Below, piece after piece: positions 1 to 64,000 of a stretch of DNA of 64,000 nt; position 1 is the first letter of the stretch, and each line of letters opens with the position of its first letter. The DNA is from Spinellus fusiger (Eukaryota > Mucoromycota > Mucoromycetes > Mucorales > Phycomycetaceae). The stretch covers positions 62,001 to 126,000 of the forward strand of contig JALLLS010000083.1 of assembly GCA_025094145.1 (NCBI GenBank). Reading direction: 5' to 3'. Both the position numbers and the translations under genes were made by a program. The notes under the pieces were generated by a model. The model did no database searches and had not been told where the DNA came from. It was given only the letters and a program-made list of their open reading frames with translations.

Positions 1-95
1 TAGATGGTATTGGTGGTTTTATAATCGTATCCTTAGTTTTTATACAAAAGGTGACGCCTCCATTGAATATGTATGTAAAATAAAGTGATGACTAC

Positions 96-467
96 CTTTC
101 GATATGCTCTCTTTATCTCTAGATCTGTACTAGATTTCTCTATAGACAGTATTTTGTAATAATCTGATCCATAAGAGAGCACTTCACGCACATCTTCCAC
201 TTGTCTAGTTGTATATTTTTTGTCTTTTGAATTGACAGGTTGGATAGTCTGTGAACTGAATTTAGTGTCGAATCCTGTTGATATCCCAGTAGAAGGGATT
301 CGAGCTATTGATTCTTCTGCTGTCTTGATTAATGCTTCAGTTTGATTTAATGGGTACATGGAAAAGGATTGTTTTGCAGATTCCAAGGCAGCCTCATAGT
401 TGCCAGAGATTTGGTGCTTTTTTGCAATTGAAAGGAGTCGAAGTGCTTCTATTTTATTATTATCCAT
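96..467 (-). CDS. DnaJ-family co-chaperone, DNAJB12/HLJ1-like (partial, first exon)
   Basis: J-domain co-chaperone that would stimulate an Hsp70 ATPase, probably at the ER membrane by analogy with DNAJB12/DNAJB14. The exon starts at ATG 467 (MDNNKIEAL...) and has the family's typical N-terminal region: a short TPR-like segment (SGNYEAALESAKQSFSMYP), a linker, then the start of the J domain (DYYKILSIEKSSTDLEIKRA YRK). The reading leaves the exon at AAG|GTAGTC (intron begins at 95). The HPD tripeptide and the rest of the gene are not visible, so the intron must run past base 1 or the gene is broken there. An in-frame upstream ATG at 518 would add a hydrophobic leader, but homologues start with the MxxNKxEA block, so 467 is preferred. 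It is transcribed away from the Integrator-like gene. Confidence 0.8.
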
Positions 468-809
468 TGAATACACACCCAAAGATATAGACAGATAAAT
501 AAACAAGAATATAAACAAATAGATATTACCGAGAAAGCAAGAATATATATTTATATAAAGGGGAAATAAAAAGGTATATTTTTACTTACAGTAGAGACAC
601 GAAGACACTTTTTATTGGCTATCTTTTGGAATCCGGCTACCTATGTCCAATAGAGGGTTATTTCCTGCCCTTCAAAATGCAATCAACTACTTGGAGATAT
701 GTTTTTACCTGTTCCAATAAATGTAAGTCACAATTCTTCCTCTTCTTGCTGCCTACTCCATAAGAGATACTTGCTGAATTTGACTCTTCTTCCACTCTTT
801 CTTGTTGCA
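468..809. other. Intergenic region between divergent genes
   Basis: Short region between the J-protein start (467) and the first supported Integrator exon. It contains a small ATG frame at 643 that closes at 720, and an open frame from ATG 699 that runs through into the exon at 810. A possible intron (GTAAGT at 723, acceptor near 770) could join these, but protein similarity does not support it. There is no room here for the missing N-terminal half of INTS2. Confidence 0.4.
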
Positions 810-3625
810 ATGAATACTGATTCAAAAAGAGCACCAAGTCTAGACTCATTTTACCAACTGCTAAAGGGTCGTGTATTTAATCATAGCACTAACTATGCAG
901 CCTGGCTACTGGAGTGCATAAACAGTGCTACGCTTCCTATCCATCCCAAGTTCAGTCTCGTCATTAAAGAGTTTGTTTCGAGGTAGATTTTTTGTTCCTT
1001 CTTCTATCTCTTCTATCTCTTCTATTAGTATAAGATTCTCCACCTTGTTGAATAGCCATACCACATAATAAGAGGGATACGGGCACTAGGACACACCAGT
1101 GATAAGCATAACTATCATGGTCTATTATAGTATCAAGCACTATCATACCCTACATAGACTCATTCTATAAGTGCATGTGTATCTCATGTTGACTGGTGAT
1201 ACTGTAGTGTTTTTATGTTCGAGCCTTTTCATAGTATTGCCGAAGATAAAATCATCCCTTACTTTAATGATTGTTCTATACCTTCACCCACACAAACCAT
1301 GCTTTTATTGTACGTGTTACAATACAACGATGCCTTTATTGCCTTCAAAACAGATCCAGGCCTTATTGCAGCTTCCTCTTCGAAAATGAATACAGTTCAT
1401 CAAGGTGATTTATTCAATAAAATAATATATGTATCCTCTCTAGTCAAAAAGATGAAAGAAAAAGGGAATCTTATTATTTATTTGTTTGTTTGTTTATTTG
1501 TTTGTTTATTTATGTATATATAGTCTATTCTTCTTCTCTCCTAGAAAGTATTCCAATTCGACACATACTGAACCATGTAGAGGGTTACCAACAAGGAAAT
1601 GCCTATCGTAGTGTGTATCCTGAACTTGTATCCCTCATGGCCAATCTATTCCCAGAGATGTTTGATGTGGTTAGCTTCTTATTACAACAAGACAAAGAGA
1701 TGATTATGGCCTATGATGATACTAAAAAAGCAGCAAGGTAAAGGGAGAAAAACAAACCCCACAACCTGCACTCCATCTGCTATAGTGTATAGATATAGAT
1801 ATAAAAGATCACTTATTGATGCACTGTTCTCTCTATACAAATACAAAGATGGTGGGCAGAAGAAATGACAAGGGAGAAACTGGCCTGTGTCTTATCACAG
1901 TGGCAAACTGAGGCTGACACAGTATTAACAGGTTGGGTTGACTTATTTCCAGTGTGGATTGCTTACTTGAAATAGCTCTCTCTCATCTAGAAACACTCTC
2001 TTCTCTAAAAGTGTCTGAATTTGCAGAAGTCGTACTCTCTACACTGCTGCCTCCATGCCTGGATGGGAGGTAGTTTTGTTAGTTCTCTGTGTATTCATTC
2101 ACTCTTGTTGATTCATCCATACTCTATGACTATTTCCTTTATATCTTTCTATTAGTCTTAATGATTCAATTTCAGAGGCATTCCTATCTGTTTGGGAATC
2201 CTTCAATCGTATTATACCCCATGAGCTGTGGGTATTGACAGTGAACAAGATGAGAGAAAAGTCCCAGTCCAAATCAGAGTAAGTTCGTAAGGAGAATAGA
2301 CACATACGTTGATATACACTGTTTCTTATACATCGATGTTAGTGTTTATACGTTGGATCAATTGATACAAGACCCTCTCTTATTATTTCAGTGTGATGCA
2401 AGAGTATTTCGATCTGAAAAAATACTGCCCATCTTCCTACATGTAATAATCTCTTTTGTAACCATGAGTTGAAGCTGACTGACTATTATTATTTAAATAA
2501 CCATAGATTATGGGATCTCTGCGTATTTGTTCAAAACATAGAATATGGAAACGATACCATACTGTCTATGCCAATAATGATGTAAATAGGAACGATTCAC
2601 AGACATAATTATTGAAGAATGAATTTATATGTATAGACTGTTCTCAACTCTCGCAATATCATGGCTCTTATTAATGCACAGGAGACCATGATGCTTCAAC
2701 TCTTGCTTGAACTGTGTCGAGCCCAGCCCAATGAGAAAGAACGACCAGGTATTCTTGATGACTTTTTATTTATTTATATTATTAAAGAAAGGGGTTTCTA
2801 ATGCTTACATGTGTGGTAAAAGATACACTGACAGCTACACGAAGGAGTATTTGTCACTTTATCCATAGTATCTTTATTGATGGTGATCGTGACATGTTGC
2901 TGGCTAAGATTCTTCATTTCCAAACCTATGCTATAGACCTCATACCTATGGTGGTGGCAATGATTCCTTCTATATGTAAGTGAGCTTTCTCAAGGATATA
3001 CCAATAAATATTCTTTCTCTACATCCCTATAGACATTGTACTTAGCTTTGTTCCTGAGCTTGTACGTCAACCTCAAGTTCATAAACAAGTTTTTGGTATA
3101 CTTATGGCCTGTCATTTATGTGAGAAGTATCCTTTGGAGAATTAGTAAGTCTTTTTTTTTTCTTTCTTTGACTTGTATGATTTCTCCATGTGTGTGTGTG
3201 TGTGTTTCTTGATTAGCTTAGAAATGGCTGAACATCACGTCCTTCCTCGTTTATTACGTGTTGCTTTTCCACCTTCTCGTGATGGAAAGCAAGCAGCTGC
3301 CTGTGTTCCTTCTGAACCTTTACTTCAAGCCATTCCAGGATTTGTACATCTTGCCAAAGCATTTCCTCACTTCTCTCCTCATATTATGGATGCATTTATT
3401 GGTAACCCTCTTATTAGAAAGGAGTTTTTGGTTTTTGGTTTTGTTAAAAATGAATTCTCTTTCTTTATAGAAATCTCAAGAGGACTGCCACCACCTAGTG
3501 AATTTATGGGTCAACAGGGCAAGATTATTCTTGTATTGCAACTGCACAAGGTATTAGCTGATTCAAAAGCTGCAGTGCAGGTACAGATCGATCAAATGGG
3601 TCAGGTCAACAAAGTACTTTTATAA
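810..3625 (+). CDS. INTS2: Integrator complex subunit 2-like protein, C-terminal half only
   Basis: Thirteen exons can be joined in frame; most introns are ordinary GT-AG (for example 983-1207, 1405-1544, 1738-1848). The product is collinear with the C-terminal half of animal INTS2, a nuclear scaffold subunit of the Integrator complex that processes snRNA and attenuates RNA polymerase II. Matching landmarks in order: [117 protein letters not shown]. The end is TAA at 3625. The N-terminal ~600 residues of animal INTS2 are absent; only 340 bases separate this gene from the divergent J-protein. The true start is therefore uncertain (ATG 810 or 699). Family assignment rests on remembered motif order, not a search. 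Confidence 0.75.
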
Positions 3626-3776
3626 TACTCTACTTTATGGAACAGTAGAGTTCATCTCTTTGTCTGTTGATCTTTTTTTTTCTCACTCACTCTACACTGA
3701 ATTCATCTCCTTTTATATTTATACTATATACATATAAACAAATAGTATATAGATACATCTCTACCTAGCAGAGTGC

Positions 3777-4247
3777 TTACACTTTTCGGACATATTTAAC
3801 AAGGGAGAAGTTATTTTCTATAGACACGAGGAAGGTGTCTGTGGTATTACATTTTACTGCTGATCCCACTACTCTTAAGTAGCCTTCCATCAGTTGAGTC
3901 GATGCATTTGTGAACTGAATTACATCTTCCGGTTCCCATTCTAGGACAGTATAGAGTAAGTAAGAAAGCAAGTATAATAATTATCTTTTTCTTTACTTGT
4001 TGAAGTCTGGAATACAAGCGTGCCTGTAGAATCCCCCACAAGATACTCTGATACGTGGACTACTGTATTGGCTAGTATATTTACAGTGTAGATTGAGTTT
4101 TTAATACTTCTTCATCTGAATTTACTTACAAGGCTCGTGAAGTGTCTCAATCGTGGCCAACAGTTCTAACACCTTTACTATACTATAAACACCATAGCAT
4201 TCAGGCACTAGTGTAGAAAGAGGTTGAGCTAATAGGAATAGCATCAT
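3777..4247 (-). CDS. Small OB-fold single-stranded nucleic-acid-binding protein (SOSS-B / At4g28440-like)
   Basis: Three exons (4130-4247, 3997-4071, 3940-3777) give a 118-residue protein from ATG 4247. It has the OB-fold order seen in the plant At4g28440 family and in SOSS-B: an N-terminal strand with LSTLVPECYGVYSIVKVLE, the signature VGDSTGTLVFQTST, then EPEDVIQFTNA and a terminal NNFSLVKYV resembling the NLSLVEYE end of plant members. Introns are GTAAGT...CTAG (4072-4129) and GTAAAG...CTAG (3941-3996). It likely binds ssDNA or RNA; the cellular role is not known from sequence. It is convergent with the Integrator gene, about 150 bases tail to tail. An extra upstream exon cannot be excluded. 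Confidence 0.65.
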
Positions 4248-4649
4248 ATTAGTAAGCCACACTCTTATATCTTCCTATCTCACCCAAAGACATGAGCGGA
4301 AAAAGATAGGGATCGAGGAATCGAGGAAAGAAAGGGAAGGTAGGGACTCTATTTTTTGATAGTCACACTTTATTACAGTGATCCTCCAAGTCCAATTCTC
4401 TCCAACACTCCTGCTCTTCCTTGGAATCCAATAGAATTACACTTCATAAACACTTAATTTCTATCAAGACATTTTTGGTAGCTCTATAGAAGTTTTTTTT
4501 GTTTTAAAATATAATATAATATAATATAATATAAAAGAGAAAACTATACAAAGTAATAAATGGATACTTCTTTTGCCTTGCTCCTTTTCTTCCCTCTGTC
4601 TAATGGTACAGTGATTTAACCTATAATATAAGACAATATTATATGGTAC
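4248..4649. other. Intergenic, no gene seen
   Basis: AT-rich spacer with a short (ATATA)n tract near 4510-4533. A plus-strand frame near 4378-4460 follows a good acceptor and reads YSDPPSPILSNTPALPW, but nothing around it supports a gene. Confidence 0.4.
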
Positions 4650-4750
4650 AAAATAAGTAACCAGTTGTTTTCAAACCTCGGGCTATTTCTATATTAAAAA
4701 GATAACATACACTATCTTCCTTTTCTTTCATAAAAGCTACTTTTCATATA

Positions 4751-4939
4751 ATGTCTCCACTATTTAGCACCATAAACATCTTCACCAAGACCCATGAGAT
4801 GCATAGAAAGGATACCTGCTTTGAAACTTGTTCAGCCATCATTCATCAGGTGCTGAACCTGAAATCTACTCAGGTCGAGGCATTTCGTATGTTCAACGTG
4901 CCTACTTCCACTGTGACAGACTGCCATGAACTCAAATAA
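4751..4939 (+). other. Hypothetical 62-codon ORF, kept in both arms
   Basis: ATG-initiated frame ending in VPTSTVTDCHELK. The second copy at 62662-62850 (minus) differs at two residues. The segment QVEAFRMFNVPTSTVTD resembles the helix-turn-helix recognition region of Tc1-type transposases, and Tc1 3'-end debris follows directly, so it may be the N-terminal piece of a collapsed element. It could equally be a chance frame. Confidence 0.3.
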
Positions 4940-5400
4940 TTCTCTTTCTTCTAAACCCTGGAGTCAGTTACCGCCCACAGATGAACAATGCTAGAGATTA
5001 TAAGAACAAGGCAACTCAATTAGAGAGTATTAAATGGTATAGTAGTTGCTTTTTACTGGCTGTTGCAATACTGATCCCAATCCAGTGGAGGGAGCATCTG
5101 TAGACTTAATTGAATATTATTAGAAAGGACAAGATTTTATATTCCACTAGACAAAGGTTAGAGACTGCCCTGATGCTGGAATGGGGCAAAATATCGAAGG
5201 CAGTGACAGATATCCTCATTGCCAGTATGGGGCGGAGATATTAGACCTTTATTAATGCCAAAGAATAATGGTGGTTACTAAGCAACCTTACAATAAAAAC
5301 CACTGTTATTTATTATCAACACTCCTATCTTTATCTATTCAAAGTTATACGTCTTTAGCCAATGAATTCATAAAGTGATAGCACTATCAAGATAAAGTAG
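4940..5400 (+). pseudogene. Degenerate Tc1/mariner transposase 3' end
   Basis: Translations in shifting frames give remnants of the Tc1 DDE region: QMNNARDYK (from DNA..H), a decayed SPDLNPIEHLW-type segment, and a C-terminal ILIASMGRR...INAKE block. The same sequence occurs at about 9740-10187 and, inverted, at 57480-57800 and 62230-62640. Multiple stops make it non-coding. Confidence 0.7.
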
Positions 5401-5536
5401 GAGCCTGAAAAAGACTGTCTGAATTCAAAATGGCCTAAAATTTTTTACTGTTGACATTGGACAGTCACAAATATTCATCTATAAATATAATTCATGCAAT
5501 CTACCTATTGTCTGCACGTTGATAGTCTAATACACC

Positions 5537-8500
5537 ATGACAAACACACCTTCTGCTCACCGATCTTCAACATCTCTCCCACAGACTCCCAAAAAGCACT
5601 CTTCTCTTAAGTCTCTTAAAAGACCCTCATCTCTTCAATGTCCCAAAATACACTCTTCTCTGCTGTCTCCCACAAGACACCACCACCAACAGTCTCCTGC
5701 AAGACCCTCTTCTTTGTACTCTGGCTCACAGTCTCCTGAAAGACAGTCTGGTTTACATCCTTACATGTCTCGCAGTCTCCTATCCACCCTGAGACAAGAA
5801 CCATCCGAGTCACCTCTACGCGACTACCTCTCTTCCCAGGTCAACATCCAGGACCACTCACCTGTAAAGGAAGACTGTATCTCCCAGCACTCTTTCGACT
5901 CTTCACCAAAACGCCTTTTTGAAAGCGGCAGTGAACTGTATCACAATGAGTCCTCAGTAGAGTACACTTCAAGAGAGCCCTCTCTCATTAACAAGCATGA
6001 AGCCAGCCAGCTCTTGAGCTCAGTTGCTTCCAAGAAAAAGTCTGACAATGAGGCCATCCAATGCGATGCTACACCTCAGGACAAAACAAAAAGACCTCTG
6101 TCCAATGTCTACAACAAGGACATAAAGAGCCAGTTAAAAGAACTCTTTCTGGGGGCGATGGATAGCCATTCACCCTACAATGCCATCTACTATGCTGAGA
6201 AGATTGCTGGTATGTCAGGTAAGAAAGATACTCTACTCAATACAAAAAGGAGTGAGAGTGAGAAAGAATGTGTATATTAAACAAGAAATATTCTCTTTTA
6301 TATACATGTGCACTGTAGACAGAACCAACAACGACTGTCTTGACTTGATTGGACTCTACATGCAAACAGGCCAACACCAAAGAGCCTTGTATTTGCTAAA
6401 CCGAGACAATCTTGTGAAGGGTGAAGTCCGTGGCCAGTACTTTGCGGCTGTGTGTACGGTAAGCAACTACAGAAAACACTGCATAAAAACATGCATGTGT
6501 ATGTGTGTATGTGTGTATTTATGTATGTATCTATTTCTTATAGAACACCTTGGGACGTTATAAGAAGACATTTGACTACATTGGCGCCCACACTCTATTC
6601 AACACAACAAGCAAATACCTTTTCTTATTAATAACTAAGCAGCTAACCAGATAACTAACCATGCTCATTTGTTTGTTTGTATGGGGAAATAGAGTGGACA
6701 CCTTCAAGCACTATCAAGGTACAGTAGAAAACACACTATAGATAGCAACCCTCTGTTCACTTTCTCTGTTCTTGTACTAATGCATTTGTGTTGATTCATC
6801 ATTAGACTGAGTCTTTGATCAATTTGGAAAAAGGAAGAGCGTACTTGAAGTTGGATCAACCAGAGCTAGCCTCGGCTCAGTTCGTGAATGCACTGATGAT
6901 AGATGCACGGTGTTGTGAGGTAAAGTACTTTATTTTTTATTTTATATCAAGAACTATGTAATAACGAAGAGATGTCTAGGCATTGGACCTTTTAGTAGAT
7001 AACAAACTACTATCAGAAGAAGTTGGTAAGAGTCATGACACTTCAATGTGTTTGTTTGTTTTTAGAATGAGAAAAAGAAAGGATAATAACTCTTGGCTAT
7101 TAGAATGGGCCTTTGTGACGGGTCTTGACTATGAAAAACACTGTGGATCCAATGATGAAGTGATCCGATCTTTGTATTCGATGAAGATCAGACAGGTAAG
7201 TGATCTTATTTCGCATTCGGTGGACTCATTGAACTCTGTAGTACGCTCATCTCAGAGATGTTGATGCAGCCGAGAATGTATTAAGAACTCATCTTGGATT
7301 AAAAGACTGCACAGAAATATTGCTAAGCAAAGCAGAGGTCTACTTCAGCAATGGTTATTATCGAGAGGCTCTGCAGGTGTGCCTGAGGTAAGGACATTCA
7401 CCACCCATTGTCATTGGAGAATAGACAACTCAAGCCTAGAATTCTATTCTATAGAGTGCGTCAGAAGGATAAATACAATGCTCGGATTATTCCAATCCTA
7501 GCACTATGTTATTATGAACTGAAGATGAAGGTTGAGCTTCATGGTCTTATTATGGGTCTTACGGACCTATTGTCTGATAGATTCGAAGCAGGGTATGCAG
7601 TAGCCCTTTTTAACTTGATGAATGAAGACTATTTTTCAGCAAAGATTTGCTTTTTGTAAGTGGACTCAATGCTTATATATATCTTTCATTCATTCATCTT
7701 AACTGAATGTGTGTTTTGATACTAGGGATGTTCTAAAGGCCAATCGATATATGGAGCACGCCTGGATGGGGTTAGGTGACACATGTGCACTTATGGGCGA
7801 CCATGAAGCAGGCATTAAGGCCTACCAAGAATGCAATACAATGGTGTCTAGGTAATGTGTGCTAGTGGCTTCGACACTTACTGACGAGTTATTCTTTTTA
7901 AAAAAAACAGTTCGCATCGTCCCTACCTGGCTCTTGGAAGGCATTACATGAAGATTGGCCATCTGGATGAGGCTATTAAGAACCTATCCAAAAGCAACAA
8001 AATCTATAAGAATGACCCCCATATCTACCTTGAGATGAGTATTTACTATTTGAAAAAGAAAGAGTAAGTGGGACTGGACACGTTGAAAATACACAGTTGA
8101 TTCATTATGACATTAGCTACCGGGCTGCCCTAGACGGGTTGAGCATGGCAGCTGCGGCCACAGATGAGAGGCATGAGAACCTGGGTGATTTCTGGCAGTC
8201 TCTTTGGTGCAGTTTTGGAGAGTGCCATCGTCATCTAGAATAAGTATATCTTTCTATTTATTTATTTTTGTTGGTTGCTTATTTTTATGGCTGCTGTGTA
8301 GGGAGTATGACCGTGCCATTAGTTGTTTCGAGTTGGCAGAAACTCATGGCAGACAGGTGAGTAATATTTGCATATCTAAAGGTGAGATATGCTATCTTCA
8401 GGGCCAGTATAAAAAAGCAATCCATTATTCTGAAGAGGTATGTGATGAATAGCACTCTATAGAGTATAGGCAAGGAATAATTTACACACTTTTTTCATTC

Positions 8501-8832
8501 TTGTTTAGGCCAAGCAAATCTGTACTGAAAAAGGCCTTGCTGAGAAGTGCTTGCTAAAAGCAATGGCAGCGCAAGAAAAGCTTGCGTCAAGAGTGAAGAA
8601 GACGCCCTTGTGTTCGAAAGATGCGACGAGCACATATCACAGTGCAGTGGATCGTGAAGTGGTTGGTGAGCTGTATGATGAGGAAAGACTTCATGATAAA
8701 AAGATGGAGACTTTCTTTGTTAGTGAGATGGCAGCAGCCAAGGAACGTGTGGGAGATTTTCTTTCTGTGGAGCAGAAACCAAAAAAGAAGTTCAAAGAGA
8801 CGAAGAATGGCCAAGAAGAAGAAGAGTTGTAA
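5537..8832 (+). CDS. CDC16: Anaphase-promoting complex subunit Cdc16/APC6, copy 1 (one doubtful splice donor)
   Basis: TPR scaffold subunit of the APC/C ubiquitin ligase, which acts in the nucleus at mitosis. Residues 1 to ~190 are a Ser/Pro-rich, probably disordered extension with repeated SP/TP-R-SSL units. Cdc16 homology follows: YNAIYYAEKIAGM, LIGLYMQTGQHQRALYLL, WTPSSTIK, GRAYLKLDQPELASAQF, CEALDLLVDNKLLSEE, then TPR units such as AWMGLGDTCALMG and YLALGRHYMKIGHLDEA. It ends in a basic/acidic tail at TAA 8832. Introns are short. One is GC-AG (donor GCAAAT at 6611; phase fits only this donor). The donor after GECHRHLE reads ATAAGT at 8240, where the other copy has GTAAGT; without splicing, the frame stops at once (GAA TAA). 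The gene may therefore be truncated, use a rare AT-AG intron, or contain a sequence error. Confidence 0.85.
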
Positions 8833-8847
8833 TCTGTCTGCAGATGC

Positions 8848-9145
8848 CTGTGTCTGTTTATGTTCGTATATGTCTGTTTAAATTTACTTATGTCTAACTA
8901 TGTCTACTTTATCTACTTATGCTCACCTTCATCTACCTTCATCTACCTTCATCTACCTATGCCCACCTTCATCTACATTTATCTACCTATGCCCACCTAT
9001 GCCCACCTATGCTTACTCTTATCTACATATATATGTCTAACTATGTTTACCTATGTTTGTCTGCGTCTGTCTGCGTCTGTCTGTGTCTTTATTGTGTCTG
9101 TCTGTGTCTGTCTGTGTCTGTCTGTGTCTGTCTGCGTCTGTCTGT
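8848..9145 (+). repeat. Hexamer and longer tandem repeats downstream of CDC16
   Basis: Directly after the CDC16 stop: imperfect units of ATCTACCTTC and TATGCCCACC types, followed by an array of the hexamer TGTCTG with CGTCTG variants (about 9055-9145). The inverted copy at 58405-58745 has a different unit composition, as expected for a slippage-prone array. Confidence 0.85.
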
Positions 9146-9560
9146 GTGAGATTGTTTGGACAGGTAAAATAATGAGACTGAACAAAGGCAAGATTTTTAT
9201 TGAGTGAAGAAAAGTTCCTGATTTATATTTTTTGTGTGTACCTATCTTTCAGTGGCCTCTACCCTAGGGTTGATTCAATGGATAAGTACAACATTATATA
9301 ACCTTAAGTTATTTGCCTTTACTTTAATCACCTTTGATGGGTCATTATTGTCTACTAAGAATTTATTGATGATAGTAGTTCTGATTAAGTGTCCAATGGT
9401 ACACTAGGCTAAGAAGGTGATTTGTATTTACAACCAATTAGCGATATTGATACAGAGATGTACTATAGTGCTTGTGTACACCCAGGCTTTCATAGATGAT
9501 TCTGCATGTCACAGCACACTACTCATTGTTGACCAATCCATGGAGAATCTTGGGATTAAA
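9146..9560 (+). repeat. Dispersed repeat module R1
   Basis: Starts GTGTGAGATTGTTTGGACAG and includes TGCCTATCTTTCAGTGG-type sequence, a CACCTTTGATGGGTCATTATTG segment and TCATAGATGATTCTGCATG. It is also found at 54640-55160 (diverged), 58020-58420 (inverted, part of the right arm) and 63190-63610. No coding potential seen. It always borders Tc1 debris, so it may be part of a composite or non-autonomous element. Confidence 0.75.
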
Positions 9561-10187
9561 GTCAGAACACAACAATGGCCTTTAATCCCGAGAATGTCCA
9601 AGAAACAAGGTAGTTTGGAGGATGTAGTGTGATAGTATGGGGCTGCTTTAGTGGGGGAGAGTGTTGAGAGATGGATCGTAGTGAAGGATAGAATACTCCA
9701 ACAAGTACATCAATGTCTTGGGAGGTGTCTAATTCCATGAACTCGAGCATTTCTCTCTCTTCTAAACCCTGGAGTCAGTTACCGCCCACAGATGAACAAT
9801 GCTAGACCCTATCTACGTAAGACAACTCGAGAATGGGAAGGCAGCAAATGGTGTGGAAACCATTCCTTACTGGCTCTTGCAAAGTCTTTATCTCAATCTA
9901 ATTGAGCATCTGTGGGCCCACCTCTAGAAGATCATTAGGAAGGACAAGATTTTATATTCCACTAAACAAAAGTTAGAGACTGCCCTGATGCTGGAATGGG
10001 GCAAAGTATCTAAAAGAAGTGACATATATCCTCATTGCCAGCATAGGGCATAGATGTCAGACTATTGTTAATGCCAAAGAATAATGGTGGTTACTAAGCA
10101 ACCTTACAATAAAACTTTTTTTTGTATTATCAACACTACTATCCTTATGCATTGAGAGTCTTATGTTTTTATCTAATGAATTCATAA
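9561..10187 (+). pseudogene. Tc1/mariner transposase remnant
   Basis: Plus-strand frames preserve VVWRM-CDSMGLL-like (VMVWGCF) sequence, a decayed D-region and the common 3' end with ILIASIG and INAKE motifs, interrupted by many stops. The 3' end carries the family terminus GAATTCATAAAG...CAAGATAAAGTA, shared with 5370-5400. Confidence 0.7.
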
Positions 10188-10259
10188 AGTTATAACACTA
10201 TCAAGATAAAGTACAAAAAAAAGGAAACTTACATTTAAAAACTTCCGGTTACTTGTTGA

Positions 10260-11060
10260 GGGTCACTTTATGTATGACTGCAGGTAAATCAGCTAAGCAA
10301 TTGGGTATTGCTTGTTGAACTACATACAACTATCTTTAAGGAGATCAGAAACAAATCATACAAAATATGAATGATCTTAAAATTAAGCCTGTGGAGACAA
10401 ATAAACAGGCCGATCAGCATTATTAAATGAAGACTATAAGAAACATCTTTCTGAAACGTTTCTTTTTCTGGATCACCCTTCTGTAAAATTAGATCAAGCA
10501 ATAGACAGTCTTGCGTAAAAATTCAAAGACCTAATAGTATCCAAAATAACGGTCTACAAATTCATAACAGAAGAATGTGTTTTATCATTTAAAAAAGAAT
10601 ACTTTCATTCAAAGGAAGAAAACTGAGCATCCAAAATGAAAAAAAAAAAAACTATTGTAACAGTTACTGGTCATTAACTTTATTGTAAGCACTTTGGATG
10701 TTTTGGACCTTTACAATGAATTAAAGGACACCATATAATAATGTACAATGCACTTATTCATACAGCCGAAAGAATGAGCAGGTTTATTGTAAGTCGTAGC
10801 TATGGATGTGTATACCTTCCACCAGACTTTCCTAATCTTAATTCCATCGAGTAGTTTTGGTCTGTTGTGAAGATTCAGCTTAAAAGAGAAAAGCTATTAG
10901 AAAATGAGACGTTAAACATGAGAATTACTGAAGCGTGTAGCGATGTTCTTATCATTTATCTTAAGGTATTTTGCCACCATTCTTCTTTGAAACTTGAAAC
11001 ATGCTCAAGTAAAAATCTTCTGATAAATTTTACACACTTTATACAAAAATAATTTATGGA
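10260..11060 (+). pseudogene. Degenerate DDE transposase of a second family (IS630/Tc1 superfamily)
   Basis: Broken frames contain IMYNALIHTAERMSRFI (from DNAPIHT), SYGCVYLPPDFPNLNSIE and FWSVVKIQLKREKLL, the classic D..H...LPPYSP-LNPIE-FWS arrangement. Upstream frames give VTVTGH and KGHHIIM. The Glu-region change to NSIE and several stops show decay. Distinct from the other Tc1 copies in the window. Confidence 0.65.
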
Positions 11061-12980
11061 ATTATGCAAATTATAAAATATTAATTGTGAAAAAAGTGAA
11101 AAAAAAAAGAAGTGTGCGAATACTTTCTGAAAATAGTGTATCTTTTTGGATGTTTGGTAAAGGCACCATCAGCATTGACAAGTAGGGAAGACCCTACATT
11201 ATAGGAAAGAATAGTAGAATATTTTAGAAAGTGTCATTGTCTACTTTAATAATAAAAAGGTTTTGATTCGAGCAGCTATTTAGAGTAAGAACAAGTACAA
11301 TAGACTATCCTTCACTTAGATAGTGGACTGTTTCTTGTTTTCAACTTGTTCTCTTTGTGTTTCTTTTCTTTAAGTTAGTCTTTTTGTTTCTATTTGTAAA
11401 ACATCATTGTTATTTCTACTACCTATTTGTTTTCTGCCACCTCACATTGTTTGTGTTATTTCCTATACATCACTCAACTACAAATCTCTCACACCAACAA
11501 GGATATCCCAAAATCCTTTCTTTTTGGCTAGATATCTGTGCCAGTAGACAGCCCCTCAGGGCCCTACGTGTCTCAAGAAAATTCCTTTTAGTCCAACATT
11601 ATAACATGAAATTGCCGTAAAGCCATTTTCCTTTTATGGATGATGGGTATTTTTAGTGGAAGGCCAACCCAAAAGTGAAAAGTGAACAGTCTATGTCAAA
11701 CAGACTAAAAGGTAGCCCATCTTCACAGTGTATTTATTATATAATAGTTAGTAGGAATCAATATAAGATATCATTCAATTGAATAAGTAAAAAAGTTATA
11801 ACATATGTTCGGCTGTTCGGATTAACTTTGATAGTCAATATTGAAGACGACACTCTTACTTGAATAATTGGTTATGTCCTTTGGCCCTGGGCAGATATTC
11901 TATTATTTGATTAAAAAATACTTATGAAGCTAATACTATTATAAAAAGTAGAGAAGTAGCAATGTGAAATAATAAACATCAGAGTTTAATTACCTGTCAA
12001 CTTCCAAGATTATCTTTGAACTAAAAAAAAAGTCATTAATGACAGCATAATAATATTAACCGAGAATATTCTTTTTTTTATTTATTTATTAATGCCTCCA
12101 ATCTCTACATCATTTTACTTTACTTATCTTTATTAAATAAATTCAGTTAAGAATAAATCTAGATAAATATATTATCAAGAATAACAGGCTTCCTAATAAT
12201 GTTTAAAAGAGACAAGACATCTTTTTACAATTAAGCCATGAAAAAATGAAAAAGAAGATAGTATACCTTTCTAGACGCATGCTATCAAGACATGTATGCT
12301 CGATACAGATAAGATTAACAATGAGATGTCATTTCTAATCAGCTTCAATCAAATGCTCAGATGTATCAACTTTAATAGAGAAAATAACTCTTACAAGTCA
12401 TTAGACTAGCACATAAATAGTTTAAAGCATCACCCTACTCATAGTGATGTTTATCCATTGATAAACATAAGTTTTCTCATTTTGTTCTTTTCCTATTTTC
12501 TTTGTTGTGATTTTTAGCCTTTATTATAAATACATGCGCTATACACACTTTAATAAGATTTATTCAATAACATCTCTTCATTTACTCCTTTGTTAAGTCT
12601 TATTATATGTATTGTCCATTTAGACTTTCAGTACTTTCTCTATTCTTTAATTGATTTGCCTGTGTGTTAAATTAGTAGGCAGTTTTTCCATTACTCCTCC
12701 CCTTTAAAGAATGAATGAGGAAGACTCTAAAAGACCTTTTCTGATGCACAGAAAACAGCAATATTAGTCAACTAGATATAGCATAAAAAGATGATTTGGA
12801 AAATGGACAGCTAAAAATATCAGGAGTATATGAGAGAAGGGACAAGGAAATATGCATTGATATCAAAATTACATAGTCCACAAGTAAGTCCTTGATTATT
12901 TACTCTACCGTGAATCAGGTCTAATTCATGGTATTCTTCTCAATAGACCTCTTACTAGCAGTCAAGTCTTTAGTGTAGTG
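11061..12980. other. AT-rich stretch without a gene
   Basis: No protein-like frame. The TCCTTTTATGGAT-type motif near 11620-11660 also occurs near 63883 (repeat R3). Poly-A/T tracts are common. Confidence 0.5.
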
Positions 12981-13672
12981 CTACAGGCTATTTGGCATGG
13001 TTACTGGACCAACCACTTCCACAATTCTCTTTTCCTCTCTGTCTCTCTGTCTCTCTGTCTCCCTTTTCCAATCACTTGCTACAATACTTTTGTGAGTGGT
13101 TGTTCCATCTTCCATCAATATTAGGTGGCACTCTAGACCCCAGAAACGTAGCAATGACTCTTCATAGACTTTCTTGACAAAATCAACAGCCTTTCGTTCA
13201 TCCTTCTCAAGCATCACTAGTTCTGACTTCTCACCGTGACGAATGGCTCCCCAGACCATAACTGAGGATCTTCCACTCTTGAATGTGGGATCAAGACAAT
13301 CTTTTTTATAGGCTTCTCCATCCTTACGCCAAACGTGAACCACTCGACTGTTTTTGCCAATTTCGAAACTACTTTCGTCAGTCCATATAACTTTTTTCCA
13401 CATATCAACAGTCCAGTGGAAATGTTCTTTGGCAAATCTGAGTCTTCTTTCTTGATGTGTTTCATTCAAAAAAGATTTATTTCTTGCCACTCGGCTAAAT
13501 ATACCCCCTTTATACAGTACACGTCTAACAATGCAATTGCTGCATTTTTCAGGCATTGATGTAATCATCTCACTTAAATTCAATCGTCTGTTAGTTGCAT
13601 ATTAAGTTAAATATTGATATGTCTTTATTAAGAAGAAAAGAAGAAGACTGCTACCAACATCTCTTATGTAAG
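12981..13672 (-). pseudogene. Truncated Tc1 transposase (same family as the 44.2-kb element)
   Basis: About 200 codons match the 44.3-45.1 kb transposase almost residue for residue: KCSNCIVRRVLYKGG, FAKEHFHWTVDMWKK, IWTDESSFEIG (first catalytic Asp), SSVMVWGAIRHG, ILMEDGTTTHKS (second Asp). The N-terminal HTH coding region is missing. The 3' end breaks off after SDWKR into a (CTCTCTGT)n-type microsatellite at about 13035-13068, so the third acidic residue and the inverted repeats are lost. Unlike the 44-kb copy, it lacks the 32-bp duplication. Confidence 0.9.
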
Positions 13673-13826
13673 ATATGAAATCATACCAGACTTTTAAACA
13701 ATTGCCAATTCTTTGTCCTCCCTACTATACTATGTTTCTTGTGACATATCCCACTTTATGGCCAGTGGCTTAGCATCAGTATACTTATAGATAACGTGCG
13801 TGCAACAAGAATATCAGATTATTAAC

Positions 13827-14697
13827 ATGAGCATCTACAATGCCTCATTTCAAGATGCTTCATTAAGCTCTTTATCATTGACTCATGTCCAATTCAATCC
13901 ACAAGACATTGTTTCATATGCATTTGCATACATTACTCTTTTACCTATCTTTATTCTTGTCTTCTATTTATCAGTTATTATATCAAGAAGAGAGCTTATG
14001 TGTGTCTTTATGCTCACTGGACAACTGCTGAACGAAGCTGTTAATGCCATTCTTAAAGAATACCTTAGGAAAGAACGTCCTTTCAGTAAGTGTTTTAATA
14101 CATAGTATAACGTTGCATATGTAAAACTCAAATAAATACACGTGTATCTTTATACATAATAAAATAGCCCATTTGGGGACAGGGTATGGCATGCCTTCAA
14201 GTCATTCTCAATTCATTTGGTACTTTGCAGTCTACACTACACTCTATCTATACAGTTCTATCAAGCTAGATCATCTGTGCTGGAAGTTACTTGTGGTATT
14301 TGGTATGGCTGTATTGGCTAGTCTTGTTTCTTTCTCTCGGTAAGTTGCGTTTCACTCAGTATAAAGTACTATAAAATACAGCTACTAATAAAGTGTATAT
14401 TTACATATATTAAGAATCTATTTGGGCTATCACTCAATAGAACAGGTCATTGTAGGATCTTTTATTGGAGTGGTCTTTGGTATCTTTTGGAATATCTTTA
14501 TTGAACGTGTCATTCGGCCTTCATGTCTTATTGAAGTGTTTTTAGAACACCCACTTTGTCAGTGGATGTATTTAAAAGACATGCGATCCATAGACAATGT
14601 CTCTAAATGGGAATACCAGCAGTGGAAAAAGGCCATAGAAGAACTAAAATCCAAGAAGACAGCAGAAATGTCTGTAGTAGACAAAAAAGAAAACTAG
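13827..14697 (+). CDS. Dolichyldiphosphatase (PAP2 family, CAX4/CWH8/DOLPP1-like)
   Basis: Releases phosphate from dolichyl pyrophosphate on the ER lumenal face, recycling the carrier for N-glycosylation. Three exons (13827-14085, 14168-14339, 14415-14697) give 237 residues. PAP2 signatures: KEYLRKERP (KxxxxxxRP), GYGMPSSHSQF (PSGH-type) and SRIYLGYHSIEQV (SRxYLxxHxxxQV). Several hydrophobic segments lie between them (for example LLPIFILVFYLSVII and VIVGSFIGVVFGIFW), ending in a Lys-rich cytosolic tail. ATG 13827 is used; the frame opens at a GTG further upstream. Splice phases 1 and 2 fit exactly. Confidence 0.9.
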
Positions 14698-17304
14698 AGT
14701 TAATATAACTTATAGGAAAACACTATACTTGGTGTTTTCATCCTAAAACAAAAGACGAATAGGTCAATATACAAGAATACATGTTTCGATGTTGATTCGT
14801 TTTTTATACAAATATACACCTATTAAAGAGAGATGCTAAGGAACTTACTCATTGGCATAAGGACTGATGTTGAATATTAGTGTTGTAGGTCCATAGTATA
14901 GCTTATATATTATGAAAAGAATGAAATAAAGAGGCTCATGATTCTACTTAAATAGATTCATGTGCAACATAATTAGGCATAAAATAACGAACTGTTGAAT
15001 ATTTTCCGGTATACAAGGACTTAATAGATTAATCGTGACTAAATACTTTATACAATATTAATTTCTCGTCATTTTTAAGGTATTCATATTAACCAAATGA
15101 CCAGATTTTAAACGATATCATGCCAGACCCTTTAACAATAACCTGAAATGAATGAGTCATTAGTTAGAGTGTAATAAACTGAGGAAACTCGGAAAATGGA
15201 ATGCCAAGACACTACTCCTACTCGGCCTGTATACTTTAAAAAGAGGTGCAAGGTTATAACACACCGATTACTAAAACCGTTTTTGATCTGTCAAGGCATG
15301 CCTCTTACTCTTTTCGTCCTAATATATTTTAATATTCAAACACTTTGCCGATCAATTTTCCTGTCTTATTGTGTTTGACTATTTTTACACTGTTATGGTT
15401 GCCTGTTACTGTATCTTTTTCCCTTTATATTTATGTTTTAAATTGTAGAGTCAAAGTTATCTAAATCATATTAATAAAATAATCTTTATCTACAAATATG
15501 TAGACATCTTACAATTTTGTCACTATATGCCTTCTCAACTTATTATTTAACAGAGATTATTATATTAGTAGAATACTGCTTTTGTAACAAAGATTAAATC
15601 AAATGAAATGAAAATTATTACCTGAGAAAATCATATATTTATTTTAATATCATACTCTTTGTTGCAGTTATAAATGATAACACGTCTATACCGAGAGTAT
15701 ACATTATTGTTATATACCTAGATCAAACAAAGAAGCACCTACTGTCCCGTCATATAAATAGCTAATGAATAATACATTGAGTCCAAACTATATCTTTTAT
15801 TCGTAATTCATAGTTTCCAAGAAATAAGAAAGAACTAAAAATAGGTAGATCTATAATAAAATAGTGATGGATAAATACTCTAAATGTATCATTGCTCATG
15901 GAAGAGAAAGAGAGAAATGTGTTACTTTGTTGAATGTAAATTCTTACTAAAGTTTTTCTTGTATTTTACATCTGAAGCCATAAATTTTCTCTTGTTATTA
16001 CTTAGCTTATTATTGAATGCTGATATCTGTTTACTAACATTAATGGCATTCACCTATGTCTTAATACACGACGTTATATCAATGTGTTGCATTTTAATTT
16101 AAGTAAAACAAGATAACATTTATATAACCATTTAAATACCAGAAAATCTATTACTATAGACATGCCTTTAATAAAAAATCATACTATCTACAGAAAACTG
16201 TGTCAGTTATAGACGTACTTTCAGATCCATTATATTAATAAAAGAGTAAGACTCAAGTAAACTGTGTCTTATTATCTTTTTTCTTTACTTGTGAAGAACA
16301 ACCAGATACAGTATCTGGTTTTCAATAGCCAGGGACATAGGTTACATAAAGCTTTGCGGTATAAGTTTCTATCATACTTCAGTCATAAGGTATACACGTA
16401 CTTTCTCAAAGGCCATCTTAATCAAAGTATAAAAATAGCTTGTATCTGTCTCAATATTCATATAGTATGGTTTTTGTTTTTATAAAGATCATATATAAAC
16501 TATACTTTAAAGATTTTTTGTAATAACAATAGGCCTAATAATGAGTAGATATAGCTTGTTGGGACATTGAACTAAAGCCCCTCATATTTTTAATTATAAA
16601 ATATGGTATTTTAATCAGATTTATATATATATGAATAGGATATAATGTATTATTATTCAGTAAAAACTATTCAATGTGATGCAAATTACTATTGAAAACT
16701 CTAGTAGATGCCAATATTATCCAAACCACATTTAACTCTGTTAAAAGTCAGTAGTTTATTAAGCGGAGATATTAATTATGGTGGGTGGCAACGACTTAAA
16801 TCTTTCTTGAGAAAGTGTTCTGTATCGTATTAAAACAGCTATAATTACATACATTTGTATAATAAAAACATGAATAAATAAACATTCTTTTCTATAGATA
16901 TAAGGTACACAATATAAAAAAAAATGAAATAAAAAATATAGCACAAACTACACATAAAAGAATAGAAAACGTGAAGCAGTGACGTTTCACTTTTAAGTAT
17001 TATTAGCTATAAGCATAAAAGAAAATATAGAAGAAAAGGGGATGAAATAATGATAGACAATTATTTTTGAGTGACAAAAAGAACAATAAAGGTCAAACAC
17101 AGACATCACAAGTGGATCAACTTAAATTGGCGGGCGTGTAACATTGGCTTAAGTTTGTAGAAATACTTTGATATTATTTTATATTTAAGCAATCATAGTA
17201 TTTAAACATATATCTTTTACCGTCCCTTCGTTTTATTCCATTTTACCATTCTATTTTACCTCATAGTCCTTCTTTTTTCTCTATTGATATTTTATTAATA
17301 TACT
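14698..17304. other. AT-rich intergenic stretch, no gene seen
   Basis: Only short chance frames rich in Phe, Leu, Ile and Tyr codons. No RNA gene, transposase motif or strong repeat was recognised. The last ~80 bases are pyrimidine-rich and probably belong to the promoter/leader of the gene starting at 17305. Confidence 0.5.
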
Positions 17305-18285
17305 ATGCTTACCTGTCGACTAATTACCATCGGTATTTCACTGTCACTGTCATTGATTGCGCCCACAGTCCATGCCTTTGGACAGATTGCCCAGGTGGTA
17401 GATGCATCCAACTTTTGTATATTCATGCCTCCCACCAACTCAGTCAACCGTAACATTGCTGATACTGAATGGAATGCTGAAGCATTCTGCTTGGGCAGCG
17501 CACCCAAGGCCAAAAATGCAGGCAAACTCAATGATGGATTTATTTTGTCTGCTCATTATGCTTCAACAGACGATTACGTCCAAATAACTGGACAGATGGA
17601 TCCTAAGAAAGGCAATTTAAACATTACTGATGATGGAGGACAATATGATATCAAGGCACCCAAGGGATCATTATGTGCAGGATGGCAGTACTATGTAAAC
17701 CTTATAGAACCAACCACTGGTACATATTGTATGCGTTGCTGTGTAAGGGTATTCCTTAATTTTTATGATACCTTTCCCCCTAATATTGAAATCTTTATCT
17801 GTGAATGTTAGAATGATCCCAAGACATGCAATCGTGGTATCTCTGAAAAGGGCTGTGCATATATCATTCCTGGAGATTATAATGGCCCTAATGACTCCTC
17901 TAAATCTGCCAAAGTTGATGTCGTCCCATCTAAGTTTGTTATTACTTCATCCATTATCTCTGTTGCTTCTCCTACGTCTTCTGTTACCCAACCCAAATCC
18001 ATTGTTGCCTCTACTGCTAGTGCCTCTTCCCATGCTACCTCCAAAACTAAATTACTCAGTACCTCTACGGTTATTCCATCTGACTCATCCTCATCAGTAG
18101 CTATAGCATCCAACAGTGCGTCTTCAGTTGAAAAATCATCTCCCACATCGACGCCTAATTCTGTAACAATAAGTCAGGACAATATTATTTCTCAGTCCAT
18201 CAATGTTAGCAGTGGACATAGATCCTCTACATCCGTCTCTTACATTGTTGCTGGTATTTTAGCATCTGCTTTCTTGTTGGTATAA
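17305..18285 (+). CDS. Secreted Ser/Thr-rich protein with likely GPI anchor
   Basis: Two exons (17305-17742, 17812-18285) encode 303 residues. Residues 1-24 are a clear signal peptide (ITIGISLSLSLIAPTVHA). A Cys-containing globular domain follows to about residue 175, with paired cysteines (NFCIF, AFCLG, SLCAGW, YCMRCC, KTCNRG, KGCAYI). Then comes a ~120-residue Ser/Thr/Ala/Val stalk and a C-terminal hydrophobic tail (YIVAGILASAFLLV) typical of GPI addition. Similar domain plans are common among mucoralean cell-surface proteins. Function is unknown; a wall or surface role is inferred. It stands alone between AT-rich deserts. Confidence 0.8.
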
Positions 18286-20627
18286 AGCTTATCAGATAGA
18301 GAGTAATGTATCTTAAAATCATTTAGATCAGCTTTTTTCTTATCTTGTACTGCATACATAAGATTAGAAACTATCTTAACAATAGGAACAACATTAATAA
18401 ACAATGTTTTTGTTATGCACGCTACTTTTCATGACACTATAAAGTAGTATAGTATTTAAATGTCTATTAAATTACAAGGTTAGCTTTATAAAATAGCCAT
18501 TCTTTGATGTAATCAATTACTATAGTGTTTTTGTTGTTTATTAAATTATAAAAACTCCAATTATCTATGTCAACAAAGATCATTTGTTAAAACAAGGTAA
18601 TGACTTTGGATAAAGGTAAACCTTAAAGGAGTGCCAATCACTGACGTTTAAATTATGCTTGAATATAGAAATAGTGCATCAGGCAGGGTCACGAATGAGC
18701 AGTCTTTCTGAAAAGTACGAGAATATGAAGGCATTTATTGTAGTACGAATTAATATTAAAATTAATGCTAAATCACCCATTGTAGTGGTATTTTTTACTA
18801 AAGTATTTTTTATTTATTTATTTATTTAAAAAAGGGCAATTGACTAAGAAGTCTTTCAATTTATTAATTAAAAGAGTGATTAAGGCCTAAAATAAAATTC
18901 AAAATAAAATTAATTGTTTTTTAGCTTACTGCCTCAATGATTAAGGTTTAACATTTAAGAGTGTCTCTCTTTGAGCAAGTCATTTTACCTGCCCTATTAC
19001 CGACCTATATGACTTAATGAATTGAGCTTGAGCAACAATTAAGTTTACATTAGAAAATAATAAAACACGTTCTTATCATGAAAGATTATCGGGAGAGACA
19101 ATGAATAAGCCTCATAGAATCATATTCGAATGATAAAAATTATAAGGATGAATTCACCCTTATTAATATCTATGGTTTTGAGATAAGGATATATAGTATT
19201 AGTAAAAAATACAAACTACTCTAAATTTAATTAACAAGTTAATCTTAGAAACTAAGTCCAGATAAGACTACAGAATAAGATAGCAATGATACGATTCCAT
19301 AGTGTGTGTGTGATGAAATATAGCACTCTTCATATCAATATATTTCTTTTTATGCCTAAAAAATAAATTAAGTTACTGGGCTTTTTATTTTTATTTTAAA
19401 AAAGAAACTTTCCTATTCTGATAATGTCCATTGTATTTTTTATAAGTATTATGACTACCTAAATAATGCAGTTCAAATCTACTTGCTTCTGTTGCTGATC
19501 AAAGACAGAAAAAAACTTACATGTGTAGAAGCTTCAAAGAATATATTTGTTTTCATCACCATCTTACTATCTATCTTGTGATGCTATATTTTAATAGATA
19601 CTGATTTTATAATCAACCCAATATTCTATGAAACTCCTTCCTTGGTAGCATAGATGAATGAATAATTCTATTAGGAGATATTTGTTATCATTATCTTTTA
19701 AATCTTCTAATTTGTATTTGATATCAATTGCAATATATGGAATAAGTCTTTGTAATAAATAAACATGTGTTCTTTTTTTTCTTTACTGACAATAATGAGA
19801 GTGAGTAAATATAACTACTTGATGTTAGAATAAGTGTGCCATCAAATAAAGTTAAATTGTCATAGAAATAATTAACGTGCTGTAGATACTTCCTTTTGTG
19901 AAGTACATCATAAAACTGATACCAACACAAAACTTTTATTACTAAAAAAAAATTGATATTTGATATAATACAATGCTCTATTTGAGTTTTTGTTTTATTT
20001 TTTTATTTATTTTTTATTTATTTTTAAAAAAGAAAAGAAAAGAAAAGAAAAGAAAAGAAAAGAAAAAAGAGGATACTAAGGATACTAACATAATGGTTAG
20101 TAGTTCAAGCAAATCTGCTAGCAAGTCGGATACATGAATCATCAAACAAGTTGCTTTATTAATTTAAAATGCTATAGAGGTTCTATTATAATTTTTATTG
20201 TAGATTTCTATAGACCTGTTAGAGTTAATAAGAAACTGTCTTATAGTATGCACAAGAAATAATCGTTCTAAATGTTAAATTCGGCTATTCGATTCTATAT
20301 TTTCCTCAGCATTGAAGTAAATAAAATCATAACTTCGTACATAGTATGTTGTTTCTATATTCCATTTTGATTGTTGATTTCTGAGTAACTGTTTGTAGGC
20401 ATAGATCTGTTAAGATACTTTATTATGTTAAAGTATGGGCCTTGTTTGAGCTGCTCTAATAAACTAATTATGTAACATGGTTCACTGTAGTATACATGTG
20501 TCACCTTTAATATTTTATTAGGGTAATAAGTATTAATTTGTCATATTCTAAAGGTCTTGCATGTAAAATAGAACACTAATATTCAATCTAACAACTTCGA
20601 AAATGCTATTTTTCTGAGGATTCATAT
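18286..20627. other. AT-rich intergenic stretch, no gene seen
   Basis: Poly-A/T tracts, a GAAAA repeat block at about 20030-20067 and short chance frames only. Confidence 0.5.
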
Positions 20628-21885
20628 CTACTCTTCCTTTTCATTTTCATCATCTGAACGCACATCACGAACTTCTGAAGAGAATGCCATCTTATACAAC
20701 ACCTTGAAGATCATTGCTGTCCAGAATAAAATGAGTCCATACAAGAAAAGCATTGTTCCAAACATAAGGTACTTCATGATATAAGGATACCAGTGGCCTT
20801 CCATTGGTGCAAACTTGAATACTTCTACATAGCGATCGGGCTCAATAATGGTCGATAGAACAATATATCCATACAGATACACTCTTGTGTACAGCCATGA
20901 TATTAACATAAGCACAAAGGTAATGTTACAAATAGTGCCAGGTATGACATAGTTAAGTGCCTTTGCAAGCTACGACATGGAAGAAAAAGGTTAAACAGGT
21001 CACATGATCAATCATGGCAGGATTTTACTTACTGCTAAGAGAGAATCAGGCAAATCCATACACACAAACACTGCGTTTCCTATACGCATAAAGTTAAACA
21101 GATAACTAAATCCGATTAAAACAATTGTAGCAATATGGTGTGCCACCAACTCTCGATAGTCTTTGCGCGGTGCTTCAATCTGCAGAACAAAGATCTGCTG
21201 AAGCCAATAGGCAAACTGAAGAAGGTAGTAGTATTTGAATGCCTTTGAAGCCTCAGTCACAGGGTAGGAGCGCCAGAAGTACGAGGAATCAAACCACCAT
21301 GGAGAGCCATACATAACACACTACACACGGATAATCAGTATTAGTTGGTATACTATATAAATTTCACTTTTAAAATACATACAATACCAAATGAAAAACT
21401 GATAGTGTAGTATATAAACGACCATATCTGCTCAGCAAATCGTTCATGCTTCTTTCGTGGTACGCCTGATCGTACTGCAAATGGTATGAGGATATGGTTG
21501 ATGGCAATGGCCCGAGAAGCAGTAAAGAAGGCGACATAGAATAGTAAAAAGGTAAAATCCCACCAACTCTTTTCAAATAGTCCACTGGGTCTTTCGTTGG
21601 ATACAAAGAAAAACTTTTCAAGGTGGGGTATTCCAAAGAAATAGCCAGCTATAGCTAACCCCATAAACTGAATGGGTAGTTCTATAATATGCATGTCAAC
21701 GATTGTATCAACTCGAAAGACCAATGCTCTTATACTATTGTATGCTCTTTACCGATTTGGTTATTTGCGAGATGGTTCATCATCCCTCTCACAGAAAGTG
21801 AATCGTTCTTCTTCTTTCTCATTAACGGTGCTTTTTTTGGTGGCTTGACATTCATTTTCTCGGTTATATTTGAACGTTGTCGCAT
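20628..21885 (-). CDS. LAG1: Ceramide synthase, LAG1/LAC1 type (TLC domain)
   Basis: N-acylates sphingoid bases in the ER membrane to form (dihydro)ceramide. Four exons (21885-21753, 21711-21383, 21320-21033, 20969-20628) give 363 residues. Features: a basic N-terminus, several membrane segments, RFAEQIWSFIYYT, SPWWFDSSYFW, LQFAYWLQQIFVLQIEAPRKD, and the Lag motif with paired His (VAHHIATIVLIGFSYLFN) followed by MRIGNAVFVCMDLPDSLLA. The C-terminus is acidic (SDDENEKEE), as in many Lag1 proteins. The first intron is only 41 bases (21712-21752); acceptor choice was made by frame. A separate ATG frame (22112-21864) overlaps the start and is probably incidental. Confidence 0.92.
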
Positions 21886-22997
21886 TTCTTAATGAGATAG
21901 AGATAGATCGAACGAACTAAAGATATAACAAATAAAAGATAAACAAAAGGATAAACTGGGTGCCAAAAAATAGAGCATTTAATAGCCCACTGTTTGGCTA
22001 TCCGCTCTACCAATGATGAATGTTTACAAGATCTGAGATATTGACAGGGATAAAACCCATACAGTAATGGTACTTTTGGAATAGCCTGCTTGTACTCGTC
22101 TTTGCATAACAATATACTATAAGAGCTTATTTATCCATAATAGTTATATTTAAATTGGAAAGGAAAACTTATAAAATGAAATAGTAGATCAAGTCAATGT
22201 ATTATAATCATAATTATATGGCAAAGAACTGAGTTAGTATGTCATACTCTATTTGCTTTTACACTATTAGAAACCTTATACTATTATTTTTATTATTTTT
22301 ATTATTTTTATAGATAAATAATGAATGGGGTTCTCAATAACTCAATTTTATTTGTAGAAAATATAAACAGCTTCTATGCCAACATGAATAGTCTTTTCAA
22401 CCTACTTATCATTAAGAGAAAAATAAAATATTTGTTATGGGCCAGCTAAGAGAAATAACTGGTATCCTGAAACATTATAGAATTTACATGAAGTATAGAA
22501 GATCCAAACATACCAATATTCACGATAATTATATCTAATTATATCTAATTATATCTGATTATTTAAATATTTAAATGCATAGTATAAAGATTATTAATAC
22601 CATAAACAAAAATAAATGAAATAGACAAACTTATTCATATGAACAAGACTCCTTAGTTTGTCTCAATGTTCATAGGAAATAATATTAGTTATACATATAT
22701 TGTGGATATTTTTATATATAATCAATAAGATTTATTGTTATATAATTAAATAATATAGGTTTTCTTTTATACTAATTACGATTGCCTAAACTTTTCAACT
22801 AAAAACATAATAAGTTTACATATTGAAGTTGTAATCAATCGATACAAGTTAACTTCTGAATCAGTAATTACTGCCCAAGTCTTCCATAGCTGACGAGCCT
22901 GCATGTTAAAGTATATTATTCATTCGTATACGCTATGACATAACAGGAGTATTTCTTGTTTAAATATTATAGTATTTTATTTTTATTCTTTCACACA
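21886..22997. other. Intergenic, no gene seen
   Basis: AT-rich; includes repeated TTATATCTAA units near 22530-22560. The 82-codon frame at 21864-22112 (minus) overlaps the ceramide synthase start in another frame and shows no recognisable family. Confidence 0.4.
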
Positions 22998-23401
22998 TCT
23001 TTATTATTGTGAAATAACAAAAGCTTTGGATAGAGACTTTTTACGTTTAATAGAAAAGAGAGATAAAGAGATAAAGATATGGGTAGATGAAGAGATGAAA
23101 ATGAATAAAGACTTAAAATAAAGGTCCCATATAAAACCTTCAGTGATCAGCAAAGACAATGATAGTATATATTCCTGACTGATGCCACTGTTCTGCACTA
23201 CCAATGAGCTGACCTTTCACTCTTCCATGTTGCTTCAATTGATTCCTGTATGATTCTATTCACTTTTATTATAATTCAGATACTCTATTCTTCCTGAGGG
23301 CAGTGGATGGATGTAGTATTTAAACAAGAAGCAGCAAACCTCACAGCTATCAATCATCAAGACATTGAGGCAATTGTTGGGATTCTTTCTGTTCATCATC
23401 T

Positions 23402-23437
<36 letters not shown>

Positions 23438-23747
23438 CACTGAAGCAGTTAGTCACTGTGTTATCAGCATCACCACTGTTTTTTCTTGCGACAAATACTC
23501 TGAGAAGCGGTCTGTGCTCTTTATTATCGGAGCAAAGACACCACTATCTCTACTAATGGGCCTGGCTCTGAACTCCCATAACCCTTCAACGGAATACCAC
23601 TGTTCATGTGCCCACCGCATGTATTCTTAATCTCACCTGGTTGTTGCCCCCACATACTTCTTAGTGAGCATAATAAACCCCATCCTCAGCACGTGCAGAT
23701 GGAGTCTATAATTTCTGAGAAAGTCGACTACTGTTGGCAAGTGGGCT
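22998..23747 (+). repeat. Left arm of a 750-bp near-perfect inverted repeat
   Basis: Pairs with 24165-24914; paired coordinates sum to 47,912 at every checked point, so there is no net length difference. The ends are exact: base 22998 pairs with 24914 and 23747 with 24165, and pairing fails one base beyond either end. The arm contains a (CA)n(TA)n tract near 23403-23438, which differs slightly between arms. The arms hold an open frame starting MDVVFKQEAANLTAIN, with no recognised family. Confidence 0.95.
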
Positions 23748-24164
23748 TTATTGTGATAATCTAAAACTATCCAAATAAATAAATACAAAAGCACTATTAC
23801 TGATTTCATCTCTTATTATAACTTCTTTTTCTTGTACCTGGTCATCTGCCAACAACAGTATATTTACAGTAAACCTTGATACAGATTATAGAGGCACCAA
23901 TATTAATTTCAGCAGGATCATTACAAAATAGTTCATTACAAATGTTAATAAGAGCACTCAGATAACTTGTGTGTGGAGTACATATCGCTCTAGTGTGAGT
24001 AGTCTACCATGATACTAGTCTATTTTGTTCTAAGTTGCATTTTCTTGGGTTTTCATAAAAGTAAATAAAAACTAGTGACGGAGATACCAGAGAGATTATA
24101 AGAACATCCCAGTGCGGTTGTTTTTCAGACAAAGGTTGTCTTTTTGCGAGTATAGGATAGAGTG
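23748..24164. other. Spacer of the 750-bp palindrome
   Basis: 417 bases of single-copy sequence between the arms. No gene or transposase motif seen. Confidence 0.8.
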
Positions 24165-24474
24165 AGCCCACTTGCCAACAGTAGTCGACTTTCTCAGAAA
24201 TTATAGACTCCATCTGCACGTGCTGAGGATGGGGTTTATTATGCTCACTAAGAAGTATGTGGGGGCAACAACCAGGTGAGATTAAGAATACATGCGGTGG
24301 GCACATGAACAGTGGTATTCCGTTGAAGGGTTATGGGAGTTCAGAGCCAGGCCCATTAGTAGAGATAGTGGTGTCTTTGCTCCGATAATAAAGAGCACAG
24401 ACCGCTTCTCAGAGTATTTGTCGCAAGAAAAAACAGTGGTGATGCTGATAACACAGTGACTAACTGCTTCAGTG

Positions 24475-24510
<36 letters not shown>

Positions 24511-24914
24511 AGATGATGAACAGAAAGAATCCCAACAATTGCCTCAATGTCTTGATGATTGATAGCTGTGAGGTTTGCTGCTTCTTGTTTAAATACTACA
24601 TCCATCCACTGCCCTCAGGAAGAATAGAGTATCTGAATTATAATAAAAGTGAATAGAATCATACAGGAATCAATTGAAGCAACATGGAAGAGTGAAAGGT
24701 CAGCTCATTGGTAGTGCAGAACAGTGGCATCAGTCAGGAATATATACTATCATTGTCTTTGCTGATCACTGAAGGTTTTATATGGGACCTTTATTTTAAG
24801 TCTTTATTCATTTTCATCTCTTCATCTACCCATATCTTTATCTCTTTATCTCTCTTTTCTATTAAACGTAAAAAGTCTCTATCCAAAGCTTTTGTTATTT
24901 CACAATAATAAAGA
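24165..24914 (-). repeat. Right arm of the 750-bp near-perfect inverted repeat
   Basis: Reverse complement of 22998-23747. It ends with CAATAATAAAGA. LINE-derived sequence and the TA target of a Tc1 follow within ten bases. Confidence 0.95.
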
Positions 24915-24921
24915 ACGTCTA

Positions 24922-26280
24922 CAGTGGCTTTCAAAATAATAAGGAAGATTTTTCATGTTCCGGTATACTTCTGTAATAGGAAATACTTATTCTTTGTCAT
25001 AAAAACACACATTAAACACATAGTAAAGACTTGAAAATTGGATGAAGTGTAAAGAAGGTCAACAGGATAATATATAAAAGTTTATTGGGTAGAAACCCTT
25101 AATATTTGGTGTTTCCACCCTTGGCCTCTATTACAGCCTTGCATCTCCGCCCCATGCTGGCAATGAGGGTGTCTGTAGTATCTTTGGGAATATTCTCCCA
25201 ATCTTCTAACAAGAGTACCTCCAAATCTTGAAGGGAGCTTGCTGGGGTCATCTTCTTTCTGATGGCTCTGTCTATCTCTTCCCATAAATGCTCTATGGGG
25301 TTGAGGTCGGGGCTTTGTGAGGGCCACCCCTCCATAGTGGCAATGCTCTCCTGTGCCTTCCACAACCTGGACTCTTTGCTTTTATGACAGCTAGCATTGT
25401 CTTCTTGAAGAACACAACATAACTCTGGATTCAGTGCCTTGAGCTGATCCAGCTCAGGGCAGTAGTTATCCTTTAAAATCTCAATGTATCCTCTACTGTC
25501 TATACTGCCCTTCACAGGCACCAACCTTCCAACACTTTCACCAGAGAAAGAACCCCACACCATTACACTACCACTATCAAACTTCATGGTGGGCTTGATG
25601 TTCTTTGGGATCAGCCCCTACTTCTTCTTGCGTACCACTCTGTTGCGGTTGTTAGTCCTCATCAGTTGGTACTTTGACTCATTGGACCAGATGACTGTCT
25701 TCCAGTCTTCCCCAGTCCAATGGAGGTGGGCCTTAGCCCAAGCAAGTCTCAACTTCTTGTGTATAATAGTGAGAGAAGGTTTCTTAATCACCCTGCAAGA
25801 AAACAGGCCAAGCTTCTTCATCAATTTTCTATAAGTGTTCATGGACACCTTGGTGGTCATTTGCTTGTGAAGCTGAGCTATTGTCTGAAATGAATCCCTT
25901 CCCACTTCGCAACTGACCTCTCTCTCTTCCCTCTCATTAAGAATGGGCTTGCACCCAATGCTCTTCTTGGCCTTGAAGCAACCATTTTCCTTGTATCTCT
26001 TTACGATACGGGAAACAGACTGCTGACAAACTCCAAACCTAGCAGAAATGGCAACATGGCTGGTCCCATTAACAGTGGCCTCGTGAGCGATGAGACAGTG
26101 GGTGAAGTCATCAATTTTTTTTCCTGTTTCTAAGAGGTTTTTTGGTGTTTTCAGTGGTGTTAGATGAGGTAGACATTAGAGTGGAAAAGCGATAAATGAA
26201 GAATGTTTAATATAAAAAAATTTCAAGGGTAAAATTATGGTTTGAATTTGAAATCTTCCTTGTTTTATTGAAAGCCAATG
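24922..26280 (-). mobile_element. Complete but inactivated Tc1/mariner element with TA target duplication
   Basis: Left end CAGTGGCTTTCAAAATAATA at 24922, right end reverse complement TTGGCTTTCAATAAAAC-type at 26280, both flanked by TA (24920-24921 and 26281-26282). One mismatch (CAGTGG versus CATTGG) lies in the outermost bases. The transposase lies on the minus strand. Removing the element and one TA rejoins the interrupted LINE frame (ERLYLETVARG), which shows it inserted into the LINE tail. Confidence 0.9.
25099..26176 (-). pseudogene. Tc1 transposase with one frameshift and one stop
   Basis: DDE transposase of about 350 codons from ATG 26176. Seen in order: N-terminal HTH (GTSHVAISARFGVCQQSVSRI), TIHKKLRLAWAKAHLHW, WSNESKYQL (first acidic site reads SNES where TDES is usual), GSVMVWGSFSGESV, VLQEDNASCHKS, SPDLNPIEHLWEEID, and ending AKGGNTKY. 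Lesions: an A8 run near the start puts the leader out of frame, and a TAG follows VVRKKK (25615-25617). The Asp-to-Asn change at the first catalytic site would by itself abolish activity. Confidence 0.9.
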
Positions 26281-27294
26281 TATATCTTGAAACGGTAGCC
26301 CGTGGACTCTATAGACCTGTATGGGATCCAATTCTTCTACTACCGTGCACGCGCAAAGAAAGACATCGTCTACTAAAATGGAGGATTGCTTGGTTACCAC
26401 CAATACCTTCAGTTCCTTGCCAATGTGGCCACCCATCTGCCAATCGGGACCACTTTCTCACTTGCACATATGTTGACCATGAACGCTCCATGTTCTTGTT
26501 CTTCTTAGTTCATGCACCACCACACGACGTTCATCCAATTGACTATTGTCTAAACCTTCTGCTGCGCACGATTAAGTCTTTTGTTAAATGGCGAGATCTT
26601 TGGCCCAGTTTGTTAATCCTGCTGCAAGCCATTGATCGATCCACGTCTACTCGAGACTTTAAGGTAGAGCCATCAGCTGGTAGCTTGCTCATTGAGACTG
26701 CTGATGGGTGTGTTGAGCAGGAACGCCAACGCCGCCATAGAGTACAAAAGACTCCTTCAGCAACAGACGCTGTATTCTTACTTCTATTTCGATCCCTCCT
26801 CTACCACCCATTCTTAGCCCGTTTAGCAAAGCCAGAAGCTGCTATTATGCCTGCTGTATTTTTGTCCTCAGGATTGTCTGAGTTGTTCTAATTATCCCTC
26901 TTTGGATTTCGAATCACCACAGGATGACGGTTATCTTTTTTGGTGTCCTGGTTTCCTTGCTGACTTTATGGCCTTTTGGATGTCTATTCATAATTCCCAT
27001 TTTACCATCATTACCCACTTTTCATCATTTTTTCTCTCATTGAAGTTTTTTATTTCTCTTGTCCTTCTGTTTCCTCTCTCTTTGCATTATTTTTCACTTA
27101 TGTATTTGAAGTGTTTCAATGTTTATTTTTATTTATTTTTCAAAAGTTCTCATAAGGCGGCTGACATGCCCAATGCGCGAATAGCAAACCACACCCAAAA
27201 TAAAAAAAATTATACTTTAAACTGTACTTTATACGTTATATATATATTCTCTTTGATTAAGAAATATGTAATTGGTGTGATATACCTTATTTAA
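26281..27294 (+). mobile_element. 5'-truncated LINE tail (zf-RVT end of ORF2)
   Basis: Frame 26268-26891 encodes the C-terminus of a non-LTR retrotransposon ORF2. It contains YRPVWDP, CTRKERHRLLKWRIAWLP and a zinc-knuckle-like PCQCGHPSANRDHFLTC. Its first bases belong to the Tc1; true LINE sequence resumes at 26281 and continues to the left of the Tc1 at about 24911-24921. Downstream to ~27290 is a likely 3' UTR ending in AT-rich DNA. It is unrelated in sequence to the LINE at 50-54.6 kb. Confidence 0.75.
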
Positions 27295-27539
27295 GTCAAA
27301 TACCTTGAATATTCAAGACATACTTTTAATGAATAAATTTATTTTCCTGCAATCTAGTATTTTTTATTGGTGTTTTATTTATTAATATACAAGTTATTAA
27401 AGGAAATAATATATAAAGAGATATCTCGAGAATTCAATATATTTTAACGATTGAAAAATAGGCGATAATTGATTGGTGTTTATTATAAATAAAAAGTAAA
27501 TGTCAACTATATAACGGGGTAAAGAATTATAATATAATA

Positions 27540-27792
27540 CTAGTATCCACTTGGCTCATTGCGGGCCATGGCTGCTAGCCTTTTGAGTGTGTAGATCAAG
27601 CCAATGCTTATCAGAATTGTGTGTTTTACAGTGTTAATATCTATTTTTGGGGATTCAGATTTCAAAGTAGCATTATAGGAGACTCTTTTCAGTTTTAGAT
27701 GCTGAAGAGGAAGTCCGCTTGGGTTTATGCTGCTGAGATACTCTACTGGAAGATCCATGGCATCTGATTCATCTGTGAGTGCTTTATCACTA
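27540..27792 (-). pseudogene. PIF1-like helicase fragment, possibly from a Helitron
   Basis: A 72-codon frame, with open frame further upstream, reads DESDAMDLPVEYLSSINP, then SGLPLQHLKLK. This matches the conserved PIF1/Helitron helicase block (YPVEFLNSLNPSGLPPHxLxLK) just before its LLRNLxPxxGLCNGTRL motif, but here the following residues diverge. The region is less AT-rich than its surroundings. No Rep domain and no Helitron ends (5'-TC, 3' hairpin-CTRR) were identified. Confidence 0.5.
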
Positions 27793-30700
27793 CTTTAGAA
27801 ACAAAAGACTTCTTCAAAAGAAAATCTGTCCGTAATGTTATCATTAATCTGAGGTACTATTGCTATTGATAACCCACAACAATAAATATATAAGTATTTG
27901 TACTTTAAATAAAGATTATAATATAATATAATATAATCAGAGGTATTTGGCTATGAAATGTTTGTAAAGCTTTAATTCCAACATAAGTTTCTTTTTTTTT
28001 ATCTTTATCCCAACGATTCTCAAATATTAAATATTAAAGATGATAGTAATAAAACAAGTAAAAGCTATAGTTGGGGCTCTTTATTAATATCATCTTTTGC
28101 TCTTGTAAAAGAGATTATCTCTATTAATAAGCTATATCAACACGGATAGTCATTTATCAGTGTTTTAAATTGTTTTATTCTTTCTATCACCAAAATTTCT
28201 AGTATTGGTAACATGACATACTCTACTATCAGTATGTTTATATTGATTAAACTGATTTTGATAAGACTGTGTTTTATAAAACAACATATGGACAATGTAT
28301 TTAAGCTACGTGTTCACAAGTAAAAACAAATACAGATAAATTCATTAATATCCATTAATATTTTATTGTTGGCATGTGTATGGATATTTGCCTTAGCAGA
28401 TTTAGTGTCATATAGTTTACATAATTTGATGTATTCAATTTAAGGAATAGTCAACTCTATGCCTTATGGTCAGCTGTCTTGGCCAAAGAGTATAACCAAT
28501 GACTCTATCAAGAGACTTGTGACTAAAAATAATACCCAAGAAAGTTTAATTACTTTATGACATAGGTCATACACTATTTTTTGAGAAGTTTGGGACAAAA
28601 TATATTTAAAGATTCAAACACAGATTCAAACATGATTGGGACAAAAATAAAAATTGAAGAAAGATTAAAGCAAAATCTTACTGAACCAAATGTCCCAAAG
28701 TGAAGTCTTTATTAAATGAGTCTATGATTTGAACAATCATTGCATTTTAATACATAACAACTACAAAACCCTATTAGATAACTCAAGAATAAAGCTTCTT
28801 CTATTAAAAAATCATTCTCTTCAGATTAATTTATGTGAATGATCAAAACTGTTCTATTGGATTTTACTTTTGTTCATTGTAAGATTAAGATCCTAGAAAT
28901 ATCCCGACTTTTTTTCACATCTTATGTGTTAATCTTTTTTTTTTTTTTCAATTTTTGTCTCAATAATTTTTGAATCTGTGTATGATATAATGGCACTAGA
29001 GTATTCTATTTTTACTATTCATATTAATCACCCACTGGAAAATGTTTACAAAGCAATTGCTATAAAAGTATTCAGTGGGGCCTCAAACCAAAGTTCGAGG
29101 AGGATTAGTCATACTTTACGACACTACTTCTATTCATTCTCTGGTCCTACACCCTATGATTATTAATATAAAACAATTTTTAGTATTTTAGTAGAGAAGG
29201 CTATCTACAAATCTAAAATTAAATAATAATAGTAGGAAGACATTTCCAATGCATTTTCTGTTTCAAAACACAGATCTATTTTATACAACCATTTCAAATA
29301 AAAGAATAATATTCAACGATTATAGGGTTTAGATGATAATCTTGAATCATAAACATATCTTGTTTTCTTTTTCATAAATATACTGGATTGTTAACTATTG
29401 TAAAAATAAAAAAAGATAAAAGTATCTGATTTATTTTAGAAAAATAATCTAAAACTGTGAACAATGACTTAACACCTATTCTATATAACATTTCTACTAA
29501 TTTTCAAATGAAGTGCCGTCTTTGATCTTAGTATCAAATGAATCCTGCCAGATAACATGTGGCTACACCCTTTTTTTTTATTCATTCAATTGTACACTTC
29601 TTTTATAAATATTTTTCTACTGTTTTTCTACTGCTATAAGCTATGATGCGAGGTATAAATCTGATAATGAAATGTAAGAATGTCGATGATATAATGAGTG
29701 GTATTGTTTGTGCGTCCTTGACATATGCAATAACCTTCCCCTTTTTGGTTACTATGCGACACAAATGATGAACATCCATTTTTGGAAATAGTCTTACGAC
29801 AGAAGAATGAAATGAATTTTGTCTATGAAATGATAGATAGTTTCATAATTCTCTTTTTTCTTTTCTTTCTGCTAAGCTCACTTATGAAAACTTCCAGCTA
29901 TACAAATATTTGAATTCTCTAGAATTCACCATAAAATGTATACACCATAATAGCAAAAGAACATAGCCTAAAAAGTCTTTTATTGGCCATCGTATTTTAA
30001 AATGTAGATCTTTCTTTTTTTACACTACTGTGGTTAAAATACTTTCCTAAAGAGGTGTTTTAGTTTTTCCAAATACTGCATCTCGGCTACTCGATAGATG
30101 GAATGCCTCAGCTATGTAAAACGGTGTAGCAAAGTCTCAGTAAAAGATAATATTGTGAAGCAAATAACGTGCTTTAAACTAGTTCATAGTTTATAGAAAA
30201 ATCAATAAAAATAAGCCTTGGACTGTAAAGTTCTATTGCACGTTTCACTGGTTGGATTTCCTTTGATATCGAAACAAAATAATACATTAAGAGCAAAATA
30301 GTGGGGATCTTTCAACTACATTTTGTTTGATTATTTAATATTCAGTTTTATTATGGTTATTACTCTATTAGCTTCTTGAATATAGATGTAGAACTTTGGG
30401 TTTGTATATATATATATAAAAGAATAGTATTTTATAATATAAAATATGCTTTATCATGGATAGTGAACCGAGTGTAATGACATCTATATGTAAAAGATAT
30501 ATTAAAATTGGAAAGAAGTTCCCTCAAAAAAGCACTATTAATCTATTATCAAGAATAAGTTAGAAATGTTAGTAGGCAGTTTAATATTTAAAACTAATCA
30601 AAGGTGGATTAATCATGAATGATAGTATATCTAGAGAGCCCACTATTTTTATCAGCAAAATTTTGACTTTCGAGTCCTCTTTGGTCTGTATTTCTTTCTA

Positions 30701-32508
30701 TTTTTCAGCACCCATTAATTTATTCCAAACAGTGTTTTTTTTCTGGATTTCTAGTTCTTATAGAAAGATAGCTTTTTTTTAATAGTATTTTCATTTAAGA
30801 ATCACATTTCAAATACCTATTCATGGGTATTTATCTTTCATCTTTTCTATCACTCGTCTAGAACCATCTTTAAAGTATTTTATTTATTAATCTATTAGCT
30901 TATCACAAGGCGAGCAGTCTATCTAACTTTTAAGTAGCCTATATCACTTGTAAATCAAATAGTTTAAACTGTAGTGTTGGAGAAATACTTTATGACTATA
31001 ATTATTGTTACAACTAGTTTACTGGGATGTTGGCAGGCAATTAGTGTATGATTGTAATAAGAATAACCTAGTCTCATCTTGAATTATAATTTTCTCATGT
31101 CACTCACAGACAGGAATAGTCTAATGTAGCATATATTTTGAGTATTTTATGCACAACTAGTTTATAAAAAGCTAATGTCTGGACATTCTAATCCTGTAGT
31201 TGTCATTACTAATCTATAGATATATACTCATCTATTCAGCTCTATTTAATATAAATATAAAATCTGTCTATACCGTCAAGCACTTTCAGCTTTTAGAATA
31301 TATATCACTTGGTACTATACACTGTATAAACACTGTGCTATGCTTCAGATATAAGGTTGACTGTATTGCTTATCCTCTGTTGTGTTTTAAAAAAAAACTG
31401 TTATCAAAATGTGTTTGCGCTATTTATGTGGCTGTGGTTTATAAGAATAGCTATCCATGTATTTGCATTCATATCTTTTCTTCTTTTCTTTCCAGAGGCT
31501 TTATTCCATCTTTTCTATTTTTACTCTTTCTTTTATTACTCTCTATTGTTCTTGGGTGTTTATAGAATAGCCTAGAGGATAATATCCATAGAACTGCACA
31601 CAGAAAGACTTAATGAAATATATTTGTACCATTCGGGCGGCTGTTGTTTGTGTTGATCAAAGCGGTCATTACAATGCTTATTCATTAGTAACATGCTTCT
31701 AGTATTTTCTAATACATGTCATTTCATGCAATTCTTTTTTAATAAAATAAAATAAAATTCATGTGATAAGTATGTTTCTCTAATGAAATGGAACCAGTGA
31801 TTCTCTGATGATGCTAATTATCAAACATACCAGAGACAAAAGGCATAAACTGTAGAGATAGACTGAAATCAATTACTGATCATTCTACCACTCCGCCTAA
31901 AAGCTGTGGCTTCCTGACAAACATCAATACGATTGTGTTAAAGGATTGTGCACATTCATGTCACACTATGGCATAAATATATACAGATTAGAATCAGAGC
32001 TATTGTTTGGAAAACCATTTTGTACTCTCCTGTCTTACAGAATACCATTTTTTACAGAATCCGAGACTGTAGACTACCTATTTCAAGAGTACCAGTATCA
32101 CTTGAGGTTCAAAAATGTAGCGATCCAAAATAGTTATCGCTAGTAAAAACACACTCTATCAGACACCTTGTTTATTGTACATAAATTTATAGTGTTGCTT
32201 ATCAACTATAGTTTTTAAAAAAACATACTGAATTTCTTATTTTGTTTATCTCTTGTGACCCTGGATAATATTAATAAGAAGAAAAAAAGAAGAAAAAGAG
32301 CACGCTACCTACGAGACAAGAGAGTTATTTGTCAGCACTAAAAAACAATCCAAGATCTTTTAACTTGTTCGCCGCCTCAAATAGAATCCTTGGTTTAATT
32401 GAATTTATGCCTTGTTTGCTTGTTGTGGCTTTTGCCTTGTACAAAAGTGTCTATTTAAATTGCGGTATTTTCTTTTGTTCAGCTTGTTTTCACAATAGCA
32501 GTTGAAGT
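27793..32508. other. Long AT-rich gene-poor stretch
   Basis: No intact gene seen. It contains a MITE-like element (28618-28981), an R3 repeat piece (29515-29605) and, at about 31946-32143, a weak frame (SETVDYLFQEYQYHLRF) that could be a decayed LINE zf-RVT tail. Microsatellites include (TA)n near 30408-30418. Confidence 0.45.
28618..28981. mobile_element. MITE-like element with ~31-bp inverted repeats
   Basis: ACACAGATTCAAACATGATT... at 28618-28648 is the imperfect reverse complement of 28951-28981 (ending TTTTTGAATCTGTGT), with three to four mismatches. About 300 bases of non-coding AT-rich sequence lie between. A partial third copy of GGGACAAAA stands just upstream (28592). Confidence 0.6.
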
Positions 32509-32509
32509 T

Positions 32510-32572
32510 TTTTCTTTTCTTTTCTTCTCTTCTCCTTTCTTCTCTTCTTTTCTTCTTCCCTTCTCTTCTATA
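32510..32572 (+). promoter_or_regulatory. Polypyrimidine tract before the glutamate-cysteine ligase start
   Basis: About 60 bases almost purely C/T (TTTTCTTTTCTTTTCTTC and so on) end three bases before ATG 32575. CT-rich leaders mark strongly expressed genes in many fungi; here it probably lies at the transcription start or in the 5' UTR. Confidence 0.55.
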
Positions 32573-32574
32573 AC

Positions 32575-34967
32575 ATGGGTCTGTTGTCACTTGGAACCCC
32601 TCTTCCATGGAATGAGGCTAAAAAGCACTCAGACCATGTAAAAGTGCATGGTATTGAGCAATTCCTACACATTTACCATAGCCAAAAGCATCTGGACAAT
32701 CAGAGTCTGCTGTGGGGTGACGAGGTAAAGCATTCAATTCAATTGAACATACTAATTATAATGAAACAGATTGAATATCTTGTTGTTGAAGTTGATAAGG
32801 AAGAAAAGAAAGCATCATTGTCTTTACAAGGCCATGAAATACTTGCAAGGTTGCAAGTGCCAGAGCAAGATTATTTGAGTGGACAGACTACGTAAGTAGA
32901 GAGTCCATCCCTGTTGGTTAGATGTAGCTTATGGTTGTCTTTAGTACTGTGCCCTCTTCGCTTTGGAGACCAGAGTATGGGCGCTATATGATTGAGGGTA
33001 CTCCTGGTGAGCCCTATGGTTCTACTCTCCAAGATTTGTTGACAGTAGAGCCAAGCATGAGGCTCAGAAGACGCACTGCTACAGATGCCATGAAGCCCAA
33101 CCAAAGACCAGTAACTATTGTCAGTTATCCTCGTCTTGGCTGTTCAGACGGAATGACACCCTACCACAAACCAGAGGGTGTTGTTTGCAAGAGTCTCTTT
33201 TCACCGGATGAGGCTATTAGTCCCCACGCACGTTTCCCGTAAGTTCATCTAGACTAAACCCAGAAAGAATTCCTTTATTTAATAACAGAATGTAATTTCT
33301 TATAGTACATTAACTTCCAACATTCACCGTCGTCGTGGTGCCAAGGTTGCCATCAACACACCCATTTTCCATGACACCAACACACCCAAGCCATTTATTG
33401 ATCCAACAATTCCATGGGACAGAAATATATTTGAGAGTGATAAGGAAGCAAGAGAGGGTGCGGCCAAACCAGACCATATTTACATGGATACTATGATGTT
33501 TGGCATGGGTTGCTGCTGCTTGCAGATTACATTTCAAGCATGCAATGTGGAAGAGGCAAGACAGTTGTATGATCAATTGGCCCCAATGACTCCTGTGATG
33601 GTATGGTACTAGTTATTGGTGATGGCTATAGTACTAGTACTAGTAAGTGTATGGAACTGAGTGTTTTCTGTAGATGGCTTTGACAGCAGCTTCACCTACT
33701 TTCCGAGGCTATCTTGCGGATGTGGACTGTCGCTGGAATGTCATTGCTGCTGCTGTGGATGACAGAACCCGTGGAGAGAGAAGTTTAGAAGTAAGTCTGG
33801 ATCTATAATAGTAGACAGCTAATGAACGTTAAAAACAATAGCCACTGAAGGATGACCGCTTTGTGATTAACAAATCTCGTTATGATTCTATCGACACATA
33901 TTTGTCAAGAGATCCCACCAACAAGCCAAAGTACAATGATCTTGACTTGGTGTATGATCACAACATCTATGATAAACTCAGAGAGAATGACATTGATGAT
34001 TTACTGGCCAAGCACGTCTCTCATTTGTTTATCCGTGAACCTCTTGTAATTTATGAAGAGCTCTTGGACCAGGATGATACTTCTTCTTCAGATCACTTTG
34101 AGGTGGGCGCAAAGAGCAAATCCCTCCCCCTTTTTTAATAGAGAGAAAGAAAGAGAGAAAGAGAAAGTAAGACATGTTATTAACTCCTTGGGCATTTAGA
34201 ATCTTCAATCTACCAACTGGCAAACTGTTCGCTTCAAGCCACCTCCACCCAACTCCAACATTGGATGGCGTGTAGAATTCAGAAGCATGGAAGTTCAACT
34301 TACAGACTTTGAAAATGCAGCATTTTCCGTATTTGCTGTATTATTGACCCGTGTGATTCTCAGCTATAAGCTTAACCTTTATATTCCAATCTCAAAGGTA
34401 AAGAAAGAAAGAAGAAACTCCTATCTTCTAGGTAGTGTTTTTGCATAATATTGAAAGCTTGTCTATTATTTTAGATCGATAGCAATATGCAGACAGCCCA
34501 GAAACGTGGTGCTGTACTGGATGAGAAATTCTACTTTAGAAAGAACATTTTCCCTAGTACTTCAGAAACTGAGAGTGAAGATGGGGATGCTTACGAGCTC
34601 ATGACCATTAATGAGATTATGAATGGCAAAGTAAGTGTGAATAAAACAGCTATGGAACTCATGACATTTATAGGAGGGTGGTTTCTTTGGATTTATACCT
34701 TTGATCCGCAAGTATCTTGGTAGCGCTGAACTTGATGTCAAAACTCATGAAAAACTATTGAGCTACTTGTCACTGATCAGTCGTCGTGCAAGTGGTGAGC
34801 TTATGACAACAGCAACGTACATACGTCAATTTGTTAGAAATCATCCTAGCTACAAGCATGATTCTGTTGTTTCTCAAGAAATCAACTTTGATCTCTTAGA
34901 AACTGTGGATAAAATTACAAAAGGAGAGCTCAAGGTGCCTGAACTGATGAGTGACTTTGCAGCATAA
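32575..34967 (+). CDS. GSH1: Glutamate-cysteine ligase catalytic subunit
   Basis: Cytosolic, ATP-dependent first and rate-limiting step of glutathione synthesis (L-Glu + L-Cys to gamma-Glu-Cys). Nine exons join in frame with GT-AG introns to roughly 650 residues, the size of eukaryotic GCLC. Landmarks in order: [25 protein letters not shown] (catalytic acidic residues), [46 protein letters not shown] (the family signature), [83 protein letters not shown]. All expected blocks are present and no lesion was found. It is flanked by repeat-rich DNA on both sides. Confidence 0.97.
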
Positions 34968-35280
34968 TTTTGTTTTCATTTTTTATAAATACTACACACA
35001 CGCACAACCTACCCACACTCCTTCACCTTTTACACATTCGCTCATCTACACTTATTCTCAATCCCATTGATCCATTGATCCATTTCTAATCATTGACTCA
35101 TTGACCTATTTGCACTTTTCTTTAATATTCTATCAATAAATAGTTGGTGATTATAGCCCTCTCATTTGATAATATGTGTTTTACTACACACCAGGAGATT
35201 TTTCTGGCTTTGAAGCAGTGATATAGCCTCCCCTTTACGTCCATCCCGAACTCTGCCCTTTTATGGAACTGTGTTTAAAA

Positions 35281-35830
35281 TCAAAGGTTTGCAGATATCC
35301 AAATTATTATTTCCTTTTGTGGATACCTCAATATCAAATTGTATTATCAATAGAATATAATGTTGATGAATAGAGTTGTTTATTATAATAATATAGCTAA
35401 TACTCTATTATGACTATAGCTACTGCCAAAGTACACTCCCTCATAGAAACAGAATCTATACCCTGAAATCCTTGTGCTTTATCCTTAGGAGATAGATAAC
35501 TATGATCAGGAGTATACTCTAGACAGCACTGACCTTGTAGATGACCACCTAAGACTGACTTGAGAACAGTCTTTATTTATTAACAACACAATGAGTGTCT
35601 TGTGGATTACAATGAGCTCAGGCCCAGATGAAGACACTGCTTACCTTTTTATCACCAGAATAGTCCTTGGTAGTGTCTATCACCTCCTTCTATTGTTTCT
35701 CTTTGTTAATAATAGTACATCACCCTGCTTAGTTATGTTTATCTCAACAAGTGCCTAAGTATCAGGTTGTATAGACAGTGTAAGAAATAACAAGATAATA
35801 AAAAGACCAAAGAATAAAAAATATTCTTAT
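35281..35830 (+). repeat. Dispersed repeat R2, copy a
   Basis: Starts TCAAAGGTTTGCAGATATCC. It matches 45690-46210 over about 500 bases with scattered substitutions and small indels, and a shorter inverted copy lies at about 63630-63830. No coding frame. Shared internal landmarks include GGAGATAGATAACTATG and GACCACCTAAGACTGACTTG. Confidence 0.85.
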
Positions 35831-35844
35831 TCTGGTGAGGTATA

Positions 35845-36320
35845 CAGTCCTATGCAATAAATGAGTGGACAGCAAATCAATTTTCTATTTTCTATTTTAC
35901 AACTTATTCAAAAGATGACCCCAAACAATAGAAATCAGATAACTCTTAGCCAAGGACATAAAGATAGTCCCACCAAAAGAAGAGAGCATGCTATATTTAT
36001 TAGAGGTCAAATCATAGGACAATAGAAAAGATGTGCTACTTATCAAGAGATTGCTGACAATCTCGACATCCCAAAGAGCATAGTGGGTAAGAATGTCTTT
36101 TGTATAAAAACAGACTCTGTTACAAATCACTGAGCAATATCTTTATAATAAGAATGTAGACAATCATATAAAGAACAACCATTCCAAATCTTCTGTTATT
36201 CAATAAGCCTTTTATTATGAACATCTTTGACTGATAGATATACCTTTATTTTTCAAAATAAAATAAAAATAAAAATAAAAATAATAAGAATTTCTGTCCA
36301 CTCACTTATTGTTGGGACTG
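35845..36320. mobile_element. Internally deleted Tc1-like element with ~34-bp terminal repeats
   Basis: Left end CAGTCCTATGCAATAAATGA at 35845 and right end, reverse complement CAGTCCCAACAATAAGTGAG, at 36320, each bordered by TA. Both arms continue into GAGTGGACAG. The interior keeps a broken HTH: a frame with REHAIFIRGQIIGQ then ATYQEIADNLDIPKSIVGK, the N-terminal DNA-binding region of Tc1-type transposases. The catalytic region is gone, so this is a 476-bp non-autonomous derivative. Confidence 0.85.
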
Positions 36321-36500
36321 TATATGTGCATAGAAAACTTGTGGGATTCACAGTTTCCATTGATAGATATACAGGCTTTATGCTTTAACACAACTTAGTT
36401 TTCAAATCAAGGATTGAATCAATGGCCTATGAAGACCAATTATAAAACAGAGATAGTATAAAAAGAAAAAAGGTCAACTCGTCTTTATTTTCTTTTCTTT

Positions 36501-36793
36501 ATGGAACGTGCTCTAGATATTGTAGCACTGAAGAACTTAATCACTAGTATTGAATAGAAGCCGAGTTGTCTTTATCAGGACATACATCTTCAACAGTCAA
36601 TTGTGAAAGGTTTGCAAGATACATCGAGGAAAGAGCCAGAGTCACCCCAGTATTGCATAACTATTATTCAAATGAAGATACTCCTGCTGTGAAAAACTGG
36701 TATACCAATGGTTTACTCCCATTTCGTAAAATGAAGCCTTTGATTTTTATTAATCAACAGCAATTAGACAAACAACTAGCTAGTAGTAACTAA
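36501..36793 (+). pseudogene. Fanzor/TnpB-like nuclease fragment (A)
   Basis: The frame 36566-36793 contains NCERFARYIEERARVTPVL, then YYSNEDTPAVKNWY and LPFRKMKPLIFINQQQLDKQ. This resembles, from memory, a block upstream of the RuvC-like core in Fanzor-type OrfB proteins of Mucorales. An ATG frame at 36501 (MERALDIVALKNLITS) closes just before it. There is no zinc-ribbon or catalytic core nearby, and stop codons isolate the piece. Assignment is tentative. Confidence 0.4.
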
Positions 36794-37121
36794 TCCACCA
36801 AAACATAAATAAAAAAAGAATCCGGTGTAGTTATCGCCACACTAAACTAAGATACGCATGTCTTTTTTGGAACCATACTACATTTCTACACTATTTTATT
36901 TCCTCAAAAACACATCACCTAATCATAAAAATATTATTTTATTGTCCGTGTATTTACTTTTATATTCCAAAACTCTTTAGGTGTAGTAGTTTCATAAGTA
37001 TTAATATGAAAAAAAGGGAGAATTCTCTAATAAAATATAAAATATCTCGTCCAGTTGTCTCTTAGTTTTCACAGAATAAAATGTGCTGATAAAGCTTCTT
37101 TCTTTTCTTTTTCTTTTCTTT
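36794..37121. other. Intergenic 3' flank of the SCYL1-like gene
   Basis: AT-rich. The CTTTTCTTTTTCTTTTC tract at ~37098-37122 immediately abuts the stop codon of the minus-strand gene. No other feature seen. Confidence 0.4.
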
Positions 37122-39835
37122 TTATATCTTCTTGGCTCCAATGCCTGACTTTTTCTTATCTCGAAGTTCTGCCATTCTTTGTCTTCTTTCTTCTCTCCTT
37201 CGTTCTAGCTCATTCTTACGGTCCAAGGATTGTGGAGAAGCAATAGTGTCTTTCTGAACTGAAGACTGTGGAGAAGCCATGGTGTTCTTCTGAACTGAAG
37301 ATGGTAATGATGAGAAGAAATCCTCTGTCTCTGCTTCTATTGCTAGGCTAGATTTCTTTGAACCCAATTGCATTGAATTTCCAGCACGGTGGAAAGATGC
37401 TGCTGCTGGTTCTAATTCACTGTTGGTTCTACTCATGGATGGTATAGGGAAGAGGGGCTCTGTGTCTGCTGTCTCCATTGGCTCCCAACCACCATCAAAC
37501 TCTTCAGCTATTTCAGGATCTCCCCATCCTCCCAGATCCTCTTTCACTTCTTCCACTTCTTCAATGTTAAATTGTAGTTTAGGGGTTGGCATAGAGGCAG
37601 GTGATTGTAGTGGTGCTCTTTGTATAGCAGAGTTAGAAATACTGGGGGAAGCAGCAGGCGCCTCTATTTCACCACTGGGAGAGCTAAATCGAGCACCAAT
37701 AGAAGACACAGCCCATCCAGCAAGACCTTTGGTGGCTCCTCCCAATACACCTGTCATTGTCATTGTCATTGCTGTGGCTGCTGCTGTTGTTGTTGTTGTT
37801 GTTGGATTAGCTTCACCTGGAATACTAGGGGAGACAACAATGGCTGTATCAGGCATAGCATTAGCAAAGTCATGTAATCGAGTAATAAAGCCCTGTATTG
37901 TCTTGAATGCCTGGACTCGTACTGGTTTCTCCTTATCCACTAGTAGCAAGGACACACAGGGAACAATACGAGCTGAACAGTCTTGGGCATCATAATATTC
38001 AGCAGTGGCTGTGAGTGCCATCAAGGCAGCTACTCGTGCATGGTGGAATCCATCACGAAGACTGCGAGTAAATGCAGGAGCAAGTACTTTTTTCCTTGTT
38101 GACGGCTCAAGGTATTTGGCAATCTTACCCAGACAAATAGTGGTGTTTGTACGAATACCAGGTTCTGTATCCATCTGTAACTTGGCCATGTACTTGAGTA
38201 GCTCATAGTTAATGATCTTATCTGTAAGCTTAGGCACCAGTAACAAGACAGCCTTGACGGTCTGCTCACGAATAAAAGGTACAGTATCTGTAAATCCAGT
38301 GGCAACGTGTGGAAAGATCAAAGTGGACACTGTCTTGTTAGTGAGATGGTCCACAAATGCTGGCATATTATCCAGTAAACTGACACGAATAGCACGATCA
38401 GGAGAAGTGAACATTCTTGTGATGGGGCCTACAATAATATCCTGATACTCCTTGCCCTGGAGAAGATCACCAATCTTCAGAATAGCACTTAGGGCCTTGG
38501 CACCACCTACATTCAATATTATTATTTCCCTTCTGGTTATATATAAATATAGATGCTTCCTTATTAGTTTCATCCGACGCACCAGAACCAAACTCAAATG
38601 CTTTCAATAGCTCAGGCAATATTTTGTACTTTGAAAAGTTACTTGGGAAAGTATCAATCTGAGAATCCAATTGACTATAGAAAGTGAGTGAGTAAATAAC
38701 AAAACATTTTTACACTTGTTACCGGAAGAATCCTTCTTTTTCACTCTGGTCCTTGATACTGATGTTCTCTAAAAACAGATTCGTCTTTACAAAATCATGG
38801 GACAAGAATCCACCGTGGTGTAATCCTGCTTCCAAGAATAGGGTGGCATCTGATCTTGTAGCTACAGGTTTCAATAAGGCCCTGTAGGCATCTACCATAG
38901 TAGCAGGAATATTGCCATCCCTTGTCAGTTGTTCAAGGGTGGTGAAAGAAGAGTTGTACACTTCATAGATTAAACAGCCTAAATGATAAGAGTCCACAGT
39001 AGAAGTAGGAAGGCTAAAGAGGGATCAGTTCCACCGTGCATTATTTTACTCCACCTACTCCTTGATAGAGGTCCATCCCGACTTTCTGATTTCTGGTGTG
39101 GCATATCTCTTTGCATCTGGTAATAATCCTCCGAATGTCTAAAGGTCAACACTGAGGGATTTTTCTGTTTCTCTTTACCAGACTCATGGGACTCTCATCT
39201 TTCATAGAGCATAACAGTTCAAATCCACCCAATTTCCATTCTCCTGCTTTGTTAATGAACAGAGAAGAGGTTCTGACACTGCCATGGACCATAGAGCAGT
39301 CTGAATTGATGAATTTGATAGCATTCTAGACATTATCAGTAACATTATTGTGTCAACGACTTACTGCCACTTTATAAAGACCCCACAGAATAAGATGGGT
39401 GTCAGGCTTTTGGTCAATTTGGCTGGAGAGAGGCTCTACTGGATCTGTAACAAACATAATGACTTGTTCATTCTATGATGTGTTCTTAGTTCCTCTTCTT
39501 CTGTAAGCAAAACCTACTTCAATGCCGTCCAAGTACCGTAGCATGTCAGGATGACGCATGGTACGCATCCGCTTGAAGCCATTCTTAGCAAGTGGTATTC
39601 TGTCTTTATTTTTTGTGCAGTCAAATACAAAGATGGAGACTTGAGATCCGTCCTCCTATGGATGAGAAACATTGCTTATAACTGCGATGAGTACCTTTTT
39701 GGTGCCTTGATGTAAAGCCCACACTGAAAGACCTTCAAATGACTCGACTTTGTCTCCAAGTGTATAGGGAAAAGCCGAGGAGTCTTTGCCTAGAAAAGAC
39801 AGGCCACTTTTTACAAACCCTGAAAGAAATGCCAT
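37122..39835 (-). CDS. SCYL1: SCY1-like pseudokinase (SCYL1 family)
   Basis: Catalytically dead kinase plus HEAT repeats; SCYL1 homologues act in Golgi-ER (COPI) traffic and in tRNA export. ATG 39835 starts MAFLSGFVKSGLSFLG. The kinase-like domain keeps FKRMRTMRHPDMLRYLDGIE but lacks a functional catalytic loop (SMVHGSVRTSSLF where HRD is expected) and has GEWKLGGFEL in place of DFG. Then come DSYHLGCLIYEVYN, FVKTNLFLENISIKDQSEKE, and a HEAT region with LPELLKAFEFG, VGPITRMFTSPDRAIRVSLL, FPHVATGFTDTVPFIREQTV and NTTICLGKIAKYLEPSTR. The tail has a Thr/Ala/Met low-complexity patch, tryptophan-acidic motifs (GGWGDPEIAEEFDGGWEP), a charged coiled coil and a C-terminal KKI. The intron after FGSG uses donor GTGCGT. 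Confidence 0.93.
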
Positions 39836-39947
39836 GACCAAAGACGCTTTGGGTGTGTTACTTGGCGGCAAGTGGATTGAGGCATTGAGATTGCGTGACG
39901 GTTAGACAAAGAGTGATGACTATGCGCTTCACTATTTTACATCTTCC
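39836..39947. promoter_or_regulatory. 112-bp bidirectional promoter region
   Basis: The start codons of the SCYL1-like gene (39835, minus) and the NEDD8-E1 subunit gene (39948, plus) face away from each other across only 112 bases, so they must share promoter sequence. No clear TATA box; a TTGGCGGCAAGTGG segment is the most GC-rich part. Confidence 0.7.
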
Positions 39948-42169
39948 ATGGTTTTCACATCCCCCATTGTTGACTTGAAGACACAGCGATATGACCGACA
40001 GCTACGGTAATGATAGAGATACAACTGATAAGCTGATAATTGTATAGTCTGTGGGCAACAACAGGTCAGACTGCACTTGAACAGGCCAGTCTCTGCCTGT
40101 TGCACGCGACATCCACTGGGTGTGAAGTATTGAAGAACTTAGTTTTGTCAGGTAATGTCTATAAAGACAAAAAGACTTGAAAGGATAGACACTGACACTG
40201 ACACTGTTACCGATACTGTTAATAGGCATTGGTCATGTCACTGTGGTCGATGGCCAAGCAGTAAGAGAACAGGACATGCAGACCAATTTCTTCCTTGAGC
40301 CCGCTAGTATTGGAAAACCAAAGGCCAAAGCAGTGATTGAACTTTTACAAGAATTAAATGAAGATGTTACAATGACATCTGTTATTAAGGTAGTGCTGGT
40401 ATCTTGGCCATGGCTCATGCATTCTTAATAGACACCAACGGAACTTATTCACCATGAACCAACCTTTTTTGAGTCTTTCAATATCATCATTGCCGCTAAT
40501 ATAGGAGAAAAAGATGGAGAGACCTTGGCACTTTTATGTGAAAGACTACAAAAGACACTGATTCTTGTCAAATCTAAAGGACTTGTTGGCGTATTTCGAG
40601 TACAGTCTCCAGAACATGCAGGTAGTGTCCTCACTCTATCTATCAATATAAAGAGGGGGGAGGGGAGGGTGGTAGCTTACTCTAGATGAACTAATGTCTA
40701 TGCTAGTAGTGATTGAAACACATCCCGAAAATCCAGTGGATCTTCGTCTTGGTAGTCCCTTCTCGCAGTTAACAGCCTTTGCCAATAGTTTTGATTTGAG
40801 TCGACTGGATCAGAGTGATCATGGACATGTCCCGTTTGTCATTCTTATTCTCCAAGCAGTAGCATCATGGAAGAAGGAGGTTAGTGTCACATACCATCCC
40901 AGTCTAGTACTAAACAAAAGAAATCTATGGTAATAGCACAATAATGAGGAGCCTAAGAGTTATAGTCAGCGCAATGAAATCAAAGACCTCATACGTAAGA
41001 GTATGCGTACTGTGGATGAAGAGAATTTTGAAGAAGCCATTAGTAATATATGGAGACTTGCTTCTTCCTCCAGTAATGTAAGTGCATGAACTACACTAAT
41101 CATAATGACAATGCTCATGGTATTGGTATCTGGCTCTAGATTCCTTCTGATATTCTCAATATATTTGAGGATCCTGCATGTATTAATATCACTCGAGGAT
41201 CTCAGCCCTTTTGGATCATTGCAAAAGCTATAAGAAACTTTGTTGAAAAAGAGGGAGAAGGACAACTACCCTTGCCGGGTAAGCTGCCTGATATGAAATC
41301 CGATACTGCTAACTATGTGGCTCTTCAAAAGGTGTAAGTTAAACAGTAGTGAAGAGATCATTCTATTATTAACCTACTGCTTAAGATATCAACAAAAGGC
41401 ACAGAAGGATTTAGCAGTAGTGAAGCATCATGTCCAAGCAATACTGAGCCAAATAGAAAGTCCATTGGATAGTATACCCACAGAGATGATAGAAAGCTTT
41501 TGTAAGAATGCCTCTCATGCCAAAGTCATCCGATACAGGTCCATAGAAGAAGAAAGAATAACAGCCCCACTGTCAGATAAGATTGGTAAGGGAGGGAGTG
41601 TCATATCATTAAAAAAGGCTAATATAAGTATATACACAAGTATCATGGTTGGAGAATGAGGACAATATGAGCTATTATTTAGTATACCGTGCAGCAGATG
41701 TCTTTCATACAAAATATGGCAGATGGCCTGGTAAGTGTGGATCCGTTATCTACTTCTTGTATTAAATTAAATCTTGATGGCATTTACCTTTATTATTATT
41801 ATTATTGTAGGCTGCCAAAGTGGAGATAGTAAAGAAGATGTCACTCTGTTAAAGGATGCGGTTGAGAGTGTAATGGGCACTATGCAACTTCCAGAGAATA
41901 AGTTTAATGATCTTTTGCAGTCAAGTGCGGTAGAAAAAGCAATGATAAACTAGTAAGTAAAGATTATAACAGTAATAATAGAGACCTTGTATTAACGCAA
42001 CGACACTAGTGTTCGATTTGCTGATCGTGAGACTGCAAATCTAGCTGCTCTCATAGGAGGTCTTGTTTCTCAAGAGGCCATTAAACTCATCACCCATCAA
42101 TATATCCCAATCAACAACACATGTGTATTTAACGGCATTACATCTACAAGCTCAGTATTTGAGCTATAA
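39948..42169 (+). CDS. ULA1: NEDD8-activating enzyme E1 regulatory subunit (APPBP1/NAE1/ULA1)
   Basis: Partner of UBA3 in the heterodimeric E1 that activates NEDD8 for cullin modification. ATG 39948 begins [20 protein letters not shown], the family's YDRQLR-LW opening, followed by [58 protein letters not shown], and later [79 protein letters not shown] and a terminal SSVFEL. Short GT-AG introns; all joins I checked keep frame, and no lesion was found. Like other APPBP1 proteins it lacks the catalytic cysteine domain, which UBA3 supplies. It ends about 300 bases from the convergent hexokinase gene. Confidence 0.95.
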
Positions 42170-42474
42170 GTTCTGGTGTCTGTACAAAATAGTGTTTGTA
42201 ATAAGCTAGTATAAACATTTGCCACACAAAAAAAAAGAAAAGAAAAATGGTAGCTTCTTGGTGATTGCTGTAAGGTGTTCACTTGTAATTCTCTTTAGAT
42301 CTATCATCTATCATACATATATTTGATATGAGTATGTATGATAACAATACATTTCACTATAGGAAAAGCGAGAATAACATAAAGTCAATGCTTTCTTTTT
42401 CTTCTTCTTTCCTTTTAATATAAGTACAGATATGGGAATAGTTTAACAATCTCTTAATGGAACATATCTCCAGC

Positions 42475-44064
42475 TTATTTCTTCGCTGCCTTTGCCATCT
42501 TTTCAGCAACACATGCAGTGAGAGCAGCACCCACACCACTACCATCCTTGGTCAGACTTAAAGTAACTGCCTTTTGGATGTCGGGGTGTTCGGGCAATAG
42601 TTCACTGAGAGCAACGTACATTCTTGATCTGAAAGAAGGATAAAACTCAAACAGAGATCCATCGATACCAATCTCGACACCTTCCTCAGGAATACCACAG
42701 TGCTTTACGATGGCTGCAACAGCGGTGGCAGCTAATCTTGCAGCACGAGTTCCCACCAGTTCACACACTCTCTTGATGATTTTGCATTCAACAATGGATA
42801 GATTGGTCAAGCTAAGATTGCTGTCCAACACTTCCTTTGTATGAATAAGATCGTCGGTGTCATCAGCCTCAATGTTGGACATAAAGGAAGTCTCGAATGA
42901 CCAGTTGGTTGATAATTCTTTGGACCAGGCATTAGGGTTGAATTCACCCTTGAATCGGAAAAGCAGCTCACGATCAATCATGTCCGTCAACACAATACGG
43001 ACGATCTCTCCCAAGTACATTCCTGAAATTGTTTTTTCGAATATCTGGCTGTGGGGATTGATGGATTCTCTATCGAGTCTATTGTCATAACGGGTCAGAG
43101 GGAGGATCATACGCTCATTATCAAAAGCACCAAACTCCATGTTGATTGTCATTTCATTGGATTCTGTGGGTCCTCCCTTCCACTTGCCAATCTTGGACAC
43201 TTGTTCAATATAAGCACCGTTAGACCCTGTTCCCAAAATTAAGCCAGCCAATGTGCGGGGTTTGTTGTAGGCATTTGAAAGAAGAGTGCCTACAGTATCA
43301 TTGACAAGAGCAGATATTTTGACAGGAATATGTTTTCTTAACAAGGCATCTTGAAGAAGTATGACAGGATCCTTTCCAATAGCTCCTGTGCATGCATATC
43401 CTTTGGTCCATGTAGATAAAAGACCACGATTAATCTAACTCTATGTGAGTAAATATATCACCATGGAGTTTATCCAGCATTTACCGATGTCTGAAAAACA
43501 GGGAATGAGAAAGTATAACCCAACGAAATCTGGGTCTCTTTTTCATCCAATCCTTGCTCAGTAAGGAAGGTATCGATGAACTCGGCAATAAAGTCTGTGG
43601 ATCCATAGTAAGATTTATTTTCCAATCTTCCCTCAACTTACCACACAAATCACGTATAGGGCCAGTCTGGAGAGCAGTGGTTATCTTGGCCTTGCTGGAT
43701 AGAATCTTGTATTTACCCTCTCCTTCAAGTGTCACCAATACAACACGAAGATTGGTTCCACCCAGATCCAAGGCGAGAAACTGGCCAGTTTCATGACCTA
43801 GAGCACGTGTTGGGGAAGTCCTTTAAAAACAGTCTCTCTTTTACCTGACAAATGACCTTCTACAAAGGAAGGAATCATAGCCAAGGTATGACCTTCTTGG
43901 TCAAGACCCTTTTGCATTTCACCCATAAAGTGGTCCTGGATTTTCAGGAGTTGCTCGGTGGAAAGTGTGAATTCTTTAGCGACCTCCTGCAAAAAAGCTT
44001 CTTGGGCATCGGAACCACCAATCTCCACAACAGGAACGGCTTCTTTAAACGAGTGAGCGTGCAT
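42475..44064 (-). CDS. HXK: Hexokinase
   Basis: Cytosolic ATP:hexose 6-phosphotransferase, entry step of glycolysis. Four exons, about 480 residues, from ATG 44064 (MHAHSFKEAVPVVE). Signatures: EETGQ-type region then LALDLGGTNLRVVLV (phosphate-binding 1), LGYTFSFPVFQTS, LSTWTKGYACTGAIGKDP (substrate loop), ALVNDTVGTLL (catalytic Asp), LILGTGSNGAYIE, NMEFGAFDN, KTISGMYLGEIVR, and GIDGSLFEFYPSF followed by DGSGVGAAL (adenosine site). The first intron (47 bases, phase 1) joins GHLSG to HETGQF. A Tc1 element sits 126 bases upstream of the start codon. Confidence 0.96.
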
Positions 44065-44189
44065 TTTTTATTTGTTTATGAACAAAGTAAGTTTTAGTAA
44101 AAGAAAAATCAAGAATTGCAAGTGATCTCTTTTATACTGCTGTGTTGCAGTTTGACCAATTACATCAATAATTCTCCACCCGTGACGTA

Positions 44190-45552
44190 CAGTGGGGTAG
44201 CAAAAAAATTGGCATTTTTTTAGAGATCCGATATATTTCATATCTTACATAAGAGACACTTGTAGCAGTTTTCTTCCTTTCTTCTTAATAAAAGTATATC
44301 CATATTTAATTTAAAATGCAACTAACAGACGATCAGAAATTTACCATTGTTAATTTTAGACAAGCAACTATAAAAGTAAAGGAAATAGTTGAAAGAACTG
44401 AAGTAAAGCTGCGAACAATTTACAATGTTCTAAATCAACAAAAGACAAGAGGAACTACCAAACGCCAAGAAGGTTCAGGAAGACCCAAAATATTCAATGA
44501 AAGAGGAATAAGACACCTTCTGAACGTTATTGGCAAGAACAGACGATTGAATTTAAGTGAGATAACTACATCAATGCCTGAAAAATGCAGCAATTGCATT
44601 GTTAGACGTGTACTGTATAAAGGGGGTATATTTAGCCGAGTGGCAAGAAATAAATCTTTTTTGAATGAAACACATCAAGAAATAAATCTTTTTTGAATGA
44701 AACACATCAAGAAAGAAGACTCAGATTTGCCAAAGAACATTTCCACTGGACTGTTGATATGTGGAAAAAAGTTATATGGACTGACGAAAGTAGTTTCGAA
44801 ATTGGCAAAAACAGTCGAGTGGTTCACGTTTGGCGTAAGGATGGAGAAGCCTATAAAAAAGATTGTCTTGATCCCACATTCAAGAGTGGAAGATCCTCAG
44901 TTATGGTCTGGGGAGCCATTCGTCACGGTGAGAAGTCAGAACTAGTGATGCTTGAGAAGGATGAACGAAAGGCTGTTGATTTTGTCAAGAAAGTCTATGA
45001 AGAGTCATTGCTACGTTTCTGGGGTCTAGAGTGCCACCTAATATTGATGGAAGATGGAACAACCACTCACAAAAGTATTGTAGCAAGTGATTGGAAAAGA
45101 TAGATAGAAATTGATAGTGTGGAGTGGCCTGCTCAATCACCCGATCTGAACCCCATTGAAAACCTTTGGATGCAAATGAAAGACAGGGTCCAAGAGAGAT
45201 GCAACGGTACTGTCAAGACAGACAAGTTCAAAACTATTATACAAGAAGCCTGGGATTCCTTTGAGCCAAAAACATGGAATTCTTTGGTTGAGACAATGCC
45301 AGCACGAATGCAAGAAGTCATCAAGAACAAGGGTGGGAGTACCCATTATTAAAGCTATATTTTTAATATTTTTTTATAAGTAAATGTAAAAATAAATTAC
45401 ATATACATATTCTATAGCCTTTCTTTAACATAATATGAGCTTTATTACAGTAGAAAATACGTTTTACTTCTCTTGATACAGGAAAAACACTGTATTGATG
45501 ATATGAAATCAATCGGATTTTTTCAAATTGCCAATTTTTTGCTACCCCACTG
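44190..45552 (+). mobile_element. Full-length Tc1/mariner element with TA target duplication
   Basis: Starts CAGTGGGGTAGCAAAAAAAT (44190) and ends with the matching reverse complement ...TTTTTTGCTACCCCACTG (45552), flanked by TA at 44188-44189 and 45553-45554. Inverted repeats of ~25 bases continue into TTGGCA. One transposase lies inside. A truncated relative is at 12981-13672. It is inserted immediately upstream of the hexokinase gene. Confidence 0.95.
44316..45352 (+). pseudogene. Tc1 transposase broken by a 32-bp duplication and a stop
   Basis: ATG 44316 opens with an HTH domain (QLTDDQKFTIVNFRQAT, RTEVKLRTIYNVLNQ). The catalytic region has IWTDESSFEIG (D), ILMEDGTTTHKS (D) and SPDLNPIENLWMQMKD (E), ending KGGSTHY. 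A perfect 32-bp tandem duplication (44648-44679 repeated at 44680-44711) shifts the frame, and a TAG at 45101-45103 follows SDWKR. The DDE residues themselves are intact. Confidence 0.95.
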
Positions 45553-45689
45553 TACACTTTGCTATTATATACCTTTCCCTTCTGAAACATTTCTTTACTT
45601 TTAGATAGTTTTAGCAAACCCTTTTATTTCCACTTCTTCCACAGCCATCCATGCGAATAGGTGCCGTATCTCCACCTATTCTACACAAT

Positions 45690-46210
45690 GATTAAAATCA
45701 AAGGTTTGCAGATATCCAAATTATTATTTCCTTTTGTGGATACCTCAATATCAAATTATATTATCAATAGAATAGTGTTGATGAATAGCATTGTTTATTG
45801 TAATAGTATAGATAATACTATAGTATGATTATAGCTACTGCCCAAGTGAATTCCCTCATAGCAATAGAGTCTATACCCTAAAAGCTTTGTGCTTTATCCT
45901 TGGGAGATAGATAACTATGCTCAGGAGTATACCCTAGAGACACTAGATAGTATAGAAGACCACCTAAGACTGACTTGAAAGGAGTCTTTACTTGCCTAAT
46001 AACAATACAATGAGCTCAGGCCCAGATGAAAACATTGCTTACCTTTTTATCACTAGAATAGCCTTTGGTAGTGTCTATCACTTCCTTCTATTGTTTCTCT
46101 TTGTTAATAATGGCACATTACCTTGCTCAGTTATGCTCATCTTGACGAGTACTTAGATGTTAAGTTGTATGGACAGTATAGGAAATAGCAAAAGGAAGGG
46201 ATTATCAAAA
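45690..46210 (+). repeat. Dispersed repeat R2, copy b
   Basis: Same sequence and orientation as 35281-35830. In both places it ends near an AT-rich tract. It follows the Tc1 by ~140 bases, whereas copy a precedes a Tc1-like MITE. Confidence 0.85.
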
Positions 46211-47535
46211 CAAATAATAATCTCTCTCTCTATTCTGATAGTGTATACACTAGTTTCCACTCATAAAACTCACAAGTCAAACAATTCACACTCTATTTGC
46301 CTTGGAACTAAAGGACATTATTAGAAACAATACTTAGTTCTCATTAAGTACTATTGTTAATACCAGTTACAATAAGATAGTTACTGAAGTGATTATGAAT
46401 ATTGAGTCAATAAATGTCTATACATTTGTTAATATAAGTGACATTGGTTCTATTTTATGGAAAATGACCACTAAAGTTAATTCCGTGTGAGTCCTATAAT
46501 AAATATTTTCTTAAATATTGTTATGTTGCAAATACTATGGGCCTAAAGATAACACATTATGTTAAGAGAAGAACATCAGTGACTGAGTTGTAATTTTGGG
46601 GTGATTCTTCTATTTCTTGTCTTTACAGCCAACTCTATACTTTTTAATTGCAAAGTCAGTAGCTATTGCCTAAACAGGCAAGTAGAGTTTGAAATTGATC
46701 ATTTAGACAGGGGAAAAGCATTCTCAAACATATTAGCCAATCATAATAATGGTGTGATTTTATTCTCAGGATATTTCATTATATATCCCAAAAATCTTTG
46801 GGTGTGTATTGAGGCTGTGAGAAGAGGAAACAGTCGCTGCGGACTATGTAATAATGCAAATCATTGAAAATATCTATTTTGTGTATTTCTCCATTGTATA
46901 AAACCTTTTAGAAGTGGTTTATATATGTTCAAACTCTTTATTCTAATAATCCTATAAATAAATGAAACTGTACTATGAATAATTGCTAATAATATTGATT
47001 TTACTATTGTAGCTGTACAATGCATGCTTTACTGCAATATCTTTTACTGTATTGTCGTGCTCTGACTGTGACACTTCATTGATGGACGCACTGAGTTTCG
47101 GTCTATGGAATAGGTTGTGTCATTTTAGGTAAGTGTCTTCATGACAAAAGCGGGTATCTCACTTTCTATAGGCTATCAATTATCTCACACTATCTGTCTA
47201 TCATGTATCTATTGTGTGTTACAGAAATAGTTCTTATTCACACTCAATCAATAGGGATAAATTGTAGTGATTTTATACTAGACATTATAATATCTTTTGC
47301 ATGAAAAAATTCAATAAAACACACTTAATTATTACTTTTTAGATAGTTAGCCTGTAGCATGGGGTTTCCATCAGTTAGTCAACCGAATCTCCAGTGATCA
47401 CTGGGGAAGGAGAAGGATGGGGATGAACCAGAAGGCTTGGACTTTTTCTTGGTTCTAGGTGTATCTTTATGTTCTCTTTTGTTCTATCTACAAAAGCACT
47501 ATGAGAGGGTACTATTTTCCCTTGGAGACATTAGA
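46211..47535. other. Intergenic, no supported gene
   Basis: Contains an 88-codon frame (46601-46867) with Cys-rich end SRCGLCNNANH but no recognised family. The last ~150 bases probably continue the decayed Fanzor-like sequence to its right. Confidence 0.35.
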
Positions 47536-47897
47536 CTATGTCCAAAGCCTCAATGTCTTGTCTTTCATACAATTTTGGTTTGAACACCTATTTGAAGAGA
47601 GAGAAAGATGAGTATCTTTTTTGATATAAAATTAAGAAGAAATGACCTGAAAAGACCATGACATTTAACTTGAAGTATTTTTGTTCGTTGATAGGGCCTG
47701 AGGTTCTTGACATGTTTAACTGTTTCCAAAGGTGAGTACTTGCACTTAGGACATAGGCTTGATATTTTGAATTCATTGATAAGATAGAGTTTGAATCCTT
47801 CTTTCTTCAACATCCTCCACATGCCCTTTCCCTTTATTGTCATTCATCTGGTAGTATTAGCACCTGAATAACTTGCTACAGGCTCTTTATCAGCCTC
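47536..47897 (-). pseudogene. Fanzor/TnpB-like nuclease remnant (B): zinc ribbon with broken RuvC-III
   Basis: Minus-strand reading: VASYSGANTTR, stop, then GKGMWRMLKKEGFKLYLINE, FKISSLCPKC, about 25 residues, CHGLFR, a 59-base GT-AG intron (47588-47646), and CSNQNCMKDKTLRLW, then a stop at 47536. The order (GNxSAP-like, RMLKKxGF, LINEFKTSxLCPxC, CHGLLRCxNxxC, RLWNRD) is that of the Fanzor/OrfB zinc ribbon of Mucoromycota. The stop falls exactly where NRD, with the third RuvC Asp, should follow RLW. The upstream TGA also breaks the frame. Confidence 0.6.
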
Positions 47898-48758
47898 CTA
47901 TAAAGATCAAATACATGTAAGAACCCTAGGTTGATTCTATAAGCATAGTGTATCTTTTTTACTTTATTTGTATATTGTTGGCTGTATAACATCTTCAGTT
48001 CAGAAAAAATAGATAGAAATGCAGTGAAAAACGAAAGAGAAAATAAATAGCCTTTAATAGCATTGAGTGGTATTAGCTACTATTTATCATACATTAATAG
48101 GGTTGTGCCATATAAAATCCAGGCAATCTTGCTCAGTGTTAGCCTATATTCTGTACTGATAAAGAGAGCTTTCTAAATAAATGCAAGTGAATGGAGTCAT
48201 TTCTGTACATTAATCTAACGCAGTAGTGTTTTAGTGTGCTTATCTTGACATTTTGGTCATTGACTGGGCATGTATTTATAGTCCAACCTAACTGTCCTAC
48301 AGGAAGAAAGAAGTACTTAGCTCATAGGATTATATGACTGATTCATATCACCCATTCTTTACAGTAAGCTGCCGTTTCTTGGTCATATCACAATGTCTCT
48401 ACTTTCTGTTTGGTGTCTATCATTATTTAGACAGTTACAATGGCTTTTGTGCAAATAGCCATATCCACAACAGCTTGTATATCTATTCTGAAGATGGTTC
48501 ACTCAAGAGGCGATTGGGCATCCATCTGAAATACTGTGTTGACTTTACAACATCTATAAAGAAAAAAGTGCTTCATACAATAGAAATAAGTCTCTCTTTT
48601 CCCTTTTATCACCATGCTTCCAAACAAATATTAAACAAATTCAATGAGGGCGACTGTACATTATCTATCAGCCAATCAAATGGCCAGATTCACCCTTCTT
48701 AAAATAGAGATTCTATAAGGCTTAAATTGTTGTGTTGTGTTGATCAAAACTTAATGTA
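47898..48758. other. Intergenic, no supported gene
   Basis: One 122-codon frame (48334-48702, plus) is less AT-biased than its surroundings but matches nothing I recognise. Confidence 0.35.
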
Positions 48759-49195
48759 CAGTATTTCTCGAAATTATTCACGCACTTGACAAAAAAAAAT
48801 TCACGCACTTAAAGAAAAAATTCACGCACTTAAAGAAAAAATTCACGCACTTAAAGAAAAAATTCACGCACTTAAAGAAAAAATTCAAGCACAAAATGAA
48901 TAAAAATTCGTGTATTGATGTTTATTAAATCGGCTTTCTGTTTAAACAATCTTCGAATCTTGCAACCAAAGATCTGCAAAAACCTTGTAGGTCACTGGTA
49001 AGTACTTAGTTGTAAGATTTGAAGATTGTTTAAACAGAAAGCCGATTTAATAAACATCAATACACGAATTTTTATTCATTTTGTGCTTGAATTTTTTCTT
49101 TAAGTGCGTGAATTTTTTCTTTAAGTGCGTGAATTTTTTCTTTAAGTGCGTGAATTTTTTTTTGTCAAGTGCGTGAATAATTTCGAGAAATACTG
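48759..49195. mobile_element. Foldback MITE with iterated 21-bp units in its arms
   Basis: 437-bp element flanked by TA (48757-48758 and 49196-49197). The ends CAGTATTTCTCGAAATTATT are perfect inverted repeats. The left arm has five TTCACGCAC units (spaced 21 bases apart after the first) plus a TTCAAGCAC variant; the right arm has four. The inner arms, ending near CAATCTTCGAATCTT, also pair, leaving a loop of about 50 bases. No coding capacity. Confidence 0.95.
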
Positions 49196-49197
49196 TA

Positions 49198-50089
49198 TGT
49201 GCAGCAAATAGACCCCCGTCCTTCTATAAAAGAGAGAGAGAATATTAAATTCTTACATGTCTTGGAGATGAGAGAATGAACACAACAATACCAAAAAACT
49301 AATGTGTCTGCTTAAAATTAAGTGAATAAAGTGTTCCAGTAGAATATAATAGAAATGAGAAAATGTTAATGGGTGTACCACATTGAAACAGGTGTGCCGG
49401 CCTGCAACAAGACGATACCATATAAAACCGTTAATGTTAGAGCAATAATAAAAACACTGTACCTTTTTATGAATAAAAAGAAGTCTCTGATCATTAAGTA
49501 TTGTGGCTGATAGACTGGTACAAAAATACTTTTTAGTACCGTGCATACAAAATTGACATACAGTCTAAAGTGCTCTGCTTTTATGAGCATTGTGTACCAA
49601 ACGTGCATTTAGGCCCATTGGCCATTCCATGAAAAGCAGATGAATTGAGATTCATTTGTAGGACACTCTGTGTTCAGAGATGAAGAGTAGAAATCGAAAA
49701 AAGAGAGAAAATGAGGAAAACAGAAAATGGATCTCCAATGACATGATTGTCAGCAACTAAACACAAAAAAAAACTACCAATGTCCTTTTTTATTTTATTT
49801 TAGGAATAGCAAATCTATTGAGAGAAGAAAATTATTGAACAACACCAGGAAAAAGCTATAGTCGTGAATGTCAACCGCTTTAATATTTATGAAATCAAAC
49901 AAGCCTCTACTGCAATAAACGACTATTTTTCTCTGGACAGACAAACAGAAGGTTGGGGCCATTAGTCATTATTACTAAAGAGCTCTTAACACGCAGTAGA
50001 ATGGCAACTTCACATTGTAGATTACCATGAAAAGCCTACCTTAATTCGTAATTAGAGGTGATAGATGTACTGTCCAACAAAAATATCAA
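49198..50089. other. Intergenic, no supported gene
   Basis: Two overlapping minus-strand frames at 49253-49608 are Phe/Leu/Ile-rich and probably incidental. AT-rich. Confidence 0.35.
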
Positions 50090-50218
50090 TACCTTTTTTT
50101 TTTGTAAAGGAGCATTGCTCGTTTTTATTGCGAATTCATTATATAGGGAAACATCACAACTCTCGTTTTTGTGTTTTTCTATTTTCTAGTTGTTTTTTGG
50201 GTGTTTTGTGTTTTATGA

Positions 50219-53200
50219 TTAAATATAGTTATCCAAGTTCAACTCGGCCTGTAGCTTGGAGACCAAGCGATCTACTGTCGTCAAAACATGAACAGAGTTG
50301 AAAGGAGTGTCATCGAAAATAAAGGCCCAGTGGTATCTCCAGATAGCTTGCATAACACAGCTAAAGAGAGAGGCAGCAGGAAGATCGGGGTGGCAGGGGA
50401 GAGGAAAAAGGAAGGAGCGGAGTAAATGGTCAAGAGCAGGAATAGTAGGCATAGCATTAAGGTATTTAATGCAAAAGGCACGCCAAACCTCAAACTTGGA
50501 CGGGCATTCATAGAGAAAGTGGGCTTGTGTGTCCGTAGAAGATTTGCATAGAAGGCAGATGTCTGAAGTGAGTGTCAGTGGTAGGATAGGGTGGAGGAGT
50601 GAGCGACAAGAGATCTTATTATGTATGGCCCTATACCAAATGGTTCGAACTGAATGGTGGATAGGAAAAGACCAAAAGGCACGCCATTGTGTCGGTCGTA
50701 GGGGTGGGTTGAAGAGAGGAGGTGGGTGTATTTTAGGCAGGCATAGTATTCGATAGATACCAGGAGACAGTTTCATCCATAAGACTTTGGGAATCATAGA
50801 GTTAAGCATAGGAGTGGGATCCACTGAATCACCGAGTCTTGGAGGTAGATTGGGGGAGGTGTCTTGGAGGAAGTTTGTAGGCAGACATGCTCTAAGCATA
50901 AAGGACTACAATGAGTAGTCTGAACTATCCAGCAAGCGGAGGAACTTCTTAATGATGGTGGGGTGATGGGTCAACTCTGGCCGTAGTCTTCGTTGGAGGG
51001 AGTCTATACTGGGGTCAAATATAAATACATCGGACATACACAGTTGGCGCCAAGAACGAGGAAAGGATTGAGAGTGAGGTACAGGCAGACAGGCAGAAGA
51101 CAGTGGTAGAGCAAGACAAGTAGCAGTGTTCAGGGTGAGGTACTTGAAATCTTGAGGTAAGAGATCAAAGGCTGCAAAAATGTTATGAAAGACACTGTCC
51201 ATGTGTCTAAAGGCAGTAGGACGAAGGTCAGGGCACAAGAGAGGTAGGCGTGGATCTGATTCTGGTGTGGAAAGAAGTGCTGATAGCCACAGAGTGACCA
51301 GGCCATTAGACACCCTTTCAGAGGCACAGAGAGGTCCTAACCACCGAAGTTGAAGAGCACATTGCTGTAGTAAAGGGTCAAGCAATTCAAGACCACCTTG
51401 CTTCAAAAGAGCAAACATAAAACCCAGTTTCACTGGAGGAAACATACGGTGTTGCATAAACTGTCCTGTCTGAGATCGGATGCGAGAAAGGAAGTCTTTG
51501 GGCACTGATATAACTCTCAAGACATGCCAGAGTTTTGAAAGGATCAATGTGTTAATCACAGTGGTCTTACCCCAAACAGAGAGGGAGCGGGAGATATGGA
51601 ACTTGTATGCCGTCTTGATGCGGTTAAAAAGAGAAGCCAGAAAAGTATTGCGCTGTGCAGTGGAGGAGTACAAAGGAAAGCCCAAGTATATCAATGGGTG
51701 TGGCGACCGTCGATCATGCCAATCCGTGATCTGATACCATGCAAGTATTGGTGACCAGAATGACAATGGTGCTTCACTCAAAGAAAAGGCCTGGGTCTTG
51801 TGCATATGTCTTAAGGTGGGTTTGTAGGCAATTCATATGTGCTATGTTTGGCAAAAACACTACTAGATCATCAGCATAGGCTAACAACTTGATGGGTGGT
51901 GGCTGAGGCCTCAAAGTGGGACGAGAAGGGCGGATGCCAGAGAGTTGGGTGTCATGAAGCAGGCGACGAATTAGAGGCTCTAAAGTAAGATTGAACAGAA
52001 TAGGTGACAATGGATCCCCTTGACACAAGCCTCTTAGCTGTGGGAGAGGGCGAGATAAGTGTCCATTGACGTTGATCTGTATCTTTGTAAAGAAGAGTTG
52101 GCAGATACAAGTGACAATGGCAGGTGAAAAGTTGAACTTTTGGAGGACCCTCTGAAGGTACCCTGCATGTATACGATCATATGCTTTTTCTTGGTCGATT
52201 AGAAGCTCGATGGCTGTAGAACTAGTAGTGCGTGCATGTTCCATCAACATCTTAGTCATCGTGCCGTTATCAGCAATGAAACGACCCTTCACAAAATCAG
52301 TTTGATAGGGCGATATGAGTGGACCAGCAGCAGGGATGAGACGGGAGCTCAAGAGACGAGTAAACACCTTAGTATCTGTATTGATCAGTGCAATTGGACG
52401 CTAGTTCTTCAATGAGTACAAATCCCCTCTCTTTGGCAGCAGACTGACACATGTGGATTGCCAGGAAGCCGGAAAGATACCCTTGGTGAGAGCATGGTTT
52501 TACACTTGTTTGGTAAGGGAAGCAGAGAAAGGATGAGAGACAATGAGCTGTAGTATCTCATAGGTCAGTCCATCAGGTCCAGGACTACTCACACGTGGAG
52601 AGCGAGAGGTACCAGCCTTAATCTCTTCTAGAAGAAATAGAGTATCCAAAGCATCTCTGACAGAATCATTCAGAGCTAGGTCGGGTGGCAAGTTGTTAAG
52701 AAGGTCTTCTAGTGCTGCTGGATCCAATGGGTCTGGAGTATACAACTGCTCATAAAAGCAAGCTGCAGCTTCTTTCATCCCTTCAGGATCAATGTTCAGT
52801 GTGTTATTGGTGGGATGGCGAAGACTGACAATATTCTTGCGGGTATGGTGACTCTCCACTGTTCTCTTCAAGTATCCAGCAGAGGTCTCTCCATTCTCTC
52901 TCCAATGTTTACCTGCACGAAGGGTTTGTTGTTCAGTGTGTTCATATTGTATGGCATGAAGCTGCCTCTCAATCACTGGCAGTTGAAAATTCTGACCAGG
53001 ATTGGAAGCAAGCTTCTTTACTAACCGGTTTCTCTTACTCTGCAGCATTTGTTCCATCTTCTGCAGATTCATCTGTGGTCTTCTATTAAAGGATTTTATA
53101 AATCCACATACAGCAGTCTTCGAAAGATCCCATTGTATCTGTAGCGAGTCTCGCACTGAGAAGGCTTTAATAGTCATAGTGATGAAATCAGATAGTTCTT

Positions 53201-54002
53201 GGCAAAAATCATCTTTTAGCGCCAGTCGTGGGTTAGCACGCCATAATCCCTTGCCTGTAGTTATAGAAGAAGGAAAGAAGAAAAGAAGAAAAAGAAAAAA
53301 GAAGATGATCTGTCCATCTTCCATTGATGTAGGTCACTTCTGACTGAACATGGTAGGAGAAGATGTCTTTTGAGGAAAAAATATAGTCAATGGTGGAGGA
53401 TTGTACACCTCGTTGGAAGGTTGGTAGTGGTTTTCACCCTCAGGTATCACACTGTCAATGAGTTGGTCCTGAACATACTGCAGCCAAGGCATAGGTGCAA
53501 GACAAGGTCGATGAGCATATGCATAATGTGGATAGTTGAGATCTCCAAGCAAGATGAAGTTGGTGGGGTTAGAGGGCAAAAGATGAGGGTTGGCAAGGAG
53601 AGAAGAAAGGAATGAAGAGCAGGTAGGTGAAGTGGAAGGTGCATACAGCACACAGATGTGGATAGGAGGAAAGAGCATGTTGGCATGCACCACTGTAGCA
53701 GTAATGCATCGGCCACAGAGGCTAAAGAGAGGAACAATGAGTGTAATGTCGGAAGATAATGATACTAGGCCACAGTGAGGTGACCATAGTGAGGAGGAGG
53801 TGCGAAATTGTTGGTTAAAGGTGTTTTGCATAGTGTCTGTATTGGCATGGGTTTCCTGGAGTGCAAGAAGATCCAAGCCTTTACTGCATAGATATTGAAT
53901 AAATAGTGAGCGTGTGTTGGAGTGGCCAGTTTTCACTAGCTCTCTGCAATCCATAGAGGCTAATCTAATCATAAAGTGGTGAGAACTCCTCTTCATCTTC
54001 AC
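50219..54002 (-). pseudogene. LINE ORF2: endonuclease-reverse transcriptase, multiply broken
   Basis: Endonuclease (54002-53334): LLALQETHAN (catalytic Glu), ICVLYAPS, ILLGDLNYP. Connecting region (53324-52500): KGLWRANPRLA, FYEQLYTPDPLD, SSPGPDGLTYEIL. RT (about 52500-51774): stop in place of Trp before RPIALINTD, then ISPYQTDFVKGRFIADN, LIDQEKAYDRI (first Asp), LCQGDPLSPILFNL, LLAYADDLVVFL (YADD). Thumb (51805-50906): YLGFPLYSS, FHISRSLSVWGKTTVIN, KQGGLELLDP. The end (50899-50219) has a zinc motif CLLCKSSTDTQAHFLYEC. Breaks: TGA after the endonuclease, a frameshift and TAG before RT motif 1, a frameshift after YADD and a TAG before the last segment. An A/G-rich insertion lies at 53276-53310. 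Confidence 0.93.
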
Positions 54003-54606
54003 TTCTCATCTCAAGGTCAGAATCCTCTTCCTCTTCTTCATTATTGTTAGCATGAGGGTCCATATAGAACTCCTTTTGGTTAGAAGTATCCACATGCGTA
54101 TAACCTTCAAACACGGTTTGCCGGGCCAGCAGAGGTGAATCGAGGGTGCCAGGTACTGTATACTCAACATTGGGTGGGTTAGGAAGAGATATCCCTTCCA
54201 TGACGCCAACTGCTTTGAGGGAAGGTATCCCGGGAGTGGGATTGTCCAGTCTTGGTGGCAATACACTTGGACTCTTGGGAAAAGGAGCAGTTACCTTTGG
54301 ATTAGGAATTATGGGCCCAACCAAAAGATTTGTTGGGGGGAGAGGAGCCTTGGGGATGTCTGTGGTGGTGGAGACAGTTTTCCGTTGGCGTTTGCTAGGA
54401 TCTGCCTCTGAGGGAGGAATTCTGATACACTTGAACTGCAAATGCCCTACAGCGTGGCATAAGAAGCAAGAGCGTAATTCCTTGGGTTTACTGGGGCAGT
54501 TAGCCATATCATGACCCATTGCTTTATAATATTTACAGTGGACTCCCATACGTAGCCAAGTAGCCAGGAACTCATGTTTACTATCATAAGTCACTCGATG
54601 ACTCAA
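53965..54606 (-). pseudogene. LINE ORF1: gag-like CCHC protein, N-terminally truncated
   Basis: About 213 codons with two zinc knuckles. The first, CKYYKAMGHDMANCP, has Tyr where the second Cys should be; the second, CFLCHAVGHLQFKC, is a complete CX2CX4HX4C. A Pro-rich linker and an acidic tail (NNEEEEEDSDLE) follow. It overlaps the ORF2 frame by a few codons at its end. ORF1 proteins of this type bind element RNA. The upstream part of ORF1 is not in the window. Confidence 0.85.
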
Positions 54607-54639
54607 TGTTTTAAGAAGCTTCTATGAGTTTGGAGGGCG

Positions 54640-55340
54640 ACTGTGATTATTCAGACAAGTAGATAATAACGAGACTGAACAAAGATGCTATTTATTAAAG
54701 TGAAGGGTGGTTCCTTATTTATACTTTTTGTGGGTGCCTATCTTTCAGTGGTATTCTACCTTTTGGCAGTTAATGATTAGTCCATGGCCTAGCTTATTGA
54801 TAGATGCAACTGTATGGTTGGTGGAGATGATCTATCCTATGGTAGATTACATAGGTGGAGCTTTATGGTTGGTTCATTGAATAAGCACACCATTATAGAA
54901 CCTTCAGTTATGTGTCTTTACTTTAATCACCTTTGATGCGTCATTATTGTCTACTAAGGATTTATTGATGATAGTAGTTCTGATTAAGTGTCCAATGATA
55001 CACCAGGCTAAGAAGGTGATTTGTAGTTACAACCAATTAGTGAGATGATACAGAGATGTACTATGGTACTTGTGTGCACTCAAGCTTTCATAGAGTGTTC
55101 TGAAGGTCACAGCATACTACTCACGTTGACCAATTCATGGAGAATCGTTGGATTAAAGTCAAAACATGACATAGTCTCCATCAACAGATACTTTGACTCA
55201 TCAGACCAGATGACACCCCCTTACTCATCACTTGTCCAACTGACATGCTCCTTAGTCCAACGAGGCCGTTTTTCTTTGTGTTTTGGAGACAAGACTGGCT
55301 TGTGGTCTACAGTAAAAAAATTCAAACTCTAACTGCTTGT
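54640..55340. repeat. Diverged R1 module plus Tc1 transposase fragment
   Basis: 54640-55150 resembles R1 (AACGAGACTGAACAAAG, TGCCTATCTTTCAGTGG). 55160-55335, read on the minus strand, gives KHKEKRPRWTKEHVSWT and VIWSDESKYLL, the region around the first catalytic Asp of a Tc1 transposase. It directly abuts the 5' end of the LINE. Confidence 0.7.
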
Positions 55341-55429
55341 AGTAGCTGATAAGGGTGTCTCTATACACATCCATCTCATACTTCAACATTTCCAATTTCA
55401 TTTCAGTGGATTGTATAATTTTTTAAAAA

Positions 55430-56210
55430 AAAAAAGAGTATTCAAAAGAATGAATGTTGACATAAAAAAATTGTTCATCCTATAGTACGGAGTGTGAATA
55501 CAAGTCCAATATATTCGGAGAAAATATTATTTAACTTATAATATCCGGTGTTAATACCATATTTAAACACAGAAAATCTGTTATTTACTACTTGATAAAG
55601 AAAAAACATTTCTGTGTTTGAAAATAATTTTCATGATTTATCTCTTCTTACTTTACGGAATTTAAATACAGGTCGAATATATTCGGAGATGATATTATTC
55701 AATCAACATCATTCGGTGTTAATTATCTATTTGAACACAGAAAAAATATTTGTATATCACTTCAAAAATGATAAACAGTTTCTGTGTTTAAAACGGAATT
55801 TCAATCGGTGTTTTATCAGTTATCACCATTTTGCATTGGAATTTAGGTACATCTCTATTTAATTCGGAGACATTATTATTCAATTCACACTATACGGCTT
55901 CTGTAGATTATTAAAACACAGACAATGATTGCTTGTTTATTACTGCAAAAATGATGAACAATTTCTGGAATTCAAATACCATTTGAATCTGAGTTTATAT
56001 GATTTATATCCTCACACCATGGAATTGCTATACATTCGGAGATACTAATATTGAAACCTCAATACTCGGTGTTAATACTATATTTAAACACAGAAAATCT
56101 GTTTTTTTATTACTTGATAAAGAAATAACTTTTTCTGAATTTTAAATTGAACTTCAATCTGGTTACTTGATTTACATCTCCGGATTAAATTCATGTCCCG
56201 GACAATTTTT
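55430..56210 (+). repeat. Tandem satellite of ~170-180-bp units
   Basis: Four or more diverged units. The motif ATTCGGAG recurs at about 55513, 55681, 55862 and 56034 (spacings ~168, 181, 172). Each is followed by CTCGGTGTTAAT-type sequence, then TTTAAACACAGAAAATCTG, then TGATAAA...TTTCTG. Non-coding. Confidence 0.85.
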
Positions 56211-57373
56211 CATTCAATTCTTTGTCTTTGTCTTTGTCTTTGTCTTTGATTTTTTTATGTTTTTTTTGTTTATGCTTCTATTATTGCCTGTTGTTTCTGT
56301 TACGTCATGCCAACTCCACCCACTGTAAAAGCGGACATTAATAAAGAAAAATTAAACCTTAGAGGAGAAAACAGACACTGATGAGCAAACAGCTACTGAA
56401 CAAGAAACCAGTATCAAGTAAGCAGTTATTAATATGCAAGCAACCGCTACTGAGAGAATGAACACTACTGTGCCCATTGGCAGTTAATTTTTGTTGACAT
56501 TTCTTTCTCTCCCTTGACTATTATTTCTTTTTCTTTTGCAACCGTTTCTCTCCTTTTCAGAGAAAGAGACACTGTTGGCTAAATGTATTTATAGTTTATT
56601 TTCTGGTTCTACATGGACACCCTTCTTTCGCCAGACTCCCCATGGCAACACTGCTCAGTGTGACATGTGTCTGTTGCTAAAGATCTAATTTCATTAAATT
56701 CTTACAAAGAAAAAGAAGAAGAAACACTAGTGGTGAATCACTTGACCCATAAAAGTCCTACAAGCCTTGTAAAAGAAAAGAAAAAAAAATGTGTTGATAA
56801 AGTCATACGCAACACCATTCTGTATGAGCACAATGTCAATGGCCTCAGCCAAATAGAAATTGCCACTGTAGCTGGTAAAGTGACCCTCAATAAGCAACCA
56901 CTTTCTTCTTTCTTTCAGATGCAGATTTCCTTTCTTAGACTTATACTTTATCTTAATAGTGTTATAACTTTATGAATTTGTAATAGAGCCGAGACTATAG
57001 TGTCGATTGTCGACATCTTACATGCATTGACGGTGTTGGACGTGCATGAGATGTAAGTAGTTATAGTTAACAACACAAGGAGACAGTGTATAAAAACCAC
57101 ATAATCTAAACATCAATAAAACAATCAACCTTATTTTTGTTTGTTAATGTTAAGTATCGTTGGGACTTTTGAGACAAGCAAGGATTGCTTAAAAGAACAG
57201 TTGCCTAGTTACCCGTTGTGATCAAATTGTGTGTTATGTCCCTGTTCATGTACCCTCTTTGATTTCCCTAGACTAGCCTTTATGCCAAAACGCTATTTCG
57301 TCGTTCCTACTAGAGACCGAATATCAATACACTGTTCTCTTTAGTAGTCCTTTTGATAACCTCAGTGCTCTTT
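56211..57373. other. Intergenic with a possible transposase N-terminus
   Basis: A (CTTTGT)n tract lies at 56222-56248. The frame 56667-56975 opens at GTG, not ATG, and reads CVDKVIRNTILYEHNVNG, then LSQIEIATVAGKVTLNK, which resembles a helix-turn-helix of an IS630/Tc1-type transposase. No catalytic region follows. Low confidence. Confidence 0.3.
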
Positions 57374-57479
57374 ATTGCGAATTCATTAGATAAAAACATA
57401 AGACTCTCAATGCATAAAGATAGTAGTGTTGATAATAAATAGTAGTGGCTTTTATTAAAAGGTTGCTTAGTAACCACCA

Positions 57480-58420
57480 TTATTCTTTGGTATTAACAAT
57501 AGTCTGACATCTATGCCCTATGCTGACAATGAGGGTGTTTATTGCCTTTGCTATTTTTGTCCCATTCCAGCATCAGGGCAGTCCCTAACTATTGTTTGGT
57601 AGAATGTAGCTTTCTGTCCTTCTAATTGTATTTTTTAAGTGAGTCCATATATGCTCCATTGGATTGAAATCAATATTGCAACAGCCAGTAAAAAGCGACT
57701 ACTATACCATTCATTTACTACTCTCTAATTGAGTTACCTTGTTCTTATAATCTCTAGCATTGTTCATCTGTAGGCAGTAACTGACTCCAGGGTTTAGAAG
57801 AGAGAGAAATGCTCGAGTTCATGGAATTAGACATCTCCCAAGACATTGATGTACTTGTTGGAGTATTCTATCCTTCACTACGATCCATCTCTCAACACTC
57901 TCCCCCACTAAAGCAGCCCCATACTATCACACTACATCCTCCAAACTACCTTGTTTCTTGGACATTCTCGGGATTAAAGGCCATTGTTGTGTTCTGACTT
58001 TAATCCGATGATTCTCCATGGATTAGTCAACAATGAATAGTGTGCTGTGACATGTAGAATCATCCATGAAAGCCTGAGTGCACACAAGCACCATAGTACA
58101 TCTCTGTATCAAGCTCACTAATTGGTTGTAAACACAAATCACCTTCTTAGCCTAGTGTACCATTGGACACTTAATCAGAACTACTATCATCAATAAATTC
58201 TTAGTAGACAATAATGACCCATCAAAGGTGATTAAAGTAAAGGCAAATAACTTAAGGTTATATAATGTTGTACTTATCCATTGAATCAACCCTAGGGTAG
58301 AGGCCACTGAAAGATAGGTACACACAAAAAATATAAATCAGGAACTTTTCTTCACTCAATAAAAATCTTGCCTTTGTTCAGTCTCACTATTTTACCTGTC
58401 CAAACAATCTCACACAGACA
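57480..58420 (-). pseudogene. Right-arm copy of Tc1 remnant plus R1 module
   Basis: Inverted counterpart of 9146-10187: Tc1 3' debris (57480-58010) and R1 (58020-58420). Not coding. Confidence 0.75.
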
Positions 58421-58745
58421 GACGCAGACAGACACAAACAGACACAAACAGACACAAACAGACACAAACAGACACAGACAGACACAGACAGACGCAGACA
58501 GACACAGACAGACGCAGACAGACGCAGACAGACGCAGACAAACATAGGTAAACATAGTTAGACATATATATGTAGATAAGAGTAAGCATAGGTGGGCATA
58601 GGTGGGCATAGGTGGGCATAGGTAGATAAATGTAGATGAAGGTAGATGAAGGTAGATGAAGGTGAGCATAAGTAGATAAAGTAGACATAGTTAGACATAA
58701 GTAAATTTAAACAGACATATACGAACATAAACAGACACAGGCATC
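58421..58745 (-). repeat. Right-arm copy of the CDC16-flanking hexamer array
   Basis: Units CAGACA with variants CAGACG and CAAACA, then TAGGTGGGCA and TAGATGAAGG units. It differs from the left-arm array in unit order and number, including a block of CAAACAGACA absent from copy 1. Confidence 0.85.
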
Positions 58746-58755
58746 TGCAGACAGA

Positions 58756-61700
58756 TTACAACTCTTCTTCTTGGCCATTCTTCGTCTCTTTGAACTTCTT
58801 TTTTGGTTTCTGCTCCACAGAAAGAAAATCTCCCACACGTTCCTTGGCTCCTGCCAACTCACTGTCAAAGAAACGCTTCATCTTTCCATGCTGAGGTCTT
58901 TCCTCATCATACAGTCCACCAATTACCTCTCGATCCACTGCACAGTGGTGTGCGTTCGTCGCATCTTTCGAACACAAGGGCGTCTTCTTCACTCTTGACG
59001 CAAGCTTTTCTTGCGCTGCCATTGCTTTTAGCAAGCGTTCTTCAACCAGGCCTTTGTCAGTACAGGCTCTTCTGGCCTAAATAAGAAAGAAAAAAGAGTC
59101 TAAATTATTCCTTGTCTGTACTTTATATTGAATGCTATTCATTACATACCTCTTCAAAATAGTTGATTGCTTTTTTGTATTGGCCCTGAAGATAGCATAT
59201 CTCACCTTTAGATATGCAAATATCACTCACCTGTCTGCCATGAGTTTCCGCCAACTCGAAACAACTGAAATCACGGTCATACTCTCTACACAGCAGCCAT
59301 AAAAATAAGCAACCAACAAAAATAAATAAATAGAAAGATATACTTACTCTAGATGACGATAGCACTCTCCAAAAACTGCACCAAAGAGACTGCCAGAAAT
59401 CACCCAGGTTCTCATGCCTCTTATCTGTGGCCGCAGCTGCCATGCTCAACCCGTCTAGGGCAGCCCGGTAGCTAATGTCATAATGAATCAACTGTGTATT
59501 TTCAACGTGTCCAGTCCCACTTACTCTTTCTTTTTCAAATAGTAAATACCCATCTCAAGGTAGATATGGGGTCATTCTTATACATTTTGTTGCTTTTGGA
59601 TAGGTTTTTAATGGCCATATCCAGATGGCCAATCTTCATGTAATGCCTTCCAAGAGCCAGGTAGGGACGATGCGAACTGTTTTTTTTTAAAAAAGAATAA
59701 CTCGTCAGTAAGTGTCGAAGCCACTAGCACACATTGCCTAGACACTATTGTATTGCATTCTTGGTAGGCCTTAATGCCTGCTTCATCGTCGCCCATAAGT
59801 GCACATGTGTCACCTAACCCCATCCAGGCGTGCTCCATATATCGATTGGCCTTTAGAACATCCCTAGTATCAAAACACACATTCAGTTAAGATGAATGAA
59901 TGAAAGATATATATAAGCATTGAGTCCACTTACAAAAAGCAAATCTTTGCTGAAAAATAGTCTTCATTCATCAAGTTAAAAAGGGCTACTGCATACCCTG
60001 CTTCGAATCTATCAGACAATAGGTCCGTAAGACCCATAATAAGACCATGAAGCTCAACCTTCATCTTCAGTTCATAATAACATAGTGCTAGGATTGGAAT
60101 AATCCGAGCATTGTATTTATCCTTCTGACGCACTCTATAGAATAGAATTCTAGGCTTGAGTTGTCTATTCTCCAATGACAATGGGTGGTGAATGTCCTTA
60201 CCTCAGGCACACCTGCAGAGCCTCTCGATAATAACCATTGCTGAAGTAGACCTCTGCTTTGCGTAGCAATATTTCTGTGCAGTCTTTTAATCCAAGATGA
60301 GTTCTTAATACATTCTCGGCTGCATCAACATCTCTGAGATGAGCGTACTACAGAGTTCAATGAGTCCACCGAATGCGAAATAAGATCACTTACCTGTCTG
60401 ATCTTCATCGAATACAAAGATCGGATCACTTCATCATTGGATCCACAGTGTTTTTCATAGTCAAGACCCGTCACAAAGGCCCATTCTAATAGCCAAGAAT
60501 TATTATCCTTTCTTTTTCTCATTCTAAAAACAAACAAACACATTGAAGTGTCATGACTCTTACCAACTTCTTCTGATAGTAGTTTGTTATCTACTAAGAG
60601 GTCCAATGCCTAGACATCTCTTCGTTATTACATAGTTCTTGATATAAAATAAAAAATAAAGTACTTTACCTCACAACACCGTGCATCTATCATCAGTGCA
60701 TTCACGAACTGAGCCGAGGCTAGCTCTGGTTGATCCAACTTCAAGTACGCTCTTCCTCTTTCCAAATTGATCAAAGACTCAGTCTAATGATGAATCAACA
60801 CAAATGCATTAGTACAAGAACAGAGAAAGTGAACAGAGGGTTGCTATCTATAGTGTGTTTTCTACTGTACCTTGATAGTGCTTGAAGGTGTCCACTCTAT
60901 TTCCCCATACAAACAAACAAATGAACATGGTTAGTTATCTGGTTAGCTGCTTAGTTATTAATAAGAAAAGGTACTTGCTTGTTGTGTTGAATAGAGTGTG
61001 GGCGCCAATGTAGTCAAATGTCTTCTTGTAACGTCCCAAGGTGTTCTATAAGAAATAGATACATACATAAATACACACATACACACATACACACATACAC
61101 ATGCATGTCTTTATGCAGTGTTTTCTGTAGTTGCTTACCGTACACACAGCCGCAAAGTACTGGCCACGGACTTCACCCTTCACAAGATTGTTTTTGTCTA
61201 GCAAATACAAGGCTCTTTCGTGTTGGCCTGTTTGCATGTAGAGTCCAATCAAGTCGAGACAGTCGTTGTTGGTTCTGTCTACAGTGCACATGTATATATA
61301 TAAAAGAGAATATTTCTTGTTTAATATACACATTCTTTCTCACTCTCACTCCTTTTTGTATTGAGTAGATTATCTTCCTTACCTGACATATCAGCAATCT
61401 TCTCAGCATAGTAGATAGCATTGTAGGGTGAATGGCTATCCATCGCCCCCAGAAAGAGTTCTTTTAACTGGATCTTTATGTCCTTGTTGTAGACATTGGA
61501 CAGAGGTCTTTTTGTTTTGTCCTGAGGTGTAGCATCGCATTGGATGGCCTCATTGTCAGACTTTTTCTTGGAAGCAACTAAGCTCAAGAGCTGGCTGGCT
61601 TCATGCTTGTTAATGAGAGAGGGCTCTCTTGGGGTGTACTCTGCTGAGGACTCATTGTGACACAGTTCACTGCCGCTTTCAAAAGGGCGTTTTGGTGAAG

Positions 61701-62064
61701 AGTCGAAAGAGTGCTGGGAGATACAGTCTTCCTTTACAGGTGAGTGGTCCTGGATGTTGACCTGGGAAGAGAGGTAGTCGTGTAGAGGTGACTCGGATGG
61801 TTCTTGTCTCAGGGTGGATAGGAGACTGCGAGACATGTAAGGATGTAAACCTGACTGTCTTTCAGGAGACTGTGAGCCAGAGTACAAAGAAGAGGGTCTT
61901 GCAGGAGACTGTTGGTGGTGGTGTCTTGTGGGAGACAGCAGAGAAGAGTGTCTTTTGGGACATTGAAGAGATGAGGGTCTTTTAAGAGACTTAAGAGAAG
62001 AGTGCTTTTTGGGAGTCTGTGGGAGAGATGTTGAAGATCGGTGAGCAGAAGGTGTGTTTGTCAT
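58756..62064 (-). pseudogene. CDC16: CDC16/APC6 copy 2 with frameshifts
   Basis: Inverted duplicate of 5537-8832 with the same exon layout and the same Ser/Pro-rich N-terminal extension. Compared with copy 1: a G4 run at 59568-59571 (C4 in the gene) where copy 1 has C5 shifts the frame within a TPR after KNDP and leads to an early stop. An A5 run at 59371-59375 (T5) where copy 1 has T4 adds a base near SLWCSF. The donor at 59737 reads GC where copy 1 has GT. The donor that is ATAAGT in copy 1 is an ordinary GTAAGT here (59347). The GC-AG intron at 60978 has the strong donor GCAAGT. The last exon differs from copy 1 far more than the rest. Confidence 0.85.
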
Positions 62065-62229
62065 GGTGTATTAGACTATCAACGTGCAGACAATAGGTAG
62101 ATTGCATGAATTATATTTATAGATGAATATTTGTGACTGTCCAATGTCAACAGTAAAAAAATTTAGGCCATTTAGAACTCAGACAGTCTTTTTCAGGCTC
62201 CTACTTTATCTTAATAGTGCTATCACTTT

Positions 62230-62640
62230 ATGAATTCATTGGCTAAAGACGTATAACTTTGAATAGATAAAGATAGGAGTGTTGATAATAAATAACAGTG
62301 GTTTTTATTGTAAGGTTGCTTAGTAACCACCATTATTCTTTGGCATTAATAAAGGTCTGATATCTCCGCCCCATACTGGCAATGAGGATATCTGTCACTG
62401 CCTTCGATATTTTGCCCCATTCCAGCATCAGGGCAGTCTCTAACCTTTGTCTAGTGGAATATAAAATCTTGTCCTTTCCAATAATATTCAATTAAGTCTA
62501 CAGATGCTCCCTCCACTGGATTGGGATCAGTATTGCAACAGCCAGTAAAAAGCAACTACTATACCATTTAATACTCTCTAATTGAGTTGCCTTGTTCTTA
62601 TAATCTCTAGCATTGTTCATCTGTGGGCGGTAACTGACTC
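62230..62640 (-). pseudogene. Right-arm copy of Tc1 3' debris
   Basis: Counterpart of 4940-5400, same decayed motifs. The 62-codon frame (62662-62850) that precedes it on the minus strand corresponds to 4751-4939. Confidence 0.7.
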
Positions 62641-62955
62641 CAGGGTTTAGAAGAGAGAGAATTACTTGAGTTCATGGCAGTCTGTCACAGTGGAAGTAGG
62701 CACGTTAAACATACGAAATGCCTCGACCTGAGTAGATTTCAGGTTCAGCACCTGATGAATGATGGCTGAACAAGTTTCAAAGCAGGTATCCTTTCTATAC
62801 ATCTCATGGGTCTTGGTGAAGATGTTTATGGTGCTAAATGGTGGAGACATTATATGAAAAGTAGCTTTTATGAAAGAAAAGGAAGATAGTGTATGTTATC
62901 TTTTTAATATAGAAATAGCCCGAAGTTTGAAAACAACTTGTTACTTTTGTTGGGT

Positions 62956-63189
62956 CACTTTAGATAAATGTTTATTTAACTGTTAGCATATATGAAATTA
63001 TATATTAAACATGATACACAATAATAACTTTTATAATGTTTATGTTTATAAAAAGGAATAATAGACATAGAAGAAACTTTTTGTGTGTGTATTTATAAAG
63101 ACACTACAGACTTAAGGGTATGTAAAATCAAATAAAATTATTGTAAGCTGTATTATAAGTGTGTCTATTTGTATTTCATGCAGCTGCCT
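62956..63189. other. AT-rich spacer
   Basis: No feature recognised. Confidence 0.4.
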
Positions 63190-63612
63190 GTGTGAGATTG
63201 TTTGGACAGGTAAAATAATGAGACTGAACAAAGGCAAGATTCTTATTGAGTGAAGAAAGGTTCCTGATTTATACTTTTGTTGGGTGCCTATCTTTCAGTG
63301 GCCTCTACCTTAGGGTTGGTTCAATGGATAAGTACAACGTTATTGAAACCTTCAGTTATGTGTCTTTGCTTTAATCACCTTTGATAGGTCATTATTGTCT
63401 ACTAAGAATTTATTGATGATAGTAGTTCTGATTAAGTGTCCAATGGTACACCAGGCTAAGTGTAGTTACAACCAATTAGCGAGCTTGATACAGAGATGTA
63501 CCATGGTGCCTGTGTGCACTCAGGCTTTTATAGATGATTCTGCATGTCACAGTACACTACTCATTGTTGACCAATCCATGAAGAATCTTTGGATTAAGGT
63601 CAGAACACAACA
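63190..63612 (+). repeat. R1 module, stand-alone copy
   Basis: Starts TGTGTGAGATTGTTTGGACA and matches 9146-9560 closely. Here it is outside the inverted arm and in plus orientation, so R1 is a dispersed family and not only part of the duplication. Confidence 0.8.
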
Positions 63613-63629
63613 CAATAGGAGGAGGTTAT

Positions 63630-63835
63630 AGACACTACCAAAGGTTATTCTTGAGATAAAAAAGTAAGCAGTGTCTAAAGTGTATTCCCAAGTATATTTA
63701 TATATCTCCCAAGGACAGATCACAAGGCCTTTGGGGTATGTATTCTATTGATATGAGGCAATGCACTTAGGCAGTAGCTATGGTCATAATATACTATTAG
63801 CTATATTATTATAATAAACAATTTGATTCATAAAC
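63630..63835 (-). repeat. Repeat R2, partial inverted copy c
   Basis: The reverse complement matches the first ~200 bases of the R2 copies (CTATAGCTACTGCC..., GGGAGATAGATAACT-like). It abuts R1. Confidence 0.7.
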
Positions 63836-63879
63836 AATATATTTTACTAATAATACAACTTGATATGGTCATGATGTCA

Positions 63880-64000
63880 TTTTCCTTTTATGGATACTGG
63901 TATTTTCAGCTTGATATTTTCTTTGATCTTAATATCAAAGGAGTCTGTTCAGTTAATGTAGGGTTAAACTCTGCTCTTTATTCATTCAATTGTATAATTT
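63880..64000 (+). repeat. Repeat R3, cut by the window end
   Basis: TTTGATCTTAATATCAAAGG and TATTCATTCAATTGTA are shared with 29515-29605, and TTTTCCTTTTATGGAT with 11623-11640. No coding frame. Confidence 0.6.

Follow-up and report, generated by a model that had tools for sequence, protein, structure and literature searches.

The window, a stretch of 64,000 bp from one contig of Spinellus fusiger, carries two long inverted arms with a CDC16 gene in each, which raises the question of how the gene came to lie there twice and whether the two arms are a pair of their own.

The inverted arms and the elements A and B

When the window was aligned with itself by blastn, positions 4655-10183 matched 62946-57379 on the minus strand with 94.857% identity over 5600 columns; the bit score was 8650, and the next best self-match reached 1380. 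The arms are real, and the limits proposed in the first-pass annotation (4650-10187 and 57374-62955) were correct within about 10 bases. They had been called nearly identical, which was true of blocks at 98-99%, but the base-level alignment was uneven along its length: identity was 88% over 8458-8822 and 86% over 8816-9088, and beyond about 9805, for the remaining few hundred bases, the arms diverge. The gene of each arm was identified as CDC16 by Pfam ANAPC3 and TPR matches, with S. pombe Cut9 as the best solved match (E 5.3e-41). The hexokinase reported between the arms was found at 42475-43344 (PF03727, E 2.6e-82). A flip of the 47 kb between the arms would be possible in principle.

Both arms were also said to end in Tc1-derived sequence; this was present in both, but the real element ends differ from the proposed limits. 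Element A is a Tc1-bounded CDC16 unit of about 5.6 kb on the plus strand (4640..10270), whose left end was placed by eye since the left inverted repeat is decayed. Its left Tc1 arm (4669..5402) covers positions 32-275 and 824-1304 of a Tc1 of about 1362 bp, with the middle absent, and a 62-residue stretch from this arm gave no significant Pfam match. The cargo (5403..9576) is composed of 53 bp of unplaced origin, the CDC16 promoter and gene (5537..8832, 14 exons, 791 codons), a microsatellite and a dispersed repeat (9160-9576). The right Tc1 arm (9577..10271) covers Tc1 positions 669-1364 and ends in a terminal inverted repeat (10249..10270, 3 mismatches) with TA at the end. All of these lie on the plus strand. 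Two splice lesions were observed in the gene: the intron 12 donor is AT, not GT, and the intron 3 donor (GC type) is altered at +5.

Element B is a unit of 6087 bp on the minus strand (56876..62962), in which both inverted repeats were found, with TA at both ends. The left inverted repeat (62941..62962) has 0 mismatches to the 22-base pattern, and the right one (56876..56897) has 4. The left Tc1 arm (62199..62962) covers Tc1 positions 1-272 and 824-1304; the right arm (56913..57982) covers 669-1271 and 1269-1334, the two stretches being separated by about 400 bp of other DNA. The CDC16 copy of B (58756..62064) carries one-base length differences in exons 11 and 12, both in homopolymers, which may be sequence errors, and a GC donor at intron 10; translated as spliced, it meets a stop at codon 594 of 791. 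Neither copy of the window combines the intact frame and intact splice sites looked for in a functional APC/C CDC16, and both look like decaying family members.

CDC16 copies and Tc1 ends across the genome

CDC16 was found in at least 20 places of the 38 Mb genome, three of them on the window contig. At least 19 of these, A and B among them, are cargo copies, in which a 14-exon CDC16 for the APC/C subunit has truncated Tc1-like arms in direct orientation on one side or both. The native gene, on C128, is without Tc1, encodes 752 aa and has regular splice sites throughout; its match to Cut9 scored 217 bits, and that of an intact cargo copy 170. Besides the native gene, an intact reading frame with intact splice sites was kept in 3 of the 19 cargo copies (C180_12k, C113_181k and C136_164k), and C136_114k was left out of this set because its joined exons contain stops in a fuller alignment. 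By dN/dS of the coding sequence (0.19-0.34 in five pairs, p 1.1e-4 or lower), the second-clade copies are under purifying selection. The promoter and introns of the CDC16 copies are better conserved than dead Tc1 DNA. No homologues above threshold were obtained from the protein database, and TTAGGG repeated four times, sought with subtelomeric amplification in mind, had no match in the assembly.

A left Tc1 arm was present in 17 of the 19 cargo copies, ending at Tc1 position 1304-1317 in 15 and at 1334 in two (C118 and C17). Some right Tc1 was present in 16 of the 19, and 15 of these 16 start at 667-670. Since most copies share the same junctions between Tc1 and cargo, CDC16 was probably captured by Tc1 only once. 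The 23 flanks taken from 17 copies fell into 13 unrelated loci; the right flanks of C136_114k and C136_126k, which are segmental copies, are 100% identical over 500 bp.

Three plain Tc1 elements were recovered, each about 1362 bp long and bounded by an inverted repeat on either side, and one of them (L070) has an ORF with a Tc1-type transposase domain (Pfam HTH_Tnp_Tc3_2, PF01498, E 7.1e-11). A and B contain truncated Tc1 pieces only. The terminal repeat pattern, with at most 2 mismatches, occurred 334 times against 2 for the reversed control. TA was observed at 13 of 14 right ends and 5 of 9 left ends, counted as rows whose ends were set by eye and some of which share a site; the decayed left end of A was not scored as TA. 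An earlier candidate for the transposon end, TACTTTATCTTGATAGTG (312 sites against 3 for the control), was rejected as the true ends were located about 58 bp outside it, and the long inverted pairs located with it at C122 and C90 were palindromic arrangements.

Other genes between paired Tc1 ends were sought at two places. The ORF at C160, rich in Gln and read as carrying a zinc-finger-like motif, was single copy across the 1251 bp examined, and at C158 two full Tc1s surround a putative ribosomal P0 gene.

Identity along the arms and the spread of CDC16

In several pairs of copies, identity falls from 97-100% to about 65-86% within the Tc1 arm, before the flanks turn unrelated. The right arm differed by 14.2% between A and B with a cargo difference of 3.1%, by 17.8% and 3.1% between A and C180_12k, by 18.6% and 3.8% between A and C113, and by 16.2% and 3.0% between C156 and C175. 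The outer left arm of C136_230k was 65-77% identical (100-bp bins) to C136_114k or C15, with cargo at 97.4 and 97.7%. A rare repeat variant stands at both ends of C136_230k and is absent from C136_114k; within these ends, its right arm was 98.1% identical to that of C136_114k. In addition, the right Tc1 of C136_164k continues into CDC16 promoter sequence, a recombination trace.

This pattern of similarity suggests that part of the spread of CDC16 came about through exchange between Tc1s. The reading favoured here, with somewhat better than even confidence, is that each arm of the window would be a Tc1-family element with CDC16 (APC6) as cargo, spread in part by recombination between Tc1s and also by segmental duplication, perhaps with transposition.

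Arms matching the cargo to their end (95-98%) are what transposition of the whole unit would produce, and such arms exist too. The right arms of C136_230k, C136_114k and C15 stay at 96-98% with unrelated right flanks. B and C180_12k share the cargo and most of both arms, again with unrelated flanks: their right arms are 95.3% identical over 591 sites (the extra 400 bp in B lowers a second value, 78.3%, which was not used), and on its left side C180_12k departs from A and B solely within the outermost 100 bp (57-63%). The outer left arm of A and B is at 95.2%. The whole might then be a non-autonomous composite Tc1 transposon, a fixed unit cut and pasted by transposase from other Tc1s, and the outer arms could owe their divergence to conversion by other Tc1s at a later time. 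B, with an inverted repeat and TA on each side, and C136_114k, with TA on each side, agree with this, but right arms 14-19% different around cargo differing by only 3-4%, the left arm of C136_230k and the frequent lack of a regular repeat at left ends of CDC16-Tc1 copies do not, so that this alternative is regarded as possible but doubtful.

The first-pass annotation had treated the arms as a pair, with element-mediated duplication as a natural origin. The involvement of Tc1 was borne out, but the arms are not a pair of their own; the single inverted segmental duplication within the contig was rejected and is now very improbable. It could explain the shared contig, the opposite orientation and the long blocks at 98-99%, and segmental copies do exist elsewhere in the family (C136_114k and C136_126k). 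However, similarity stops at the Tc1 ends and the flanks of A and B are unrelated within the 500 bp compared on either side. Both belong to the genome-wide family, and the closest relative of B is C180_12k, which shares the contig of the window but lies beyond the window itself; their genes are 99.4% identical, against 97.1% for A and B. It is hardly credible that either arm, or both, arose as an assembly artefact, since A and B are about 5% different, substitutions included, and have different flanks and right Tc1 arms, even though many small indels in C40, C79_345k and C136_126k tell of sequence quality that may vary and the copy of C40 sits close to the end of a short contig.

Under spread by recombination between Tc1s, excision of a Tc1 would, in the simplest case, leave a break at the resident element, which would be repaired from a CDC16-bearing element elsewhere by homologous recombination between the Tc1s. 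The resident outer Tc1 ends would be kept and the CDC16 cargo copied in. Segmental duplication adds further copies, whole-unit transposition may add some, and selection on the coding sequence retains part of the family.

Comparison with known systems and meaning

DNA transposons that capture genes are best known from plants, where they carry short gene pieces, and CDC16 carried in Tc1 elements was not found in print among the matches listed for open-access PMC. A near likeness is Pack-Mariner of rice, described in PMC8903248 as a class II inverted-repeat element with a TA target site and host coding DNA inside; its examples there hold captured gene pieces of 58-280 bp, Pack-Mariners are described as mostly of low copy number, and mobilisation of neighbouring insertions is proposed for Pack-TYPE acquisition. 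Compared with those examples, CDC16-Tc1 contains a whole 14-exon gene with its promoter, in at least 19 copies, with selection in part and signs of exchange. Captured host coding DNA, as in Pack-TYPE elements, is present as the whole CDC16 inside the element, with the native gene on C128 free of Tc1. As for movement as a unit, the flanks are unrelated at 13 loci, yet some arms part from the cargo.

In gap repair after excision of Tc1 or the P element, an ectopic template can copy new DNA between the element ends. Such template-directed repair is known as a laboratory reaction, whereas CDC16-Tc1 would be the natural spread of a host gene, as read from sequence. The wtf genes of fission yeast, which lie scattered among Tf repeats and are rearranged by recombination, are likewise a repeat-flanked gene family that ectopic recombination has spread and made uniform; CDC16-Tc1 differs in that the multiplied gene derives from that of a core cell-cycle subunit, with no evidence of drive.

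A gene of an essential complex has been multiplied, complete and with its introns, to at least 19 copies within Tc1 elements. Part of these copies are under selection, and the identity steps inside the Tc1 arms offer a testable case for host-gene spread by recombination between resident transposons, besides fixed-unit transposition. More tentatively, CDC16 may be a mobile gene in Tc1, copied into broken resident Tc1s and kept functional in part by selection, which would give a diversifying set of additional APC/C subunits. These could alter cell division, aid Tc1 in escaping silencing, or behave selfishly.

Two inverted CDC16 elements

Element A (about 4640-10270, forward strand), one of two inverted, Tc1-bounded elements, encodes at 5537-8832 a copy of CDC16 (APC6) with 14 exons and a reading frame of 791 codons. 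The protein carried Pfam ANAPC3 and TPR repeats, with S. pombe Cut9 as the closest solved structure. Among the 13 introns of this copy 11 were GT-AG, while intron 3 was GC-AG, a type common to most of the CDC16 family, and the donor of intron 12 was AT. In the copy of element B (56876-62962, reverse strand), exons 11 and 12 showed one-base length differences, which lay in homopolymers where sequencing error is possible, the donor of intron 10 was GC, and the spliced reading stopped at codon 594. About 400 bp of other DNA at 56979-57378 split the right Tc1 arm of B.

Self-alignment of the window matched 4655-10183 with 62946-57379 in inverted orientation, at 94.857% identity over 5600 columns. 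Identity was uneven, with blocks at 98-99%, 88% at 8458-8822 and 86% at 8816-9088, and the alignment collapsed beyond the arms on both sides. The first-pass annotation had suggested Tc1-mediated duplication as the origin of this pair; the inverted arms with CDC16 and Tc1 were confirmed, but A and B belong instead to a CDC16 family carried by Tc1, in which both seem to be decaying. A flip of the 47 kb between them would be possible.

Other repeats were also present in the window. An inverted repeat of 750 bp (22998-23747 and 24165-24914, 99.9%) had arms 417 bp apart. Inverted copies at 13063-13486 and 45099-44676 were 100% identical and lay in 12981-13583, an ORF matching HTH_Tnp_Tc3_2, and 44538-45108, which apparently represent a further Tc1-type element. 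ORFs at 53334-54002 and 50906-51805 (-) are possible retrotransposon remains, the first with a weak Exo_endo_phos match (E 1.5e-4, under the curated cut-off) and the other without any match in Pfam. On other contigs, ordinary-looking genes stood between inverted Tc1 pairs 8-10 kb apart (L088 on C158, L086 on C160), and the C160 gene region was single copy over the 1251 bp compared.

The Tc1-borne CDC16 family and its origin

The window covers positions 62001-126000 of contig C180. DNA and protein search of the whole genome (38,076,753 bases, 197 contigs) revealed the CDC16 gene at at least 20 loci, comprising a native gene on contig C128 and 19 cargo copies, in which the gene has a Tc1 arm on one or both sides; 3 of the 19 were fully intact. 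In A the cargo comprised promoter, gene, microsatellite and a dispersed repeat at 9160-9575; this repeat also occurred at 54864-55166 and 63160-63612, with at least 60 matches genome-wide. Within the gene, B and C180_12k, a third copy on the same contig outside the window, were 99.4% identical, and A matched both of them at 97.1% and C113_181k at 97.2%. The tree joined B with C180_12k (100/100), next A (96/96) and next C113 (100/100), and a second recent clade held nine copies on C136, C79, C40, C15 and C192. In the midpoint-rooted drawing, C128 and C17, a decayed copy on a long branch, stood outside the remaining 18 rows, whose fork had 100/100.

The native gene encoded 752 aa with all splice sites regular, and matched Cut9 with 217 bits, compared with 170 bits for one intact cargo copy. 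No Tc1 match was found in 9 kb around it, and the Tc1 inverted-repeat pattern gave one match only, with 4 mismatches. Homology between cargo and native gene started 81 bp upstream of the start codon. Downstream, the native gene has a short stretch rich in GTCTGT, a possible source of the microsatellite in the cargo. Because the cargo retains introns, CDC16 was captured at the DNA level.

Three plain Tc1-like elements were read, each about 1362 bp with inverted repeats at both ends, and the repeat pattern occurred at 334 sites in the genome against 2 for a reversed control. In the CDC16 unit the cargo lay between a left arm, running from the Tc1 left end to about position 1315, and a right arm, running from about position 668 to the Tc1 right end, both in the same direction. 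A left arm adjoined the gene in 17 of the 19 cargo copies, ending at 1304-1317 in 15 and at 1334 in C118 and C17; no direct-orientation left arm was seen in C126 and C175 within the sequence examined, and its middle part was absent in both A and B. Some part of the right arm was present in 16 copies, starting at 667-670 in 15, with only 1292-1363 in C121; it was not seen in C192, C118 and C17 within 1.8, 1.5 and 0.8 kb past the gene, respectively. These common junctions argue for a single capture. The nearest known kind is the Pack-Mariner elements of rice and maize (PMC8903248); a review on gene capture in plants (PMC13317346) uses none of the words mariner, composite or fungi, and among the matches listed no paper on CDC16 in Tc1 elements was recognized by title or start of abstract.

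Selection and conservation

Five pairs of the second clade, which have rows in common and include C136_230k, C15 and C79_239k with one lesion each, gave dN/dS of 0.19-0.34 (N 29-68, S 25-88, binomial p 1.1e-4 to 1.5e-19) in a test that takes no account of transition bias. The intact pair C136_164k/C113 gave 0.28 (p 4.1e-23) and C180_12k/C113 0.50 (p 1.4e-3), and pairs of broken copies were near neutral (C121/C126 0.80, p 0.21; C156/C175 0.68, p 0.23). Selection was mostly relaxed in the arm clade (C180_12k/A 0.67, p 0.075; A/B 0.61, p 0.032; C180_12k/B 0.48, p 0.16), with A/C113 as an exception (0.36, p 8.5e-5).

Between C113 and C136_114k, the dead Tc1 arms and 3' repeat differed by 0.165-0.193, and four-fold sites, at 0.200 (52/260), did not differ from dead DNA (p 0.43). 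Introns differed by only 0.060 (48/795; p 3.0e-16), roughly a third of the divergence at four-fold sites or in the dead Tc1 flanks, and for the promoter the value was 0.039 (p 5.6e-6). The strong intron conservation may reflect constraint or exon-limited exchange.

Spread of the copies

When 23 flanks from 17 copies, each 500 bp at most, were compared (C113 and C17 left out, several copies with one side only), they represented 13 unrelated loci. Long common flanks were limited to {C136_114k, C136_126k, C136_164k, C192} and {C79_345k, C40}; further matches were short or weak (17-123 bp). With ends placed by eye, TA was present at the right end in 13 of 14 cases and at the left end in 5 of 9. 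The left flanks of C136_114k and C136_164k were 99.5% identical, and these two are segmental copies.

Cargo identity was 96.9% for A/B and A/C180_12k, 96.2% for A/C113 and 97.0% for C156/C175, and the right arms of these pairs differed by 14.2% (606 sites), 17.8% (652), 18.6% (488) and 16.2% (598), respectively. The outer left arm of C136_230k was 65-77% identical to C136_114k or C15 in 100-bp bins, with inner left arm and cargo at 97.9% and 97.4% against C136_114k and 97.7% and 97.7% against C15. The left arm of C180_12k diverged from A and B (57-63%) in the outermost 100 bp only. Pairs with missing or truncated arms or from two clades (C79_239k/C79_345k, C79_239k/C136_230k, C121/C126, C136_230k/A) were left out, and so were the figures for the left arm in A/C113 and C156/C175. 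The identity steps were located within Tc1 homology, and flanks past the arms were at 35-59%, the level of unrelated DNA. When copies at unrelated sites are compared, the cargo is not always accompanied by its Tc1 arms.

Other arms were like the cargo to the end, namely the right arms of C136_230k, C136_114k and C15 (96-98%) and the outer left arm of A/B (95.2%); the right arms of B and C180_12k were 95.3% identical over 591 sites, the alternative value of 78.3% counting the other DNA inside the arm of B. In C136_164k the right arm continued into CDC16 promoter sequence. C136_230k carried a rare inverted-repeat variant at both ends, found genome-wide without mismatch only at its own right end, at 12 sites with 1 mismatch, its own left end included, and at 38 with up to 2, against 0 for the control. 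Inside this variant end its right arm was 98.1% identical to C136_114k, whose repeat is the common variant. The C-terminal exons are mosaic: between C113 and C180_12k, dS reached 0.593 in codons 690-791, compared with 0.026 in codons 200-620.

If the whole Tc1-cargo unit had moved by transposition, identity steps would be expected nowhere but at the inverted repeats. Exchange of cargo between Tc1 elements, via recombination or gap repair whose tracts end inside the arms, predicts the identity steps seen there. The preferred reading is a mixture, in which exchange would be important, segmental duplication is shown and transposition is possible.
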